From assembly GCF_034355335.1 (NCBI RefSeq), contig NZ_CP136422.1, positions 4,622,501 through 4,686,500 on the forward strand: a DNA stretch of 64,000 nucleotides. Direction: 5' to 3'. The translations under genes were made by a program, and so were the position numbers. This DNA comes from Blautia coccoides (GTDB lineage: Bacteria > Bacillota > Clostridia > Lachnospirales > Lachnospiraceae). The notes beneath the pieces are model-generated. The model was given only the letters and a program-made list of their open reading frames with translations, was not told where the DNA came from and made no database searches. Shown one piece after another: positions 1 through 64,000 of this stretch (position 1 is its first letter; the number at the start of each line of letters is the position of its first letter).

Positions 1-1
1 A

Positions 2-619
2 GACCAAACCGCAATGGACTGTATTGAAAAAGACCGGAGATTCCAGGACTATGATAATTATCTGTGGATCAAGCATGCAGGAGAGAATCATCTTGTTATG
101 GGCACACAGGCCAGGATCCTTTATCAGGATGGAGAGACCAGGAAAAAAATCGCCCTTGCCTTCAACCGCCTGGTGCGGGATGGCAAGACCGGGCCTATTA
201 TGATGGGCCGGGATCACATGGATACAGGAGGCGTAGACGCCCCCTCAAGAGAAACCTCCAATATCCATGACGGCAGCAACATTACTGCAGATATGTCTGC
301 ACTGGTCTACGGCGGAGATGCTGCCATGGGTATGACCATGATGACCATACACAACGGCGGCGGAACCGGCATCGGCAACTCCCAGAGCTGCGGCTACGGG
401 CTGCTGCTGGACGGTTCCCCTGAGGTGGATGAAATCATCTGCCGAGCCGTAAACTATGATGTTATGTGCGGTGTGGCAAGACGCGCCTGGGCAGGCAATG
501 CACACGCGCTGGAAACGGTTTCGCTCTATAAGGAACCTGGAAATACTCTCACCCTTCCTTTTGCCTGTGACGAACAGGCGCTGTCAGACGCAATCCGGAT
601 CCTGGAAAAAGAAAAGTAA
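2..619 (+). CDS. hutU: Urocanate hydratase, C-terminal part (5' end outside window)
   Basis: Urocanase converts urocanate to imidazolone propionate in histidine degradation, in the cytosol. The reading frame is open from base 2, so only about the last third of the protein is in view. Conserved urocanase stretches are visible: GRDHMDTGGVDAPSRET, the glycine-rich HNGGGTGIGNSQ, and a C-terminal region ending NAHALETV. The internal ATG at 14 is not the true start. A strong hairpin terminator follows, so the gene ends its transcription unit. No other hut gene lies downstream; hut partners, if any, must be upstream of the window. The family assignment is secure from the motifs. Confidence 0.93.
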   Translation, partial: DQTAMDCIEKDRRFQDYDNYLWIKHAGENHLVMGTQARILYQDGETRKKIALAFNRLVRDGKTGPIMMGRDHMDTGGVDAPSRETSNIHDGSNITADMSALVYGGDAAMGMTMMTIHNGGGTGIGNSQSCGYGLLLDGSPEVDEIICRAVNYDVMCGVARRAWAGNAHALETVSLYKEPGNTLTLPFACDEQALSDAIRILEKEK

Positions 620-657
620 TGTCTCTTTGCACCCTCTAAAGCATAAAGACATGAAAA

Positions 658-699
658 GGCCGCACGGTAGATTCTTCCGTATACCGTGCGGCTGTTTTT
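658..699 (+). terminator. Rho-independent terminator after hutU
   Basis: A 12-bp stem (658-669 with 682-693, one G-U end pair) closes a 12-nt loop and is followed by GTTTTT. It starts 39 bp after the hutU stop. Confidence 0.88.
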
Positions 700-838
700 A
701 ACCTGTGGGGCTATATTTATATTTTATATTTATATGTTATCTTTATTATTGTATTTACATACCGTATTTACAGTCGTTATCTCTGCTGTTGTTCCGGCCT
801 GTGAATTTTTTAATTACTATGTTAGTTTACTATAAACT

Positions 839-1093
839 TTATTTGCAGTTATTATAAAACTCCTTCAGCTCCGCCTTCACTTCAGATGAAAGCTGGCTTT
901 TTTTAATTCCCTGTACCGCACCTTCCAATCCGTATAAACGGTTTATGCAGGCCGAGTCATCAATGGCCTTGATCTTCAGCCACGCCTGCCTGCTTCCCAT
1001 TTCTTTCAGTTGGTCATAGGTATTGATACCTACTTGATTGAGTTGCTCTTCCACTACTGCTCCTATGTTTGGAAGCTTAGATAATTCCCCCAT
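839..1093 (-). CDS. TfoX C-terminal domain protein
   Basis: An 84-residue protein made only of the TfoX/Sxy C-terminal helix-hairpin-helix-like domain: LPNIGAVVEEQLNQVGI near the N-terminus, then a repeat-like YGLEGAVQGIKKSQL and a helical tail. In Proteobacteria the full TfoX/Sxy protein controls competence. Stand-alone C-terminal domains are common in Firmicutes and their role is unknown. The start ATG is preceded by GAAAGGAAGAGAC. It lies convergent to hutU and is co-directional with the next two genes, separated from them by short AT-rich gaps. The domain call is solid; the cellular role is not inferable. Confidence 0.85.
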   Translation of the reverse strand: MGELSKLPNIGAVVEEQLNQVGINTYDQLKEMGSRQAWLKIKAIDDSACINRLYGLEGAVQGIKKSQLSSEVKAELKEFYNNCK

Positions 1094-1178
1094 GTCTCTT
1101 CCTTCTTTCTTTTCATTTATACATAAATATAAAATATATTACATTCACATTTAAGTGATAAAAAATAATATTTTTGCT

Positions 1179-1523
1179 CTACATAAGTATCTCATATTCA
1201 AAATATTTCTCCTGAAAATGCACGGATTTTTCTATTTCCCGGCGGCTGAATTTCATGCCTTTGGGAGCTGCCACCCATTTATCTTCCACATCATTTTTCC
1301 GATGAATAACAGCAATTATAATGCCTTCTGCGCGCTTAACCGGCTTGTCTATTCCCAGAAAATACACATCCTGTTCCTCCTGATCACCGCCTAGAATCCC
1401 TTCCACATAGCCGTAATTAACCGGATAATATAAATCTTTATGTTCGGGATGAAAACTGCCCATCGGTCTGTCTATGACCACTTCGACAGGCTTATGCAGA
1501 ATATCTTTTTTATTATTTTCCAT
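1179..1523 (-). CDS. Small inorganic pyrophosphatase-like protein
   Basis: A 114-residue protein resembling the core of soluble family I inorganic pyrophosphatases: VVIDRPMGSFHPEHKDLYYPVNYGYVEG parallels the YPxNYGY substrate loop, followed by a strand-rich stretch (DVYFLGIDKPVKRAEGI). It is shorter than the usual 165-180 residues and lacks the clear DxDPxDV metal motif of true pyrophosphatases, so hydrolysis of PPi is uncertain; it could act on another phosphate compound. The start follows AAGAGGTGG. It is upstream of and co-directional with the TfoX-C gene. The 400-bp space behind it is filled mainly by a tandem-repeat array, which must lie in or near its promoter region. Confidence 0.72.
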   Translation of the reverse strand: MENNKKDILHKPVEVVIDRPMGSFHPEHKDLYYPVNYGYVEGILGGDQEEQDVYFLGIDKPVKRAEGIIIAVIHRKNDVEDKWVAAPKGMKFSRREIEKSVHFQEKYFEYEILM

Positions 1524-1620
1524 ATTTAAATACCACCTCTTTACCGCTATGATATTCTTATGGTTCCGGGATATTATTATACTCTTTTCTCATGTTTTAT
1601 TATGTCCATGTTTTTTATAT

Positions 1621-1950
1621 CTCTTTAATTGTATCCTAATAATATCTCTTTAACTGCATCTGAATATAATTCTTTAATTGCATCTGTTTAGTATATCTTT
1701 TATATATCTTTATTAATATCTGTGTAATGTATCTCTTTAATTACGTCTATATAATAAGTCCCTTTGATCGCGTCTATATAACAGGTCTCTTTAATCACAT
1801 CTATAATAACAAGTCTCTTTAATCACATCTATAATAACAAGTCTCTTTAATCACATCTATAATAGCAAGTCTCTTTAGTCATGTCTATATAACAAGTCTC
1901 TTTAATCAGGTCTATATAACAAGTCTTTTTAATCACATCTATATAGTTCT
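1621..1950. repeat. Degenerate 25-28-bp tandem-repeat array
   Basis: About a dozen units beginning CTCTTTAAT and running through CACATCTATAATAACAAGT are stacked head to tail with no spacers. The copies at 1795-1880 are nearly identical; copies toward 1621 are more diverged. The last unit runs into the 3' end of the histidine phosphatase gene, where it encodes the final residues and stop. No open frame or known element explains it. The rest of the gap between 1523 and 1621 is AT-rich with nothing recognised. Confidence 0.85.
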
Positions 1951-2462
1951 AAAGTACCATTTTTTTGCGTATAATGATAATATTCATCATTTGTCATATC
2001 TGTAAAATACGACCGGATCACCCGGCAAATTCCACCGTGGCTGGCAAGCAGAACTGTCTTATCTTTGTCCCTTTTTCTTATCTCATCTAGCAGGTTATAT
2101 ACACGACAGGCGGTCTGCATCATGGATTCCCCGCCTGGATACCGGAATGCAAAATTCTTCTTGACATTCAAAAAATCCTCATTCTTTCTGTTAATCCCTT
2201 CAAAAATTCCATAGTCCTGTTCTATCAGCCGGTCCTCTGCGTAATAAGGAACCCCTGTCCGCTCAGAAATGACTCTGCTGGTTTCCATTGCCCGGCGAAG
2301 CGGCGATGAATAGATTCTCTGAATCCCGCACTCTAAGATGCTGTCTGCCAGCATCTCAGCCTGTCTGTACCCTTCCTGTGTCAGATTTATATCCGTTCTG
2401 CCGCATACCTTGTCCAGAGCGTTCCACTCTGTCTGTCCGTGTCTGGCTGCGTATATTTTCAT
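1929..2462 (-). CDS. Histidine phosphatase superfamily protein (phosphoglycerate mutase-like)
   Basis: This protein of about 177 residues has the RHG motif at its N-terminus (YAARHGQTEWN), the SSPLRRAMET phosphate-pocket segment, a central acidic E (LIEQDYGIFEG) and the second catalytic histidine in LLASHGGICRVI. These are the four landmarks of the cobalamin/phosphoglycerate-mutase-like phosphatases. Length and context give no specific substrate. An ATG at 2462 is chosen; a GTG 15 bp upstream is in frame but overlaps the AAGGAG sequence that would have to serve as its ribosome site. The stop codon and the last few codons are inside the adjacent tandem array, so the C-terminal tail may have been altered by repeat expansion. 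Confidence 0.88.
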   Translation of the reverse strand: MKIYAARHGQTEWNALDKVCGRTDINLTQEGYRQAEMLADSILECGIQRIYSSPLRRAMETSRVISERTGVPYYAEDRLIEQDYGIFEGINRKNEDFLNVKKNFAFRYPGGESMMQTACRVYNLLDEIRKRDKDKTVLLASHGGICRVIRSYFTDMTNDEYYHYTQKNGTLELYRCD

Positions 2463-2660
2463 CTTCTCCCACCCCACTCCTTATGACGTACCGCTTTTAT
2501 CTCTACACTCAACATTATATACGAATTCGACTTTGAAGTATAGCGTTCTTTCTTTGTTTAATGCAAGTATTTTCCCTTGGCTTTTTTATCATATTCCGTC
2601 AAATATCACATATGTCTATTATCCACTTAGTAAATTTCGTATAATTATTTTATTTTTTTC

Positions 2661-2724
2661 TTGATTTTTTTGTATAACTATGCTACTATAACTGCAACTT
2701 AGGTATGCTTTAAGTATGCTTTAA
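2661..2724 (+). promoter_or_regulatory. Candidate promoter and 11-bp tandem operator of the M20/YfcC operon
   Basis: A TTGATT box at 2661-2666 is followed after 17 bp by TACTAT at 2684-2689. Just downstream, GTATGCTTTAA occurs twice in exact tandem (2703-2713 and 2714-2724), one helical turn apart, in what would be the start of the transcript. This is a plausible repressor site; the regulator gene at 6073-7410 is the obvious candidate binder (inference). The remaining intergenic DNA from 2463 is AT-rich with nothing else seen. Confidence 0.45.
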
Positions 2725-2788
2725 ATATTTCCTGCTTCATCACGGTATAACCTCCAACCGTGTTTGATCCAGAAAGGAGTAGAGACTT

Positions 2789-3979
2789 ATGGAAAAAGAA
2801 GTAAAGACGCAGATTGCGGAATCTGTCCAAAAACACTTAAAACAAGCGGTCAAGCTCAGTGAGGAGCTGGCAGCGCACCCGGAACTTCCCTATGAAGAAT
2901 TTGAATCCAGCCAAAAGATGGCCGAGCTTTTATCCGAGGAAGGCTTTGAGGTTACCTATCCCTATGCAGGATATGACACAGCATTCTGTGCCTGTTTTGA
3001 CAATGGGCCTGGGGTATCTGTTGCGATTTTGGCAGAATATGATGCACTTCCGGAAATCGGACATGGCTGTGGACATAATCTGCACGGCGCTCTCTCTGTA
3101 CTCACCGGACTTGTGCTCCGTGACCTAAAACATCTGTTTCAGGGAAAAGTTTATGTGATCGGCACACCTGCAGAAGAAGAAAACGGAGCCAAGGTGGGTA
3201 TGGCCGATCAGGGAATTTTTGACCATATGTCCCTGGCAATCATGATGCATAGCTGGGCCGGCGGGTATTCTCTGCCTGATATGGATGTTCTGAGCCTGCG
3301 CTGCTATGTTGTAGAATTCCACGGACAGGCTGCACATGCTGTAGCTGCTCCCTGGCAGGGCAGAAGTGCTCTTGCCGCAGCAAGAAAATTCCTGGATCTG
3401 ATCGATGCCAGACGAGAATGTTTCACCCCTGATATCCACGTAAATGCTGTGATCCAGGACGGCGGAAAAGCCCCTAATATCATCCCTGACTATGCAAAGA
3501 TTCGGATGGAATTCCGTACAGACTCAATGGCAAAGCTGCTTCAGGTAGATGAAATGATCAAAAAATGTGCCAACGCGGCAGCTATGGCATTAGATTGTAC
3601 TGTTTCTTTGGAGTTTGGCCTGTCAGATTTTGCGGATATGGTCCGTGTGGAGCCTTTGGAAAAAAGTATCTCAGAATATCTGTCAGATTTCGGTCATAAG
3701 GTGGGTGATGTTTCCCCGGCAACCGGTTCTTCTGACATGGGAAATGTCAGCTACCGCTGCCCTGCCATACAGCCACTTTTATCCATCACGGACGACAACC
3801 TTGCCCTGCATACCACTGCATTCCGAGACGCTACTTTAAAGCCGCAGGCACATGAATCAATCGCCTGCGGAGCCGCCTCTATGACTGCCCTTGCGCTTAA
3901 AATATTAAATGATGCCGATTACCGCAGTAATGTTCATCATTCCTGGGAAACTTCTTTGAAAAAGAAAGAAAATATGTAA
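2789..3979 (+). CDS. M20 family amidohydrolase (AbgB-like)
   Basis: A 396-residue cytosolic metallo-amidohydrolase of peptidase family M20. The metal and catalytic landmarks are visible: ALLAEYDALP-type loop (ILAEYDALPEIGHGCGHN, with the GHGCGHN metal site), GTPAEEENGAK with the catalytic/metal Glu pair, and MMHSWAGG. A dimerisation domain follows (LRCYVVEFHGQAAHA), then the C-terminal ATGSSDMGNVSY segment. The closest named relatives are p-aminobenzoyl-glutamate hydrolase subunit B and other N-acyl amino acid or dipeptide hydrolases. The start has AGAAAGGAG 10 bp upstream. It is 17 bp ahead of a YfcC transporter, so the pair probably imports and hydrolyses one amide-linked substrate; which one is unknown. 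Confidence 0.88.
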   Translation: MEKEVKTQIAESVQKHLKQAVKLSEELAAHPELPYEEFESSQKMAELLSEEGFEVTYPYAGYDTAFCACFDNGPGVSVAILAEYDALPEIGHGCGHNLHGALSVLTGLVLRDLKHLFQGKVYVIGTPAEEENGAKVGMADQGIFDHMSLAIMMHSWAGGYSLPDMDVLSLRCYVVEFHGQAAHAVAAPWQGRSALAAARKFLDLIDARRECFTPDIHVNAVIQDGGKAPNIIPDYAKIRMEFRTDSMAKLLQVDEMIKKCANAAAMALDCTVSLEFGLSDFADMVRVEPLEKSISEYLSDFGHKVGDVSPATGSSDMGNVSYRCPAIQPLLSITDDNLALHTTAFRDATLKPQAHESIACGAASMTALALKILNDADYRSNVHHSWETSLKKKENM

Positions 3980-3996
3980 ATCAGGGGGGATTTGTT

Positions 3997-5397
3997 ATGA
4001 ATAAAAAAACATCCACAGAAAAGAAAAAATTTGAACTGCCTCATATATTTGTACTTTTGTGTCTTATAATCGTTGTCTGTGCTGTCGCAACTTGGATCCT
4101 CCCTGCCGGAGAATTTGACCGTACAGTAAACGAAGCCGGAACTGAAGTGGTTGTGCCCGGCACTTACCACACCGTAGAAGCCTCTCCTGTAGGTCCTTTT
4201 GAAACGGTTAAATCCATCTATTTTGGCATGCTCAACGGCGGCGGTGTTATTTTCTTTGTATTTATCGCTTATGCCTCCATCGGACTTATGATCTCAACAG
4301 GAGCTTTCAACGGTCTTGTTGCCGGCCTTCTGAAGATTCTCAAAGGAAAAACGCGTGCCATTATCATCCCTATCTTCATCACTGTACTGGGTATCGCCTC
4401 ATCTACCATAGGAGTATTCGAGGAAGCTTTCCCCTTTATTCCCATCTTTGTAGGCATCTCCATTGCCATGGGATATGATGCCATTGTGGGGCTGGCTATT
4501 GTGGCTCTGGGGACAGGTCTTGGATACAGCGGCGCTGTTATGAATCCGTTTACGGTCGGCACAGCCCAGAGCATCGCTGGACTTCCGCAGATGTCCGGTG
4601 CGGGATTCCGTATTGTCAGTCACGTTCTCATGATAATCGTAGCTTCTATTTTCACCATTCGATATGCCTTGAAGATTCAGGCAGACCCATCCAAAAGCCT
4701 TGTCCGCGGCGACGACTTCAGCCATATGACCATGAATCCGGAGGACATTGAAAAACATCCTTTTGGTATCCGCGAAAAACTGGTCCTGGGTGTTCTTGGC
4801 GTAGGAATTGTTGTTATTGTGTGGGGCACAAAATACAAAGGCTGGTATTTTGAAGATTTAAGCGGTGTATTTCTGATCATGGGTATTATTAGCTCCATCA
4901 TCATGGGCTGGGGGCCTAACACCATTGCAAAGAAAATTGCCCAAAGCTTCTCTGATATTGCTGTGGCCTGTATGATGATCGGAATTGCAAGAGGTATTCT
5001 GGTGGTAATGCAGGACGGTCATATCATAGATACTGTAGTTTACGGGCTCTCCATCCCTCTGTCCAAGCTCCCGGGATGGCTGTCAGGTGAAGCTATGCTA
5101 TTAGTACAAAGTCTCCTGAACTTCCTGATTCCATCAGGTTCCGGGCAGGCAGTGACCAGTATTCCCATCATGGCTCCCCTTGCAGATCTGTGCGGCATCT
5201 CCCGTCAGGTGGCTGTTCTTGCCTTCCAGTTCGGCGACGGCTTGTCAAATATTCTGTGGCCAACTGCCATGGCCCCTATCATGTGCGGGATTGCGGGAGT
5301 CAAAATGGAAAAATGGTGGAAGTTCCTGGTTCCAGTCTTCTTGGTTCTGCTTCTTACACAGGCAGTTCTCATTGCCGCTGCTACTTTTATCATGTAG
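3997..5397 (+). CDS. YfcC/DcuC-type membrane transporter
   Basis: A 466-residue integral membrane protein with about 12 hydrophobic segments, belonging to the C4-dicarboxylate carrier (DcuC/YfcC) superfamily. Family marks include WILPAGEFDR after the first segment, the SSTIGVFEEAFPFIP region, a conserved NPFTVGTAQSIAG loop, and SLLNFLIPSGSGQA near the C-terminus. Members move dicarboxylates, amino acids or small peptides. The start is preceded by CAGGGGGG. It is transcribed with the M20 amidohydrolase, so it likely brings in that enzyme's substrate or exports a product. A terminator follows. Confidence 0.88.
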   Translation: MNKKTSTEKKKFELPHIFVLLCLIIVVCAVATWILPAGEFDRTVNEAGTEVVVPGTYHTVEASPVGPFETVKSIYFGMLNGGGVIFFVFIAYASIGLMISTGAFNGLVAGLLKILKGKTRAIIIPIFITVLGIASSTIGVFEEAFPFIPIFVGISIAMGYDAIVGLAIVALGTGLGYSGAVMNPFTVGTAQSIAGLPQMSGAGFRIVSHVLMIIVASIFTIRYALKIQADPSKSLVRGDDFSHMTMNPEDIEKHPFGIREKLVLGVLGVGIVVIVWGTKYKGWYFEDLSGVFLIMGIISSIIMGWGPNTIAKKIAQSFSDIAVACMMIGIARGILVVMQDGHIIDTVVYGLSIPLSKLPGWLSGEAMLLVQSLLNFLIPSGSGQAVTSIPIMAPLADLCGISRQVAVLAFQFGDGLSNILWPTAMAPIMCGIAGVKMEKWWKFLVPVFLVLLLTQAVLIAAATFIM

Positions 5398-5568
5398 CAG
5401 GATAAAAAGAAACATTTTAAAAGGCAATCGGCTTTTTGTGTGCGGGAATAATGGATTATTTGTGAATCATTCGTTTTAAAAATACATAAGAAATGCAGGT
5501 GTGGTGCTGTCTGTTCTGCGGTTCTATCTTGCATTTGGATAACAACACATCATAGTTATTTATAAAAT

Positions 5569-5612
5569 ATCTGGGTAATCTTTATATAAAAAAGAATACC
5601 CAGATGTTTTTA
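5569..5612 (+). terminator. Terminator of the M20/YfcC operon
   Basis: ATCTGGGTA (5569-5577) pairs with TACCCAGAT (5597-5605), followed by GTTTTTA. The loop is AT-rich and the stem can extend inward by several A-T pairs. Confidence 0.8.
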
Positions 5613-5689
5613 TAAGGCAAGTTTGATTGATCTGCTCATGATTCTGAAAGATTTCTGCATGTATATATGCATTACTGTGATTCTGTATT

Positions 5690-6043
5690 TCCATATATTA
5701 CATTGCTGCATACCCATATTTTATGGTTACTGCATTTTTGTATTTTGTATCGCCGACTTTCTGTATTTTGTATTACTACATTTCCATATTTTGTATTGGT
5801 ACATTTCCGTATTTTGCATTGCTACATTTCCGTATTTTACATTGCTACATTTCCGTATTTTGCATTGCTACATTACTGTATTTGCATTGCTACATTTCTG
5901 TATTTGCATTGCTACATTTCTGTATTTGCATTGCTACATTTCTGTATTTGCATTGCTACATTTCTGTATTTGCATTGCTACATTTCTGTATTTGCATTGC
6001 TACATTTCTGTATTTGCATTGCTACATTTCTGTATTTGCATTT
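5690..6043. repeat. 22-bp tandem-repeat array with degenerate upstream copies
   Basis: Seven perfect 22-bp units run from 5881 to 6034, each made of TTTGCATTGC, TACATTTCTG and TA. From about 5690 to 5880 the same motif recurs as 20-23-bp variants (CATTTCCGTATTTTGCATTG and similar). Because 22 is not a multiple of three, all three forward frames stay open and give low-complexity Cys/Leu/Phe/Tyr-rich translations; these are artefacts, not genes. The array fills the space between the YfcC terminator and the 3' end of the convergent regulator gene. No spacers separate the units, so it is not a CRISPR. Confidence 0.93.
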
Positions 6044-6072
6044 CCGCATATCACTACTGGACTATATGTATT

Positions 6073-7410
6073 TCAATAATCCAACTTCAGATGATAAACA
6101 TTTACCGGCCTTCCTTTATTCCCATTACGTTTCTGCTGAATGATAGCGGCAAATCCGTATTTTTCCAGATTAGAAAGAAATTTGTTGGCAGTTCTGAGGG
6201 AAATCTGCAGGGAATCCATCAAATCCTGAGAAGTAATCTCATTGGTTCCTAAAGACTGCATCACACCGATAATTTTTAAGATAGTCTCTGAAGACAGTTT
6301 CACCTGATTGGCAATTTGATTGACATATCCCTCCTGAACACTGATCACTTTTCCCGCTCCCTGTGTATTTAAAATAGTCAGTGTATCCTTTTCATCCACA
6401 AGAAAACTACCGTCGCCCATCTCTTTTACATTTCTCCCATAATGGCTGGCATCGATGGCATTTAATCTGGCCTGATAAATACTGCTTCCAATACCATATC
6501 CGATATAACCGGAAAAACCCATCTCTTTTTTAAGCCTGCTCTGTAACGGACAGCAGGTAAAACCCTTTGTCAAGGTCTTTAAAAATTCATAGTCTGTAAA
6601 AAACTCTACATCCATATAATTTTCTTTCAGGATCATCTTGTTGTAGTATTGTCTGTTGAACTGCTGTGCTGCCTCCATGACTTTCTTCTGAAACTCTCCA
6701 AATTCCTCACCCTTTTGTTTTCTCATCTCTTCCATATCGATATGTATCACTGCTGCCAGATTATTTTTCATATGGTTCAGTGAAATGTTATTCTTGATTC
6801 CGTCTATAATCTGACAAAAAGCCTGGGCGTTTGGATATACATAAAAGCATTCCACATCAAAATTTTTCAGAGACTCTACCACGCTGTAAAAATATGTGAT
6901 AATAATATCAAACTTATTCTTCTTACACTGTTCCAGATAGAATTTGTTGATATCTGCCTCTTCTTTATTAATCTGAGAAATGCTCTCCCTGCTCTCCCAG
7001 CGGGCCTCGTAGATATGAACCGCGTCAGCGAACCGGTCGGTCATGATCAATTCTTCCAGATTCTCTTCACTTTTCAAAAAATCCATCCCAACTCTGGATA
7101 ACTGCTGGTTTTTTACTGACACCATTTTCTGGATAAGGATCCTGTATGTATTCTCTATGTCTATTGGTGAATAACCGATCACCGCATCTCTGCCCTTTTC
7201 ACCAAGGGTCTGAATCGCATGATACGGGATAATTCCACTCACATAAAAGCCGTCGTAATCTCCTTTTACTGTGAGAAAAATGTCTTTCATTTCATCCAGT
7301 GTCTTATACGGTAAAAAAGTCAGACTGGTGTCTGCAGGCATGAATTTTTCCCATTGTTTCACATATTTTCGGTAATGCTCCTTTAGCAGCAGCGCGATTT
7401 TGTATTCCAT
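6073..7410 (-). CDS. Transcriptional regulator with degenerate GGDEF-like middle and C-terminal winged helix
   Basis: A 445-residue cytosolic protein. The N-terminal 100 residues look like a ligand-sensing alpha/beta domain. Residues of about 300-335 (FSGYIGYGIGSSIYQARLNA) resemble the degenerate GGDEF-like region of CdaR-type regulators. The last 75 residues form a winged helix (EITSQDLMDSLQISLRTANKFLSNLEKYGF). A precise family name is not claimed. It is convergent with the M20/YfcC operon and is the only regulator nearby, so it probably controls that operon and perhaps binds the 11-bp tandem site upstream of it (inference). The start follows GGACAGGAGG. Confidence 0.7.
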   Translation of the reverse strand: MEYKIALLLKEHYRKYVKQWEKFMPADTSLTFLPYKTLDEMKDIFLTVKGDYDGFYVSGIIPYHAIQTLGEKGRDAVIGYSPIDIENTYRILIQKMVSVKNQQLSRVGMDFLKSEENLEELIMTDRFADAVHIYEARWESRESISQINKEEADINKFYLEQCKKNKFDIIITYFYSVVESLKNFDVECFYVYPNAQAFCQIIDGIKNNISLNHMKNNLAAVIHIDMEEMRKQKGEEFGEFQKKVMEAAQQFNRQYYNKMILKENYMDVEFFTDYEFLKTLTKGFTCCPLQSRLKKEMGFSGYIGYGIGSSIYQARLNAIDASHYGRNVKEMGDGSFLVDEKDTLTILNTQGAGKVISVQEGYVNQIANQVKLSSETILKIIGVMQSLGTNEITSQDLMDSLQISLRTANKFLSNLEKYGFAAIIQQKRNGNKGRPVNVYHLKLDY

Positions 7411-7788
7411 GAAACCTCCTGTCCCTGCTGCTTTTTGGGTATGCAGGGCGTTTTGTTAGTTTTATTATACAGGTGAGAAGGGGGTTCGTAAAGGTGTTGT
7501 CTTGAGATTCTGTAAACTGTCATTCAGCTTGTTAGTAAACGCCAAATAGTGAGTACCTTGACATTTTTAGGCGGCTGCTTTGCAGCCACCTATATTAAAG
7601 GGGATGTTGGAAAAGATGGCGGCAGTATCGGCACAGTCAAATAAGCATTTTCTGTATTTTCGTATGCAGCCTGTGGTATGAAAGGGACTGCCATATGCAC
7701 ATTATACACAGGGATTCTGTCCCACCGCTGCCACAACACCTGTCGTTATTAATGAATACAGAATTTGCGATTGTGAGATGATGATTAT
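7411..7788. other. Intergenic stretch without a gene
   Basis: This 378-bp gap lies between divergent genes. It holds a short GGCTGC-TTT-GCAGCC hairpin at 7573-7587 and no open frame of coding character. The ribosome site before the ImmA-like gene is poor (GAGATGATG). The gap marks the edge of the region disturbed by mobile DNA and may contain decayed sequence. Confidence 0.6.
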
Positions 7789-8253
7789 ATGAGAAAAGAA
7801 TTGATTACAGAGGCCGCCCGTTCCCTGTGGGGAACTTACCGGGAACGCAATCCTCACCGCCTCTGTGAATATCTGGAAATCTCTGTCGAGGCACTTCCCA
7901 TAGAGCTTAAAGAGAACAGTATCAAGGCTCTGGTTGTCAGGAGCAGCCGCTGTTACAGTATTGTTGTAAACTCGGACTTAAGCTGTGTCCAGCAGGACTC
8001 CGCCATTTTCAATGAGATTGGCCATGTTGTGTTAGGACACGCAAAACTGGCACCCTGTACCTGCAGAAGCCTGTTTTCCACCCGGAAAATATCGATGCAG
8101 GAAATCGAGGCAAACGAGTTCATCGCAGAATACTTGATGGACACAGAAGATACCATGTCCACACTCTTTGAAACCGGAAATTTTTTTGACTCCGCCCGAA
8201 TCCTGCGTGTTCCCCCGGCAATCATGGATTTCAAATGGAGGATGCTTGCATGA
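7789..8253 (+). CDS. ImmA/IrrE-like metallopeptidase homolog with altered HExxH
   Basis: A 154-residue protein with the ImmA/IrrE peptidase fold: a helical N-terminus, a strand pair (ALVVRSSRCYSIVVNSDLS), the zinc motif region FNEIGHVVLGH, and the downstream EIEANEFIAEYLM helix that usually gives the third ligand. In active members the motif is HExxH; here the first histidine is Asn (NEIGH), so zinc binding and proteolysis are doubtful. ImmA proteins normally cleave XRE repressors of mobile elements. No repressor partner is adjacent. The stop codon lies at the start of an IS21 end, so the C-terminus may have been trimmed by the insertion. Confidence 0.72.
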   Translation: MRKELITEAARSLWGTYRERNPHRLCEYLEISVEALPIELKENSIKALVVRSSRCYSIVVNSDLSCVQQDSAIFNEIGHVVLGHAKLAPCTCRSLFSTRKISMQEIEANEFIAEYLMDTEDTMSTLFETGNFFDSARILRVPPAIMDFKWRMLA

Positions 8254-8255
8254 TT

Positions 8256-8352
8256 ATTCCGGGGCTCATTGAGCCATCTGTCCGGACTTTGAGAGCCACT
8301 ATTCCGCAGAATGGGAGCCATGTATTCCGGTAATTCAGAGCCATTCCAGGCT
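8256..8352. repeat. IS21-type multiple terminal repeats (left end)
   Basis: Four units of about 23-24 bp, each of the form ATTCCGG...GAGCCA (starts near 8256, 8279, 8302 and 8326). They resemble the serial transposase-binding repeats found inside IS21-family ends. They sit 74 bp or more ahead of the istA fragment. Confidence 0.65.
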
Positions 8353-8425
8353 CTATTACATATATTTCCTTTATACTGTAGATACACACTTTTGGTGTGA
8401 ATACAGATAAAGGAGGGTCACCATT

Positions 8426-8902
8426 ATGACCAAATATCGTGAAATCCTTCGCTTAAAAAGCTTAGGATTTAGTGAACGGAACATTGCACACAGCTGTGGC
8501 GTGTCCCGAAACACTGTTGCAAAAGTTACCCAGAAAGCAATGGAAATGAATCTTTCCTGGCCATTGGATTTTGACATGACCGACAGTGCACTTGCGGAAC
8601 TATTGTTTCCTAAAAGTAAATCTGCCACCAACCGGCGGATGCCTGATTTCGATTACATCCGTAAAGAACTTTTACGGAATGGAGTCAACAAAAAACTTCT
8701 CTGGGTGGAATACTGCGAGGAATGTCGTCTAAACGGCGAAGATCCACTCATGTATTCTCAATTCTGCTATTACATCCAAAAGGAAGAAGAAAAACGCAGA
8801 GCAACCATGCATATCCCAAGAAAACCAGGACAACAGATTGAAGTTGACTGGGCGGGAGCTCCGGCTCATATCATTGATCCGGATACTGGTGAAATCACAG
8901 AT
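8426..8902 (+). pseudogene. istA: IstA transposase, N-terminal fragment
   Basis: The frame encodes the helix-turn-helix N-terminus (SERNIAHSCGVSRNTVAKV) and the beginning of the DDE catalytic core (GQQIEVDWAGAPAHIIDPDT), where the first catalytic Asp lies. After GEITDA the sequence leaves the IstA family and reads antisense into the neighbouring hydrolase fragment, ending at a chance stop at 9001. Full IstA proteins are about 400-500 residues, so only about 160 remain. AAAGGAGG precedes the ATG at 8426. It cannot be an active transposase. Confidence 0.85.
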
Positions 8903-9509
8903 GCATCTCTTCTATCTGAAGACCGTCCGGTATCTCATATAAAACAGTTCTTCCGAAAACGCCGGCCTTATAAAAATCCGGGTCATTTCCCAAATATGTA
9001 GTAAAGTCATGAAACGTCTTCCTGAGAAAACGGCAGGGTTCCACAAGCCCCTCTGCCACAATATCCCTATAGGTTTCTTCTGTCTTTTTCAGCTCTTCTT
9101 TTACGGGGGTAAAGATAATTTCAAGTGTATTTTTTCCCGGTTTCACCAGTGGGGAAATATCCATTTTGCAGGGCAGATAGCAGTCATGATGTCTGCCTGC
9201 TGTTTTCTGATTTACCTTGATTTCAGCAAACGTATCCAACCCTTCCAGCAGCAAAACATACTTCCCACAGTCTAAGCTTTTCGCATCCGGCCTCTGAGGT
9301 TCTATTTCAAAATCTGTTCCGTATATCCAGGTCTTATTATTGACCCATCTGCAGTCCTCCGTTTTTCCCCACTGATAGGAATCTCCTATTTTTCCATAAT
9401 GATATAAAATATCGTGAACCTGCATGGGCATCTGGGGGATTTTCATAACCTCTGTACTTTCCGATTCCCGGAGAAACCAGTTATCTGTGAGTATTCTTTC
9501 TTTTTTCAT
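8903..9509 (-). pseudogene. Family 2 glycoside hydrolase (beta-mannosidase-like), N-terminal fragment
   Basis: The fragment encodes the sugar-binding jelly-roll domain typical of GH2 enzymes, especially beta-mannosidases: NWFLRESESTEVMKIPQMPMQVHD at the N-terminus, WIYGTDFEI, LLLEGLDTFAEIKVN and a following KTFHDFTTYLG segment. Coding similarity stops near 8903 where the IS21 remnant begins, so the immunoglobulin-like and catalytic domains are absent. The true start is probably the ATG at 9509, behind AGGGGTGAGCC, nearly overlapping the stop of the permease fragment. With the permease fragment, kinase and regulator it formed a glycan uptake and degradation operon. Confidence 0.82.
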
Positions 9510-9517
9510 ATCACGGC

Positions 9518-9910
9518 TCACCCCTTTACACTGCCAGCCACCAGTCCCCGGATCAAATGCTTTGATCCAAAGGAAAACAGGATCAAAATGGGGATGGTGC
9601 CCATGGATAATGCCAGTATTCTAGCCGCATAATCTGTCCTGTACTCACTGCTGATCAGGGCAATGGACAGAGGAATGGTATAATACTTCTGGTCACTTAT
9701 CATAACAAGAGGTGTCATATAATTATTCCAGGACCATAAAAAGAACAGAAGGAATATGGTGATCAGGGCAGGTTTTATGATAGGCATGATCAGGCGGAAG
9801 AAAATACCAAACTCTTTACATCCGTCCACTCTTCCGCTCTCAATGATCTCATCCGGAACCGAACTCTCTATAAACTGCCGCATCCAAAACACACCGAAGG
9901 CATTTGCCAT
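9518..9910 (-). pseudogene. Carbohydrate ABC transporter permease (MalG-type), C-terminal fragment
   Basis: The last 130 residues of a MalG-type permease: GVFWMRQFIESSVPDEIIESGRVDG, which carries the EAA-type loop contacting the ATPase, then hydrophobic segments and the usual C-terminal tail (GTIPILILFSFGSKHLIRG). The N-terminal half, normally about 150 residues with three or four membrane segments, is missing. The break is at about 9910, where the integrative element begins. The companion permease and substrate-binding protein genes expected upstream are also gone. Confidence 0.85.
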
Positions 9911-10581
9911 TCCTTATATCTAACGCCATTCTTTTTCCATGTATCAATCACTCCTTGATATTTTTCTGCTTTTCCCAGAACAAAAGGGAAAATCCCAAAT
10001 CGAAAAATAATAAAATGCTTTATTGATTGATACTTTGGCTTTCTATGCTTTGATAAATCTCTATAAAAATTATCCATTCTGCTAGTTACATAATCTTTGA
10101 TTTTCTTATCTTTTAATGGATTAACCGAAAAAGTATTTTTGATAATCAATGAGCGGCAGAGTATAGCTCCAGAGTATGAAAGTAGTTTATTTAATATTTT
10201 AGAAGTATCTTTACCCCCGTAATTTTCGTATGTCACTACACTCATTGCATATTTCTGATAGAGTAATTGCTCCATTACAAAATGTCCTCTATCAATAATA
10301 GTTTTTAACTGTCCAGAAATGTTACTTGCATAAGTTGGTGTACCAATGATAATTCCGTCAGCATTTTCTATTTTTCTTGATAATTTTTCTATGTCATCTA
10401 TATAAATACATTTTCCAATTTCATAACATTTACAACACCCTATACAATATTGCAAATTTAAATCTGAAACATGGACAATACTTGTTTCTAAGCCCTGTCT
10501 TTTAAGCTGTTCAGAAATATATTGTAAAATGGTTGCTGTCGCACCATGCTTTCTTGGGCTTCCGTTTAATAAAATAATCAT
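9868..10581 (-). CDS. Flavodoxin-fold NAD(P)H-dependent FMN reductase family protein
   Basis: The protein starts MIILLNGSPRKHGATATIL, the FMN phosphate-binding loop of the NADPH-dependent FMN reductase/iron-sulfur flavoprotein family. It has a Cys-rich segment (YCIGCCKCYEIGKC) like that of multimeric flavodoxin WrbA-type iron-sulfur flavoproteins, and GTPTYASNISGQLK for the isoalloxazine pocket. ATG 10581 has GGAAG eight bases upstream. The frame runs across the proposed element end at 9916, so its last 15 or so residues (after VRYKE) are host DNA from the permease gene read in another frame. It is divergent from an HxlR-type regulator, which likely controls it in response to electrophiles or redox stress (inference). 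Confidence 0.82.
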   Translation of the reverse strand: MIILLNGSPRKHGATATILQYISEQLKRQGLETSIVHVSDLNLQYCIGCCKCYEIGKCIYIDDIEKLSRKIENADGIIIGTPTYASNISGQLKTIIDRGHFVMEQLLYQKYAMSVVTYENYGGKDTSKILNKLLSYSGAILCRSLIIKNTFSVNPLKDKKIKDYVTSRMDNFYRDLSKHRKPKYQSIKHFIIFRFGIFPFVLGKAEKYQGVIDTWKKNGVRYKEWQMPSVCFGCGSL

Positions 10582-10639
10582 GCTATCACTTCCAAACTTA
10601 TATTTACAGCACAATTATAATGTTGTATAGTGATATTGA

Positions 10640-10668
10640 AAAGTACGCACTTTTTTGTGTGATACACA
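10640..10668. promoter_or_regulatory. Candidate HxlR operator between divergent genes
   Basis: A palindrome GTGTG-ATA-CACAC lies at 10656-10668, beside AGTACGCACT at 10641-10650, in the 106-bp AT-rich gap between the flavoprotein and regulator genes. HxlR-type regulators commonly bind such dyads in divergent promoters; binding here is inferred. Confidence 0.4.
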
Positions 10669-10687
10669 CCAAAAGGAGAGTGTAACT

Positions 10688-11020
10688 GTGAAAAAGGATA
10701 ATTGCTATCTTCAAGAATTTGGTTATGAGCGTTTTGAGCGAGTGGTGGAAATGATTGGTGGAAAATGGAAATTACGCATTATTTATATGCTTGCTTTACA
10801 CGAGGTTCTACGATATGGAGAACTTAAAAAACTATTATCGCCAATCACTCATAAAATGCTAACAACTCAACTCAAAGAACTGGAAAAAGACAAGTTGGTT
10901 AATCGCAAAGAATATCAACAAATACCGCCTAAAGTAGAATATTCTTTAACAGAGATAGGGAAAGGCTTAGAACCTCTCGTGCAAGAAATGTATCAATGGA
11001 TTATCAAACACAATTTATGA
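10688..11020 (+). CDS. HxlR family winged-helix regulator
   Basis: About 110 residues with the HxlR (MarR-like) fold: GGKWKLRIIYMLALHEVLRYGELKKLL, THKMLTTQLKELEKDKLV as the recognition region, and YSLTEIGKGLEPLVQEMYQW at the C-terminus. A GTG at 10688 is the preferred start because AAAGGAG lies nine bases upstream; an in-frame TTG at 10655 lacks a ribosome site. It carries one Cys near its N-terminus (DNCYL), a position often used for redox or electrophile sensing in this family. It faces away from the flavoprotein gene that it probably regulates. The codon use is AT-rich, unlike the int/rep half of the element. Confidence 0.87.
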   Translation: MKKDNCYLQEFGYERFERVVEMIGGKWKLRIIYMLALHEVLRYGELKKLLSPITHKMLTTQLKELEKDKLVNRKEYQQIPPKVEYSLTEIGKGLEPLVQEMYQWIIKHNL

Positions 11021-11085
11021 TACAGGCTTAGCAAAAACTCATGACACTACACCTTATTTCCTCTTGTCCACCATAAACAGAAAAG

Positions 11086-11155
11086 AAAAAGCCCTGTCAA
11101 GAGCCTGCCACTTCCTAAGAAGTGGTGCTTTGCACTCTTGATCTGGGCTTTTTGT
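11086..11155. terminator. Large bidirectional terminator
   Basis: AAAAAGCCC at 11086-11093 pairs with GGGCTTTTT at 11145-11153, and the stem continues inward as TCAAGAG/CTCTTGA, with an inner CCACTTC-CTAA-GAAGTGG hairpin. It lies between convergent genes and has T-runs on both strands. Confidence 0.8.
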
Positions 11156-11189
11156 TTGCTGTATCTTCTTTGCAAGAGGAAAAAGAACC

Positions 11190-11858
11190 TTATCGTTTCT
11201 TTCTCATTTCTTCCATGTACTCGTTATAATCAAGCTCGTCAAAATCATTCTGCGGTAGCATATCGGGGATATTCTGTCCGTTATCCTCGTCCGCTAAGTC
11301 TGCAAGTTTTATGTCGTCATACGGGGCAACGAAAGCATAACTGGTCGGCATTTCTCCATATCGGTCAATGCTGTGCAACAGCTTGTATTGTTTCGTCAGC
11401 CGTTCTATCTTCTGACGCTGTACCAACTGCTTTATCTCGAAAAGTTCATCAAGAGAGGGCTTGATGTCGTTCAGATAATTGCTGATGTATTCTGTCAGCT
11501 TGACTTTCATGTAATACTGCCATTCCTCGTTACTGCAAAAGAAGTCATTGTTTGGCAGGTTTTCCAGCGATACGTTGAAATCTTCTTCCCGTCCTATCAC
11601 TTCCATGATGAACTGTTCCGTATGGGACGTATTCTTAAATTCCCCCGACAACAATTCATTAGGCGTTACGCCCAGAACGTCCATTATCTTTTCCAGCGTG
11701 TCAAAGGTCGGATAATTTACCCCTCGTTCAATCTTGGAAAGGCTCTGCATATTGATACCGATAGCGTCCGCAAGCTCCTGCTGTTTCATTTTCCTGTGTT
11801 TTCTTATGGTCTGTATGTTCTCTCCCAAAAAATTTATTTTCTTTCTATAATGCTCCAT
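11190..11858 (-). CDS. XRE family transcriptional regulator of the integrative element
   Basis: A 222-residue protein with an N-terminal HTH_3 domain at residues of about 12-65 (ENIQTIRKHRKMKQQELADAIG, then MQSLSKIERGVNYP) and a charged helical C-terminal region with an acidic tail. Such regulators commonly govern the rep/xis/int genes of Tn916-related integrative elements. The ATG follows GAAGGAGAAG. It is divergent from the replication gene, separated by about 450 bp that holds several hairpins. The ligand or inducing signal is not evident. Confidence 0.85.
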   Translation of the reverse strand: MEHYRKKINFLGENIQTIRKHRKMKQQELADAIGINMQSLSKIERGVNYPTFDTLEKIMDVLGVTPNELLSGEFKNTSHTEQFIMEVIGREEDFNVSLENLPNNDFFCSNEEWQYYMKVKLTEYISNYLNDIKPSLDELFEIKQLVQRQKIERLTKQYKLLHSIDRYGEMPTSYAFVAPYDDIKLADLADEDNGQNIPDMLPQNDFDELDYNEYMEEMRKKR

Positions 11859-11879
11859 AACTTATTATAACTTCTCCTT

Positions 11880-12317
11880 TCCCGTCTTTTTTGTTCCTTT
11901 ATAAGCCTATCATACTTATTTTGGTTGAAAAAGTCAAGAAAAATATCTTGACAAGTAATTCTAATGACGTTATTATCATATCAGATAGAGTGATTAAGCA
12001 CGCTAGGGTCAATCACACGCTTGAGTAAGCATTGAAAAGAGTTGTTTTTGCCTTGATAGCATGAATAGGCATGGACTATCAGACCGAAAACTATGTTTCT
12101 GACTGGGGCTCTCCCGTTTAGCCACGAGCCTTACAAGGCTCGTGAGCGTTAAAAACGGAGCAGGCACAGGCAGAAAGGGAACGCCGTAGGCGTTCGTACA
12201 GGGCGTATAGGTAACACCGCCCTGCGCATACATGTCATAGTACCTAGAAACTGTGATAAATAAAGGGAAAAACACAATTTTTACCCCGCAAAAAAACGGG
12301 AAGTACGAAAGGAGTAA
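11880..12317. other. Structured leader/possible origin region upstream of the replication gene
   Basis: This gene-free stretch holds a perfect 10-bp stem (12123-12132 with 12135-12144, CACGAGCCTT/AAGGCTCGTG), an AACGCC-GTA-GGCGTT hairpin (12180-12194) and a CAGGGCG/CGCCCTG pair near 12198-12225, followed by AAAGGAG at 12309-12314. Clustered hairpins beside a Rep_trans gene suggest a replication or transfer origin or a long regulated leader. That role is inference from position only. Confidence 0.45.
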
Positions 12318-13403
12318 TGCACTATCGCAACACATGAAAATTTATCCGTAAAGATTGATTACATCAGTATCGTATTTGATACAGCAACGGCAAAAGAGGT
12401 TATCCAGTACGTTTTACATCTGCCGACAGATATTTTTAATGTATATCCCGCAACGGTCAAATTCAAGACGTATCAGACACGTTGGGAAATCGGGGACATT
12501 TATGTATCGGGAAACGCAAAAAAGACAGAGGACAACCCACAGGGGCTAGGCTGTTATCTCGTGATGACAGGCAGAGGGTGTGATGATATTTTCTATATCC
12601 TTGACGAAAACGGCTTGACCTTTGGGGATATGTTTGAACGCTGTGAAAGCAGATACGGGACAGGCAACTATCATTTCACAAGGCTGGACGTTGCCATTGA
12701 CGACAGGAACGAAACGCCGTTCTTTACCATAGAGCAGATAAAGAAGAAATGCGAAAAAGAGGAGTTTGTTTCCAACAGTGAGGACTATCATTTTGACGAA
12801 AGCAGGTTTGATGATTTTGACACCGCAAAGACCGTCTATATCGGAGCTGGAAAATCGGGGCTTTCCTACCGCTTTTATGACAAGGACAAGGAAGTGTGTT
12901 CAAAGTATAACAAGACGCTTGATGAAGTGGGGAGCTGGAAACGGACGGAAATGCAACTGCGTGATGAAAAGGCTCATGCCTTTGCCATGACCTTCAAGGA
13001 CAGACCGCTGGAGCTTGGAGTGCTGGCTTTCGGACTGCTGGCAAACAATCTGCGTTTTGTCGTTTCAAACAAAAAGGAAAGCAATAAGAGCCGTTGGAAA
13101 ACGTGCCGTTTCTGGCAACGCTTTTTAGGAGCTGTGGAATTTCTGAAACTCCATACTCCAAAACAGCAGAATACCCTTGAAGAAACACAGCATTGGCTGA
13201 CAGAGGGCGGTGTGATTTCAGCGGTCAAGGGATTTTATTTCCTTGAAGAACATGACGCTTTAGGAGAACTGGAACGTGTCGGGGATATGGTAGACAGGGC
13301 AAGATACAGCACGTCCCTTTCCAGCAAGCTGACCGCACATTTACAGCGGATAGACAGGGCAGAGCTGATACCCTACGTCCAGTACGACACAAAGAACAGG
13401 TAG
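12318..13403 (+). CDS. Rep_trans family replication initiator/MobT-like relaxase (no standard start codon)
   Basis: About 360 residues of the Rep_trans family, which nick plasmid or Tn916-type origins through a catalytic tyrosine. Visible landmarks are [16 protein letters not shown] at the N-terminus, [13 protein letters not shown] (metal/catalytic region), [17 protein letters not shown] and a C-terminal helical part. Homologous sequence begins near 12339, but the frame has TAA at 12315 and no ATG, GTG or TTG until the GTG at 12561, which would delete about 75 conserved residues. An ATG at 12317 behind AAAGGAG is one frame off and stops after six codons. Either a single-base indel broke the start or a rare start codon is used. 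It ends 11 bp before xis. Confidence 0.75.
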
Positions 13404-13414
13404 GGGGTGGCAGG

Positions 13415-13621
13415 ATGAACGAAAAGACAGATATTCCCGTATGGGAAAAATACACCCTTACCATTGAGGAAGCGTCAAGGTATTTCACAATCGGACAGAA
13501 CAAGCTACGCCGACTGGTAGAAGAAAATCGACATGGGGACTGGTATGTGATGAACGGCAACCGTATCTTGATTAAGAAAAAGCAGTTTGAAAAATTTATG
13601 GATAAAACAGACGCAATCTAA
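13415..13621 (+). CDS. xis: Excisionase (Tn916 Xis-like)
   Basis: A 68-residue winged-helix DNA-binding protein: [25 protein letters not shown] and a basic C-terminus ([17 protein letters not shown]). Length and sequence match the Tn916 family excisionases that bend the element ends and favour excision. It is encoded just upstream of int and downstream of the replication gene in the same direction, as is standard. The overlap of a GGGGGTGGCAGG stretch with the start gives a serviceable ribosome site. Confidence 0.92.
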
Positions 13622-13625
13622 TGCA

Positions 13626-13675
13626 AAAGAGCCTTGTATGTGATATTATTTCAGTAAGTCATATCAAGGCTCTTT
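13626..13675 (+). other. Hairpin between xis and int
   Basis: AAAGAGCCTTG (13626-13636) pairs with CAAGGCTCTTT (13665-13675). It resembles a weak terminator or attenuator that would lower read-through from xis into int; only TTTC follows, so termination may be partial. Confidence 0.5.
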
Positions 13676-13697
13676 CTTACGAAAGGAGCAGAACAGA

Positions 13698-14888
13698 ATG
13701 AAAGAACAAAGACGGGACAGCAAAGGACGGGTCCTGCATACAGGAGAGAGCCAGAGAGCAGACGGAAGATACTTATACAAATATACAGACGCATTTGGAA
13801 AACCGCAGTCGGTCTATTCATGGAAACTGACACCGACGGACACAACGCCAAAGGGCAAGCGTGATAAACCGTCCCTGAGAGAGCTGGAACAGCAGATTAG
13901 ACGGGATATAGAGGACGGTATCGACACGACAGGCGGAAAAATGACGCTGTGCCAGCTATACGCCAAACAGAACGCCCAGAGAGCCAACGTAAAGGAAAGC
14001 ACAAGGCAGGGCAGGAAGAAGTTCATGCGGACATTAGAGGGCGATATACTAGGAGCTAGGAGCATTGACAGCATACGTCTTTCAGACGCTAAAGAATGGG
14101 CGTTACGCATGAAAGAGAAAGGCTACGGCTATCAGACCATAAGCAACTATAAACGCTCGTTAAACGCTTCGTTCCGTATCGCCATAGCGGACGACCTTGT
14201 GAGGAAAAATCCCTTTGATTTCAAGCTGAATGAGGTCATAGAGGACGACAGGACGCCACGACAGGCACTGACCGAGGAACAGGAAGAAAAGCTCCTGTCC
14301 TTTGCCAGCAGGGACAGGGTATATAAAAAGTATTATGACGCAATCGTGATACTGTTAAGGACAGGACTTCGTATCTCGGAGCTGTGCGGACTGACAAGGC
14401 AGGATATAGACCTTGAGAACGAGGTTATCCATGTGAACCACCAGCTATTATCCAGCAAGGAAACAGGCTACTATATTGAAACGCCAAAGACGAAAAGCGG
14501 TGTGCGTGATGTTCCCATGAGCGAGGAAGTGAAACAGGCGTTTGAGCGTGTCATGACAAGCAAGACAAAGGCAGAACCGACAGAGATAGACGGGTACAGG
14601 GATTTCCTCTTTCTGAACGGGAAAGGATTTCCCATGACAAACGCCTATTATACTTCTACTTTCGCTAATCTAAGGAAAAAGTATAACAAGAGCCATGAGG
14701 ACAGCTTACCAAAGATAACGCCCCATATCCTGCGTCATACGTTCTGTACAAGTCTTGCGAACAGGAACATGAACCCTAAGAGCTTACAGTACATCATGGG
14801 ACACTCGAACATCAGTATCACGCTGAACCTGTACGCCCATGCGTCAATGGAGAACGTCAAGGCAGAATTAAGGAGCATGATAGCCTAA
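13698..14888 (+). CDS. int: Tyrosine integrase (Tn916/Tn1549-type)
   Basis: A 396-residue tyrosine recombinase closely resembling Tn916 Int in layout: an arm-binding N-terminus (GRVLHTGESQRADGRYLYKY), a core-binding domain (MTLCQLYAKQNAQ), and the catalytic domain with RTGLRISELCGL (Arg I), TPKTKSG (Lys), HILRHTFCT (His/Arg) and MGHSNISITLNLYAH (His and nucleophile Tyr). All catalytic residues are present, so it should be active. AAAGGAG precedes the ATG. It lies at the right edge of the element; direct repeats that could be its arm sites follow immediately. Confidence 0.95.
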   Translation: MKEQRRDSKGRVLHTGESQRADGRYLYKYTDAFGKPQSVYSWKLTPTDTTPKGKRDKPSLRELEQQIRRDIEDGIDTTGGKMTLCQLYAKQNAQRANVKESTRQGRKKFMRTLEGDILGARSIDSIRLSDAKEWALRMKEKGYGYQTISNYKRSLNASFRIAIADDLVRKNPFDFKLNEVIEDDRTPRQALTEEQEEKLLSFASRDRVYKKYYDAIVILLRTGLRISELCGLTRQDIDLENEVIHVNHQLLSSKETGYYIETPKTKSGVRDVPMSEEVKQAFERVMTSKTKAEPTEIDGYRDFLFLNGKGFPMTNAYYTSTFANLRKKYNKSHEDSLPKITPHILRHTFCTSLANRNMNPKSLQYIMGHSNISITLNLYAHASMENVKAELRSMIA

Positions 14889-14892
14889 AGTT

Positions 14893-14951
14893 TTACCACG
14901 ATATTTACCACGATTGACCATGAAAAAACGTGATGAAACGTGACGGTTTGG
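14893..14951. repeat. Short direct repeats near the right end (candidate Int arm sites)
   Basis: TTACCACGAT occurs at 14893-14902 and 14905-14914, and AAACGTGA occurs twice between 14926 and 14945. Tn916-type integrases bind pairs of direct repeats inside each end; these sit at the expected place. Confidence 0.5.
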
Positions 14952-15073
14952 AAGTATCGACCGAAAAGAGAAATGCCCATAAAGCTGATAAAATAAGGCT
15001 TTGCGGACATTTGAGAAGATATGAAAAGATAATGGAAAATCTATTTTAAGTTTTGGTTAATCCTTAAAGTTTG

Positions 15074-16777
15074 TCAATGGAGCTGATTTTCCGGCTTTTT
15101 AAATGCAAAAGATATTATGGTACCGCCGCCAGGCCGTGTCTCCATATTCAGAGGCTGCACATCTTCATAGATCAGCTTCAGTCTGCCGTTTACATTAAAC
15201 ATACCGATATGTCCGCCGGTACGTTCACTCTCCAAACGCTGCCTGATACTTTCCCTCTCCTCTTCCGTGCATCCTATCCCATCATCCTCCACAGTTATTT
15301 TTATCCAGTTGTGTTCCCGGGCTATTACGATCCTGAGCAGGGACGCTGTGTTGCTGGGAATGATGCCGTGAAATACACTGTTTTCCACCAGAGGATAGAG
15401 AATCATCCGGGGAATCTGCTCCTGCATCAGATTCTCATCAATCTCCCACCGGATATCCGGAATATTTTTATAACAGATCTGCAGAACTTCAACGTAACGG
15501 CAGATATACTCCTTCTCTTCCCCCACTGATGCCATTGCCTGCAGATCCGTGCGAAGCAGAGAGCGGAGGAGAAGAATAAAGGAACGGGTCAGACGTATAA
15601 TTTCCTGATAATCCTGTTTTCTGGCAAGGCAGATTACTGCATTTAAGGTGTTATAGATAAAATGAGGGTTCAGTTGATAGGACAGCATTTTAAGCTGGGA
15701 GTCATATTGCTTTTTTTCGCTGAGAAGGAGTTTTTCTGTATGTTCACTGATGCTTTTCACCATAGAATTGAAAACATTGGCAGCCTGTTCGCACTCATCC
15801 CCTGTATGGATCTCAATCCTCTCCTCACGGCTGCCGCCGGCGACACTCTGCATGCCCCGCACAAGGGTGTCAAGGGGCGTGATGATCCTCTGTACCAGAC
15901 CTGCCACCAGGCTCAGCATCACAAGAAGGCAGATGACAATAATACTGATCACAATATTATTCATCTGCCGCATAGTGCCTGAGATATCCCCTTTTGCCAC
16001 CTGATAACAGATATACCACCCATGACTTCCTATACTGTCTTTATAATAATCTTTTTCCAAAAGGGTCTCCTCAAGACCCAAATCCACATTGCTGTAGATC
16101 ACTCTGCCGCTCTGGTCATGGAGTTCCATGCCTATTTCATTTTCATCAAACACAAGGGGAGAAATGATTTTCTCCATATCAGCCAGAATAAACAGTTTTC
16201 CTCTTTTTACCCCTATTTTTGTCTTATCAAAAATATCATTCACATAGGCGATGGTATTCTTTTTACCGTAAGACCTGTAGTAATTTACCATATGAGGAAC
16301 CAGAAATTCCCCGCTTATATCATCTGACTGCATCTGCTCATAAGGGGATTTGGACATGAGCTGTTCGTACTGGTAAATAGTCTCCATCACAACGCCGTCA
16401 CTGTCCACTGCAAATATGTCCAAAATAATATTATCCCTTAGAAGCTGGTATTCCTTCAGTTTCTTTTCCAGTGTCTGTATCACAGAATAATACCCATAGC
16501 TGCCTTCCCTGCACTGCGATTTTTCATAAAAAGATTCCTGTACCGTCTCATCAAATGTGATATTTCTCGCATACATACTGATTTCTTCCAGTGAATTTGA
16601 CACCTGCTCCGCCATTTTAATTATCATGGTCCTGTTCTTCTCAACCAGCGAGCTTTCGATCAGCGGCTTCAGATACAGATATACAGCACCGCTGCAGAGA
16701 ACTACACATATCATGATCGCGCTCAGTACCATAAGCAGCAGTCTTTTATATATTTTGGATTTTTTTTGATAAAGCAT
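15074..16777 (-). CDS. Sensor histidine kinase, LytS/YesM type
   Basis: A 567-residue membrane kinase. A first membrane segment lies at about residues 13-33, then an extracellular sensor region of some 240 residues, a second segment (IVISIIVICLLVMLSLVAGLV), a HAMP domain, the His-kinase domain with QLNPHFIYNTLNAV carrying the phospho-accepting His, and an ATPase domain with EDDGIGCTEEE and a GGTIISFAF end. It is coupled to the AraC-type response regulator upstream (34 bp). In Clostridia such pairs usually sense oligosaccharides and switch on an ABC sugar importer. Here that importer is mostly lost next door, so the pair may be an orphan. Its stop codon is only 8 bp from the proposed right boundary of the integrative element. 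Confidence 0.9.
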   Translation of the reverse strand: MLYQKKSKIYKRLLLMVLSAIMICVVLCSGAVYLYLKPLIESSLVEKNRTMIIKMAEQVSNSLEEISMYARNITFDETVQESFYEKSQCREGSYGYYSVIQTLEKKLKEYQLLRDNIILDIFAVDSDGVVMETIYQYEQLMSKSPYEQMQSDDISGEFLVPHMVNYYRSYGKKNTIAYVNDIFDKTKIGVKRGKLFILADMEKIISPLVFDENEIGMELHDQSGRVIYSNVDLGLEETLLEKDYYKDSIGSHGWYICYQVAKGDISGTMRQMNNIVISIIVICLLVMLSLVAGLVQRIITPLDTLVRGMQSVAGGSREERIEIHTGDECEQAANVFNSMVKSISEHTEKLLLSEKKQYDSQLKMLSYQLNPHFIYNTLNAVICLARKQDYQEIIRLTRSFILLLRSLLRTDLQAMASVGEEKEYICRYVEVLQICYKNIPDIRWEIDENLMQEQIPRMILYPLVENSVFHGIIPSNTASLLRIVIAREHNWIKITVEDDGIGCTEEERESIRQRLESERTGGHIGMFNVNGRLKLIYEDVQPLNMETRPGGGTIISFAFKKPENQLH

Positions 16778-16810
16778 AACCTCGCCCCTTTTACTCTGAA
16801 TGTATTCCTG

Positions 16811-18304
16811 CTAATAATCTTTTGGATTTTTCCCGGTCTCTTTTTTAAATACTTTGCTGAAATACTGTACAGTCTGGTATCCCACCATATCGCTGACTTC
16901 ATATATTTTGTATTCCCCTGTTCTCAGCAGCCGTATGGCATGGTTCATTCTTACTCTGGTAAGATAAGCCGAAAATGTGGAACCTGTCTCTTTTTTAAAA
17001 AGCTGGGACAGATATATAGCGTTCATGCCCAAATCATCCGCCACATCATTCAGGCTGATATCCCGGCTGTAATTCTGCTCGATAAAAGCTTTGATATAGC
17101 GGATTTTTCCGGAATATTTACTGTCGGTATTGTTCTCCAGCATAGCGATGATACCCTCATACTCTTTCATAAAGCTGTAGATATCCATCTTCTGAAACTC
17201 TCTTTTAAATTTATCCAGACGCTCTTCTATTTCCGGCTGTTCCAGAGCCGCACAGCGGTGAATGAGAAAATAGAGCAGTTTCTCAGACACTTTACGCCAA
17301 ATGTATACATTTTCTGTCCTTATCAAACTGCGGCACAGAACATTCTCCAAAAATCCTGACATCTCTTCGTAGGAATCCTTTTCAATCTTTTCTTCGATAA
17401 GACTCAAAGTCTCCTTTATTTCTGCCGGAAATTCCTCTTTTTCATCTCTTGGCACCTTGTCCAGAATGCAGATCCCCCTGTGAAAGACACGGCCTTTCAT
17501 GATTTCTTCCGCTGTCTCTTTTGCGGGAAGTATATCCTTATTTTTCCTTATCATGCCCCCTATGGATGCAGCCATAGGCAGCCCCATCTGTGATGAAAAC
17601 AAGCTCTGTACCTTAGTTATAAACTCCCTGATCTCACTGTCCAGATGCATCTCGGAAATGCAGGAATGTACTCTGTAAAATATCAGAATACCTCCTCCCG
17701 CATTCTTCATCACCCTGATCTTTGATCCCAGAAGTTCCGTCTCGATCAGCTCCCGTATTCCCTCCTCATCCGGATGCATCAGTGGTTTTCCGATTTGCTC
17801 CAACAGGATCAGGACACTTTTCCCTATCCACTCCAGTATAGTTTCATCACTTTTGCCTATCTCATTTTTACCCGCAAGAATCGCCTCCAGATACTGTTTC
17901 ATCCTGACTTTTTGCACATTTTCCTTTGTTTTGAGTGCTTCAATGCAGCCGTTCAGTTCACGCAGAAGGACTTCCTCATCTATCTCGTATTTCAGTATGA
18001 AGGTTCTGACTCCCATCTGAAGTGCTCTTTTGGCAAGTTCAAATTCCTCATAGGCAGTCAGAAGTATGACCTCCGCCTCTATATTTTCCTTTTTCATCTG
18101 CTCCACCAGGTCAAGACCTGTCATGACCGGCATTTTTATATCTGTGATCACAATATCCGGACGATACCGCTTTGCATATTCCAATCCTATTTTCCCATTC
18201 CTTGCGTCGGGAAGCAGTTCAAAACCGTATCGTTCCCAATCGATCAGACTGATCAAATCTTCTCTTGTCAGGTCCATGTCTTCAACTATCAGTACCTTAT
18301 ACAT
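16811..18304 (-). CDS. Response regulator with AraC-type DNA-binding domain (YesN-like)
   Basis: The receiver domain is at residues 1-120 (VLIVEDMDLTREDLISLI, phospho-acceptor Asp in ITDIKMPVM, LLTAYEEFELAKRA). A middle region of about 270 residues follows, then two AraC helix-turn-helix motifs at the C-terminus (DISLNDVADDLGMNAIYLSQLF and YEVSDMVGYQTVQYFSKVFKKE). The ATG at 18304 is chosen because GGGGGAG lies just before it; an in-frame start at 18322 lacks a site. It is the partner of the downstream sensor kinase and the likely activator of the wrecked sugar operon. Confidence 0.9.
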   Translation of the reverse strand: MYKVLIVEDMDLTREDLISLIDWERYGFELLPDARNGKIGLEYAKRYRPDIVITDIKMPVMTGLDLVEQMKKENIEAEVILLTAYEEFELAKRALQMGVRTFILKYEIDEEVLLRELNGCIEALKTKENVQKVRMKQYLEAILAGKNEIGKSDETILEWIGKSVLILLEQIGKPLMHPDEEGIRELIETELLGSKIRVMKNAGGGILIFYRVHSCISEMHLDSEIREFITKVQSLFSSQMGLPMAASIGGMIRKNKDILPAKETAEEIMKGRVFHRGICILDKVPRDEKEEFPAEIKETLSLIEEKIEKDSYEEMSGFLENVLCRSLIRTENVYIWRKVSEKLLYFLIHRCAALEQPEIEERLDKFKREFQKMDIYSFMKEYEGIIAMLENNTDSKYSGKIRYIKAFIEQNYSRDISLNDVADDLGMNAIYLSQLFKKETGSTFSAYLTRVRMNHAIRLLRTGEYKIYEVSDMVGYQTVQYFSKVFKKETGKNPKDY

Positions 18305-18516
18305 TTTTCTCCCCCTGCCCATAATATTATTGTCTATTATAACTCATATTCAGAAAATTCCACTTATATTTTTTAAGTGTTTTTTACAGTTATTTAAGTA
18401 ATCTTCATGCATTTTTGTTGATGATAACCCCAAAGATACTTGACAGCCGCCTTTAAGAATAATATAGACAAGTTTTCTCTCGCTTTACGAATCACCCGCA
18501 CACGAAATATTTTTGC

Positions 18517-18549
18517 AAAAAAAAGACAGTGCCTGTATCACACTGTCTC
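18517..18549 (-). terminator. Terminator of bioY
   Basis: On the minus strand AGACAGTG (18548-18541) pairs with CACTGTCT (18531-18524), followed by a run of seven T (18523-18517). Confidence 0.88.
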
Positions 18550-18569
18550 ATTACGCTATATATGATATT

Positions 18570-19133
18570 CTATGCTGCTCTCCTCACAGCTTTCCGAAGC
18601 ACCGGGCCTACAGCCAGGGCTGCTGCAATCTTGATCAGATCTCCGGGCACATATGGGATCACTCCGGCAGCCAAGCCAGCGCCAAATGACAGATTTGCCT
18701 GTACGCAAAGCCATGCGGTTCCGAATATATAAGCCACCACAGTTCCCAGGATCATTCCTACAGCCTGCATGACTCTGTTACCCTGAAACCTGTCCACAAA
18801 AAATCCGGCGATCAACGCCATGAAAATAAAGCCGACCAGATATCCCCCTGTAGGTCCTGCCAGTTTTCCAAACCCTCCGGAAAATCCGGAGAACACCGGC
18901 AGCCCCACCATTCCAATGAGCAGATATACCAGATAACTTACTGTAGCTGAATAGGTACCGAGTACAAAAACACTGAAATAGATGGCCAGATTCGTAAAGC
19001 TGATTGGCACAGGGCTGAACGGCAGCGGTATGGACAGGGGACCTAAAATGCAGGTTACCGCTGTCATCAGCGCGATGATCGTCATCTGTCTGGTGCTTAT
19101 TTTTTTCTTTTTATTTGGCATTGCTGTTTCCAT
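18570..19133 (-). CDS. bioY: Biotin transporter substrate-binding subunit BioY
   Basis: A 187-residue protein with about six membrane segments. It is the S-component of an ECF transporter that captures biotin. Family marks are ALMTAVTCILGPLSIPLP, FSGGFGKLAGPTGGYLVGF (the GPTGGY signature) and PGDLIKIAAA near the C-terminus. The ATG follows GGAGGGAAAGTAT. It is a single-gene unit ended by a strong terminator, without adjacent ECF A and T genes, so it must use a shared energising module or act alone. A clear BirA operator lies upstream, so it should be repressed when biotin is plentiful. Confidence 0.95.
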   Translation of the reverse strand: METAMPNKKKKISTRQMTIIALMTAVTCILGPLSIPLPFSPVPISFTNLAIYFSVFVLGTYSATVSYLVYLLIGMVGLPVFSGFSGGFGKLAGPTGGYLVGFIFMALIAGFFVDRFQGNRVMQAVGMILGTVVAYIFGTAWLCVQANLSFGAGLAAGVIPYVPGDLIKIAAALAVGPVLRKAVRRAA

Positions 19134-19223
19134 ATACTTTCCCTCCGTGATTTCAGAACGTCCTCAGATGCTTTTTGGTCTCTGTTCTGTTTTTTACATA
19201 GAAAAAGTATAATCAATCGGCAG

Positions 19224-19263
19224 CCTATTGTCAACTTATTTTTATTATAAAGTTTACAATAGG
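19224..19263. promoter_or_regulatory. BirA (biotin repressor) operator upstream of bioY
   Basis: CCTATTGTCAAC (19224-19235) and GTTTACAATAGG (19252-19263) form an inverted repeat with 16 bp between the arms; one base pair is mismatched. This matches the TTGTnAAC-N14-16-GTTnACAA architecture of BirA operators, 91 bp upstream of the bioY start. The 200 bp beyond it to 19468 shows nothing recognisable. Confidence 0.88.
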
Positions 19264-19468
19264 CAAATCTACGTTATTACTTACGACCACTGCCCCGCAA
19301 GGTGTTTTTATGCGCCTGTATATGAAAATACTGAGGCAGACAGTGCCATATGGCGCAGAATGCTTCATATCTGTGCATTGCGGAGCATGTTACTGTCCAT
19401 AGAACTGTGCTTTTTGCAGAACTGTGAAATTTTTTCTTAGTTCTTTCAGGAAATTTAGGGGATGATTG

Positions 19469-20224
19469 TTATAATGCAATTGATATACAGACAGCACATA
19501 TTGTACTCAATAATGTACCCATAAGATAATATTCGGCAAAATCCTGTTCCTTTGAAATCTTATCGTAACGAGCAATAGATTTTGCCGTCAACACCAACCC
19601 AACCGCTGAATATTGATTTATAGAAATAAAAATTGTCATAATAACTCTTTCAAGTGTTCCAATAAATCTTCCTGCATTTTTGTCATTTCCAGTTGGTTTA
19701 CTCTTTCCTGATGGTTTATACAAATCAAGTATACTGGAAATCAAAATATTCGTGGGTTTATGTATCAGTAATAGCTTTACAGTCCATATCAATACTGCCG
19801 ATTCAGATATTTGAAATACCCGAAAAATCTCTTGAATATTTACACGATACAGACTTCTAATATCCCCATCTCCCACAAAATATGTAATGATGACAATTAC
19901 TATCAGATGTAGAACCTGATCGATCATAAAAACAACACATTTATTCAGTAAAAAATCATTTATCCTTTTACCATTGGATTTGAAAATAAAAAACTTCAAT
20001 ACATCGATCAATGCATGTGATATGCAGAAGAATGCTATGTATTTCCAGTCCAATCCTGGCAGGAATAGATAAAACCATAGCATGGAAGTCACTGCATATA
20101 TTATTACATGGTACAATGTCCATCTAAAATATAATCGTTTCCTTTGTGCCATTTTTCCCGTTTAAAAATAAAAATCTGCCAATATATGAATCGTTAAGAA
20201 TGAAGCAAATACATATTTTATCAT
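19469..20224 (-). pseudogene. DUF3307 membrane protein with an in-frame TAA
   Basis: DUF3307 proteins are small multi-membrane proteins often encoded next to SatD. Translation from the ATG at 20224, which overlaps the satD stop as ATGA, gives MIKYVFASFLTIHILADFYF and then TAA (20164-20162), and then continues in frame as TGKMAQRKRLYFRWTLYHV. The family pattern at that place is ADFxxQTxKM, so the stop sits where Gln is expected (CAA or CAG to TAA). The 227-residue remainder is open from a downstream ATG at 20152, which has only a weak ribosome site and would lack the first membrane segment. It is probably non-functional or shortened. Confidence 0.75.
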
Positions 20225-20895
20225 GTCATTTCCTCTAATATATTTCCAATATTTTTCAATGCTCTTTCATATACATAGTAATTCCCCGCCGCTAAAGCTT
20301 TCTGAACACTGGACTGCGTTATCCCCATTCTGTATGCTGTATTTTTTTGTCCATCCTGGTGTTTTAGCATATCCCATATTATCTCTCTCTGCCTTTCTGT
20401 CCATGACCGTTCAACTGCACTGATCAGCTCAAAAATAGTATTTAGCATGATTTCCGTACTTTTATTTACCTCATCTGTCACCAAATAAATATTAGACGGC
20501 AGAGTTTTATTCCTGTTCTCATTTTCCTTTAATAAATTGATGGCCATTCTTGCATTATAATAACCTGGTCCGTCAGCCCCCAGTGCCATCTCCGTATTGA
20601 TATCAGTCGTTATTTTACCTATTCCGATTCCAAAGCGCAGTTCAACAGGGTATAACCGCATTTGTATTTCACTGATAATTTTTAAAACACCTTTGGCATT
20701 ATATAATAATCCCTGAAATTCATCGCCTAATGTTATGAGAAATTTCGCTGAAATATCGGCTTCATACTTTTCATTGATTTCTTCAAGTACGTTTCTCAAC
20801 TGTACTTGAACCTCATTTCTCTTTTCCAGATTTCTTGAATTTTTTATATCACCTATGACAGCCGTAAATATCTTGTCATTCTGAATTAGGAACAT
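20221..20895 (-). CDS. SatD family protein
   Basis: A 224-residue cytosolic protein of the SatD family, named after the acid-tolerance sat operon of Streptococcus mutans. Visible parts are the N-terminal AVIGDIKNSRNLEKRNEVQ, a central GDEFQGLL followed by LRFGIGIGKITT, resembling a nucleotide-cyclase fold, and a C-terminal helix-turn-helix (YRMGITQSSVQKALAAGN). The biochemical role is unknown. It is translationally coupled to DUF3307 by a 4-bp overlap. A large perfect inverted repeat sits over its promoter, and its own helix-turn-helix could bind there (inference). Confidence 0.82.
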   Translation of the reverse strand: MFLIQNDKIFTAVIGDIKNSRNLEKRNEVQVQLRNVLEEINEKYEADISAKFLITLGDEFQGLLYNAKGVLKIISEIQMRLYPVELRFGIGIGKITTDINTEMALGADGPGYYNARMAINLLKENENRNKTLPSNIYLVTDEVNKSTEIMLNTIFELISAVERSWTERQREIIWDMLKHQDGQKNTAYRMGITQSSVQKALAAGNYYVYERALKNIGNILEEMT

Positions 20896-20918
20896 AATTC
20901 CACCTCCTGATTATGACT

Positions 20919-20966
20919 ATGATACACCCTTATATATGAATAATCAAGTTTTATTCATATATAAGG
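20919..20966 (-). promoter_or_regulatory. satD promoter overlapped by a perfect 16-bp inverted repeat
   Basis: CCTTATATATGAATAA (20928-20943) and its exact reverse complement (20951-20966) flank 7 bp. On the minus strand TTGATT (20947-20942) and TATCAT (20924-20919) are spaced 17 bp and form a good promoter reaching satD; the left arm lies in its spacer. This is strong evidence of an operator. The regulator is unidentified. Confidence 0.7.
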
Positions 20967-21079
20967 CGATATTTTTGTTTTATTCATCAAACCTTCTCCT
21001 TTGAACGTCTTTCCTCTCCCCTGCATACTATACAATAGATTCTCCCGTCCGGAAATCCCGGTCGGAAATGGAGGAAAAA

Positions 21080-21331
21080 ATGTCTCTTACTCCGCTTTTT
21101 ACCCTGTCTCTGGATGAAACAGGGATTGTCAAATCCATACTGACGGACAATGCCAGTCCGGCGCAGCAGCAGACCATCAAACGCCTTATGGATTTAGGTC
21201 TGATTGAAAACACAAAAGTTACCTGCGTTGGAGTGAGTGCCTTTGGAAGTCCAAAAGCTTTTCTCATCCGGGGCGCTGTCCTGGCTCTCAGAAAAGAAGA
21301 GGCTTCTCTTATTCTTGTTAAAAAAAATTAA
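21080..21331 (+). CDS. feoA: FeoA domain protein
   Basis: An 83-residue SH3-like FeoA protein, a small cytosolic partner of the ferrous iron transporter FeoB. The typical pattern is seen: ILTDNASPAQQQTIKRLMDLGLIENTKVTCV, then FGSPKAFLIRGAVLALRKEEA. The ATG at 21080 is preferred because GGAGG lies five bases ahead; an ATG at 21068 is also in frame. It lies 56 bp upstream of the broken feoB gene in the same direction, so iron uptake through this locus depends on the state of feoB. Confidence 0.92.
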   Translation: MSLTPLFTLSLDETGIVKSILTDNASPAQQQTIKRLMDLGLIENTKVTCVGVSAFGSPKAFLIRGAVLALRKEEASLILVKKN

Positions 21332-21386
21332 AGATGGAAGTGTGCTGTGACATGCTTCTGTCATATGGATCAAGAGGTGAATAGTT

Positions 21387-22460
21387 CTGAAGAAAGAAAA
21401 GAAAAGGGAGGTTCCCCTCCGTAATATAGCATTGATCGGTAATCCCAATGTAGGTAAAAGCACTGTGTTCAACGCACTGACAGGTATGCATCAGCATACA
21501 GGGAACTGGTGCGGAAAGACAGTGGAATGTGCCGCCGGTACCCGTATTTGCCGGGGAAAGGAATACCGTTTTGTAGATTTGCCGGGATGCTACTCTCTCT
21601 CCTGCCGTTCCAGTGAGGAGGAGATTTCCCGTGATTATATCCTGCAAAGTCACCCCGATGTGGTGGTGGCAGTCTGCGACGCCACTTGTCTGGAGCGGAA
21701 TCTCAATCTGGTGCTCCAGATCTGTGCTGTCACTCCCCATGTGCTTCTATGCGTAAATCTCATGGATGAAGCCAGGAAAAAGCATATCCGAATAGACTTT
21801 CCCAGGCTCCAGAAAGAACTTAAGATCCCTGTAATCGGAATAGCAGCCAGAAGCCGAAAGGGCCTTGAACGGATATTCGGGGGAATAGAAGATGCCCTTT
21901 CCAACACAGCGGCTGTTACCCCTGTTCCTGATATTTATGGCAGAAATGCAGAGATATGCTGCGCGTCTGCGGAATACTGCGGCACCTATGTCCAACAGGC
22001 CGCAGGTATCTGCAAAGCCTGCGTCACTTTGGAAAACCCGGATTATGCCAGAAAGGACAGGAAGCTGGATAAAATTTTCACCAGTAAATGCACCGGTTTT
22101 CCCATTATGCTTCTCTTCCTGCTCTGCATTTTCTGGATCACCATTGTGGGGGCAAATGTGCCCTCCGACCTGCTGAACAAGGGACTTTTTTGGCTGGAGC
22201 CGCAGTTTTACCATGGACTTCTCATGATTGGACTTCCTGAAATCCTCTGTCAGATTTTGATCTACGGAGTATACCGGGTTGCTGCCTGGGTGGTAAGTGT
22301 AATGCTCCCTCCCATGGCTATTTTCTTCCCGCTTTTTACTCTGCTGGAGGATTATGGATATCTTCCCCGTGTGGCCTTTAATCTGGACCACTGTTTCCAG
22401 AAATGTTGTGCATGCGGAAAACAGGCGCTCACCATGTGCATGGTTGATATCAGGATATGA
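21387..22460 (+). pseudogene. feoB: FeoB ferrous iron transporter, N-terminal half, interrupted by the island
   Basis: This half encodes the G domain (GNPNVGKSTVFNALTG, DLPGCYSLS, VNLMDEA), the GDI region and the start of the membrane part (FPIMLLFLLCIFWITIV, then LFTLLEDYGYLPRVAF). It ends at CGKQALTMCM, after which island sequence adds VDIRI and a stop. The rest of the gene resumes at 38898. The N-terminus is also odd: the best ribosome site (GAGGTG) precedes a CTG at 21387 giving MKKEKKREVPLRNIALIG, while the first ordinary start is a TTG at 21432 inside the P-loop approach. Joining the two halves gives exactly 630 codons in one frame. Confidence 0.93.
22430..22443. repeat. Left attachment-site core of the feoB island (direct repeat copy 1)
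   Basis: CACCATGTGCATGG is found here and again at 38884-38897. It encodes the T-M-C-M of FeoB in both copies and marks where feoB leaves and re-enters the sequence. Confidence 0.88.
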
Positions 22461-24066
22461 TTTTTCTGAATCTGAAATAAATTCTCACAGACTGTTTTTT
22501 TATACGTCCAAACTCCGTTTCCCGGTAACTTCCCTGACCGATTTCAATACGGTCAATAAAGTGAAAAAGCAGTTCACGGGACAGTTTCTCCGGCTCGGTG
22601 AAACCACGCAGTACCTTTTTCAGTTGTTCTATCGTATCCTCTTTTCTTTCATTGCTGACATTTGTCTTCAGACTTTTTATCTTCACGGAAATCTCATGGT
22701 TTTCTCCCTCATATCTGCTGAGCAGTTTCTTCATCCTCTCTTCCCCCAGCACGCCCTCCACGTGATCCTCATAGAGCTTTTCAATCAGTCTGTCCAGTTC
22801 ACGGCAGCGCCTTTCCAGGAGAGAAATCTGTTTTTTTCTGTCCGTTTTGGCATTTTGTTTTTCCAGATATTTCTCCGCACGTTCCAAAATTTCATACTCT
22901 TCCTGTCCGGAAATAGAAACCGACTCCCGGATAGCGGATAATATAATACTGCAGAGGGTGTCATAATCCATAAAATGATTTGTACACTCTTTTGTTCCGT
23001 ATAGTTTATAAGCACCACATGCGAGATTCGCAGAAGAGCCTTTTTTCCTGGTCCCCACAGCGGACATGTTCCTGCCGCAGTCCGCACATTTTGCAATTCC
23101 TGAAAATATATTTTTAAATTCACCTTTTTGGGCGCAGGTGCGCTGCCTGCTCCTGCGGCCTGCCATGGCAAAAACCTCCCGGCTGACTAAGGGTTCATGT
23201 GTATTTTTAACTACATACCAATCCTCTTTTGGATTTTTGACTGTTGTCCCGCTTTTAAAAGATATTTTTGTAGTCTTTCCCTGCGCCATATGTCCCAGAT
23301 ATACTATATTGTGCAGCATTTTCGTGATGGTCGATGAGGTCCACCCTCTCCGTTTCCCAAAATCCACCGTACTTTCCGAAGGCTTTTTCTTTTGGCGGTA
23401 TTCCAGAGGAGTAGGAACCTGCCGCCGGTTCAGTTCCCTGGAAATATCAACAGGCAAAATGCCTTTGGCGGCTTTCCCAAATATCTCCCTTACGATCTCT
23501 GCCGGCTCTTCATCCGCTACCAGATGATGTTTATCCACAGGGTCCCGCATATAGCCGTAAGGTGCAAATGCACTGACAAAATCCCCCTCCTCCATATGAG
23601 TCATAAAAGAGGAGCGTATTTTTTTGCTGATATCCCTGGCGTACATCTCATTGATAATGTTTTTAAAGGGAGCGATATCCGTGTAGGGGCTGTCAGAATC
23701 ATATCCATCATTGATGGCAATATACCGCACCTTCTTCGATGGAAAATAAATCTCCGTATACTGTCCGGTCAGAATATAGTCACGCCCCAGACGAGACAGA
23801 TCTTTGGTGATCACCATATTGACTTTACTGTTTTCTATATCCCGGATCATACGCCTGAAATCGGGACGCTCAAAGGTGGTGCCCGAAATGCCGTCATCCA
23901 CATACTCATCATATACGTAGTAATGATTCTCCGCCGCATAAGCTCTGAGCATTTTTCTCTGCGTGGTAATACTGGCACTCTCACCTTCGCCTTCATCGTC
24001 TTTTGAAAGGCGCATATAGAGAGCCGCCGAATACCGTTTCTTTTCAGGCAGCATATTGTTACTCAA
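22450..24066 (-). CDS. Large serine recombinase (TnpX/Tn4451 class)
   Basis: A 538-residue recombinase with an N-terminal resolvase domain (ALYMRLSKDDEGEGESASI, with the catalytic Ser in RLSKDD; DGISGTTFERPDFRRM; ITKDLSRLGRDY), a recombinase domain (GYMRDPVDKHHLV onward), a zinc ribbon (CADCGRNMS ... CGAYKLYGTKEC) and a C-terminal coiled coil. All domains are complete. It ends 7 bp inside the left repeat, the usual place for an integrase beside its attachment site, so it very likely inserted the island and could excise it with a directionality factor. The start is a TTG at 24066 with GAAAGGGG ahead, or the ATG at 24054. It overlaps the stop of a 51-residue upstream frame. Confidence 0.95.
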   Translation of the reverse strand: MSNNMLPEKKRYSAALYMRLSKDDEGEGESASITTQRKMLRAYAAENHYYVYDEYVDDGISGTTFERPDFRRMIRDIENSKVNMVITKDLSRLGRDYILTGQYTEIYFPSKKVRYIAINDGYDSDSPYTDIAPFKNIINEMYARDISKKIRSSFMTHMEEGDFVSAFAPYGYMRDPVDKHHLVADEEPAEIVREIFGKAAKGILPVDISRELNRRQVPTPLEYRQKKKPSESTVDFGKRRGWTSSTITKMLHNIVYLGHMAQGKTTKISFKSGTTVKNPKEDWYVVKNTHEPLVSREVFAMAGRRSRQRTCAQKGEFKNIFSGIAKCADCGRNMSAVGTRKKGSSANLACGAYKLYGTKECTNHFMDYDTLCSIILSAIRESVSISGQEEYEILERAEKYLEKQNAKTDRKKQISLLERRCRELDRLIEKLYEDHVEGVLGEERMKKLLSRYEGENHEISVKIKSLKTNVSNERKEDTIEQLKKVLRGFTEPEKLSRELLFHFIDRIEIGQGSYRETEFGRIKKQSVRIYFRFRKIIS

Positions 24067-24218
24067 TAGATTCCCCTTTCAGAACAATACCACTGACGAC
24101 TGTTATCAACTGTCGGCGCACCTATTTTTTCAATCAGCAGCTCCAACAGCAGCTCTTTCAGTGTTACTTCGTCGGAAAATCTCAACTCCACAACATAGTC
24201 CGCAGTTTTCTCTTCCAT
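24063..24218 (-). CDS. Small protein translationally coupled to the serine recombinase
   Basis: A 51-residue acidic, Leu-rich frame (MEEKTADYVVELRFSD at its start, WYCSERGIY at its end) is preceded by AAAAGGGG six bases before the ATG. Its stop overlaps the recombinase start. Small frames directly ahead of TnpX-type recombinases are common in Clostridia, but I do not recognise this one. A role as a recombination accessory factor is only a guess from position. Confidence 0.55.
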   Translation of the reverse strand: MEEKTADYVVELRFSDEVTLKELLLELLIEKIGAPTVDNSRQWYCSERGIY

Positions 24219-24354
24219 ATAATACCCCTTTTCACATCATACATAAAAAGCTATGTATAACTTCTTCATAGACAATTTATGTTGCTCTGCTTGTACGGTA
24301 TGATATCTGCTGAACAGCGAACCTCTGATATTTCTCTAAAAGAAAGGCTCTCTC

Positions 24355-24945
24355 TTATTCATGTGCCTTCCACGCACATTCCATAAGCTCCATATCTGTA
24401 AACACAGCTTTAAAAGATGATTCCTCAGGGCTGCAGGCGTACACGCCGAAAGAGATCTCATCTGCACCCTCCCAGAAATGACAGATACGCATCTGCTTAT
24501 AATTCACCCCGTCTGTACTGCATTCAAAACAAAAATCCGACTCACGTCTGCTGAAACGATACCACATTTCTTTGACAGACGCAGGGATATCTGTTGTGGC
24601 CCAGTCAGAATATCCGTGGTTTGTGACTACGCTTCCCAGACGTTGTAATTCTTCATTTTCATATTCTATAGAAGCTTTCATCCAGTTGTCGCTGTCAAGG
24701 TATGCTGCTACCCCGCACTGATCAAATCTTCTTTTACTTTCAAATGTGGTTTTCACAACAAAAGAAAAATACTTCTCTTTTGTCTTCATCTGCAGTACAG
24801 GCGCATTGTCATTGCGGAATCCGTAATATGTGCGCTGCCACAGATCCGTTCCCGGTTCTGTGTAAATTTCTATCCTTTCATTCGTTACTTTTGACTGCTT
24901 TGGCTCTCTTGTCCAAAATAAATTTTTGCTGTTAAAACACTCCAT
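24355..24945 (-). CDS. DUF1349 (concanavalin-like fold) protein
   Basis: A protein of about 196 residues of the DUF1349 family, a beta-sandwich related to concanavalin-type lectins and glucanases. Visible stretches are YYGFRNDNAPVLQMK, FDQCGVAAYLDSDNWMKASIEY, the DWATTDIPASVKEMWYRFSR core and ISFGVYACSPEESSFKAVFTDMEL at the end. No signal peptide is seen, so it is cytosolic. Function is unknown; some relatives are encoded with carbohydrate enzymes. The ATG at 24945 has GGAGGAAAG upstream. It is alone between the recombinase and the nucleoside operon. Confidence 0.8.
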   Translation of the reverse strand: MECFNSKNLFWTREPKQSKVTNERIEIYTEPGTDLWQRTYYGFRNDNAPVLQMKTKEKYFSFVVKTTFESKRRFDQCGVAAYLDSDNWMKASIEYENEELQRLGSVVTNHGYSDWATTDIPASVKEMWYRFSRRESDFCFECSTDGVNYKQMRICHFWEGADEISFGVYACSPEESSFKAVFTDMELMECAWKAHE

Positions 24946-25211
24946 AACACTTTCCTCCACTTTCTTTGTACTTTTATGCAATTACTCCGATTCCCTGTCT
25001 CCAGCTCCTTTGTCAGACATAAACCCACTATTTTTTATGCTTCCATATTCTGTCTGATGAGCTTTTCATTTCCAGGAATATGTTTATATTATAAAGCCCG
25101 AAGCCGGCTGCAAGTCAATATCTTTTTCCATATTTCATATATTACAGTATCAGAGTATGTCTCAGAATTGCTTTTATCAGACTGCGCGCCGAAATTTGTG
25201 GGAAATCTGGA

Positions 25212-25256
25212 AACAACAACAAAGAAGCCCGGCAAAATGTGACATTTTAGCCGGAC
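25212..25256 (-). terminator. Terminator at the end of the nucleoside operon
   Basis: On the minus strand GTCCGGCTAAAATG pairs with CATTTTGCCGGGC across TCA (one bulge), followed by a T-rich run interrupted by G. It is 43 bp past the cytidine deaminase stop. Confidence 0.72.
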
Positions 25257-25298
25257 TGCTTTAACATAACCCCCTGTCTCTGTCTTCCCAATTCTCTG

Positions 25299-25712
25299 TC
25301 ACGCCAGATTTCCCGGCCCGAATCCCATAGGCAGAAGTTCCTTTAATGTATAAATCTCATAATGCTCCGTATCCGTAGCCAGGATGATCTGAAAGCTCTC
25401 CGGGCTGCAGAATTCCATCATCACCTGCCGGCATACGCCGCAGGGCGCTGTGTATTCCGTAAGAATACCGTTTTTTCCGCCCACGATACAGATGGCGTCG
25501 AACTCTCTCTCCCCTTCGCTGACCGCTTTAAAAAAAGCTGTTCTCTCTGCGCAGTTGGTGGGAGTATAAGATGCATTTTCAATATTGCACCCCTTATATA
25601 TTTTCCCCTCCGGTGTATGGAGCGCTGCTCCCACCTTAAAATGAGAATAAGGTGTGTAAGCACTCTCCATTGCCTCAATCGCCTGTTTGATCAATTCTTT
25701 TACTGGAATCAT
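25299..25712 (-). CDS. cdd: Cytidine deaminase
   Basis: A homotetrameric-type cytidine deaminase of 137 residues. Zinc ligands and catalytic Glu are in TNCAERTAFF and PCGVCRQ, and the substrate loop CNIENASYTP is intact. It turns cytidine and deoxycytidine into uridine and deoxyuridine, feeding the uridine phosphorylase of the same operon. ATG 25712 is chosen because GGAG lies seven bases upstream. It is the last gene of the operon, 57 bp after deoC, and is followed by a terminator. Confidence 0.96.
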   Translation of the reverse strand: MIPVKELIKQAIEAMESAYTPYSHFKVGAALHTPEGKIYKGCNIENASYTPTNCAERTAFFKAVSEGEREFDAICIVGGKNGILTEYTAPCGVCRQVMMEFCSPESFQIILATDTEHYEIYTLKELLPMGFGPGNLA

Positions 25713-25769
25713 AATGTTACTCCTATACAAGTCTGATTAGCCTTTTGACTACTTGTTGCTTTACTGTTT

Positions 25770-26423
25770 CTATCGCTGTGCCTTCGCCGCTTTTACCAGA
25801 CGGCTGGTCCCAAGACGGTCCGCACCCAGCTTTACAAACTCTTCCCCATCGGCAAAGGAGGATATCCCGCCGGCTGCTTTTACTTTCTTGTCATTTCCCG
25901 TGTATTCTCTCATAAGCTTCACATCTTCAAATGTTGCCCCATGGGTTGAAAAGCCTGTAGATGTCTTGATATACTCCGCATCTGATTCTGTGACTGTTCT
26001 GCACATCTGGATCTTCTCTTCCTCTGTGAGCAGGCAAGTCTCAATGATGACCTTCAGCAGTTTTCCATTGCAGGCTTTCTTAACTGCCTGGATCTCTTCT
26101 CTGACCAGATCATACCGGCCTTCCTTCACCCATCCCAGGTTGATGACCATGTCAATTTCCTCTGCCCCGTTCCTCACAGCGTCCTCAGTTTCAAAAACCT
26201 TCACGGCAGTGGTATTATATCCGTTTGGAAAACCGATGACTGTACATACCGGCATTTTGTCTCCCAGGTACTCTGCTGCCTGTTTCACATAAGATGGCGG
26301 AATGCAGACAGATGCCGTCTGATAGGCTACCGCATCATCGCATATAACCTTGATTTCCTCCCAGGTAGCTGTCTGAGCCAGCAGTGTATGGTCAACTTTA
26401 CTTAATATTTCTCTCTGTTCCAT
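25770..26423 (-). CDS. deoC: Deoxyribose-phosphate aldolase
   Basis: A 217-residue class I aldolase that splits 2-deoxyribose 5-phosphate into acetaldehyde and glyceraldehyde 3-phosphate. The Schiff-base Lys is in the [10 protein letters not shown] motif and the proton-relay Lys in [17 protein letters not shown] and [12 protein letters not shown] are also typical. AAGGAGG precedes the ATG. It completes the route from deoxynucleosides to central metabolism with the phosphopentomutase upstream. Between the two genes lies one copy of the 87-89-bp island repeat, an unusual interruption in an otherwise tight operon. Confidence 0.96.
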
Positions 26424-26520
26424 CTTAATATCCTCCTTGAAATGACAGCGGTTATCTTGATTCTGTGATCGCTGTTCTGTTATTGTTATTCCGTTATTGT
26501 TGTTATGTTGTAACTATTCA

Positions 26521-26607
26521 GTAGGTCTGCGCATTTACTGCGCTGACCGTAAGAAAACGTTCAGCAGCCAGGCATAAATCCCATCGCCAAAGGCGATTTG
26601 CATGGAT
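26521..26607. repeat. Island-specific 87-89-bp repeat, copy A
   Basis: The block from GTAGGTCTGC to GCATGGAT is repeated with about 85% identity by eye at 37577-37665 in the same orientation. It contains an ATCGCC/GGCGAT hairpin whose pairing is kept as a G-U pair on the minus-strand RNA of the other copy. It lies between deoB and deoC. No coding frame is evident; it may be a structured leader or a small mobile repeat. A further dyad (26615-26623 with 26635-26643) follows. Confidence 0.75.
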
Positions 26608-26677
26608 TTTTGCACGTAACTGTAAGGGTACTGAACAGTTACGTTCTGTTATCGTTATCCTGTTATCTTCTTATATA

Positions 26678-27889
26678 TTATTCCGATACTGTCAGTTTGT
26701 CCAGACAAGAAATCCCTATAGTTCCCTCCGGCCTCTTCACCTGGAAATTATCCGCCACAGTTGCCCCGATCCTTCCGAAATCACTGCTCTCTTCCAGCTC
26801 TCCCCCGCGTGTAAACGCCGGCGAATATGCCAGAAATGGTACTTTTTCCCGTGTGTGGTCTGTCCCGGTATATGTCGGGTCATTTCCGTGATCCGCAGTC
26901 AGGATCAGCAGATCCTCTTCTCCCAGACTTCCAATCAGTACACCCAGTTTTTCATCAAACTGTTCCAGCTCACGGGCGTATCCCTCTGCGTCCCTTCTGT
27001 GTCCCCACAGGGCATCAAAATCCACCAGATTCACAAAGCAGAGTCCGTGAAACTCTTTCCCTGCCATTTCTATGGTCTGTTCCATCCCGTGGAGGGAACT
27101 TTTTGATTTATATGCCTGGGTAATGCCCTCTCCGTCAAAGATATCCTTGATCTTCCCAATGGAGATCACATCATAAGACGCCTCTTTCAGCGCATCCAGA
27201 ACTGTTTTCTGAAAAGGCTTCACTGCATAGTCATGACGGTTCGATGTGCGCTTAAACTCCCCTTTTTTTCTTCCCACATAAGGGCGCGCAATGACTCTTC
27301 CCACCATCCATTCCTCCCTCATGGTCAGTTCCCTGGCAATCTCGCAGTAATGATACAGAGTCTCAAGACCCATAGTCTCTTCATTTCCGCAGATCTGCAG
27401 GACGGAATCCGCAGAAGTATAGACAATCAGATGTCCTTTTTCTACTTCTTCCTCCCCCAGCTCCTCCAGGATTTCTGTGCCGCTGGCGCTTTTATTTCCG
27501 ATGATTTTTCTCCCGGTGCGCTTTTCCAGCTCATGGATCAGTTCTTCCGGAAAGCCATGCTCTGTAAAAGTCTTAAAAGGCCTTGTGGTGTGAAGCCCCA
27601 TCATCTCCCAGTGTCCCGTCATAGTATCCTTCCCGCTGCTGGCCTCCCTCATGGCAGAATAATAAGCAAGAGGAGACGGCGTGCTGCCAACCCCATTAAG
27701 GGGAAGGATATTCCCTATCCCCATTTTCTCCAGGTTGGGGATCTGAAGAGTCTTCCCTTTTTTGTACCTGTAATCCGCAATATGTCCCAATGTGTTGGCA
27801 CCTGCATCTCCAAACTGTTCCGCATCCGGCATGGCGCCTACCCCCAGTGAATCCAGCACCACCACAAAGATACGCTTGAATTTCTCCAT
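26678..27889 (-). CDS. deoB: Phosphopentomutase
   Basis: A 403-residue alkaline-phosphatase-superfamily mutase that converts ribose or deoxyribose 1-phosphate to the 5-phosphate. Motifs are [14 protein letters not shown] at the N-terminus (metal), [14 protein letters not shown] (the phospho-acceptor Thr), and [19 protein letters not shown] (metal ligands). Length is typical. AAGGAG precedes the ATG. It links the uridine phosphorylase to deoC within the same operon. Confidence 0.97.
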
Positions 27890-27912
27890 AATCAGTCTCC
27901 TTTATTCTGCTC

Positions 27913-29010
27913 TTAAATCAGTTTCACATTCACATACTCAGCTTCTATTTCTGTCGCGTCAGTGATCCCCTCATCTTTTAAAATGGTGATCTCATTATCC
28001 GCTATCTTTTCATATATGGTATCATACTGCTCCTGTGTAAATACAGTAAATCTGGAAGTATCCATGGGAAGCTGTACTCCATCCTCTGAGGCGTCCAGCG
28101 TAATGCTCTCTCCTCCTTTAAATTCCCCGTTATAAAAATCTGTCAGATAGTCATAGACTGCTTTGCTCAGATTTTTCATGGCGGAGGTAATGACCGTCTC
28201 TGACTCTGCACTCTGGTCCACATCCACGCCGATCACCTTTTTCCCTGCATTTTCAGCGGCCTTCATGACAGAGTTTCCCACAGGACCACCGCAGGAGAAG
28301 ATCACCTCTGTCCCCTCATTATACCAGGACGCCGCTTTTGCCATGTTCTCCGGGGATGCCTCGAAGTTACCCACATATGTATATTTCATATCAATACTGC
28401 CCGGAGCCATACCCTTTTCTCTTGCTGCGTAATCAGCTCCCTGGATAAAGCCATATCCATACCGGATAACCGCCGGAACTGCGATCCCGCCCATAAATCC
28501 AAGCTTTGTATAGCCTTCATAGACCGCCGCGTAGCCTGCCAGAAATCCTGCCTGCTCCTCCGCAAAATAGATTGATGCTGTATTCTCCCCTATATCTGGT
28601 TCCGGGGAATCCGCGGAATGCGGTGTCCCATCCAGAATTATGAACTTCACTTCCGGGTGCTTCTGCTGCATGGTATGGATGGGGATCTCGTACAGATATC
28701 CCGGACACACCACCACTTTCGCGCCGCCTTTTGCCGCCAGATTGATAGAGGTGGTGAATGCCTCATCCGATTTCTCCGTGGGCTGATAATACTTATGGGT
28801 GATACCGAATTCCTCCGAATATCTTGCAAGTCCTTCCCAGGAACCTTGATTAAAAGAGCGGTCATCTATACTTCCCACGTCTGTGCTCAGGGCCAATTCC
28901 GCGCCTTTTCCGCTGCTGACCTTTGCCGCCTGCTTTGCGCCCAGCCCGCATCCGACCAGGGATACACTAAGAACTGACGCCAGTAACAGACTTATCACTT
29001 TTTTCATCAT
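27913..29010 (-). CDS. BMP family nucleoside-binding lipoprotein of an ABC transporter
   Basis: A 365-residue BMP/PnrA-type solute-binding protein. The signal peptide and lipobox are visible (LLLASVLSVSLVGC, Cys about residue 21), so it is anchored outside the membrane. Typical segments are DVGSIDDRSFNQGSWEGL, VVCPGYLYEIP, AGFLAGYAA and IGVDVDQSAES. BMP proteins bind purine or pyrimidine nucleosides (PnrA, BmpA, YufN). It lies between phosphopentomutase and the permeases in one operon, which strongly supports nucleoside uptake. Confidence 0.94.
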   Translation of the reverse strand: MMKKVISLLLASVLSVSLVGCGLGAKQAAKVSSGKGAELALSTDVGSIDDRSFNQGSWEGLARYSEEFGITHKYYQPTEKSDEAFTTSINLAAKGGAKVVVCPGYLYEIPIHTMQQKHPEVKFIILDGTPHSADSPEPDIGENTASIYFAEEQAGFLAGYAAVYEGYTKLGFMGGIAVPAVIRYGYGFIQGADYAAREKGMAPGSIDMKYTYVGNFEASPENMAKAASWYNEGTEVIFSCGGPVGNSVMKAAENAGKKVIGVDVDQSAESETVITSAMKNLSKAVYDYLTDFYNGEFKGGESITLDASEDGVQLPMDTSRFTVFTQEQYDTIYEKIADNEITILKDEGITDATEIEAEYVNVKLI

Positions 29011-29024
29011 TCTATTATATCCTC

Positions 29025-29978
29025 CTATCTGCTTCCTTTATCATACGGAATACCTTCTGCCTTCGGAGCTTTGGATTTGCCGGAAGAAAAGGCAAGTACG
29101 ATCAGTGTCACCACATACGGCAGCATTTTATAGATCTCATTGGGAATCGGCAGGTCCTTGATAACCGGGATCCCGGAATAAGCACTGGCAAGTGTCTTTA
29201 AAACACCGAAGAAAAATGCCGCGCCAAGAATTCCCTTTGTTCTCCACTGTCCAAAGATCAGCACTGCCAGCGCCAGGAATCCGTATCCCGCTACACTTGC
29301 ATTAAAATTGGTGGAGGTGGGAATCACAAAGATCAATCCCCCCACACCTGCAAGGACACCTGAAATCAGGACACCCGCATATCTGATCTTATATACATTG
29401 ATGCCTACCGAATCCGCTGCCTGGGGATGTTCCCCGCAGGCGCGCAGCCGAAGTCCAAATCTGGTCCTGCTGATCAAAACAGAGGCTGCAATAAAAATAA
29501 AAATACCAATATAGGTGGAGAGATAACAGTTACGGAAAAACATAGGTCCGATGACCGGAATGTCTCCCAGGACAGGCACTTTCTCTATATGGAAGGTATC
29601 TGTAAAAGGAACCTGGGATTTTCCCTGCACCATCCTTGCCATAAAAAGAGCAAAGGCCGGTGCAAACATATTCAGAGCTGTACCGCTGATCGTCTGGTCT
29701 GCCTTCAGATTGACAGAGGCAAAGGCATGGAGCAGGGAGAATACAGCCCCGGCTGCTGCTGCCACTAAGAAAGCCAGCAGAAACAATCCCTGTCCGCTCA
29801 AACGGTCCTGAAATACATTGATAAAGCCAATACTGATAAACGCTCCCATGACCATAATACCTTCCAGGGCGATATTGATAACACCGCTGCGTTCAGAGAA
29901 CATTCCGCCCAATGCCACGATCAAAAGGGGAATAGAAAAAAACATGGTCTGCTGTATTAAAAAATAGATAATGTTCAT
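29025..29978 (-). CDS. Nucleoside ABC transporter permease (second subunit)
   Basis: A branched-chain/ribose-type permease (BPD_transp_2) of about 317 residues and eight to ten membrane segments; it starts MNIIYFLIQQTMFFSIPLL. It shows SERSGVINIALEGIMVMGAF and GLRLRACGEHPQAADSVGI, the cytoplasmic coupling region. The ATG at 29978 has GGAGGAG upstream and overlaps the stop of the first permease by ATGA, so translation is coupled. It resembles YufQ/NupC-type subunits of nucleoside importers. Confidence 0.94.
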   Translation of the reverse strand: MNIIYFLIQQTMFFSIPLLIVALGGMFSERSGVINIALEGIMVMGAFISIGFINVFQDRLSGQGLFLLAFLVAAAAGAVFSLLHAFASVNLKADQTISGTALNMFAPAFALFMARMVQGKSQVPFTDTFHIEKVPVLGDIPVIGPMFFRNCYLSTYIGIFIFIAASVLISRTRFGLRLRACGEHPQAADSVGINVYKIRYAGVLISGVLAGVGGLIFVIPTSTNFNASVAGYGFLALAVLIFGQWRTKGILGAAFFFGVLKTLASAYSGIPVIKDLPIPNEIYKMLPYVVTLIVLAFSSGKSKAPKAEGIPYDKGSR

Positions 29979-31072
29979 AATGCTGTCTCCTCCCTTTTTG
30001 ATCTCTTTGTCCATTTGCGGATAAATGTCTTAAACAGCAGGGAAAATGCCCCAAAATATATGATCGCCGAAATGATAATATCTATCAGTTCCGGAGTAAA
30101 GCTGAGAAGCTGGAGATTATAGCCGCCGATGGTGATATGCGCAATGAACAGACTGGCCAACAGGATCCCAAAAGGATTGGACAATCCCAAAAGCGCAACG
30201 GAAATCCCTGAAAATCCCTGGGACGCGATCACATCTAATACCTGCATATGCTTTCCGAAATCAGACAGGTATAACAGTGCCCCGCCTACACCTGAAAGTG
30301 CGCCTGCAATAACCATGGACAATATGATATTCTTTTTGGCATTGATGCCCGCATAACGGCTGGCATCCGGGTTCTTGCCGCAGGCTTTCAGTTCATAGCC
30401 GAACGCGGTCTTATTGATCAATATGTACATTCCCACCACGAACAAGACTGCGATGAGGATTCCGATATTCAGATTCGCCTCAGGAAAAAGCTTATCCAGG
30501 CCTGCCTTGGGCAGATATGCCGTCTTCGCCACCGGAACACTCTGGTTCCCTGTCTGGTCATAGACTGTCTTTGTTATCAGCAGATTTGTCAGGTAAAGGC
30601 CGATATAATTCATCATGATAGAGGAGATCACTTCATTTACATTTGCCACCGCCTTTAAAAATCCCGGCACCAGCCCCCACACCGCCCCAGCGGCGGCTGC
30701 GCCCAGAATGGCTATAAGCCAATGGATACTACCCGGAAGTCCGGTGCACTTGACGCCAATCAGAACTGCCACATAAGCACCCACGGTAAACTGTCCGGAT
30801 GCTCCTATGTTAAACAGCCCTGTCTTCCAGGCAAAGCCTACGGAAAGTCCGGTCATCACAATGGGGGTTGCCAGATAAAGTGTCTGGGAAATCCCGCTCA
30901 TGCCGTCCACAAATCCGCCCTCTAAGATTGTGAGAAAACCGGAAAACATTTCATTGGAGTTGGTGATCAGAAGGATAAAAAGTCCGAACAGCAGCCCCGC
31001 CGCCACAGCCAGTACAGAGGAAAGAAAACTTTCCACTCCCTCGTTCCCCCTCTTATTCTTTTGTTTTAACAT
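29975..31072 (-). CDS. Nucleoside ABC transporter permease (first subunit)
   Basis: A 365-residue permease of the same superfamily (YufP/NupB-like) with about ten membrane segments. FAWKTGLFNIGASGQFTVGAYVAV and FGYELKACGKNPDASRYAGI are the characteristic stretches. It overlaps the ATPase gene by 7 bp and the second permease by 4 bp, consistent with a stoichiometric complex. The tail is basic (FIRKWTKRSKREE), giving a cytoplasmic C-terminus. Confidence 0.94.
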   Translation of the reverse strand: MLKQKNKRGNEGVESFLSSVLAVAAGLLFGLFILLITNSNEMFSGFLTILEGGFVDGMSGISQTLYLATPIVMTGLSVGFAWKTGLFNIGASGQFTVGAYVAVLIGVKCTGLPGSIHWLIAILGAAAAGAVWGLVPGFLKAVANVNEVISSIMMNYIGLYLTNLLITKTVYDQTGNQSVPVAKTAYLPKAGLDKLFPEANLNIGILIAVLFVVGMYILINKTAFGYELKACGKNPDASRYAGINAKKNIILSMVIAGALSGVGGALLYLSDFGKHMQVLDVIASQGFSGISVALLGLSNPFGILLASLFIAHITIGGYNLQLLSFTPELIDIIISAIIYFGAFSLLFKTFIRKWTKRSKREETAL

Positions 31073-32598
31073 GCTGCATTCCCCTTTCCTGTTCCGGCCA
31101 TATAAAGCCCCAGTTCCTGAATGGTCACATCCTTTGGCTTCACATCCGCAACAATCTTTCCTTCATACATGACAAGTATCCTGTCACTGACATTCATGAC
31201 CTCATCCAGCTCAAAAGATACTAAGAGAACCGCTTTCCCGGCATCCCTCTGTGCTATGATCTGTCTGTGTATATACTCAATAGCCCCCACATCAAGTCCA
31301 CGGACCGGCTGGACCGCGATCACGATTTCCGGATTTCTGTCCAGCTCCCTTGCAATGACAGCCTTCTGCTGATTACCGCCTGACATGCCTCTGGCAATAG
31401 AATCCGCTCCGTGAGCACTTCTGATATCATAGCGCTCTATGAGCTTCTCCGCGTATCTGTCAATCTCATCGAATCTCAAAAATCCGTGCTTGTCAAACTG
31501 CGGGGTGTAGTAGTTCTGGAGGATTAGGTTTTCTTTCAGTGTATAGTCCAGAACCATTCCGTGCTTGTGTCTGTCTTCAGGAATATGAGCCATACCGTCC
31601 AGACATTTTCTGCGGATACTCTCTTTTGTAATATCCTTATCATTCAGGAATACCTGTCCCTGGTCAATTCCCATGAGTCCGGTGATCCCATAGACAAGTT
31701 CTGACTGACCATTGCCGTCAATCCCTGCAATACAGACGATCTCGCCCTTCTTTACATCAAAGGATACATGATCCACAACGTTTTTGCCTGTACGTTTGGA
31801 ACGCATGGTCATATCCCGGACAGAAAGGGCGGTTCCCAAAGGCTTCATTTCCTTTTTCTCCACAACAAAGTCCACCTTACGCCCCACCATCATCTCAGAC
31901 ATTTCTTCTTTACTGGCTTTCGCCACATCAATGGTTCCGATATACCGTCCTTTTCTGAGTACAGTACAGCGGTCTGCAACTGCCTTGATCTCTGCCAGTT
32001 TGTGAGTGATAAACAGGATGGATTTTCCTTCCGATACCAATTGTTTCATAACCTTCATGAGTTCATCAATTTCCTGCGGCGTCAGCACGGCGGTGGGTTC
32101 ATCAAAGATAAGTACCTCGTTGTCGCAGTAGAGCATTTTTAAAATTTCCACTCTCTGCTGCATGCCCACTGTAATATCGCTGATCAGGGCGTCAGGGTCA
32201 ATTTTAAACTTGTACCGCTCGCTTAATTCCACTACCTTTTTTCTGGCCTCATCCATTTTCAGAAAATGATGCTTTACAGACTCATGACCAAGTACGATAC
32301 TCTCCAATACCGTAAAATTATGTACCAGTTTAAAATGCTGATGCACCATTCCGATCCCCAGCGCGTTGGCATCATTGGGGTTATTGATCGTCACAGGTTT
32401 CCCGTTCATCTTGATCATTCCCTGTTCCGGCTGGTACAGCCCGAACAGTACACTCATCAGAGTGGACTTTCCTGCGCCGTTCTCTCCCAGCAACGCGTGT
32501 ATCTCACCTTTTTTCAGCCTCAGCGTAATATCATCATTTGCCTTGAAACTGCCGAACTCCTTGGTGATATGTTCCATTTCAATCACATACTGCTCCAC
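31066..32598 (-). CDS. Nucleoside ABC transporter ATPase (two ABC domains)
   Basis: A 510-residue double ATPase like RbsA/YufO. The first domain has an intact Walker A (LLGENGAGKSTLMSVL), the GMQQRVEILK signature region and LIFDEPTAVLTPQ. The second has a degenerate Walker A (GIDGNGQSELV) but a good MSGGNQQKAVIARE signature, the asymmetry normal for this family. A GTG start at 32598 is supported by GGAGG seven bases ahead. It energises the two permeases for nucleoside import. Confidence 0.95.
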   Translation of the reverse strand: MEQYVIEMEHITKEFGSFKANDDITLRLKKGEIHALLGENGAGKSTLMSVLFGLYQPEQGMIKMNGKPVTINNPNDANALGIGMVHQHFKLVHNFTVLESIVLGHESVKHHFLKMDEARKKVVELSERYKFKIDPDALISDITVGMQQRVEILKMLYCDNEVLIFDEPTAVLTPQEIDELMKVMKQLVSEGKSILFITHKLAEIKAVADRCTVLRKGRYIGTIDVAKASKEEMSEMMVGRKVDFVVEKKEMKPLGTALSVRDMTMRSKRTGKNVVDHVSFDVKKGEIVCIAGIDGNGQSELVYGITGLMGIDQGQVFLNDKDITKESIRRKCLDGMAHIPEDRHKHGMVLDYTLKENLILQNYYTPQFDKHGFLRFDEIDRYAEKLIERYDIRSAHGADSIARGMSGGNQQKAVIARELDRNPEIVIAVQPVRGLDVGAIEYIHRQIIAQRDAGKAVLLVSFELDEVMNVSDRILVMYEGKIVADVKPKDVTIQELGLYMAGTGKGNAAC

Positions 32599-32663
32599 CT
32601 TAAAACCTCCTCCGCCGTATTTCAGCCGCTCCCCTCTTCCCCTCGGGAGACCTGACTGTACAA

Positions 32664-33434
32664 TTACTTTTTATCTTCTCTGATCAATATTCTCAGCGCT
32701 TCCACAGCCACCTTGATCGCAGCGTCCGTATCGTGTACCACCGGATTGGACAGCCCCTGTTTCTCACGTTCCTGATTGGCCACCACCAGGAAATTGGAAC
32801 CGCAGCGCACTCTCAGATAATTGGCCACAACAAACAGTGCGGCAGATTCCATCTCCGACGCCTTACAGCCAAGTCTGAGCCACGCCTCCCATTTGTTCAT
32901 CAGCTCATAGCTGACCGGCTTGGTCTCCGGCTCATGCTGTCCGTAAAACGCGTCCTTGCACTCTACAACACCTGCGTGATACTGATATCCACAGTTCTCG
33001 GCTGCTTTTACGAGGGCATTTGCCACATGGAAGTCAGCAACTGCCGGATATTCAATGGGGGCGTACTCTTTGCTGGTGCCTTCCATACGGATAGCTCCTG
33101 TGGCAACTACAATATCTCCGCCCTTCACATCTACATCCATTCCACCGCATGTACCCACACGGATAAATGTATCTGCTCCGCTCTTCACAAGTTCCTCCAT
33201 GGCAATAGATGCTGACGGCCCGCCGATCCCTGTTGATGTGACACTTACTTTTTCTCCGTCCAGGTAACCTGTATATGTCACATACTCTCTGCTGTCTGCC
33301 ACCAATACAGGGTTATCAAAATATGCCGCGATTTTCTGGCATCTCTTGGGATCTCCCGGAAGAAGCACATATCTTCCCACGTCCCCTTTTCTTATATTCA
33401 AATGATACTGCACGCCCTCTTCTGCGTAATTCAT
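32664..33434 (-). CDS. udp: Uridine phosphorylase
   Basis: A 256-residue nucleoside phosphorylase (PNP_UDP family). [13 protein letters not shown] and [16 protein letters not shown] bind phosphate and ribose; [20 protein letters not shown] and the [15 protein letters not shown] segment are typical of uridine phosphorylases. It releases uracil and ribose 1-phosphate. It is the first gene of the nucleoside operon, with AAGGAGGAAG before the ATG and a near-consensus promoter just upstream. Together with Cdd, DeoB and DeoC it gives a full pyrimidine nucleoside route. Confidence 0.92.
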
Positions 33435-33471
33435 ACTTACTTCCTCCTTGTTTGTACCTGTATATTTTTTC

Positions 33472-33509
33472 TATACATGTATATTACCACTTGTATAACT
33501 TCCCGTCAA
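33472..33509 (-). promoter_or_regulatory. Promoter and operator of the nucleoside operon
   Basis: On the minus strand TTGACG (33509-33504), a 17-bp spacer and TAATAT (33486-33481) form a strong promoter. A perfect palindrome TATACATGTATA (33472-33483) overlaps the -10 box and start point, and similar half-sites (TTATACAAG, ATATACAGG) flank it. The divergent GntR-family gene is the likely regulator. The rest of the 268-bp divergent gap is AT-rich. Confidence 0.72.
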
Positions 33510-33702
33510 TCAAATTACTATGCACAATATAAACAATATTTCTCGTTTATTTTTGTACATATATTACAACCCACCCATGACAGCGCTTACATTTATCCGT
33601 CAAATATTAGACATGTTTTCAAATTGACTAATATAACAAAAAGTTGTATACTTAACATATCTTATTTCGATAGTGACTTATTTCCGGACGGAGGATAATG
33701 AT

Positions 33703-34464
33703 ATGAATGAACCACTGGACAAAAATATCCCTAAAACAGGCATGTCCGAAGAAAAATCCAGAAAACTAAAGCATGTAAAGGTCTATGACCAGCTCTATGC
33801 ACAGATTATAAATGGGGAATATCCCAAGGGTTCCCAGCTGCCCAGCGAACCAGACTTGTCTAAAGAAATGGGTGTGAGCCGTATGACGCTCCGACAGGCA
33901 CTTGCCCTGCTCAGGGAAGACGGACTGATCCATAATGTACAGGGGAAGGGAAACTTTGTACAGGGAATAAAGAAATCTCCTGCCAAAAACTCAACCAATC
34001 TATGTAACCCTGTATTCCAATGCGGTCAGACCGTTACAGAGACTGAGACGGAGTACCGTCTGGAACCTCCCACGGACTTTATCAGTGATATGATCGGTCG
34101 GAAAACCCCTGTGGTGGCCATCACAGACCGCTGGTACAAAGATCAGGCAGGCAGCACATTTGCTTATTCCCTCAGTTTTATTCCCATTGAAACCGTTACA
34201 CAGTTCAATATCGACTTTACAGATATGGACAGCCTGACCCGCTTTCTGAACCAGGATATTTACCGCCATGCGGTCTCCTCCACCCTGAATCTGAGGGGGT
34301 CTGACACAGGAAACTTCACAGCCCAAAAATACAGACTCTCCGAAAAAAACACATTCCTCATGATACAGGAAAATCTGTACAGTGATTCCGGCCTCACTTT
34401 AGCGGCCACAAAGCACTATATTCCTCTGGAATCCTGTAACCTGGTACTGACTTTCCAGAAATAA
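33703..34464 (+). CDS. GntR family regulator (HutC subfamily)
   Basis: About 253 residues: an N-terminal winged helix (VYDQLYAQIINGEYPKGSQLPSEPDLSKEMGVSRMTLRQALALL) and a UTRA effector-binding domain from residue 95 on (EYRLEPPTDFI ... DRWYKDQ). HutC-type regulators bind small metabolites through UTRA. ATG 33703 has GGACGGAGG upstream; an earlier in-frame start at 33673 lacks one. It is divergent from the nucleoside operon and adjacent to the GH31 gene, so it may repress either or both until a sugar phosphate or nucleoside signal arrives. Confidence 0.9.
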   Translation: MNEPLDKNIPKTGMSEEKSRKLKHVKVYDQLYAQIINGEYPKGSQLPSEPDLSKEMGVSRMTLRQALALLREDGLIHNVQGKGNFVQGIKKSPAKNSTNLCNPVFQCGQTVTETETEYRLEPPTDFISDMIGRKTPVVAITDRWYKDQAGSTFAYSLSFIPIETVTQFNIDFTDMDSLTRFLNQDIYRHAVSSTLNLRGSDTGNFTAQKYRLSEKNTFLMIQENLYSDSGLTLAATKHYIPLESCNLVLTFQK

Positions 34465-34483
34465 ATTCCGAAATATTTGTATT

Positions 34484-34533
34484 AAAAAAGCCGTAAACAG
34501 TCGATCATAATCCTTAGATCAACTGTTTACGGC
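34484..34533 (-). terminator. Terminator of the GH31 gene
   Basis: GCCGTAAACAGT (34490-34501) and ACTGTTTACGGC (34522-34533) form a perfect 12-bp stem; on the minus strand it is followed by TTTTTT (34489-34484). It lies in the convergent gap between gntR and the glycosidase gene. Confidence 0.88.
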
Positions 34534-34603
34534 AACCGGCAAGAAACGCTCCATCCTATCATACGCTTATCTAACCGTCTTTTATCAGGAACCGCTACGG
34601 TTC

Positions 34604-36967
34604 TTATTCCAATACAAACTCCATGGTATCTTCCCGCATCTCGAACTGAATACCATTTTCAACACTTACTTTCTGTATTTCCCTGTCACTTCTAATGTCA
34701 GTGACATTTATGAGCTGTACAAAGACATTTTTCCTCTGTCCCTGCAGTTCCAGTTTTATTTTTTCTCCTCTACGATTCACATTCAGTTTCAGGACCATCT
34801 CCCCGGAAGTATTATAGACTCTGCAGTCCTTTTCAAAAGTTTCGGGAATTTCATACAATTTAAATGTGATCCCATCCGCATATTCATAAACCGGTGTGTC
34901 CGCCTTTGCCCCAACAGGGAGTATGCTTCCCGGACGGACAAACAGCGGCATATGGAAATAATCATACGCTTTGTTATACCACTTACCGCCTCCCAGGATT
35001 TCACCGTCCAGATAATTGGTCCACTGGCCTTTCCCCGGCAGGTAAAATTCCGCCTCACCGCTTTCATTGAAAATGGGGGCCACCAGAAGATCACTCCCCA
35101 GCATATACTGCCTCTCCAGATGCAGACAGGTGGGACACTTGGGGAATTCCAGCATCATGGCTCGCATCAGAGGAACTCCCTCCTCCAAAACCTGAACACT
35201 CTTGCTGTACAGATAAGGCATTAGCCTGCATTTCAGATTGGTAAATTCTTTCAATACCCGGCAGGACTCCTCATCAAAATACCAGGGCGCCCGGTAACTC
35301 TGCTCCCCGTGAAGCCTGCTGTGCGTGGAGAGCATTCCAAACTGCACCCAACGTTTATACAAGTCCGGTGTTGCGGTCTTACAGAATCCACTGATATCGT
35401 GGGCCCAATACCCATATCCTGACTGGCACAGTGACAGGCCGCCTCTCAGGCTTTCTGCCATGGAGATATACGAAGCCTCATTATCTCCGCCCCAGTTAAA
35501 GGGGAATTTTTGGGTTCCCGCTGTAGCTGACCTGGAAAATACGCATCCCTCCCCCTTTTTCTCCCGAATCAGTTCGTATACCGCCTGATTATAGAGATAT
35601 GGGTAATAATTATGCATCTTCGCAGGGTCCGAACCATCAAAATAGACCACATTCTTAGGGATCCGCTCTCCGAAATCCGTCTTAAGAGCATCTACGCCCA
35701 TATCCAGTATGGCACCCAGTTTATCCTGATACCAACGTACCGCCTCAGGATTTGTAAAGTCCACAATTGCGATCCCTGACATCCAGTTATCTGACTGCCA
35801 CACATCCCCGTCCTTTGTCTTTAGAAAATATCCTTTGTCTTTCCCTTCCTGAAACAGATAAGACTCCTGGCTTATATACGGATTGATCCAGACACAGACC
35901 TTTACGCCTCTCTCATGGATGGCATCCAGCAGTTTCTTGGCATCCCCGTACCGTTTTGACCAGACAAAATCACAGCATTTATAATCATCCATCCAGCGGG
36001 CGTCAAAATGAAATACGGACAGCGGAATCTCATATTCTTTCATTTTATCAATAGTATCCAGTGTGATCTGCGCATCTGAGTCAGGCATCCAGCTTGTAGA
36101 GATCCACAGACCATAGGTCCAGGCAGGGGGAATGGGTGTCCTTCCGGTGAGAGCTGTGTAATTTGACAGAACCTCTTTTGGTTCACTGCCCCCTATCACC
36201 ATGTACTCCAGTTCTTCCTCCTGTACCGCGATCTCCACGTGGCGTACACTTACATTTGCCACCTCAAACCCCACCCTGGCAGGAGTGTTTACAAAGATAC
36301 CGTAGCTTTTACTGGACAGATAAAAAGGAATATTCTTATATGCCTGATTTCCGTTGGAACCGCCGTCACGGTTCCAGCAGTCAACTGACTGTCCGTTTCT
36401 GATACAGGAAGTAAAACGCTCGCCCAGACCGTAAATGTATTCCCCCACGTCAAGACTCAGCATTTCCCGGATATAATTTTCGTTTCGGCTGTCTCTCCCG
36501 TTTCTTCCGTTATAATCACACAGTTTATCCGCCTCATATTCTGCGTCTGTGACATAGGCCGTACCTTTTTCCCCGCATTTTGTCAGAAAACGCCCGTCAT
36601 AATAGAAGGCGATCCCAAAATCTCCTGTTTTACTCACCACTGCCTTCATCTTACCATTTGTTATAAGGATCTCCTGCTCTGTCTCACATACCTGGGTGTC
36701 AATATAGGAAACATCCAGGTCAAAAACAGGACCGCGCTCCTTTTTGCCTGTAAAATGGTATACTTTCACAGCCAGTATATCCTTTCTCGGGGCAGTGATG
36801 GTAAAATGGAGGACCGGCCCGGATATCGTATCTCTGAGCGAACGGATCTCAGTACAGGGTACCATGAAATGAACCTGTTTATCCTCTGCTCTCCATTCCC
36901 ACAGGGAATGGGCCCTGTGAAGCTTATACCCGTTTCTCGACTCCCATAATCCGTCTGTAAACCGCAT
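34604..36967 (-). CDS. GH31 alpha-glycosidase, probable alpha-xylosidase (YicI-like)
   Basis: A 787-residue family 31 enzyme. The catalytic barrel shows PPAWTYGLWISTSWMPDSDA, FHFDARWMDDYKCCDF, and DALKTDFGERIP with the nucleophile Asp; the acid/base Asp is in NWGGDNEASYISMAESL. The YicI-type KTDFGERIP and length favour alpha-xylosidase over alpha-glucosidase. There is no signal peptide, so it acts on imported oligosaccharides. ATG 36967 follows AAAGGAG by seven bases. It is a lone gene with its own terminator; its link to the nucleoside genes is only physical. Confidence 0.9.
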   Translation of the reverse strand: MRFTDGLWESRNGYKLHRAHSLWEWRAEDKQVHFMVPCTEIRSLRDTISGPVLHFTITAPRKDILAVKVYHFTGKKERGPVFDLDVSYIDTQVCETEQEILITNGKMKAVVSKTGDFGIAFYYDGRFLTKCGEKGTAYVTDAEYEADKLCDYNGRNGRDSRNENYIREMLSLDVGEYIYGLGERFTSCIRNGQSVDCWNRDGGSNGNQAYKNIPFYLSSKSYGIFVNTPARVGFEVANVSVRHVEIAVQEEELEYMVIGGSEPKEVLSNYTALTGRTPIPPAWTYGLWISTSWMPDSDAQITLDTIDKMKEYEIPLSVFHFDARWMDDYKCCDFVWSKRYGDAKKLLDAIHERGVKVCVWINPYISQESYLFQEGKDKGYFLKTKDGDVWQSDNWMSGIAIVDFTNPEAVRWYQDKLGAILDMGVDALKTDFGERIPKNVVYFDGSDPAKMHNYYPYLYNQAVYELIREKKGEGCVFSRSATAGTQKFPFNWGGDNEASYISMAESLRGGLSLCQSGYGYWAHDISGFCKTATPDLYKRWVQFGMLSTHSRLHGEQSYRAPWYFDEESCRVLKEFTNLKCRLMPYLYSKSVQVLEEGVPLMRAMMLEFPKCPTCLHLERQYMLGSDLLVAPIFNESGEAEFYLPGKGQWTNYLDGEILGGGKWYNKAYDYFHMPLFVRPGSILPVGAKADTPVYEYADGITFKLYEIPETFEKDCRVYNTSGEMVLKLNVNRRGEKIKLELQGQRKNVFVQLINVTDIRSDREIQKVSVENGIQFEMREDTMEFVLE

Positions 36968-37098
36968 TGTCAATCTCCTTTCAAACTATGCATAGCTGCT
37001 GTAACATCCGCTTCTGCTGATATTTACATTGTAAGCTATCCTGTTTGATTTTCCATTACAAGTTTGCGATACTGCCATGACTAATTCGTCTTTTCCCG

Positions 37099-37476
37099 CT
37101 ATCTGTCCGCGTTCTCCAAGATTCCCTCATTCATCACGCACAGCGCTTCCAGCGCACTTCTGAAATACGTCTGTCTGCCGTCCGCTCCCCTGAGCTGCCC
37201 CTGCCAGCTATTATGCTGTGTATACAGCACCTGAAGCAGATAAAAGCACACTGCATTCTTTCCAAAACCGCAGTCCTGCAGGGAATGATATTCCGGCAGC
37301 TCCGCAGACTTTTCACCGCTTATTTCCAGATATGTTAAAATCCGGTTTATTTTCAGCAGCATATCCCCCAAATCATGAAATCTAAGTATTTCACAATAAT
37401 TGGGATTCATGATCCACCCTTCCGGAGTATGATCTCTGATGTTTTCCACATGAATAAAAAAATCTCCGCCTCTCAT
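37099..37476 (-). CDS. Hypothetical protein of the island
   Basis: A 125-residue protein of mixed composition beginning MRGGDFFIHVENIRDHTPEGW and ending with a helical segment (FRSALEALCVMNEGILENADR). AGGAGG lies well placed before the ATG, supporting translation. I do not recognise a family. It has a few Cys but no metal-site spacing, no signal peptide and no membrane segment. It lies between the glycosidase and the tyrosine recombinase; the second copy of the island repeat lies in its upstream region. Confidence 0.65.
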   Translation of the reverse strand: MRGGDFFIHVENIRDHTPEGWIMNPNYCEILRFHDLGDMLLKINRILTYLEISGEKSAELPEYHSLQDCGFGKNAVCFYLLQVLYTQHNSWQGQLRGADGRQTYFRSALEALCVMNEGILENADR

Positions 37477-37576
37477 TTCTCAATCCTCCTATGTACTATC
37501 GATTTTATATGTAATCGGTTCATTGATGGATTGAGTACATAATGGTGATTATGCTGTAAAATTTCATAACGATTCC

Positions 37577-37665
37577 GTAGGTCTGCACATTTTACTGCGC
37601 TGACCGTAAGAAAACGTCCGACAGTCAGGCAAAAGCCCCATCACCGCAGGCGATTCTGCATGGAT
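37577..37665. repeat. Island-specific 87-89-bp repeat, copy B
   Basis: This is the partner of 26521-26607. Differences include paired changes in the hairpin stem and two single-base indels. It sits in a 438-bp gene-free stretch between the tyrosine recombinase and the hypothetical protein; the rest of that stretch contains only the hairpin terminator at 37720-37757. Confidence 0.75.
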
Positions 37666-37719
37666 GCCTGTTCTCCCTTCAGAAAGGCAGTATTACTGTT
37701 TGGAAAAAACATGAAAACC

Positions 37720-37757
37720 AGACCGGTGTGTGGAAAATAAAGGCCCCGGTCTTTTTT
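37720..37757 (+). terminator. Plus-strand terminator with no upstream plus-strand gene
   Basis: AGACCGG (37720-37726) pairs with CCGGTCT (37746-37752), followed by a run of six T (37752-37757). The nearest plus-strand gene is 3 kb upstream, so it may end an unannotated transcript or protect the recombinase region from antisense transcription. Confidence 0.6.
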
Positions 37758-37914
37758 CCATGTTCTCTTATCCCTCAGGCGTCTAAAACCGACAGAAAAT
37801 AGGCCGGCAGATCAAAAATTTGTATTTCCGTATCAGATATGTTAGAATATCACTATGTAAAATTCATTGAGGATTCCAAATGCATGATGGCATAATCACC
37901 ATTATGCAGTCATT

Positions 37915-38757
37915 TCACGTGGTAATAACAAGTTCCATCCTTTCAAGCTGTCTCAAATGCTCTTTTCCGCTCTCCATTGTATAGATACGCGTTGTGGAAA
38001 TATTTGCATGTCCCAATAGATCCGCCAGTTTTACCAGATCCTTCTCCAGCATATAATAGGCCTTTGCAAACAGATGGCGCAGATTATGTGGAAATACCTT
38101 TTTCGGTTCCACCCCTGCACTTCCACATAAGGACTTCATATCTCTCCATATATTGTTCCGATCCAGGGGCCTGCCGCTTTTTGTGCGGAATACAGGGCCG
38201 CTCACAATGCCTGTCTCCCTGCAGTAATTCCGGAGCGCACGACATAAGTCACGATGCAGAAATACAACGCGGTTTTTTCCCTTGCACGTTACAGCAGCCT
38301 GCCCGGTGCACAGGGCTTCTTTGGTGATATACTGCAGTTCCGATACACGGATCCCCGTGGCGCAGATAGACTGCAGTAAAAGAGAAAGTCTACGGTTCCC
38401 TTTTTGCTCTGCCGTTTTTACAAGACGTACATACTCCTCACGGGTCAGTTCTTTTTCCGGTTTTGAGAAAATTTCCCTCTGCATTTTCAGGGGTTTCACC
38501 TTCATCTGCGGCACACCTGTAAATTCCAGATATCCGTTCACAGCAGCCAGCATGGAATTGATACTGGCAGGCGCATGAGTTTCTCTCAGCGTTTCTTTCC
38601 ACTTCAGCACTGCTTCTTTTTCTATTTTCTTTCCGTTCAGAAATATAAAAAAAGCACGCAGATCACGGATGTATTTCTCGATTGTCTTTTGACTGCGTTC
38701 CTGATACTGTAAATGTTTTTCATACTCTTTTAAGATTTTCTGGATATCTCTTTTCAT
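37915..38757 (-). CDS. XerC/D-like tyrosine recombinase at the right end of the island
   Basis: A 280-residue tyrosine recombinase with a SAM-like core-binding domain (YQERSQKTIEKYIRDLRAFFIF) and catalytic residues in ICATGIRVSELQYI (Arg), KGKNRVVFL (Lys), PHNLRHLFAKAYY (His-Arg), LLGHANISTTRIYT (His and Tyr). It looks complete. Small recombinases of this kind often drive integration or DNA inversion. It is only about 130 bp from the right junction, but the serine recombinase is the better candidate for island integration; this one may be a second-element remnant or act elsewhere. Confidence 0.9.
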   Translation of the reverse strand: MKRDIQKILKEYEKHLQYQERSQKTIEKYIRDLRAFFIFLNGKKIEKEAVLKWKETLRETHAPASINSMLAAVNGYLEFTGVPQMKVKPLKMQREIFSKPEKELTREEYVRLVKTAEQKGNRRLSLLLQSICATGIRVSELQYITKEALCTGQAAVTCKGKNRVVFLHRDLCRALRNYCRETGIVSGPVFRTKSGRPLDRNNIWRDMKSLCGSAGVEPKKVFPHNLRHLFAKAYYMLEKDLVKLADLLGHANISTTRIYTMESGKEHLRQLERMELVITT

Positions 38758-38812
38758 TTTCCTGCTTCCTTTCTTCTGTTTTTACTTATTCTACCGCATC
38801 CAGAAGAAAGTT

Positions 38813-39730
38813 ATGCTCCTTTTGTGCACAGGGTGTATCTTGACAGGAGGGCTTTGCTTGATTTTTATATCCATATATTGCCCCACCATGTGCATGGGCT
38901 TTGGATGCAATGCGGCAGGCGTTACCGGGTGCCGCATCATTGACTCTCCCAGGGAACGTCTGATCGCCATACTGACGAACAGCCTTGTTCCTTGTAATGG
39001 AAGGTTTCCGACGATTTTAGCTGTACTCACTATGTTTTTTGCTGCAGGCACCGGGCTTTTTACTTCCTTATCTCTTGCCCTTCTGCTGGCAGCCACCATA
39101 CTACTGGGCATTTTTATGACATTTTTCTCATCCTGGCTTCTGTCCAAAACAGTATTGAAAGGGGTTCCTTCCTCTTTTACCTTGGAGCTTCCGCCTTACC
39201 GGCGCCCCCAGTTTTTCAGGGTACTGGTGCGTTCTGTTATGGACCGCACCCTTCACGTACTTTGGCGGGCACTGATCGCTGCGGCTCCTGCTGGGCTTAT
39301 TATATGGGTACTTGCAAATGTTAATGTGGGCGGCACTTCCCTTCTGCTGCATTTTGCCGGATTTCTGGAACCTGCCGGACAGCTTATGGGACTGGATGGA
39401 ATCATCCTGCTGGCTTTCATCCTCGGACTGCCGGCCAATGAGATTGTGGTGCCTATCATGATCATGGCTTATACAGCGCAGGGGACACTGACCGATTCCG
39501 GCAGTCTTGCAAGCCTGCATACGTTACTTGTCCAAAACGGCTGGACCTGTTTCACTGCTGTCTCTATGCTTTTATTTACTTTGATGCACTGGCCCTGTGC
39601 CACAACTCTTTTAACCATAAAAAAAGAAACCCACAGCTTGAAATGGACATTTTTGGCATTTCTTATTCCAACGGTTTTAGGCTTTGTGTTCTGTTTTCTA
39701 TTCAATTGTATGGTGCGGCTGTTCTTATGA
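38813..39730 (+). pseudogene. feoB: FeoB C-terminal half with an island-derived start
   Basis: From 38884 on this is FeoB membrane sequence: MCMGFGCNAAGVTGCRIIDS, RERLIAILTNSLVPCNGRFP (Gate 1-type motif), and after several membrane segments ILGLPANEIVVPIMIM and HWPCATTLLTIKKE. The frame is open back into the island, where an ATG at 38813 would add a hydrophobic leader of about 24 residues (MLLLCTGCILTGGLCLIFIS). A separate C-terminal polypeptide is therefore possible in principle. No clear ribosome site precedes that ATG. The junction repeat is at 38884-38897. Confidence 0.92.
38884..38897. repeat. Right attachment-site core of the feoB island (direct repeat copy 2)
   Basis: CACCATGTGCATGG is identical to 22430-22443; the next base differs (G here, T at the left), consistent with the edge of the crossover region. 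Confidence 0.88.
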
Positions 39731-39810
39731 ACAGCCGTTTTCCCATCAGAGAACAGTATCTGCGCGTCAAACCAGTGCTTTTCATTAAAATAACCTCCAC
39801 CTACAATACA

Positions 39811-40680
39811 TCAAGGCAAAATATCCACATTATCCAATAAAAATCTAATAAAAACTTTACTTGCAATGGGAATGGTATTTTTATCTTGTGTAATTATCCC
39901 TATCTTTCTCTTCACAACAGGCTTAATGGGCAGCACAGCCACCTGGTGGCTGGACTTGCGCAAGATCAGTTCCGGAATCACACTCACCCCCAGCCCCTCC
40001 TCGATCATGGATAAAATGGAGTAATCATCATGGACGCGCAGCTTGATATCCGGCTCTATATGTTCGGCATGGAACGCTGTCATCGTCTCACTGAATGCCC
40101 CTTCCTCCAAAAGCAAAAACGGCTCTTTTGCCAGATCCTGCATAGTGACATAACTCTGTTTTCTAAGGGGATGCTCTGTGGGAAGCACGGCCATAAGCGT
40201 ATCTTCCTTGATCAGATGGGTCTTTATCCCTGTAACGGCATCCGGGTTGACAAATCCAAAATCAACCTCCCCGATACGTACCCACTCGGGAATTGTAGTA
40301 TAGTCCCCCTGATGAAGTATGAATTGCACATTCGGATACTGAATCTGAAATTTTTTGATCAGCTTCGGAAGCCAATGAGCCGATACACTGGAAAATGTAC
40401 CGATCTTAATCACACCGGACTCCAGCCCTTTGATTTCCTTAACCATCTCCTGCATGGCCTGGTACTGTGCCACTGTCCTCTGGATGAACGGATACAGCTT
40501 TTCCCCTTCCAGCGTCAGATGGACACCATAACGGGAACGATACAGAAGTTTTACGGACAATTCTTTTTCTAATGACGATATCATCTGACTCATGGCAGGC
40601 TGTGTATACCCCAGCAAATTGGCTGCCTTTGTAAAGCTTCCCAACTCAACTATCTTTTGAAGTGCTATATATCGCTGCAT
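39811..40680 (-). CDS. LysR family transcriptional regulator
   Basis: About 289 residues: an N-terminal helix-turn-helix (LQKIVELGSFTKAANLLGYTQPAMSQMISSLE) and a periplasmic-binding-like effector domain (GVIKIGTFSSVSAHWLP onward). The start is taken as the ATG at 40680; an in-frame ATG at 40701 is also possible. It is divergent from the PhzF/EamA pair across about 105 bp, the standard LysR arrangement, and probably controls it. It is convergent to the FeoB fragment. The inducer is unknown. Confidence 0.9.
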   Translation of the reverse strand: MQRYIALQKIVELGSFTKAANLLGYTQPAMSQMISSLEKELSVKLLYRSRYGVHLTLEGEKLYPFIQRTVAQYQAMQEMVKEIKGLESGVIKIGTFSSVSAHWLPKLIKKFQIQYPNVQFILHQGDYTTIPEWVRIGEVDFGFVNPDAVTGIKTHLIKEDTLMAVLPTEHPLRKQSYVTMQDLAKEPFLLLEEGAFSETMTAFHAEHIEPDIKLRVHDDYSILSMIEEGLGVSVIPELILRKSSHQVAVLPIKPVVKRKIGIITQDKNTIPIASKVFIRFLLDNVDILP

Positions 40681-40785
40681 TCTCAAATAACCTTTCTGCA
40701 TATTTATATAATATCTATTTATTTCCCTTATTTTAAAATCCAGTATATACTAAAATCAAACCAAAGACAAGGAGATGGAACGAAT

Positions 40786-41580
40786 ATGAAATGCTATGTT
40801 GTGGATGCTTTTACGGATACTGTTTTTAAAGGAAATCCTGCTGCCGTCTGCCTTTTAGACCAGTGGCTCCCAGATGACCTGATGCAGAATATTGCAGGGG
40901 AAAATAATCTGTCTGAAACAGCTTTTATAGTCAGAAGAGATATTATTTATGAACTGCGCTGGTTTACTCCGGGAGGTGAAATCGGTCTGTGCGGTCATGC
41001 CACGCTGGCTGCTGCCTATGTGCTGATGCGTTTTATAGTCAGAGACCTAAATCAGATATCCTTTCAGACAAAAAGCGGAGAATTGACTGTTAGAAAAAAA
41101 GGCCGGCAGTATGAACTGAATCTGCCCTCTTTTCCTTTAAGTCCGGTACCGGTCACAGAAGCAATGGCCGAAGCAATAGGATTTATGCCTGATGAGGCGT
41201 GGCTTGGGCGGGACCTGGTCTGTGTCATGGAACGGGAAGAATATGTTCGGAAAGCAGCGCCCAACATGGAATACATAAAACAACTGCCCGGACTGCTGCT
41301 TCACATCACTGCAGAGGGGAAAATGTTTGACTGTGTGACACGTTCCTTTGCACCAAAATTAAAGGTTAGCGAAGACCCTGTATGCGGTTCGGGGCACTGT
41401 CATGTAATACCTCTATGGGCAGAAAAACTGAAAAAACAAGATTTCCGTGCACTGCAGGCTTCCGAAAGAAGCGGAATTTTGTACTGCCGTTTTTCCGGGG
41501 ACAGGGTTCTGATTGCCGGTGAAGCAGCACTTTACTCCATTGCCGATCTGTACGTGCAGGAAAGGCGGGAAACAATATGA
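40786..41580 (+). CDS. PhzF family isomerase
   Basis: A 264-residue PhzF/DapF-fold protein. The catalytic Glu is in NNLSETAFIV, followed by RWFTPGGEIGLCGHATLAAAY and, in the second half, VSEDPVCGSGHCHVIPLWA. PhzF enzymes isomerise or epimerise small acids; most homologs, including this one, have no known substrate. AAGGAG precedes the ATG at 40786; upstream in-frame sequence is excluded. It overlaps the next gene as ATGA, so the product and an EamA exporter may handle the same compound. Confidence 0.9.
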   Translation: MKCYVVDAFTDTVFKGNPAAVCLLDQWLPDDLMQNIAGENNLSETAFIVRRDIIYELRWFTPGGEIGLCGHATLAAAYVLMRFIVRDLNQISFQTKSGELTVRKKGRQYELNLPSFPLSPVPVTEAMAEAIGFMPDEAWLGRDLVCVMEREEYVRKAAPNMEYIKQLPGLLLHITAEGKMFDCVTRSFAPKLKVSEDPVCGSGHCHVIPLWAEKLKKQDFRALQASERSGILYCRFSGDRVLIAGEAALYSIADLYVQERRETI

Positions 41581-42467
41581 ACAGCAAAAAAGCCGAGCTT
41601 CTGATGGTCAGCGTCTCTTTCGTGTGGGGTTCATCTTATCTGCTGATGAAAATAGGACTGGGGAGCATTGCCCCATTTAATCTGATCGCGCTGCGCTTTG
41701 GCATTGCCTTTCTTTTTATGACGCTGATCTTCTTTCCCAAATACCGCCTTGCCAAACGTTCAGACATGGTGAAAGGGATTCTGATGGGAATTCTTTTATT
41801 TCTAACCTTTTTCGGTATGGTTTATGGGGTCAACCGCACCACAGCCTCCACAGCAGGGTTTTTAGCCAGCACCACTGTTATCTTTATTCCCATTTTGGAG
41901 AGCCTTATCCGGAAGAAGCTCCCTCACAGACTGGTATTGTTCAGCATTGCCCTGGCCGGATCAGGGCTGTATCTTCTAACGGCCAAAAGCGGACTTTCCC
42001 TCACAGGCGGGTCCTTTTATTGTCTTGCAGGCGCGTTCTTTTACGCTGTTTACATTCTTCTTCTTGAAAGAACAGTAAAAACATCGGACACTCTCCTTCT
42101 GAGCATGATCCAGTTTGGAGTCATTGCCGCATGTGCTGTCATCTGTATGATGTTATTTGAAAAACCAGCACTTCCGTCATCTCCTGTACAGTGGGCAGCC
42201 GTTCTGTGTCTGGGGCTGTTCTGCAGCGCCTATGGCTTTATCGCACAGTCCGTGGCTCAAAAATATACCACAGCGGAGAAGATCGGACTGATTTTTTCCC
42301 TGGAACCTGTATTTTCTGCTGTCCTATCCTTTCTTATCTTACATGAGATCTTGGACTGGACAGATTATCTTGGAGCCGGTTTCATACTTACGGGTGTGAT
42401 CCTGTCAAAACTGCTGCCGGCACCCAAAATTGCAAATGCAGAAATCTGCAGGGAATCTCTGGGATGA
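41577..42467 (+). CDS. EamA/DMT family transporter
   Basis: A 296-residue protein with ten membrane segments in two EamA repeats: VSFVWGSSYLLMKIGLGSI at the start, PFNLIALRFGIAFLFMT, and IFSLEPVFSAVLSFLILHE in the second repeat. Drug/metabolite family members export amino acids and other metabolites. The start overlaps the phzF stop by 4 bp. A stem-loop terminator follows. Confidence 0.9.
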   Translation: MNSKKAELLMVSVSFVWGSSYLLMKIGLGSIAPFNLIALRFGIAFLFMTLIFFPKYRLAKRSDMVKGILMGILLFLTFFGMVYGVNRTTASTAGFLASTTVIFIPILESLIRKKLPHRLVLFSIALAGSGLYLLTAKSGLSLTGGSFYCLAGAFFYAVYILLLERTVKTSDTLLLSMIQFGVIAACAVICMMLFEKPALPSSPVQWAAVLCLGLFCSAYGFIAQSVAQKYTTAEKIGLIFSLEPVFSAVLSFLILHEILDWTDYLGAGFILTGVILSKLLPAPKIANAEICRESLG

Positions 42468-42512
42468 ATCCCTCTGCAAAAATCAATCCTTGACCGGACA
42501 GACAACAAAATT

Positions 42513-42543
42513 ATACCGCACCCAAAGCACTCGGGTGCGGTAT
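42513..42543. terminator. Bidirectional stem-loop between convergent genes
   Basis: ATACCGCACCC (42513-42523) pairs with GGGTGCGGTAT (42533-42543). The minus-strand side is followed by AATTTTGTTG, the plus-strand side by ATACATAT, so it serves the symporter gene better. Confidence 0.75.
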
Positions 42544-42550
42544 ATACATA

Positions 42551-43945
42551 TCATGTGGGGGCAATCCCGCGTTCCTTCTCTTTGTCCTTCTCCCTTTCTT
42601 CCTTGAAAAAAGCTTTCGTCTCTGCGATCACCACAGAACTCAGCCCCAGAAGTCCGATAAGATTTGGAAAAGCCATACAGGCATTGGTGATATCCGCCAG
42701 AAGCCAGATAGGTTTCAGGGATAAAAACGGAGCCACCGCGATACACGCAATATAAACCATTTTATAAGGAAGTATGTATTTCACGCTGTTGAACAGGTAT
42801 ACCAGACAGCGCTCCCCGTAATAACACCAGCCGATGATGGTGGTAAAGGAGAAAAAAATAAGACCGATGGTGACCATGTACATCCCGATATCCCCCGGAA
42901 GGCTGGCATTAAAGGCCGCGTTTGAAAGCAGGCCCCCGTCCAGCTCTGATGTCTCCAACAGACCGGAAGTGATCACCACAATACCTGTCATGGTACAGAT
43001 AATGATCGTGGTAAAGAACACACTTGTCATGGAAATAAGTCCCTGGCGCACACAGGATTTCGTCTTTGCCGCCGCCACAACAATGGGGGAGCTTCCAAGA
43101 CCTGCCTCATTGGTGTAAATGCCCCTTGCAAATCCTGTTCGCATGGCAGTCATCACAGAGATCATAATGGTTCCGCCGGCGCCGCCCAGTACAGCATGAG
43201 GTGTAAAAGCCGATTCAAAGATAACTGCAAAGGCCTGCGGAATCGCGGAGGCATTCACAAAAAGTACCGCGAATGACCCTATCACGTAAGCAGCCGCCAT
43301 AACCGGAACCACCAGCTCCGCCACACGGGAGATTGATTTTAGTCCTCCCAGGACAACCGCAGCCACTGCTATAGTCACCACAACCCCTATAGCTGCAACT
43401 GGAAGATGGAAAGCCTCACTTGCGGACTCTGTGATGGCATTTACCTGAGGAAAGGTTCCGCAGCCCAGAAGGGCTGTAATGATACCAAAAAAGGCAAACA
43501 TCTTCGCAAGCCAGATCCATCTCTTTCCCATACCATTTTGGATATAATACATAGGGCCGCCGGCTATCTGGCCGTTTTCATCAACTGTGCGGTATTTTAC
43601 CGCCAGAAGACCTTCGGCGTATTTTGTAGCCATCCCCACAAAGGCGGAGACCCACATCCAGAAAAGCGCACCCGGGCCACCCACCCGCAGCGCAGTGGCA
43701 ACACCCACAATACTGCCGGTTCCAATGGTGGCCGCCAACGCAGTACAGAGGGAGCCAAATGCGGAGACATCTCCTTCGCCCTCCTCTTTTTCAAAAATAT
43801 ACCGCAGCGCTCTCGGAAGATGCACAACCTGCAGACATTTCAGTCTTAACGTAAAATATAAACCTGTCCCGATCAATAAAATCATAGTAGGCGGTCCCCA
43901 GACGACTGCCTGTACTTTTTCCAGCAAATGCAGAATACTATCCAT
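42551..43945 (-). CDS. AGCS family sodium:alanine symporter
   Basis: A 464-residue symporter with about eleven membrane segments. Family marks: GPPTMILLIGTGLYFTLRLK at the start, ALAATIGTGSIVGVATA, GGPGALFWMWVSAFVGMATKYAE and AMRTGFARGIYTNEAGLGSSPIV. It imports alanine or glycine with Na+. The ATG follows GGAGG. It lies downstream of alanine dehydrogenase on the same strand with a terminator-like hairpin between them, so uptake and oxidation of alanine are linked but can be expressed unequally. Confidence 0.94.
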   Translation of the reverse strand: MDSILHLLEKVQAVVWGPPTMILLIGTGLYFTLRLKCLQVVHLPRALRYIFEKEEGEGDVSAFGSLCTALAATIGTGSIVGVATALRVGGPGALFWMWVSAFVGMATKYAEGLLAVKYRTVDENGQIAGGPMYYIQNGMGKRWIWLAKMFAFFGIITALLGCGTFPQVNAITESASEAFHLPVAAIGVVVTIAVAAVVLGGLKSISRVAELVVPVMAAAYVIGSFAVLFVNASAIPQAFAVIFESAFTPHAVLGGAGGTIMISVMTAMRTGFARGIYTNEAGLGSSPIVVAAAKTKSCVRQGLISMTSVFFTTIIICTMTGIVVITSGLLETSELDGGLLSNAAFNASLPGDIGMYMVTIGLIFFSFTTIIGWCYYGERCLVYLFNSVKYILPYKMVYIACIAVAPFLSLKPIWLLADITNACMAFPNLIGLLGLSSVVIAETKAFFKEEREKDKEKERGIAPT

Positions 43946-43975
43946 AAATCTACCTCCAATCGTATATCCAGTGAT

Positions 43976-44033
43976 AAAAAGAGCGCGGCAAAGGTACGAA
44001 AACCGACATCTGTCTTTAACCTATTGCCGCGCT
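43976..44033 (-). terminator. Terminator or attenuator between ald and the alanine symporter gene
   Basis: AGCGCGGCAA (43982-43991) pairs with TTGCCGCGCT (44024-44033) across a long loop; on the minus strand TTTTT follows at 43980-43976. It may let only part of ald transcription reach the symporter. Confidence 0.75.
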
Positions 44034-44064
44034 GTAAATACTTTATGTAATATAAGTGATAGTA

Positions 44065-45177
44065 TCAGAACAAGGTTGTAACATCTGTATTTTCCATATT
44101 ATAACTTAACGATACATTTTTGCATGTACTGAATCCATTATACGTATTAATAGCAGAATACACAACGTTATTTTCTTTGCATGCTGTCTCAAGGCCCTTC
44201 TGTGCAATCTCAAGACCGTATTTTAAAGTTGCATTGGTCAGGGCGATGGTGGAGGTCCTTGGTACCGCACCCGGCATATTTCCCACACAATAGTGCACAA
44301 CACCGTCTACAACAAAAGTCGGATCATCGTGATAAGTCACTTTTGTCGTCTCACAGCATCCGCCCTGGTCCACGGCAACGTCCACGATCACACTTCCCGG
44401 TCTCATTTTCTTCAGGTATGCCTTCTTCATAATCTTGGGGGCTGCCTTTCCCGGGATCAGCACAGAACCGATGACCAAGTCCGCATTAGCCACTGCATTC
44501 TCAATGGCAGCGTCTGTGCTGTACAGTGTCTGGATCCTGGCACCAAAAATGTCATCCAGATACGCAAGCCGGCTCAGGCTGATATCTGTGATCGTCACAT
44601 TCGCTCCCATTCCCACAGCAATTTTACAGGCATTGGTACCAACGTTGCCGCCTCCCAAAATGACAACATTGGCCTTTGGCGTGCCAGGTACGCCGGAGAG
44701 CAGAACTCCGGAACCGCCGAAAGGTTTCTCCAGATATTTTGCGCCTTCCTGAATACTCAGGCGTCCTGCTATCTGGCTCATAGGTGCCAGCAGTGGCAGA
44801 CTGCCGTTTCTCTCGATCAGGGTTTCATATGCAACACCCTTTACTTTTGATGTCAGCAGAGCATCCGTAAGGGGGCGGTCAGCAGCAAGATGCAGGTATG
44901 TGTAAAGGATCAGCCCCTCGCGGAAATATTTGTACTCCTCTTCCAGCGGCTCTTTTACTTTTATCATCATTTCTGATCTATCCCAGACTTCTTTCGCAGA
45001 GTCAAGGATCACGGCCCCTGCTTTTTCATACTCATCTGTGGTAAAACCAGAGCCAATACCCGCGTCTTTTTCAATATAAACTTCATGGTCGGCATTGACA
45101 TAGGAGACAACATTATCCGGGGTTAAACCCACACGATACTCATTGTTTTTGATTTCCTTCACGCATCCTACTCTCAT
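44065..45177 (-). CDS. ald: Alanine dehydrogenase
   Basis: A 370-residue NAD-dependent enzyme that interconverts alanine and pyruvate plus ammonia. Substrate-binding residues are visible in NEYRVGLTP (Arg), MMIKVKEPL (Lys) and YTYLHLAAD (His); the NAD fold in VVILGGGNVGTNA; and the catalytic Asp in VDVAVDQGGCCE. ATG 45177 sits seven bases after AGGAGGAT; the ATG at 45183 would be too close. With the symporter and the RpiR gene it forms an alanine-use module. Confidence 0.96.
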   Translation of the reverse strand: MRVGCVKEIKNNEYRVGLTPDNVVSYVNADHEVYIEKDAGIGSGFTTDEYEKAGAVILDSAKEVWDRSEMMIKVKEPLEEEYKYFREGLILYTYLHLAADRPLTDALLTSKVKGVAYETLIERNGSLPLLAPMSQIAGRLSIQEGAKYLEKPFGGSGVLLSGVPGTPKANVVILGGGNVGTNACKIAVGMGANVTITDISLSRLAYLDDIFGARIQTLYSTDAAIENAVANADLVIGSVLIPGKAAPKIMKKAYLKKMRPGSVIVDVAVDQGGCCETTKVTYHDDPTFVVDGVVHYCVGNMPGAVPRTSTIALTNATLKYGLEIAQKGLETACKENNVVYSAINTYNGFSTCKNVSLSYNMENTDVTTLF

Positions 45178-45510
45178 AATCATATCCTCCTGATATTTTT
45201 TGTTCCGCTTATTATGGAAACATCCCAGGCCGCGGAATAACTGGGTGATTTATTTATTTCAAAACCGTCTGGTTATGAAATTCCAAAGAGATACACTTAT
45301 GAAATACTATGATGTAATTACTGAAATAAGTAACCGTGCTGCCGATACATTTATGAATAATATTTTTCATTATTAAAATAAAAAGATTTATTTTCTTCAT
45401 TTCTTCTATGGCTTTACTTTAACACACATCAAGTATTTGTGCAATAAGACAGATTCACAAAAAATAATACAGTTTTTTTAGTTAAATTGTCCATTCTAAT
45501 TTTTATAATA

Positions 45511-45530
45511 TATGTTACAATTTTAACATA
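45511..45530. promoter_or_regulatory. Perfect inverted repeat in the ald/rpiR divergent region
   Basis: TATGTTA (45511-45517) and TAACATA (45524-45530) flank CAATTT, just downstream of a TATAAT box at 45504-45509 reading toward the regulator gene. It is a likely operator for the RpiR protein (inference). The remaining 400-bp divergent gap is AT-rich without a gene. Confidence 0.55.
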
Positions 45531-45612
45531 CACAAAGGAAGCCCGTAATTTTCTGAAAAATCTGATTATTTAACAAAATCCCTTGGGAAAGGGATGTAAT
45601 TGGGGGAATTGC

Positions 45613-46470
45613 ATGAATGAAATAAAAGAATTACTCAAAAGTACCAAGCTTACAAAGACAGGCAAGGTTATTGCAGAATTTATCATAGATAACGTAGAGG
45701 AGGCCTGTTTTATGACCTCCACTGATATTGCCATGAAGCTTAATGTCAGTGAATCTTCTGTCATCCGCTTTTCCAGGGCACTGGGGTTTTCCGGTTTCAT
45801 GGATTTTCAGCGGAATCTGCGGAACAGCTACAAAGACAAGGTCTACAGCATGTCCAGCAATATCACCGTTCCCTATGAGCGGCTGAAAATGAGTATGGAG
45901 CGTGGGGAGGCCAATTTTATGGAAGAATTCCTGGTAAACACAGAGGCTAACATTTCCTCTGTGTTGAAAAACAACTCCAGAGAAACCTTTGACAGAGCTG
46001 CTGATCTGATCATCAAAAGCCGGAAAAAATTCGTCATTGCTTCAAGAGCCAACTCCGGTGTGGGGGCCTATACTTATTTTCTCTTAAAGCACATGCTGCC
46101 GGATGTATATCCTACCAATGATTCCAATGCCAATGTCATTGACCATTTAAGTGACATCGGAAAAGAGGACTGTGTCATTGTCTACAGCTTTCCCAGATAT
46201 TCCAAACTGGACAAAATGGCTGTCCAGATGGCAGAGGACGCCGGCGCAGGCATTGTGGTCATCACGGACAAGCAAAGCGCGCTGCTGGCTCAATACGCAG
46301 ATATTGTCTTCACTGTAGGCCTCAACAGCAGTACCTTTTTTAACTCTTATGTGGGTGTGGAATTCCTTGCGGAGATGTTGTGTGCTGACATCAACAACAA
46401 AATCGGATGTTCCAATGAGGATAAGCTTAAGAATATTGATAAATACATCAATGAACTTCAAGTGTATTAA
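45613..46470 (+). CDS. MurR/RpiR family regulator
   Basis: A 285-residue regulator with an N-terminal HTH_6 domain (MTSTDIAMKLNVSESSVIRFSRALGFSGFMDFQ) and a C-terminal SIS sugar-phosphate-binding domain (KKFVIASRANSGVGAYTYFLL ... DCVIVYSFPRYSKLD). The ATG at 45613 has GGGGGAATT upstream; an in-frame start at 45583 is less well placed. It is divergent from alanine dehydrogenase. RpiR regulators usually respond to sugar phosphates, so control of the alanine genes is suggested by position only. A strong terminator follows. Confidence 0.9.
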   Translation: MNEIKELLKSTKLTKTGKVIAEFIIDNVEEACFMTSTDIAMKLNVSESSVIRFSRALGFSGFMDFQRNLRNSYKDKVYSMSSNITVPYERLKMSMERGEANFMEEFLVNTEANISSVLKNNSRETFDRAADLIIKSRKKFVIASRANSGVGAYTYFLLKHMLPDVYPTNDSNANVIDHLSDIGKEDCVIVYSFPRYSKLDKMAVQMAEDAGAGIVVITDKQSALLAQYADIVFTVGLNSSTFFNSYVGVEFLAEMLCADINNKIGCSNEDKLKNIDKYINELQVY

Positions 46471-46512
46471 AAGTTTGCTTGTTCTGCTGTCTGCCCAAGA
46501 AAAAGACTCGCA

Positions 46513-46553
46513 AAAAAGTGGGAATACCATTTCCGGTATTTTCCCACTTTTTA
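46513..46553. terminator. Bidirectional terminator between rpiR gene and kinase pseudogene
   Basis: AAAAAGTGGGAATACC pairs with GGTATTTTCCCACTTTTT around 46513-46553, with T-runs on both strands. Confidence 0.85.
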
Positions 46554-46565
46554 TTTATAATACTT

Positions 46566-48383
46566 TTATGAAATCCTGCTGCCTCTTAAAATCTCCGTCA
46601 GTTTCTGATAGAGCAGATCCTGGTCAATGGGTTTTGCCAGATGTCCGTCCATGCCTGCCCTGGCTGCCCGCACTACATCCTCACGGAAAGCGTCTGCAGT
46701 CATGGCAATAATGGGAATGGTTCCTGCCCTTGGATGTGAAGATTTCCGTATCAGCTCCGTGGCCTCATATCCGTCCATCACCGGCATCTGCACATCCATA
46801 AGGTTCAGATTATAGCGGTCTCCGTTCTTCATAAACTTATCCACCGTCTCTTTTCCGTCCTCCGCATAATCCACTGTGATATTGGTCATTTTCAGCAGCT
46901 CCATGGCAATTTCCCTGTTGATCTCATTGTCCTCCACTACCAGGACACAGTTTCCCTTCAGATTTGGTCTGTGTATGTCAGAATTTTCTCCCGGTATTAT
47001 GACCGCCTTCTCAATCCCGGTGACGGACAACAGGGTATTATAAAGCGTGGAGGCAAAAATAGGCTTTGCAAGAAAGGCATTTGCCCCCGCCTCCCGTGCT
47101 CTGGATCAATGGCGCTCCAGTCATAGGCAGTGATAATGATGATCAGCGTATCCGGTCCTACCAGGTCACGTATACGGCGGGTCGCCTGTATGCCGTCCAT
47201 ATCCGGCATTTTCCAGTCAATAATGCAGACATCGTAGTCTTCCCCAACCTCATGCGCTTTCCTTACCTTCTCAACACACTGCCCTCCCGTCATCACCCAG
47301 TCAGCCCGGATACCCATTTTTTCAAGAAGAAGGGACGCGTGGATACAGCTGTCACGGTCGTCATCGGAAATAAGCACCTTCAGAGATTCCAAAACAGGCT
47401 GTTACTGCACCTGTGGGGCACCGTCTGACACAGACAGGTCAAAATCCAGCTCCACAATAAACGTACTCCCTTTTTCCAGTTCACTTTTGACTGAGATGAT
47501 ACCGCCCATCAGAGTCACCAGATTCTTAGTGATGGGCATTCCCAGCCCTGTTCCGCCAAATTTTCTTCCCACAGCCGCACTTTCCTGTTCAAAGGGATTA
47601 AATATGCGCTCCATAAACTCCTCACTCATACCGATCCCCGTATCACTCACTGTAAAACGAAGGCGGACCCTTCTGTCCGTGCGCTGGAGCTGACGGATCT
47701 CCAGAAGAACACTCCCGTTCTCCGGCGTAAATTTCAGGGCATTGGATAGGAGATTCAGCAGCACCTGATTCAGCCTCATGGAATCTCCTATGAGCAGAGT
47801 ATCGGTAACGCCGGAAAGCGGCACTGTAAAATTAAGTCCTTTTGCCACAGCCTGAGGATAAATAATGGAGGTGACAGACTCGATCACCTTTTCCAGGCAG
47901 TCCGCCACCCTTTTTCTGTCATCAATGTAAGCTGCCGCAATGGTTGTCATACCGATAATGGCATTCATAGGCGTACGGATCTCATGGCTCATCCTGGAAA
48001 GGAAGTCCGCCTTTGCCCGATTGGCATGTTACGCCACCGACAGAGCGTCTTTCAAGGCTTCGGTCTGCTCTGTCAGCCGCTTCTGCATCTTCCGCAGTTC
48101 TGTCACGTCTGTTATATCTATAAAAATAGCAAGATAAACAGGACAGCCATTCTGCCGGTCCACACAGGTTGCATTGATCTGCAGCCACAGTGTCTTGCCA
48201 AACCGGCTCTTTACGCGCATAACAAAATGAACCGGTTCACCGGCCAGCAGACTTTGAGAAACAACAGTCTGCTTCGTAAAATGGCAAAAGCCCTTTTACA
48301 GAAGTGACATTTTCAAAAGGTATTGACACCAAACTGTAATCCTCACGTTCCTCACTATCCCTGTATCGTACACTGTCCGAAGC
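46566..48383 (-). pseudogene. Hybrid sensor histidine kinase with two receiver domains, decayed
   Basis: Read on the minus strand the locus encodes a PAS-like tail (FGKTLWLQINATC, FIDITDVTELRKMQKRL), a histidine kinase core (SRMSHEIRTPMNAIIGM, VSDTGIGMSEEF, FGGTGLGMPITKN), and two receiver domains (VLISDDDRDS ... CIIDWKMPDMDG; VLVVEDNEINREIAMELL ... MDVQMPVMDGYEA). A TAA at 48031-48029 replaces a codon just before HANRAKADFLSRM; a second TAA at 47404-47402 lies between kinase and first receiver, frame unchanged; a one-base deletion near 47104 shifts the frame inside the first receiver. Upstream of 48220 at least one more frame change is needed, and the N-terminus is missing. It cannot make a full kinase. 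Confidence 0.88.
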
Positions 48384-48989
48384 TCAAACTCCGCGCAGAA
48401 ACTGACTGCAGTATGTTTTTATCTCCTCCACACATTTCTCCAGATTTTCATTGGTAAATCTCACTTTTATTCCGAGAGCAGTAAGGTTACTCTCAGAAAA
48501 GTCTTTTTCATCGGCCAGATACCGCCTGCATATCTCATCGATATGAGGTTCCCTCTGCATTTTTTCTCTGTCAAGTGCTCTCTGAAGACGTTCCGCGCCG
48601 CTGATTTCCAAATACAGAGGCACCATATTGCCGCTGCCATAATACCTCAGCATCTTCTCATATGATTCAAGGGTTCCTATCATTAAATAACTGCTTTTTT
48701 CCAAATCAATCTGTCCGTCATCAATTGTAAAATAGTACCAGGGACCCAACATTGTTTCATAGACACGGCTTTCTATCAAGTGTATATCATTCTCACATTG
48801 TTTATAAAACGGTATATTGCGAAAATGATATGTAACCCCATCTATCTCTCCGGTACGTATTGGTCGTGTTGTGTATATAACGACAGGTTTTAAGCATAGC
48901 GAGGCATCCTGGAGCAGCCGGTCATAAACCGTATCTTTTCCCGATGCGCTCTTTCCTAACAAATAAAATATTTTTCCTTTACTGTTCAC
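48384..48989 (-). CDS. Guanylate kinase-like P-loop protein
   Basis: A protein of about 201 residues of the guanylate kinase fold: IFYLLGKSASGKDTVYDRLL is the P-loop, VIYTTRPIRTGEIDGVTYHF corresponds to the GMP-binding region (TTRPxRxGExDGxxYxF), and later helices follow. The GTG at 48989 is the best start because AAGGAG lies six bases ahead. The housekeeping gmk is normally elsewhere; variants like this one occur at the end of surface-polysaccharide operons, where their target is unknown. It follows the O-antigen ligase gene by 42 bp in the same direction. Confidence 0.8.
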   Translation of the reverse strand: MNSKGKIFYLLGKSASGKDTVYDRLLQDASLCLKPVVIYTTRPIRTGEIDGVTYHFRNIPFYKQCENDIHLIESRVYETMLGPWYYFTIDDGQIDLEKSSYLMIGTLESYEKMLRYYGSGNMVPLYLEISGAERLQRALDREKMQREPHIDEICRRYLADEKDFSESNLTALGIKVRFTNENLEKCVEEIKTYCSQFLRGV

Positions 48990-49031
48990 TGTCTGCTCCT
49001 TCCGACACAGGAAATCGCGATTCAAAACCAA

Positions 49032-50333
49032 TCAGCCCATCCCTTTTTTTCTTCTGATTTTCCTGTATGCATTATTAATGATAATACAGGAAAAAATGTA
49101 TACCGAAAAAAACATCACATCATAAAACGGATCCTCTATAAACCCATAGATCATGGTAAAAAGCTGGACAAATACTGCAAAAAACACAATCCACTGTATA
49201 GCATCCTCTCTTGTTCTCCTCACCGTCATCCGTCCTACAAATACTGCTCTGCGGACCATCACCAGGATAGGTATCATCATCAAAGTAAATCCCGTGATTC
49301 CTGTTTCACACAAAAACTGGAGATAATCCAAATTTACTTCATGGGTTTTTGGATGTCCAAAGACACTTACTGACAGATCCGCAAAATGCCTCCATCCGAC
49401 TCCCCAGAAAATATTCCTGTGCCACAACAGAAGCGCCTCACCATAGAGGACACTTCTTCCGGAATCAAACTGTTCTCCCGATGAAAAATTCTGAAAAAAA
49501 ACCGCAAATCTATAGACCAGTGCATTATTGGGATGGGTGCTTATATAAAATCCCATCACTAAAAGCACCAGAAAAATGCCAAGAAACATTTTCCCGGCTT
49601 TGAGCCATTGTTTTTTTGAGCCGAATAATAAAAGCAATACTAAGATGCATGATATCAACAGGCAGGCCATAATCCCTTTTTTTCCGGTCAGAAGCAATGC
49701 CGCCATCATAACACCTGCTGCTATATAATTTCGTCTCTGTCCAAACCGTTTTCCCCGCTTCTTTCTTTGCAGAATCCCCCACAAGAGAATCGCAACAATT
49801 CCAAAGCTGATCGCCCCTGCAGTTTCATGAGGCCTGTAATTCACTCCAAAGTAATATCCTCTTGAATAATATGTTTTTGCAATATCTAATGCACCTGCTG
49901 ATAAGAAACGGTAATAGATAGAATTAAAACTGTCTTTTAACAGAAACTGCAATACTACAAACACGGCATTCAGTTCTCCTATTAATACAATACACTTAAT
50001 TCCATGTGACAATTCCCAGAGACCGCACTGCATTAACATGGCCTGTAAAATCAGCAGTGCCACTATCACACTCTGATATACCTGCCGAAGAGATGCTCCG
50101 TTGATAAACAAGCTTAACAAAATACCCGCCAGATAACAGACCAGTATAAGAGAATATTTTTCTATCCTTATTTTCGGGAAACCAAGAAGAATCACACCGG
50201 CTGAGAGAATGGTTAAAATAAGAACGTTGCTGTCCACTATTCCGTCAAAAAACCACATGGAACATGTCACCAACAAAATGAGAATGACTGACACCTGCAT
50301 TTTATCAAATTTTAATATCAACTTTTTCTTCAT
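49032..50333 (-). CDS. O-antigen ligase/polymerase family membrane protein
   Basis: A protein of about 433 residues and eleven or twelve membrane segments. The central loop shows YYSRGYYFGVNYRPHETAGAISFGI, and a large external loop carries SGRSVLYGEALLLWHRNIFWGVGW with HEVNLDYLQFLCETGITG, the Wzy_C (O-antigen ligase) signature with its conserved His. It would polymerise an undecaprenyl-linked unit or transfer it to an acceptor on the outer face of the membrane. The ATG at 50333 is four bases after the flippase stop, implying translational coupling. Confidence 0.85.
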   Translation of the reverse strand: MKKKLILKFDKMQVSVILILLVTCSMWFFDGIVDSNVLILTILSAGVILLGFPKIRIEKYSLILVCYLAGILLSLFINGASLRQVYQSVIVALLILQAMLMQCGLWELSHGIKCIVLIGELNAVFVVLQFLLKDSFNSIYYRFLSAGALDIAKTYYSRGYYFGVNYRPHETAGAISFGIVAILLWGILQRKKRGKRFGQRRNYIAAGVMMAALLLTGKKGIMACLLISCILVLLLLFGSKKQWLKAGKMFLGIFLVLLVMGFYISTHPNNALVYRFAVFFQNFSSGEQFDSGRSVLYGEALLLWHRNIFWGVGWRHFADLSVSVFGHPKTHEVNLDYLQFLCETGITGFTLMMIPILVMVRRAVFVGRMTVRRTREDAIQWIVFFAVFVQLFTMIYGFIEDPFYDVMFFSVYIFSCIIINNAYRKIRRKKGMG

Positions 50334-50337
50334 ATTG

Positions 50338-51870
50338 TCACCGATACAGACCTGCACTTCCCAATATTCTCCTTACCTTCATTACGGTTGCACCCATAGC
50401 AGAATTTCTGTAATTAAACAGCGGGAATATCACATTTGGTATAATACAGCATAGGATGCCTCTTAAAATCAACTGTATATAGCTTCCTCCCTTCACAAAA
50501 CTGCATGCCGCATACGTAGCTGCGCAGGCAGTAACTGCAGTTCCCAGATATTTCAATGAAACAGCTGCGTATTCCTTGATCTTAACCCCAAATAAGTATT
50601 TATGGAGCACCAGTCCTGACCATGGCACAGATATGAGCAAACTAAATATAGTTGAGAGAATAACCCCGTAAACTCCAATGATCTTAACTGATGCAATATT
50701 GAATACCAGGTTTACGGACATAACCACATATGGTCTGAACCGGTCCTTCCACCAAAGCCCAGCCGCATCTTTATAAGTAAGAACTATCTTCTCACTCTGA
50801 TAAATATAAAAATAAACAGCAAACAATACAACTACAGCATTGGGAAACATAAGAGACTCCCCAACCCAAATCTTCATAAACGGCTGCATCAAACACATAA
50901 TACACGCAGAACACCAGGTGATCACCCAGGCATTGATAAAGGACAGGATTTGAAAGTCACGGTAATTCTTTTCCATGGTCTCTGTCTCTATGCTGTTGCC
51001 AAGCCCGGCAGTCAGGGAATTATAGATAACAAGCATGAAACCGGTCACAGCATTGAATACATAATAGTAATTATCATACATGGCGACCATGGACAGCCCG
51101 ATAAACATAGACAATACAAGATTGTCTGATGAATTCAGTACAATATCACTTAATTTGCCGCCTATCAGTGCAAGCACATTCCGCTTTATATTGTTCTTTG
51201 TTTCCTTTGATACGCTTCCTCTGCACGAATACTGTGGATAAATCCTGTCCACAATAATGCTGTTTGCAAAATTTGTGGCAATGGTAAAGAGCGGCAGCAT
51301 CAAAATATACCAATAATAGTTTTTAAGAGCAAATAAAAGAGCAGTCTGGCTGAGGTACATGATCATCCGCGCGATCATTGCGCGCTTACTGATGATATCA
51401 TTCCTTTGGAATGCCATTAAAATCGACTGCTTATATCCAAACAAATAATAGCTTATCACTGTATTAAACAGATATATCAGATACAAAATATATAAATTCA
51501 CATCTGAGGGATGAGATCCCTTCACAAGATATCCAACAAAAGGAAATAACAGAAGACCTGCTGACAATATGATGGTACCGATAATTCTGTACAACTGTTT
51601 GTATAAATTTAATAAGGCACAGATTGATTCCGTGTCATCCTCTGCAATGGGCTTATACATAGCATAGACCATTGCATTTCCCACACCTAATTCCGCCAAG
51701 GATAAAAAACTCAGCAAGGATGTAAACAAACTGTTCAGTCCCAAATATTCCACGCCGAGAACATACAATAAAATTGTGCGCATTGCAAAAGGACACAGCG
51801 TTGCAACCATACGGTACATGATCCCAAAAAATATATTCCTCGTGGCGTTTTTTGTCCTTTGTATTTTCAC
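50338..51870 (-). CDS. Polysaccharide flippase (Wzx/MATE-like)
   Basis: A protein of about 510 residues with twelve to fourteen membrane segments, of the MOP superfamily: ATRNIFFGIMYRMVATLCPFAMRTILLYVLG at the N-terminus, the LGLNSLFTSLLSFLSLAELGVG segment, and long hydrophobic repeats. It should flip a lipid-linked saccharide to the outside. A GTG at 51870 behind AAGGAGGAG is the start. It lies directly after the fumarase alpha-subunit gene and before the ligase gene. Confidence 0.88.
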   Translation of the reverse strand: MKIQRTKNATRNIFFGIMYRMVATLCPFAMRTILLYVLGVEYLGLNSLFTSLLSFLSLAELGVGNAMVYAMYKPIAEDDTESICALLNLYKQLYRIIGTIILSAGLLLFPFVGYLVKGSHPSDVNLYILYLIYLFNTVISYYLFGYKQSILMAFQRNDIISKRAMIARMIMYLSQTALLFALKNYYWYILMLPLFTIATNFANSIIVDRIYPQYSCRGSVSKETKNNIKRNVLALIGGKLSDIVLNSSDNLVLSMFIGLSMVAMYDNYYYVFNAVTGFMLVIYNSLTAGLGNSIETETMEKNYRDFQILSFINAWVITWCSACIMCLMQPFMKIWVGESLMFPNAVVVLFAVYFYIYQSEKIVLTYKDAAGLWWKDRFRPYVVMSVNLVFNIASVKIIGVYGVILSTIFSLLISVPWSGLVLHKYLFGVKIKEYAAVSLKYLGTAVTACAATYAACSFVKGGSYIQLILRGILCCIIPNVIFPLFNYRNSAMGATVMKVRRILGSAGLYR

Positions 51871-51895
51871 ACCGCTCCTCCTTTCTGTAACAATT

Positions 51896-52750
51896 TCAGA
51901 GTTCCACCGAAGCTCTTCTCGGTTCAAAGCAGCAGCACGGCCTCAGGCAGACCACTCTCACTCCGCTGGCTCTCTGTGGACCCACCTTCATAAAAGTGGC
52001 CAATACTGTTGTGCTGCCGCCAAATCCCATAGGTCCGGTACCGGCCTGATTTACCCTCTCTGTGATCTCTCTCTCCATATGGCTTTGTCTGTCATAGGTT
52101 CCATCAACAAGCGCCTGCAGCATCATAGATGAGGCCTCATAGTGTGAGCGTCCCACTCCAACTGCAAGCGTACATGGCGTGCAGCCCAGCAACACAGCGG
52201 CATCTGCTGCCCATGAAACGATCTCATCCAGCACAGTCTGCACACTGTGTCTATGAAATATCCGGTAAGTCTTTCCCCTGATCGCAGGCCCCCCGCCGAA
52301 CATCAGCACATGCAGCCTGACCGTATCCTCCTCTGTACTTCTTATCAGTATGGGGGACGCCTCAAGAGCACCCGGGTCCTCATCCATGCCAAGGGACTGG
52401 TCTATCCTGTGATAAGCATCACCTTTAACTGCCATGGGGCGACCCGGCAGTTTTCTCAGTCCCTGCCGTATTCCCTCCCTAATGGATTCCAACATTTGTC
52501 CCGTAACCGCTTCCCGGCGCCCTGCCTCTAAAAGCAGATGGGGAATTCCGGTATCGTCACAAAGTGGACTGCTGTTTTTTTCAGCCGCCAGCGCGTTTTT
52601 CAAAATAATCTCCAAGGCCCACTTTGCCCTCTCATTCTTTTCTGCTGCAATCGCTCTTTCATAGGCTTCCTTTTTATCCGGAAGAAATACGGAACCTGCA
52701 CGTACAAGGGTTTCACTGACTTTATTCACAATTGTTTCATCGTAATTCAT
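51896..52750 (-). CDS. Class I fumarase/tartrate dehydratase alpha subunit
   Basis: A 284-residue Fe-S hydro-lyase subunit. Iron-sulfur Cys candidates lie in SPLCDDTGIPHLL, LLGCTPCTLAVGVGRSHYEAS and the C-terminal VRVVCLRPCCCFEPRRASVEL; MGFGGSTTVLATFMKVGPQ is also typical. The family hydrates fumarate, mesaconate or dehydrates tartrate; the substrate here is unknown. The beta subunit gene is 16 bp upstream in the same operon. Finding it inside a glycan cluster is unusual. Confidence 0.88.
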   Translation of the reverse strand: MNYDETIVNKVSETLVRAGSVFLPDKKEAYERAIAAEKNERAKWALEIILKNALAAEKNSSPLCDDTGIPHLLLEAGRREAVTGQMLESIREGIRQGLRKLPGRPMAVKGDAYHRIDQSLGMDEDPGALEASPILIRSTEEDTVRLHVLMFGGGPAIRGKTYRIFHRHSVQTVLDEIVSWAADAAVLLGCTPCTLAVGVGRSHYEASSMMLQALVDGTYDRQSHMEREITERVNQAGTGPMGFGGSTTVLATFMKVGPQRASGVRVVCLRPCCCFEPRRASVEL

Positions 52751-52766
52751 AATGCCTTTTCCTCCC

Positions 52767-53270
52767 TTAATAAATGCTCCTGTTATGCGCTGCCCCTATA
52801 ATAGCCGGAAACTCTTTTACCTTAAGCTCATAGAAGGCTTCCATTCCCAGATGGGGAAATGCCACAAGGCGCCTGCTTATGGTGTTTTCCTCCAGCAGTG
52901 CCGTCACTGGAGGAATCACAGCATATACGGAATTGCATGTATCAAGCACTGAAACCGTATTTTTTCCGATTGCTCCCTTTCCGAGATGCAGCTTAACACC
53001 AGCTCTTGAAAGAGCCGGAAAACTGCTCTCGATTTCCAGCTTATTACTGGATGTGGGGCCCACACCGGCGGGGCTTACTGCCGTGTGGAAAATAACACTT
53101 CCACGCAGATCGATCCCATATTCCCACAGTGTATTCTCCTCGATCAGTTTACAGATCTTGGGAAGGACAGCGTCCCTCCCGCAGTAAATCCTCCCTGACA
53201 GCAATACCATATCCCCAATATGTAAATCCTCTGCTGTCTCCTCGGAAATGGGTGTAGTCAGCATTTTCAT
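52767..53270 (-). CDS. Class I fumarase/tartrate dehydratase beta subunit
   Basis: A 167-residue protein matching the C-terminal domain of class I fumarases (TtdB-like): LTTPISEETAEDLHIGDMVLLSGRIYCGRD at the start, the IFHTAVSPAGVGPTSSNKLE loop, and AGVKLHLGKGAI. It pairs with the alpha subunit to form one active hydro-lyase. GAGGGAACAG precedes the ATG. Its neighbours suggest a dedicated C4 or C5 dicarboxylic acid route rather than the citric acid cycle. Confidence 0.88.
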   Translation of the reverse strand: MKMLTTPISEETAEDLHIGDMVLLSGRIYCGRDAVLPKICKLIEENTLWEYGIDLRGSVIFHTAVSPAGVGPTSSNKLEIESSFPALSRAGVKLHLGKGAIGKNTVSVLDTCNSVYAVIPPVTALLEENTISRRLVAFPHLGMEAFYELKVKEFPAIIGAAHNRSIY

Positions 53271-53285
53271 ATCTGTTCCCTCATC

Positions 53286-54440
53286 TCATTGTGTCTCATC
53301 CGGTGAAAAAAGTCTGATATAACTGTTCTCATTTTCTATTACCCCATACGCACGTGCTCTCATATATATCTTGGTGGCCCAATTGGTATGAGGCTTCACC
53401 TCATTCATCTTGTTTCCGTTCTCTCCTTTGAACACCCCGCCCTTTTCGCTGCTGAGAATATTGACTGCGTCCCGGTATTCCTCCTCTGTTACTGCCTGCA
53501 TCGCATTCACATACTTGATATGGGTGGGATGGATAACAGTCCTTCCCACAAAACCATTGGCTTTATCCAGAATGACTTCCCTTAGAAGTCCGTCAATCTC
53601 TGTATTGACTATGGGAATACGCTTCAGCAGACAATCCTCAATATCGTAGCTTGGAAGTTCGTCGAACATCATATTTTTGCTTGCCCGGAAATATTCCCAC
53701 ACAGGACCTGATATAACATAGTCATTATTTCTCCCGAAGACATTAATGATATCGGACAGGATTTCCCTGACTGTCAGTATGTCATATATGGAGTAATCCA
53801 CTCCTCTTCTCACTCCGAAATAAGAGGAGAAATCTGTTGCGCCCACGCGAACCTGCAGGACAATATCTTTATACTTGTCCAGAATCTCCTTGATACTTAT
53901 GAGTTCTGTCATCCTTGTATCCTTGAATGCAGCCTCCGGGTCTTCTATGATAGGCATTCCGTATAAAATCTCTCCGAATTTCTCATTGAGATGTTTCAGG
54001 TAGAACATATAGACATTGCCGTTATGAGCATTGAACTTAGGAAAATTGATTCCCGTCAATGCCTTTACATGATGCTTGGTAAGTTGTTCTGCGAAACGGA
54101 TAAACTGTTCCTGACTTCTCACGCGGCAGAATATCAAAGGCAGATCCTCATATGTCAGTTCACCGCTATCAAGCGCTGTGCTCAGGACATCCAGAACATG
54201 AATGACATTTTTTTCCGCTTCTTCCACCTGTCCTTCCGGACAGGCATCCTCAAAACAGAAGACCATGGAGGTAAGACCCGGCATTTCGTGGTTTAATATC
54301 TTTTGAGAAAAATCCTTGGTACCCGGCATATACATAGTTGCCCCAAGACAATACTGCAGAATATCTTTATCTGAGTATTTTGAAAACTCCTCAGGCTTTA
54401 CTATGAATTCAAAATCGGGATTATATTTATGGTGTCTCAT
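53286..54440 (-). CDS. HpcH/HpaI-type C-C bond lyase (CitE-like TIM barrel)
   Basis: A 384-residue protein of the TIM-barrel C-C bond lyase group (related to CitE; PF15617 as I recall it). Landmarks are LGATMYMPGTKDFSQKIL, MVFCFEDACPEGQVEEAE with the acidic metal residues, LQVRVGATDFSSYFG and NGFVGRTVIHPTHIKYVN at the end of the barrel. Relatives appear in tellurite-resistance-linked biosynthetic clusters with ATP-grasp enzymes; no ter genes are here. It could cleave or form a malyl- or citramalyl-like bond. The start has only a weak GAGAG site and lies six bases after the previous stop. Confidence 0.82.
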   Translation of the reverse strand: MRHHKYNPDFEFIVKPEEFSKYSDKDILQYCLGATMYMPGTKDFSQKILNHEMPGLTSMVFCFEDACPEGQVEEAEKNVIHVLDVLSTALDSGELTYEDLPLIFCRVRSQEQFIRFAEQLTKHHVKALTGINFPKFNAHNGNVYMFYLKHLNEKFGEILYGMPIIEDPEAAFKDTRMTELISIKEILDKYKDIVLQVRVGATDFSSYFGVRRGVDYSIYDILTVREILSDIINVFGRNNDYVISGPVWEYFRASKNMMFDELPSYDIEDCLLKRIPIVNTEIDGLLREVILDKANGFVGRTVIHPTHIKYVNAMQAVTEEEYRDAVNILSSEKGGVFKGENGNKMNEVKPHTNWATKIYMRARAYGVIENENSYIRLFSPDETQ

Positions 54441-54446
54441 CTCTCG

Positions 54447-55340
54447 TTACCTTATTGAGCCTTTCTCCGAACAGATTGCTTCCGGATAATAATTGTCAAT
54501 CATTCTCTTAACAAGGGATACCTGTCTGGCACGCTTCTGTGCATCATCCGCAGAGGATTCCCAACTGTGTGTCTGTGCCACGGATCCGCCGGTCTTCAGA
54601 TAAATAGGCGCGGCTATGCGGATCATCTCCGGTACCTCATAGTGCCGTACAAAACCACCTGTGGACTTTGGATTCTCTGTATGTATGTCAATGGGCACAT
54701 CCACTGCCTGACGCATAGCTGCCAGCATCTGAAGCTGAATATCACGCACCGGATTTATGGAATCTGCGCCAATCATCTCCAACAGCCTGGCTGAACAAGG
54801 ATTTCCATGACCGGCGTGGGCGGAGATCTTAAAGCGGCAGTCTTTTGGGATAGCTCCCTCTTTCCGCATCTCATTCAGCAGCCACAGACAACCCTCATCA
54901 TATACCAGGAAAGACCGGCAGCCGAACGCTGCAGCACGTTTTACATCTTCTACCGCGCGTACGATCTGTTCTTGTCCCCGCAGGCGGTATCCCATGCGGA
55001 CTCCCTCCGGTGTATTGACAGATGCGCTGGTATCCGTAGTTGCCCTGGGCCCAATGGCCAGAAGCAAATCTGTCTGTGCCTCTTTTGCAAGACGGACCAT
55101 CTCTATAATTTCATTGTCTGTCAGCATCATGATCCCTTTTGTCTGGGTCACGCGATGCAGGCTGATCCCGTATTTATCCATGGCCTCCAGTAATGCCTCC
55201 ATCACTTTAGGACCCTGGATCCCCGGCACTTCAAACCGGTATTGTGCACCGTCTGCAAATCTTTTTTCCGATGTAGGAAGGTCATAAGCATCTCCCTCAG
55301 GCAGTCCCATACTCTTTAAAAACTCTCTTGTTTCTTTCAT
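54447..55340 (-). CDS. Probable TIM-barrel protein, U32-peptidase-like
   Basis: A 297-residue cytosolic protein with the strand-helix rhythm of a TIM barrel: PGIQGPKVMEALLEAM, DLLLAIGPRATTDTS, CRSFLVYDEGCLWLLNEMR, FKISAHAGHGNPCSARLLEMIG, IDIHTENPKSTGGFVRHYEVPEM. The pattern recalls U32-family barrels, but I cannot assign it with confidence. AAAAGGAGG precedes the ATG. It lies between the TPP-dependent decarboxylase and the C-C lyase genes, so it is probably an enzyme of the same pathway. Confidence 0.6.
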   Translation of the reverse strand: MKETREFLKSMGLPEGDAYDLPTSEKRFADGAQYRFEVPGIQGPKVMEALLEAMDKYGISLHRVTQTKGIMMLTDNEIIEMVRLAKEAQTDLLLAIGPRATTDTSASVNTPEGVRMGYRLRGQEQIVRAVEDVKRAAAFGCRSFLVYDEGCLWLLNEMRKEGAIPKDCRFKISAHAGHGNPCSARLLEMIGADSINPVRDIQLQMLAAMRQAVDVPIDIHTENPKSTGGFVRHYEVPEMIRIAAPIYLKTGGSVAQTHSWESSADDAQKRARQVSLVKRMIDNYYPEAICSEKGSIR

Positions 55341-55363
55341 TCCATAGTCCTCCTTTTATTTGA

Positions 55364-56506
55364 TCATCTGTTGTTACCCTTTGATAATTCATCCATCAGT
55401 TCCCGGATCAGTTTTTCATGTGATATTTTCAGGGCCGGCAGTTCTCCTTTTAATCCTTTACGAATTCTGACATCTATCAATGCCGCCTGTTGTCCGTGCT
55501 TCAGTATCCCAAGTACTTCTCTAAGTGCTTCCCTTGAACCCACCGGACCTTCCACGGTCTTATATCCGGACCCTTGGGCAATTTTTGTAAAATCAACCCG
55601 GTAGCCGGCGGACGGCTGGCCGCCTACGGATTCATGGGCACCATTGTTCAAAATAATGTGGAGAAGGTTGGGGACATCCGTCTTACTTGCCATGGTGAAA
55701 GCCCCCATGTGCATCATTGCCGCGGCATCTCCATCCAGACAGACAACCAGTCTCTTCTTATTGGCTGCGGCGATCCCAAGAGCAACAGAAGATGCATGTC
55801 CCATGGAACCAACATTCAGGAAATCGTTCTGATGCCCTTCCTTTCTTCTCTCTCTCAAGAAATACAGCTCTCTGGAAGCCCTGCCTGTAGTTGCCGTATA
55901 AATGGTATTTTCCGGCAGAGTATCCAGGATGATTTCTATCGCTTCCTCCCGATACAGGGGATATTCTGTGTCCGTTATATTAGGCTTCTTCCCTCCGGCG
56001 AATACGCCTTTTCGCCCAACGATGGCAGCAGGGCGCTTTTCCCTTTTGGCATTCTCCACACATTCCCTTACCTGCTCTTCCAGACTGTCATCCTCATCTT
56101 GGGCGATCACATAGGGAATCCCCAGCATATCCAGGATCTTGAGTGTAACCTCTCCCTGTGTCTGATGCTGCGGCCAGTCACCGCTTCCCGGTTCTCCCCG
56201 CCACCCGATCAAAAGGATCATGGGCACACTATAAACATTTTTATCCACCAATGAAAGAAGCGGATTCAGTGCATTTCCCAGTCCGGAATTCTGCATATAA
56301 ACCAGCGGCACCGTATCTGTACTGAAATAATACCCTGCGGCAATGCCGACGGCATTTCCCTCATTGGCTGCTATCATATGTCTTTCAGCCGCCACATTCT
56401 TCATCAGGCAGTTGCAGAAACCGTTCAGATAGGAATCCGGCACACCTGTGAAGAATTCAACGCCGGCTGTCCGCAGTACATTTAAAAATCTTTCCTGATC
56501 GATCAT
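55364..56506 (-). CDS. TPP-dependent decarboxylase, phosphonopyruvate/sulfopyruvate type
   Basis: A 380-residue thiamine-diphosphate enzyme. The N-terminal half has GVEFFTGVPDSYLNGFCN and AANEGNAVGIAAGYYFST with the catalytic Glu; the C-terminal half has LVVCLDGDAAAMMHMGAFTM and HIILNNGAHESVGGQ, the GDG-NN cofactor motif. This fits phosphonopyruvate decarboxylase, which makes phosphonoacetaldehyde, or the related sulfopyruvate enzymes. No phosphoenolpyruvate mutase is encoded in the window, so the natural substrate is open. AAAAGGAG precedes the start. Confidence 0.85.
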   Translation of the reverse strand: MIDQERFLNVLRTAGVEFFTGVPDSYLNGFCNCLMKNVAAERHMIAANEGNAVGIAAGYYFSTDTVPLVYMQNSGLGNALNPLLSLVDKNVYSVPMILLIGWRGEPGSGDWPQHQTQGEVTLKILDMLGIPYVIAQDEDDSLEEQVRECVENAKREKRPAAIVGRKGVFAGGKKPNITDTEYPLYREEAIEIILDTLPENTIYTATTGRASRELYFLRERRKEGHQNDFLNVGSMGHASSVALGIAAANKKRLVVCLDGDAAAMMHMGAFTMASKTDVPNLLHIILNNGAHESVGGQPSAGYRVDFTKIAQGSGYKTVEGPVGSREALREVLGILKHGQQAALIDVRIRKGLKGELPALKISHEKLIRELMDELSKGNNR

Positions 56507-56523
56507 TCTCTCTGTATCTCCTT

Positions 56524-57501
56524 TTAATTTCCCCGGCTCTTCTCCGGAATGTAATATTTAAAATATTCAGGTGCATCTGCCCTGCTTATCTCCCATGCCT
56601 CCCAAACAGCCTGGACGATCTCATCGGGAAGCTTCCCTTTTTCCAGGGCCGCCATATTCTGCTCCAGTTGTGAAAGCCTGGACGCTCCGATGATAATGCC
56701 GTCACCTCTCCTGGCTTTCAGCATGGAGTGATAGGCCAGCCATCTGTAGGATGCCTCAATGATATTGATATCATGATCCGCACATGCCTCTCTGATATGG
56801 TCTGCCGCACGGAAATAAGAATTTTTCCAATACCTCTGTTGATAGTTGGGGCGGTTTGTAAAACGTCCTTCCTTGAGAGATTTGTCTTTTCCGGAATATT
56901 TGTTTGTCAGCATCCCGCCTGCCAGTGGGTTATATGCGTAAAAACGCATTCCATAGTGATCCAGGGCACAGTCCAGTTCCCGCTCCGCAAACCGGCTCAG
57001 CGGATTATAAAGTCCTTCATATACTTTTGGAAGCATCCAGCCATGGGTATCACAGATGTGGTAAACTTCCCCTACAAGCCATGCGGGAAAGTTGCTTAAT
57101 CCTAATTCAGAAAATTTTCCTTCCTCATAAAGCTGCGCACATGCCTCCAGTGCGGATTCCACCGGCGTATCAGGATCCGGAAAGTGGAGATACAACGTAT
57201 CCGCCTTATCCAGCTTCAGTCTCTCCAGTGACTCATAAAATTGTGTCAGTACAGCTTGTCCATCTAGATGGCCTGTGATCCTTGGATTGACCTTTGTGGC
57301 AATTTCAAATCTGCTGCGATCTATATGTTCCAGGGCTGTACCCAGCAGTCTTTCACACTCTCCATTGTTATAGACATAAGCAGTGTCCAGCTCCCGGTAC
57401 CCGTGGTCTAAAAAGCACCTGACCATATCCTCTGTATCTCTGCCAAATATCTGTTCCCCGAACGTCATAGTCCCAAGGATGAGTTTTACCTTTTCCTGCA
57501 T
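56524..57501 (-). CDS. Aldo/keto reductase
   Basis: A 325-residue NADPH-dependent reductase of the AKR7-like group. The catalytic tetrad is visible: Asp and Tyr in RELDTAYVYNNGE, Lys in IATKVNP, His in TLYLHFPDPD; the cofactor region is GIIIGASRLSQLEQN. Its place just after the decarboxylase gene suggests it reduces the aldehyde formed there, for example phosphonoacetaldehyde (inference). It begins five bases after the preceding stop, with GGAGAA as ribosome site. Confidence 0.9.
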   Translation of the reverse strand: MQEKVKLILGTMTFGEQIFGRDTEDMVRCFLDHGYRELDTAYVYNNGECERLLGTALEHIDRSRFEIATKVNPRITGHLDGQAVLTQFYESLERLKLDKADTLYLHFPDPDTPVESALEACAQLYEEGKFSELGLSNFPAWLVGEVYHICDTHGWMLPKVYEGLYNPLSRFAERELDCALDHYGMRFYAYNPLAGGMLTNKYSGKDKSLKEGRFTNRPNYQQRYWKNSYFRAADHIREACADHDINIIEASYRWLAYHSMLKARRGDGIIIGASRLSQLEQNMAALEKGKLPDEIVQAVWEAWEISRADAPEYFKYYIPEKSRGN

Positions 57502-57506
57502 TTTAC

Positions 57507-58874
57507 CTATTCTCCATTCTTATGATATGAAAGGTATTCAAACAACCCTTCCATACTTCCATTCATGTTTTCTACAGCATCCAAGATTTTTCCGGCCTCT
57601 GTCTCTGTCATTCCTCCATAGACAGCCAGCTCCAGAAACCGATCCGCAAACTCCCTGTCGGAAAGAGGATTCTCCGGTTCCCCTTTGGGAAAATCAACTC
57701 TTTTTGTATACTCTTTCCCTGAATATGTACTCAATTTAAGGACCGCGGATGTCTTCTCCGGAAACTGAGCGGTAAGCGCCTCGTCCGATCGCACGGTAAC
57801 CTTTGCAGCCAGATCCAATACTTCCCGCTCTTTTACATGGGCAGGATCATATTCCCTCAATCCGGCCTTTCCGTACACCAGACCTGCCGCAACCCCGTAG
57901 GGTATGCTCATCTTAGCGGATGCCGGCCCCGGAATCACTGTATGGTCATGCTTATCCACAGCCCAGTAATATGTTTTCACCTCTACCGCTGAAATGTCAG
58001 AGATCCTGAACCCATACTCTGCTCTCATACTGATGGCAGCTTCAATGGCCGGATGACAGTAGCGGCAGGCTGCATATGGTTTGGTGTAGGTTTTCTCTAC
58101 AGCGTAGGTTCCGTGCAGAAGAGGGTTTTTGAGTTCTATCTTCTCATCTCTTATCATCATTTTTAAAAATCCGCGGAAACCGCCCAGGGGATCCGGATGC
58201 CCTGTAAATCCTGCCTGTGCCATCTGAACAGATGTTAAACCCAACAGCGCTGATTTTGCCACATTATACGGCTTCAATTCAGCCCCGTCATCCAACACTT
58301 TCAGCATTCCTGACGCAGATACACATGCGGCCGAAAATGCATTCCTTGTCTGTTCCTCCGTAAAATCCAGCATATGAGCTACCGCCAGCGCAATGCCCAG
58401 CACTCCACAGGTCCCCGTCGCATGGTATCCCATTTCCTTATGTCCGGGCTGTATGGACACTGCCATGGTAAAGGAGGTTTCGTATCCTATGACAGCAGCT
58501 TTCAAAAATTTTTTATATGTAATATCATATTTTTGTGCTAAAGGCAGCAATACAGAAAATATAGGGGAACCCAGATGTATGATTCCCGTATTGGTTCCAT
58601 CATCAAAATCCAGTGCATGTCCGTTTAAACCATTAAGAAAGACAGCATCCTTCAGTCCCATTTTCTGCTTCACGCCAACAGCGGTAAATGCCCCAGCCTC
58701 CGGCTCCGCAAACTGTAAATACGCCTGAAGCTTATCACTTATTGCCTCTGCACCTGCAAGTGTCACTCCTATGTAATCCAATAAGGATTCTTTCGCCCTT
58801 TTGTATACTCTATCCGGAATTTCATCTGCAAAGGCGTTCCGAATCCTCTCAAGAAATATATCCGTTGCACTCAT
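57507..58874 (-). CDS. MmgE/PrpD family protein
   Basis: A 455-residue protein of the MmgE/PrpD family, which includes 2-methylcitrate dehydratase, cis-aconitate decarboxylase and iminodisuccinate epimerase. Landmarks: LLDYIGVTLAGAEAIS, NGLNGHALDFDDGTNTGIIHLGSP, YHATGTCGVLGIALAVAH and KPYAACRYCHPAIEAAI. Substrates are tricarboxylic or dicarboxylic acids, which fits the fumarase and C-C lyase encoded in the same operon. The specific reaction cannot be fixed from sequence. Confidence 0.88.
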   Translation of the reverse strand: MSATDIFLERIRNAFADEIPDRVYKRAKESLLDYIGVTLAGAEAISDKLQAYLQFAEPEAGAFTAVGVKQKMGLKDAVFLNGLNGHALDFDDGTNTGIIHLGSPIFSVLLPLAQKYDITYKKFLKAAVIGYETSFTMAVSIQPGHKEMGYHATGTCGVLGIALAVAHMLDFTEEQTRNAFSAACVSASGMLKVLDDGAELKPYNVAKSALLGLTSVQMAQAGFTGHPDPLGGFRGFLKMMIRDEKIELKNPLLHGTYAVEKTYTKPYAACRYCHPAIEAAISMRAEYGFRISDISAVEVKTYYWAVDKHDHTVIPGPASAKMSIPYGVAAGLVYGKAGLREYDPAHVKEREVLDLAAKVTVRSDEALTAQFPEKTSAVLKLSTYSGKEYTKRVDFPKGEPENPLSDREFADRFLELAVYGGMTETEAGKILDAVENMNGSMEGLFEYLSYHKNGE

Positions 58875-58883
58875 AACAACCTC

Positions 58884-60116
58884 CTAATCCAGTTCAGGCA
58901 GCAAATCGTGCCTCATGATATCCCGTCCATCGGCTGATATCACCTTTATCCTTGAAATTGCCTGATTATGTTTTTTTACATATTCTTCATAGGAATCCGC
59001 AACAAAAGTAATGGCGGCGATCCTGTCCGCGCTGCTCTCCACATGCTCAAATTCCACACCCGGATTCTTCAATACAAAAGCCGCTTCCAGCAGGCCGTTA
59101 TCCAGACATTCCCCAACATTTTCCATGTGATCGAATACGCCTTCACTACAGTAAATGAACTCATTTACCACAACTCCCGGATAGAAAGAAGGCCTTACAT
59201 CCACCTCTTTTCCTTCAAAGGCATCCACCGTCAGTTTTATTACATCTATACCGGATGCCGCCTCTATCATATGATACTTGACACATCCGCCTGTTCTGGC
59301 GCTGAATTCTACAATGTAGATATGGTCCTGTTTTTGCAGTAATTGTATCAGCATGGGACAATTGTTCAGATGGAATACATCGGTAATTTTCTGTGCTGCG
59401 TCTTCAATCTGCTTCATGACCGAATCCTTGAGCCTGGCCGGATACTGACCTTTATAGATAACGAACTTTTGCCTGTCCCGTATTTTCTCACTGAAAGAAC
59501 AGCAGATTATTTTTGCCTTTTTACCGCATACAAACAAATCCACAGAGACCTCATTTCCTTCTATAAACTCTTCAATAACTGCGGTGCCGGTTCTGCTTAA
59601 TTTCAGCGCATCTCCCACTGCTTTTTTTAATTGGGAATCATTCAGCACTTTCACAACACCTTTAGAACTGTTGCAGTCAGCCGGTTTGACAACAAGAGGA
59701 TACGGAAGATCACAGTGAAACTCCATAGAATTTACAGTCATATGTCTGGCCGTAGGGATTCCGTTTTTCTCAAATATTTCTTTCATATACTGTTTGTTGG
59801 TGACAGCAAGTCCTGTATCTGCCCCAATATAACAAGGCAGATCCAACTCCCCGGAAAGTCTTGCAGCAGTCTCCAGTGCCTGGTCGGTACAGCAGGTGAT
59901 GATCATCTCCACTTGTTCTTTAACAGCAATTTTCCGAATTGCCTCCACGTCTAAGGTGCTCTCTCTGTAAAATTTATCGGCAAAAGGTTCTGCAATGGGA
60001 TGTTCTGTATAATCGGCTAAGATCACATAATAACTCCTGTTCTGTAATTCTTTGATCAGCCTTATCTGCGGCAGACCTCCTGCTAAAACCAATGCAGCCT
60101 TACGTCTCATTTGCAT
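58884..60116 (-). CDS. ATP-grasp ligase
   Basis: A 410-residue carboxylate-amine ligase of the ATP-grasp fold. A pre-ATP-grasp domain (KAALVLAGGLPQIRLIKELQNRSYYVILAD) is followed by KQYMKEIFEKNGIPTARH, PLVVKPADCNSSKGVVKV (ATP-binding Lys and loop), AVIEEFIEGNEVSVDLFV and VEFSARTGGCVKYHMIE with metal ligands. ATG 60116 has AAGGAGAGAG upstream. It could join an organic acid made by the neighbouring enzymes to an amino sugar or amino acid, giving an amide decoration (inference). Confidence 0.88.
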   Translation of the reverse strand: MQMRRKAALVLAGGLPQIRLIKELQNRSYYVILADYTEHPIAEPFADKFYRESTLDVEAIRKIAVKEQVEMIITCCTDQALETAARLSGELDLPCYIGADTGLAVTNKQYMKEIFEKNGIPTARHMTVNSMEFHCDLPYPLVVKPADCNSSKGVVKVLNDSQLKKAVGDALKLSRTGTAVIEEFIEGNEVSVDLFVCGKKAKIICCSFSEKIRDRQKFVIYKGQYPARLKDSVMKQIEDAAQKITDVFHLNNCPMLIQLLQKQDHIYIVEFSARTGGCVKYHMIEAASGIDVIKLTVDAFEGKEVDVRPSFYPGVVVNEFIYCSEGVFDHMENVGECLDNGLLEAAFVLKNPGVEFEHVESSADRIAAITFVADSYEEYVKKHNQAISRIKVISADGRDIMRHDLLPELD

Positions 60117-60141
60117 ATCTCTCTCCTTAAATATTTTCTCA

Positions 60142-60990
60142 TCATGCACAATTCCTTTCGCTGTATCTGTCTGCAACTGCCTCATCTATGCTTTTATATC
60201 CATGGGTTGTCAGAAACTCGTCCACAAATCTATCCGGCACAGCCTTTGTGTAAATCACATTTCCATCCGTGTCATATCCCATCAGACCACCGGTTTTTGC
60301 CTGGGAACGGCTGGACGTACTCCTGCGGTCCAAAGCAATAGCCACCATCCGGAATAATAATCTCACATCCAGCATAAAGCTGCAGTTTTCCGCATACCAT
60401 ACATAGTTGTCCAGCCGCTCCTGCCAGCTTAAACAGTGATCCACATGCTGGGGAGTAGGGCATTCAAGGCCCGGACGTACTTTGTATATGGTTTTATGCC
60501 TGTCGCTGAGACGCTCAAAATAATAATCAAGCAGCGGCCTTGGACCTATGATGCTCATATCGCCTTTTAAAACAGAGACAAAATTAAGCAGTTCATCCAG
60601 GGACGTCTTTCTTGCAATTTTTCCCCACTTTGTCACCCTCTGGGAGGGTGGGAGAAGTTCACCATTCGCATCCGTTTCATTTGTCATATTTCTGAATTTG
60701 TATATGGTGAACTTCCTGCCCTCTATACCGATCCTCTTTTGATGGAACAGAACCGGACATCCCACATCAAAAAAAGTGATCACGGCAAGCACTAAATTAA
60801 TAGGCGCTGTGACAGTAAGCGCCAGGAGTGAAAAAACAATATCTATACATCGTTTTCCATAGCGGGTATAAAAGGAGTCTTTCACCTCAGCAGGCTTCAG
60901 TTTATGGTTTACAATTGTTAGATTATCCCGTTTGATATAATCTGCGATCTCTGCTTTCTGGGAAAATGATAATTCATTGATATCTACCAT
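60142..60990 (-). CDS. Initiating sugar transferase (PF02397)
   Basis: A 282-residue bacterial sugar transferase that loads the first sugar phosphate on undecaprenyl phosphate. One membrane segment (KRCIDIVFSLLALTVTAPINLVLAVI) is followed by the catalytic stretch FHQKRIGIEGRKFTIYKFRNM, SLDELLNFVSVLKGDMSIIGPRPL and YKVRPGLECPTP. It has the short, PglC-like topology rather than the long WbaP type, with an unusual C-terminal extension of some 80 residues. It is the only obvious glycosyltransferase in the operon. Confidence 0.92.
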   Translation of the reverse strand: MVDINELSFSQKAEIADYIKRDNLTIVNHKLKPAEVKDSFYTRYGKRCIDIVFSLLALTVTAPINLVLAVITFFDVGCPVLFHQKRIGIEGRKFTIYKFRNMTNETDANGELLPPSQRVTKWGKIARKTSLDELLNFVSVLKGDMSIIGPRPLLDYYFERLSDRHKTIYKVRPGLECPTPQHVDHCLSWQERLDNYVWYAENCSFMLDVRLLFRMVAIALDRRSTSSRSQAKTGGLMGYDTDGNVIYTKAVPDRFVDEFLTTHGYKSIDEAVADRYSERNCA

Positions 60991-61003
60991 ATGTATGTTC
61001 TCC

Positions 61004-62107
61004 TTACGCTTTTAGGATCAGCTCACAGATCCTGTCCACATCTTCCAGTTCCAAATCCGCATACATTGGCAGTGTCAGGATGTTCAAAGACACCTCATGC
61101 GCAACAGGTGTAGGCAGTACACTGTAATTCTTTTTATAGCATTCCATATCATTTATCGCGGGATAAAAATACCTTCTGGCAAAAATATCATTTTCTTTCA
61201 AATAGCTGTAGATATCATCCCTTGTCTTACCAAACGTATTGGCATCAACAAACACCGGATAATAAGAATAATTAGGTGTCACGCCATCTCTCAGTTTCAT
61301 GAGGCGCAGTCCCGGCACATCTCTGAGATTTGCATCATATCGCTCTGCTGCCTGTTTTCTGCCGGCAATGTTCTCATCCACATGACGCAGATTGCAAATG
61401 CCCATAGCTGACCGGAACTCATCCAGTTTTGCATTTCCACCGATGTCGGCAACATCATCTTCTCCATGGATACCGAAATTCTTCAGCTCATGCAAGCGGA
61501 TACCATAGCTCTTATCCCTGAAAGCCACAGCTCCGCCCTCAATGGTATTGAAAACCTTCGTGGCATGGAAACTGAACATCGTCATATCGCCGTAATTTCC
61601 AATTCCGACCCCTTTGTATTTCACACCGAAAGCATGGGCGCCGTCGTAAATCACTTTCAGTCCATGTCTGTCAGCAATCTCCTGGATTGCCTCCACGTTG
61701 CATATATTTCCATATACATGGACAGGCACGATTGCTGCTGTTTTATCTGTGATCAAACCTTCAATTTTGCTTACATCCATCGTGTAATCATCCGGGCTGA
61801 TATCACAAAATACCGGCACCAGTCCATTCCGAGCTATGGCATGTGCGGTTGAGACAAAGGTATATGGAGTGGTAATAACCTCAGACCCTTTTGGAAAATC
61901 CATAGTTTGTATTGCCATCTCCAATGCCATGTGCCCATTTACAAAAAGTGACAGTTCCGGCACGTCCAAATAGCGGATCAGCTGCTGCTGCATTTTTTTA
62001 TATACCGGTCCCATATTGGTCATACGCTTTGATTTAAAAATCGGCTTGATCTCTTCTACAAATTCATCCCATGATGCAATTGAAGACTGCGTGACATAAA
62101 TACTCAT
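61004..62107 (-). CDS. DegT/DnrJ/EryC1 aminotransferase
   Basis: A PLP-dependent sugar aminotransferase of about 367 residues. The Schiff-base Lys is in MFSFHATKVFNTIEGG; LFVNGHMALEMAIQ, GSEVITTPYTFVSTAHAI and VIYDGAHAFGV are typical. It converts a nucleotide-linked 4-keto or 3-keto sugar to the amino sugar, such as dTDP-4-amino-4,6-dideoxyglucose. ATG 62107 (MSIYVTQSS) is preferred over longer starts reaching 62242, because the extra N-terminus is unlike the family and overlaps the small membrane protein gene. It precedes the sugar transferase, which likely uses its product. Confidence 0.92.
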   Translation of the reverse strand: MSIYVTQSSIASWDEFVEEIKPIFKSKRMTNMGPVYKKMQQQLIRYLDVPELSLFVNGHMALEMAIQTMDFPKGSEVITTPYTFVSTAHAIARNGLVPVFCDISPDDYTMDVSKIEGLITDKTAAIVPVHVYGNICNVEAIQEIADRHGLKVIYDGAHAFGVKYKGVGIGNYGDMTMFSFHATKVFNTIEGGAVAFRDKSYGIRLHELKNFGIHGEDDVADIGGNAKLDEFRSAMGICNLRHVDENIAGRKQAAERYDANLRDVPGLRLMKLRDGVTPNYSYYPVFVDANTFGKTRDDIYSYLKENDIFARRYFYPAINDMECYKKNYSVLPTPVAHEVSLNILTLPMYADLELEDVDRICELILKA

Positions 62108-62159
62108 TTCCTCATAATCTCCCTCATATATTTCCGTATTTTTTATCGGTTTCTCTGGT

Positions 62160-62303
62160 TTATTTTCCAGCTCTCTGTATAAATATTTCCTGTTCTGTAT
62201 CTTCCCTCTTTCTGTCACCTGAACTGATTTTTGCAAGGGCAAAAATCACAGCGGATAAAAGCAACATCATCAGAACTACCAATACAAAGATCATCAGCCC
62301 CAT
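62160..62303 (-). CDS. Small single-pass membrane protein
   Basis: A 47-residue frame begins MGLMIFVLVVLMMLLLSAV, one membrane helix, then a charged tail (ISSGDRKREDTEQEIFIQ). GGAGGG lies seven bases before the ATG at 62303, an excellent ribosome site. It lies ahead of the aminotransferase gene in the same operon. Small membrane proteins at the head of glycan operons sometimes modulate the initiating transferase or flippase; no family is recognised here. Confidence 0.65.
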   Translation of the reverse strand: MGLMIFVLVVLMMLLLSAVIFALAKISSGDRKREDTEQEIFIQRAGK

Positions 62304-62478
62304 GGTCTTCCCTCCTGCCTTTTTCTTTTATTACTTTGAATATTCTCTGCCGAAAACGGCAATTCTTTACCGACTCCCTAAGGGGCCGGACGGCGATATT
62401 CAACCGGAAACCACACGTCACTGGCATATGGCCTCCTGCCGGTTTCCCGGCATTTATGATAAGAGTGAATACTCACAC
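62304..62478 (-). ncRNA. Structured non-coding stretch 3' of the TnpB-like gene (guide-RNA scaffold candidate)
   Basis: Immediately after the TnpB-like stop, the minus strand has several small hairpins: GAGT-ATTC-ACTC, a perfect TGCCGG-GAAA-CCGGCA stem with a GNRA tetraloop (62452-62437), CCC-TTA-GGG, and TGCCG-TTTT-CGGCA (62361-62348). It carries no convincing coding frame apart from the ribosome site of the small membrane gene. In IS605/TnpB loci the omega RNA is encoded exactly here. It could instead be an operon leader or antiterminator. Confidence 0.45.
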
Positions 62479-63714
62479 TTATGCCTTATCTGATTTTCTC
62501 TTATCGGCAAAATCCTGCAGACATTTCAGCCCCAGATTTCTGGCACTGTTCAAAAATCTGCTTCCCTGATGTCCGTTTTCACATATAAACATCTTTCCTT
62601 TTTTCTTTACCTTCCCGCCGCAGTTAAAACATCTGCTGCTGGTTCCCTCTGCACTTAGCTCCAAAACCACAATCCCCTCACACCATGCCTTATACTTTAA
62701 AAATTTTCTGATCCTGCACTCCAACTGAAGCGGAGAATATATTCCGGAACGGTATCTGACCATTTTTGTGAATGCCTCATCATAAGCCGGAAGAACAATT
62801 ACTTTTGCCTGTTCCTGTATACAAAGGTCAACCGTTTCCCTGCTCACTTGGTGGGCATAATGTTCGGAAAGATTTTTCAGATGCATATAATATCTTCGGT
62901 TTGGCTGCGGCGTGTCATCATTGTCGGTATAGATCCTGGACTTCGCGATTTTTTCCTTGATCGCTTTACACTCTGCACTGTATGCATCGCCTCCCCGGCA
63001 GGAATATACTGCCTTTTGTCTCCCATCTGCATCCAAAATACAGCACATGGCAAAAATATCAGTATTGGTAAATTGAACGCTGCATATATTCTCTTTATCC
63101 CTCATCCGTTCCTTGGCATTTCTGGCATCCGATGTCTGCAGCTTGACCGGAACATGAAGCCAATACTCTTTATTTTTGAAAACTACGGATGGGGAAAGCA
63201 GCAGACTTCCCTCAGGAACCGCCTGCCCTTTTAATCTGCTGTCCATCCAGTGCCACTTTTCTCCGTCCCATACCTTGAGATCGATCCTGTCCTCCTGCAT
63301 ATTTTTATACATGCCTTTAAAATAAGTCACAGAGGCATTGATGGATTCCGGTATAGTAAAATCCGGTGTCTTCCCTGTATGTTTATATTTTGTAAGGAGG
63401 CTTTTCAAATTCCCGGAGGCTTTGTTGATGGCTGAACGACGAAAATAAACCGGTACTTTATCATATGGAATGGGATGTTCCGGCTGTCTTCCATCTCTGC
63501 CTGCAATCGTCAGATGTTCCAGGTTTCCCTGTATCTGAAGCAGATTCTGCTCCCATAGTTCTTCATGATCCAAAAGGAGATGATAATAGAAGATCAGCAC
63601 CTTACGGTAATGTTCCTCTGTTCTTTCCAGCCATTCCGGATGCGGACAGCGGAGTTTGTATTTCATTGTTTTAATGCAGTATCCTGTTTTCATTTTTTTC
63701 CGTAAAATAGACAT
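62479..63714 (-). CDS. TnpB-like protein with all RuvC catalytic acids replaced
   Basis: A 411-residue homolog of IS605 OrfB/TnpB. The C-terminal half aligns by eye with the RuvC-zinc ribbon region: CSVQFTNTDIFAMC at the RuvC-I place (Gln214 where Asp is expected), KVIVLPAYDEA at RuvC-II (Pro309 where Glu is expected), and GSRFLNSARNLG at RuvC-III (Ser385-Arg-Phe387 instead of DRD). The zinc ribbon survives as C362, C365, C378 and H382 (last ligand His rather than Cys). The bridge-like AEGTSSRCFNCG matches the YPSSKxCSxCG segment. The frame is intact, so it is kept, not decayed. No TnpA is nearby. It sits at the head of the glycan operon, same strand. Start uncertain: 63714 or an ATG seven codons later. 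Confidence 0.8.
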   Translation of the reverse strand: MSILRKKMKTGYCIKTMKYKLRCPHPEWLERTEEHYRKVLIFYYHLLLDHEELWEQNLLQIQGNLEHLTIAGRDGRQPEHPIPYDKVPVYFRRSAINKASGNLKSLLTKYKHTGKTPDFTIPESINASVTYFKGMYKNMQEDRIDLKVWDGEKWHWMDSRLKGQAVPEGSLLLSPSVVFKNKEYWLHVPVKLQTSDARNAKERMRDKENICSVQFTNTDIFAMCCILDADGRQKAVYSCRGGDAYSAECKAIKEKIAKSRIYTDNDDTPQPNRRYYMHLKNLSEHYAHQVSRETVDLCIQEQAKVIVLPAYDEAFTKMVRYRSGIYSPLQLECRIRKFLKYKAWCEGIVVLELSAEGTSSRCFNCGGKVKKKGKMFICENGHQGSRFLNSARNLGLKCLQDFADKRKSDKA

Positions 63715-63739
63715 ATTTTTTCTGAAATACGACCGAAAT

Positions 63740-63780
63740 AAAAAAAGACAGGCCAGAAGCCCATACTGCGGCTTCTGACC
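63740..63780 (-). terminator. Terminator after the tyrosine recombinase
   Basis: On the minus strand GGTCAGAAGCC pairs with GGCTTCTGGCC across CATACTGC-type loop sequence (63780-63751, one imperfect pair), followed by a T-rich tract to 63740. Confidence 0.82.
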
Positions 63781-63807
63781 ATTTTACAGACCACCAATCA
63801 TTTGATT

Positions 63808-64000
63808 TCAAGGTGTTGTGAGCTGGTTCATATATTCCCTCTTTGTCTCAGCCTGTATGTGGACATAAAGGTCAAGCGTTGTTTTTACAGACGTATGCCC
63901 CAGAATCTCCGACAGGGATTTTGTGTCAAAGCCCTGCTCTATCCAGCGGCAGGAGAACTGATGGCGGAGGGAATGTATTTTTATGTGGGGTATCTGGCAT
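63808..64000 (-). CDS. Tyrosine recombinase, C-terminal end (5' part outside window)
   Basis: The frame enters from the right window edge and ends at TGA (63810-63808). It contains SLRHQFSCRWIEQGFD (catalytic His-Arg), LSEILGHTSVKTTLDLYVH (second His and nucleophile Tyr) and ends QLTTP. This is the last 60 or so residues of a tyrosine recombinase/integrase. It is upstream of the TnpB-like gene on the same strand, with a terminator between. Recombinases at the head of surface-glycan loci often flip promoters or mark integration sites, but nothing here shows which. Confidence 0.88.
   Translation of the reverse strand, partial: CQIPHIKIHSLRHQFSCRWIEQGFDTKSLSEILGHTSVKTTLDLYVHIQAETKREYMNQLTTP

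Follow-up and report, generated by a model that had tools for sequence, protein, structure and literature searches.

Serine-recombinase islands at feoB in Lachnospiraceae: a family probably gained and lost with precision

In the gut bacterium Blautia coccoides the ferrous iron transporter gene feoB is found in two pieces separated by an island of other genes. We analysed this locus in a stretch of 64,000 nucleotides (the window, in what follows), and the question that it raises is whether the insertion has ended the life of this gene or has only interrupted it. The evidence is best explained if the island belongs to a family of serine-recombinase genomic islands of the Lachnospiraceae that is specific to feoB and whose members are probably gained and lost precisely within species, with restoration of feoB; the scanned ORFs of the island here include no conjugation genes.

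Results

The interruption falls within the feoB codons for TMCMG, and the distance from core to core across the island is 16,454 bp. The features that define the split gene are as follows.

21068..21331, plus strand: feoA, 87 aa, upstream of feoB (Pfam FeoA, 9.2e-14)
21387..22443, plus strand: feoB N-terminal half, with the GTPase domain and the beginning of the first Gate domain (Pfam FeoB_N, 6.1e-54; Gate from residue 289)
22430..22443, no strand: attL core repeat, an exact copy of CACCATGTGCATGG, with the inner arm (22444-22463) after the core
38884..38897, no strand: attR core repeat, an exact copy of CACCATGTGCATGG, with the inner arm (38864-38883) before the core
38898..39730, plus strand: feoB C-terminal half (Pfam FeoB_C and Gate)

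A scripted join of the N-half (1057 bp) to the C-half (833 bp) gave a single frame of 629 aa and a stop (630 codons), with ACCATGTGCATGGGC at the junction and feoB on either side. The CTG at 21387, seen by eye in three of three split Blautia-type genomes, is the likely start, with a TTG at 21432 as second choice. A sequence-only reading of this DNA had proposed a cleanly split feoB whose halves rejoin in frame, a repeat at both junctions, a complete large serine recombinase at the left junction, and a nucleoside-salvage island of about 16.45 kb; each of these held, the recombinase ORF being complete with the expected domains and the island containing uptake and salvage genes by Pfam. The two CACCATGTGCATGG copies are the sole matches within the 64-kb window at up to two mismatches, and a chance origin of the repeat was rejected, since shuffled sequence gave a mean of 0.53 matches, with two or more in 7 of 100 shuffles. 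An assembly artefact is of negligible probability and was likewise rejected, as three single-contig assemblies show the same arrangement, and four further genomes do so as well. The att core contains an ATG from which the C-half could start, in which case split FeoB would function as two polypeptides; this ATG is in frame in the window and both halves are conserved. However, this ATG is a conserved codon of feoB, in B. parvula and in genome G009 the frame is closed by stops only a few codons before it, and joined proteins exist; we consider such a two-part transporter highly improbable.

The left end of the island encodes the putative recombination machinery.

22450..24066, minus strand: large serine recombinase, 538 aa, TTG start (Pfam Resolvase, Recombinase, Zn_ribbon_recom, DUF4368)
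24063..24218, minus strand: 51-aa ORF overlapping the recombinase start, a candidate recombination directionality factor (no Pfam family)

The recombinase is intact, with resolvase, recombinase and zinc-ribbon domains as in other large serine recombinase (LSR) elements, and is 39.1% identical over 97% of its length to Enterococcus plasmid genes that carry the annotation tndX. Carriage by a known phage or plasmid was rejected (best phage match 38%, best plasmid match 41% identity), and a search of viral contigs with the recombinase gave no match. In a 32-row tree the eight recombinases located at feoB cluster together (support 99/98; 100% of 200 bootstrap trees), and all eight recombinases found of this group, from at least five genera, lie at split feoB, so that within this small sample there was no multi-targeting of more than three unrelated genes. 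The recombinase and the small ORF occur together in all seven full-length members of the group. An HMM built from six of the small ORFs recovered the seventh (in G438) and found nothing at E<=0.01 at 26 further recombinase loci, searched together with flanks of up to 1.5 kb. The 51-aa protein may set the direction of recombination.

Natural attP/attB pairs were recovered for seven members of the recombinase group, and CATGTG is the common core in all seven elements. The island here has a short core at both ends and a reconstructable attP that differs from attB, as is expected of an LSR element. The two island ends have 8 bp in common in B. parvula, 7 bp in G009 and 6 bp (CATGTG) in four others, and the 14-bp length of the repeat here is in part a coincidence between the two arms. 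The attP arms pair at 13-15 of 18 positions in five of the seven elements (14/18 in B. parvula), at 10/18 in the island here (p 0.016) and at 9/18 in G096 (p 0.064). The inner arm of attR has drifted here, and excision of the island may have become weaker as a result.

The cargo is a PnrA-type nucleoside uptake and salvage operon by Pfam, together with further genes.

24355..24981, minus strand: DUF1349 protein, 208 aa (Pfam 1e-66), outside the blocks that align with the B. parvula island
25299..25730, minus strand: cytidine deaminase family, cdd-like (Pfam dCMP_cyt_deam_1)
25770..26423, minus strand: deoxyribose-phosphate aldolase family, deoC-like (Pfam DeoC)
26678..27889, minus strand: phosphopentomutase-like (Pfam Metalloenzyme), which we take from operon context to be deoB
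27913..29010, minus strand: PnrA-type nucleoside-binding lipoprotein (Pfam Bmp, 4.3e-51)
29025..30014, minus strand: ABC permease (Pfam BPD_transp_2)
29975..31072, minus strand: ABC permease (Pfam BPD_transp_2)
31066..32598, minus strand: ABC ATPase with two ABC domains (Pfam ABC_tran, 2 stretches)
32664..33434, minus strand: nucleoside phosphorylase (Pfam PNP_UDP_1)
33673..34464, plus strand: GntR-type regulator (Pfam GntR)
34604..36973, minus strand: GH31 glycosidase (Pfam GH31 domains)
37099..37476, minus strand: 125-aa protein (no Pfam match; 78% identical in B. parvula)
37915..38757, minus strand: tyrosine recombinase, 280 aa, within the right end (Pfam Phage_integrase)

Neither relaxase or conjugation domains nor phage structural or replication genes were found by Pfam among the 15 island ORFs scanned. 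The GH31 glycosidase, the DUF1349 protein and the 280-aa tyrosine recombinase had been absent from the sequence-only reading. The tyrosine recombinase shares 88% identity with its B. parvula counterpart (dN/dS 0.07), and was rejected as the integrating enzyme, being present in these two islands with no match in the G009 island at the same site.

The B. parvula reference genome carries a 16.1-kb island at the same feoB site with the same order of cargo. The island of a third congener spans 19.5 kb, and has a homologous recombinase and different cargo. Cargo differs from that here in the feoB islands of G009, G096, G352/G137, G438 and G363. A second type of recombinase is likewise found at the feoB site, in elements of G243 and G284 (61% identical to each other); the G243 element is phage-like, and its recombinase is 23% identical to that of the island here. 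Among 97 database proteins there are 46 distinct tails after the site, and every one of the seven split genomes searched has two or more further full-length FeoB frames, so that FeoB as such is kept when this copy splits. Decay is also seen: in G363 the GTPase domain lacks its beginning and the C-half is cut by a second recombinase element, in G247 the recombinase and the feoB N-half are both broken, and in G137 the recombinase is truncated. Insertion can therefore be a dead end. The second recombinase type, the other FeoB frames, the variety of tails and the clear decay in G363 and G247 all agree with a one-way mobile island, for which feoB is a safe and conserved landing site and whose insertions are recent or re-acquired in each species; we regard this as plausible, if short of probable.

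Divergence between genera is saturated, and the analysis of selection on split feoB was therefore restricted to three close species, which gave pairwise dN/dS values of 0.035, 0.038 and 0.047. Intact congener pairs gave 0.076-0.283 (n=6 of 21, those with dS below about 1.3), the 15 pairs left aside having larger or saturated dS and dN/dS of 0.058-0.168 where computed. Purifying selection on the split gene is strong, and no weaker than in these six intact pairs. With one-way insertion, the halves would look selected because they had been intact until lately. Against this, the genes of the island have diverged between this genome and B. parvula about as much as neighbouring host genes, unlike the outcome of recent transfer: median dS is 0.64 in the island (10 genes) and 0.80 outside (6 genes), with one non-orthologous row dropped, and the two are indistinguishable (Mann-Whitney p 0.15). 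This fits the expectation of shared descent, and the shared cargo order also argues against re-acquisition. The insertion probably took place before this species and B. parvula separated.

The lack of any related intact feoB free of the island would have counted against the sequence-only reading, but such an empty site is known at the protein level: joined FeoB P0001 is 99.7% identical to the joined sequence of this genome, and eight others (P0002-P0009) are 99.3-99.8% identical to that of B. parvula, also at the protein level only. Since a whole feoB occurs in database sequences that are nearly identical, the island seems to enter and leave cleanly, at a site also used by related islands in other bacteria. 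The split form is more common, with 239 contigs for P0121 versus 14 for joined P0001-P0009 (cluster counts, not strain counts), a further point against a one-way island. Two variants of B. parvula-type proteins occur in both states, GNRI/GNRN (split P0122/P0121, joined P0002/P0003; read by eye) and P/S (split P0121/P0122, joined P0002/P0006). Together these variants, some of which rest on single sequences, imply that the island state has changed at least twice or has been reshuffled through recombination. The joined forms may arise through excision by the recombinase of the island, or they could be lineages that never carried it.

Excision could also be a programmed switch like that of the sigK skin element, regulated and beneficial, restoring FeoB at need with the 51-aa protein as trigger; this is a stronger form of the explanation that we prefer and not exclusive of it. 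It is consistent with the selection on both halves, the pairing of recombinase and small ORF, the match of joined forms to two species, and precedents in C. difficile and B. subtilis that combine a recombinase with a directionality factor (passages of PMC5025042 and PMC4191935). In contrast, the other FeoB frames, the variable cargo and the drifted attR arm here weigh against it, as does the PnrA-type lipoprotein, the single match at 1e-60 in this genome, which a growing cell would lose on excision unless the circle were kept. We consider a programmed switch possible but unlikely.

Discussion

Our preferred explanation, precise gain and loss of a feoB-specific island, suggests the following course of events. 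The recombinase would join attP, whose arms are inverted about A-TG-T, to an attB formed by the feoB TMCMG codons, and as these codons are the target the gene would be cut at a single exact point. An island with metabolic cargo would thereby be precisely gained and lost within species, its loss leaving feoB uninterrupted in a minority of database contigs, and both halves may be held under selection because feoB is recurrently restored. The earlier interpretation, that cells may switch between ferrous iron uptake and nucleoside use or form mixed populations, is borne out in part: the island is that of a site-specific recombinase, it is cleanly inserted, the database contains joined FeoB proteins and the halves are under selection. 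Only tentatively would we go on to propose that the feoB gene of Lachnospiraceae has long served as a common docking point for interchangeable metabolic islands, with precise excision as a heritable on/off switch of the transporter and with island-bearing and FeoB-positive cells coexisting in one population.

The citable gene-interrupting elements with known precise loss have genes of sporulation or competence as their targets, and most of them resemble prophages. The feoB island differs in having a transporter as target, catabolic cargo, and an interrupted gene that is still selected across species, and the same run of feoB codons is used by two recombinase types. Reversible switching of iron transport in gut bacteria is now directly testable, and the recombinase group, with its seven natural attP/attB pairs, supplies candidate sequence-specific integrases.

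TndX of Tn5397 and TnpX of Tn4451 are large serine recombinases of clostridial transposons, carried on conjugative or mobilisable elements. The island recombinase resembles them (39% identity to genes annotated tndX), but the island here has the 51-aa ORF, one strict target and no conjugation genes seen. Passages of PMC5025042 describe the skin element in sigK of B. subtilis and C. difficile as a serine recombinase element whose excision restores the gene, with CD1234 as directionality factor. The likeness lies in a host gene cut at one point by such an element; here, however, the target is an iron transporter rather than a sporulation factor, and the cargo is metabolic. The SP-beta prophage in spsM and the comK prophage of Listeria also interrupt a gene that excision reconstitutes (as outlined in PMC4191935), in contrast to the absence of phage genes among the scanned ORFs of this island. 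Titles and opening lines of abstracts, in a coverage outside which most subscription papers fall, gave no report of a serine-recombinase island inserted in feoB. In PMC6070778 feoB appears as cargo of an Acinetobacter island, the feoB passages of PMC13011404 are unrelated to feoB insertion, and the available text of PMC3158075 does not mention feoB. The terms feoB, ferrous and iron transport are absent from the main text of PMC10083194, whose supplementary tables may hold feoB-targeting members. DUF4368 is described there as common in a multi-targeting LSR clade, whereas the island recombinase has DUF4368 and yet one strict target. In that same text Durrant et al. call LSRs site-specific when distantly related recombinases use one target gene, and the use of feoB as one target gene resembles their site-specific clusters.

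Results

Split of feoB by an island

The genome carrying the window is a single contig of 6.10 Mb and belongs to the genus of Blautia parvula NBRC 113351. Its feoB N-half and C-half are separated by a 16,454-bp island, cut into the TMCMG codons within the first Gate domain of FeoB. The sequence-only reading had proposed a clean split with a complete large serine recombinase at the left junction, and both points hold: an exact copy of the core repeat CACCATGTGCATGG stands at each junction, the halves joined by script give a single frame of 629 aa, and all expected domains are present in the recombinase.

Features of the feoB locus in the window
21068-21331, feoA, before the feoB N-half
21387-22443, feoB N-half, followed by the island
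Left island end, antisense to feoB, serine recombinase of 538 aa
38898-39730, feoB C-half, after the island

By eye, 21370-21440 contains no ATG for feoB in the window genome, nor does the B. parvula counterpart; a CTG preceded by a ribosome-site-like stretch, AAGAGGTG, is seen in both and in a third Blautia genome, G009, whose feoB also has an in-frame ATG. A GGAGG-TTCC-CCTCC sequence near this start could form a small hairpin.

The island carries nucleoside genes (cytidine deaminase, DeoC, a phosphopentomutase-like enzyme and nucleoside phosphorylase), transport genes (a PnrA-type lipoprotein, two permeases and an ATPase), and a GntR regulator, a GH31 glycosidase, a DUF1349 protein and a tyrosine recombinase. 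The last (37915-38757) lies inside the right island end in the window genome and B. parvula, is under purifying selection (dN/dS 0.07) and had no match in the G009 island. The lipoprotein had one match at 1e-60 in each of the window genome and B. parvula and none at that threshold in G009. A chloramphenicol acetyltransferase family protein (Pfam CAT, 1.5e-27) in the B. parvula island (L054:7161-7916) was not seen in the window island.

A 51-aa ORF has its stop overlapping the TTG start of the serine recombinase. Six ORFs of this kind (window genome, B. parvula, G009 and the further genomes G096, G363 and G352) were used to build an HMM, which found a seventh member outside the building set, in Lacrimispora celerecrescens (E 2.7e-12), separated from the recombinase that follows by about 1.9 kb. 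The HMM had no match at E<=0.01 in flanks of at most 1.5 kb near 26 other recombinases, and no ORF of this type was found in the stretches from G137, G247, G284 or G243. We propose the product as a candidate directionality factor.

Distribution of split and joined feoB

Among 20 genomes of the genus, the window genome included, the N-half matched in 11 and the C-half in 10. The gene is split at the island site in the window genome, B. parvula and G009, and uninterrupted in seven (G003, G004, G007, G008, G010, G013 and G015); G016 gave a mere 39-base match. The B. parvula island (16.1 kb) has the cargo order of the window island at 84-89% DNA identity in blocks, and that of G009 (19.5 kb) has a homologous recombinase and different cargo.

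The C-half matched at 1e-70 in 70 of 397 family genomes. The stretches examined among those with short frames were from G247, G284, G243, G137, G365 and G316, besides G000, G096, G352 and G363, and feoB is interrupted by an insertion with a recombinase in at least eight of the 70 (G000, G096, G352, G363, G137, G284, G243 and the decayed G247), a lower bound with G020, G244, G221 and G088 outside the examined set. The N-half end of G247 was not located in its stretch, and in G365 and G316 the frame breaks without insertion. The G243 and G284 recombinases are of another type (61% identical to each other, that of G243 23% to the window recombinase), and that of G284 adjoins no junction. In G243 (L107, L108 and L098), a phage-like element with about 10.7 kb between the feoB halves occupies the island's site, its recombinase neighboured by matches to phage holin, head-scaffolding and repressor families. 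When proteins were searched with the N-half, 97 of the 120 listed stop or change sequence just past the CGKQALTM motif, and 46 distinct tails occur among them; the search admits 188-599 aa only and so gives no split-to-intact ratio, and some of the 97 may be contig ends.

The recombinase matched at 1e-100 in 60 of the 397 family genomes. All full-length relatives at >=49% identity (G096, G363 and G352) are located at a split feoB, as are the L. celerecrescens recombinase and the truncated one of G137; 26 further loci that were examined (<=42% identity) showed no feoB motif within 1.5 kb. The eight feoB-located recombinases form a single group in the tree (support 99/98), with G137 on a long branch. 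A site-specific island family at feoB is well supported.

Joining the inner arms of each element reconstructs attP, whose pairing was scored around A-TG-T. Shuffled arms average about 5 of 18 and attB arms score 6-8 of 18; CATGTG is common to all seven elements, and the right inner arm of the window island has diverged from the version that G009 retains.

Core-to-core length and attP arm pairing of the elements
L. celerecrescens: 14,128 bp; 15/18
G363: 4,922 bp; 14/18
B. parvula: 16,133 bp; 14/18
G009: 19,452 bp; 14/18
G352: 14,963 bp; 13/18
Window genome: 16,454 bp; 10/18
G096: 8,592 bp; 9/18

G352 and G137, of different genera, have four cargo genes in common in the same order (51-58% amino-acid identity); either the insertion is old or transfer occurred in parallel. 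The four-gene cargo in G352 (L092; L099 in G137) includes a 2,539-aa protein with two condensation, two AMP-binding and one reductase-like domain. In G363 the C-half is cut again further on, so that two different serine-recombinase elements lie in feoB (L090/L091), the second after VPCNG codons and bearing, by eye, a LacI-like regulator, a sugar ABC transporter and two glycosidases.

Discussion

Joined FeoB used as query against 5.8 billion proteins supports, at the protein level, the existence of empty feoB sites. P0001 (603 aa) has two differences from the window genome's joined FeoB, one being the start residue, and P0002-P0009 are 99.3-99.8% identical to joined B. parvula FeoB; among the eleven best matches, the ones compared residue by residue, none was that close to G009. 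By cluster counts, 239 contigs are represented by P0121, the split protein of B. parvula type, and 14 by joined P0001-P0009. Two residue variants are present in both split and joined B. parvula-type proteins, so either the island state has changed more than once or recombination has reshuffled it. Excision by the island recombinase would be the simplest cause of the joined forms.

Purifying selection on the split gene is strong. Between the window genome and B. parvula, dN and dS are 0.032 and 0.66 for the N-half and 0.016 and 0.74 for the C-half. Whole split feoB gives dN/dS of 0.035, 0.038 and 0.047 in three pairs, compared with 0.076 to 0.283 in intact congeners, for which the six pairs (out of 21) whose dS was under about 1.3 were used (G013-G003, G008-G003, G013-G008, G010-G004, G004-G007 and G010-G007). 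Island genes (n = 10) have a median dS of 0.64 and genes outside the island (n = 6) one of 0.80 (p 0.15), which agrees with, and cannot prove, insertion before the two species diverged. The unusual closeness of feoA (dS 0.16, against 0.66 in the adjacent N-half) hints at local recombination.

Other findings count against gain and loss of the island with restoration of feoB: in G363, feoB is degraded as well as doubly interrupted, both recombinase and N-half are broken in G247, and G137 has a truncated recombinase with the feoB halves still open. Beside the split gene, two or three further full-length FeoB frames occur in each of the seven split genomes searched, which makes the interrupted copy dispensable to a degree. 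The trade of iron for nucleoside uptake in the sequence-only reading is one possibility; since cargo varies across the family while feoB is constant, any switch would concern feoB. The recombinases TndX and TnpX are not known to need a separate directionality factor. Were the window recombinase to act likewise, excision might be spontaneous and rare.
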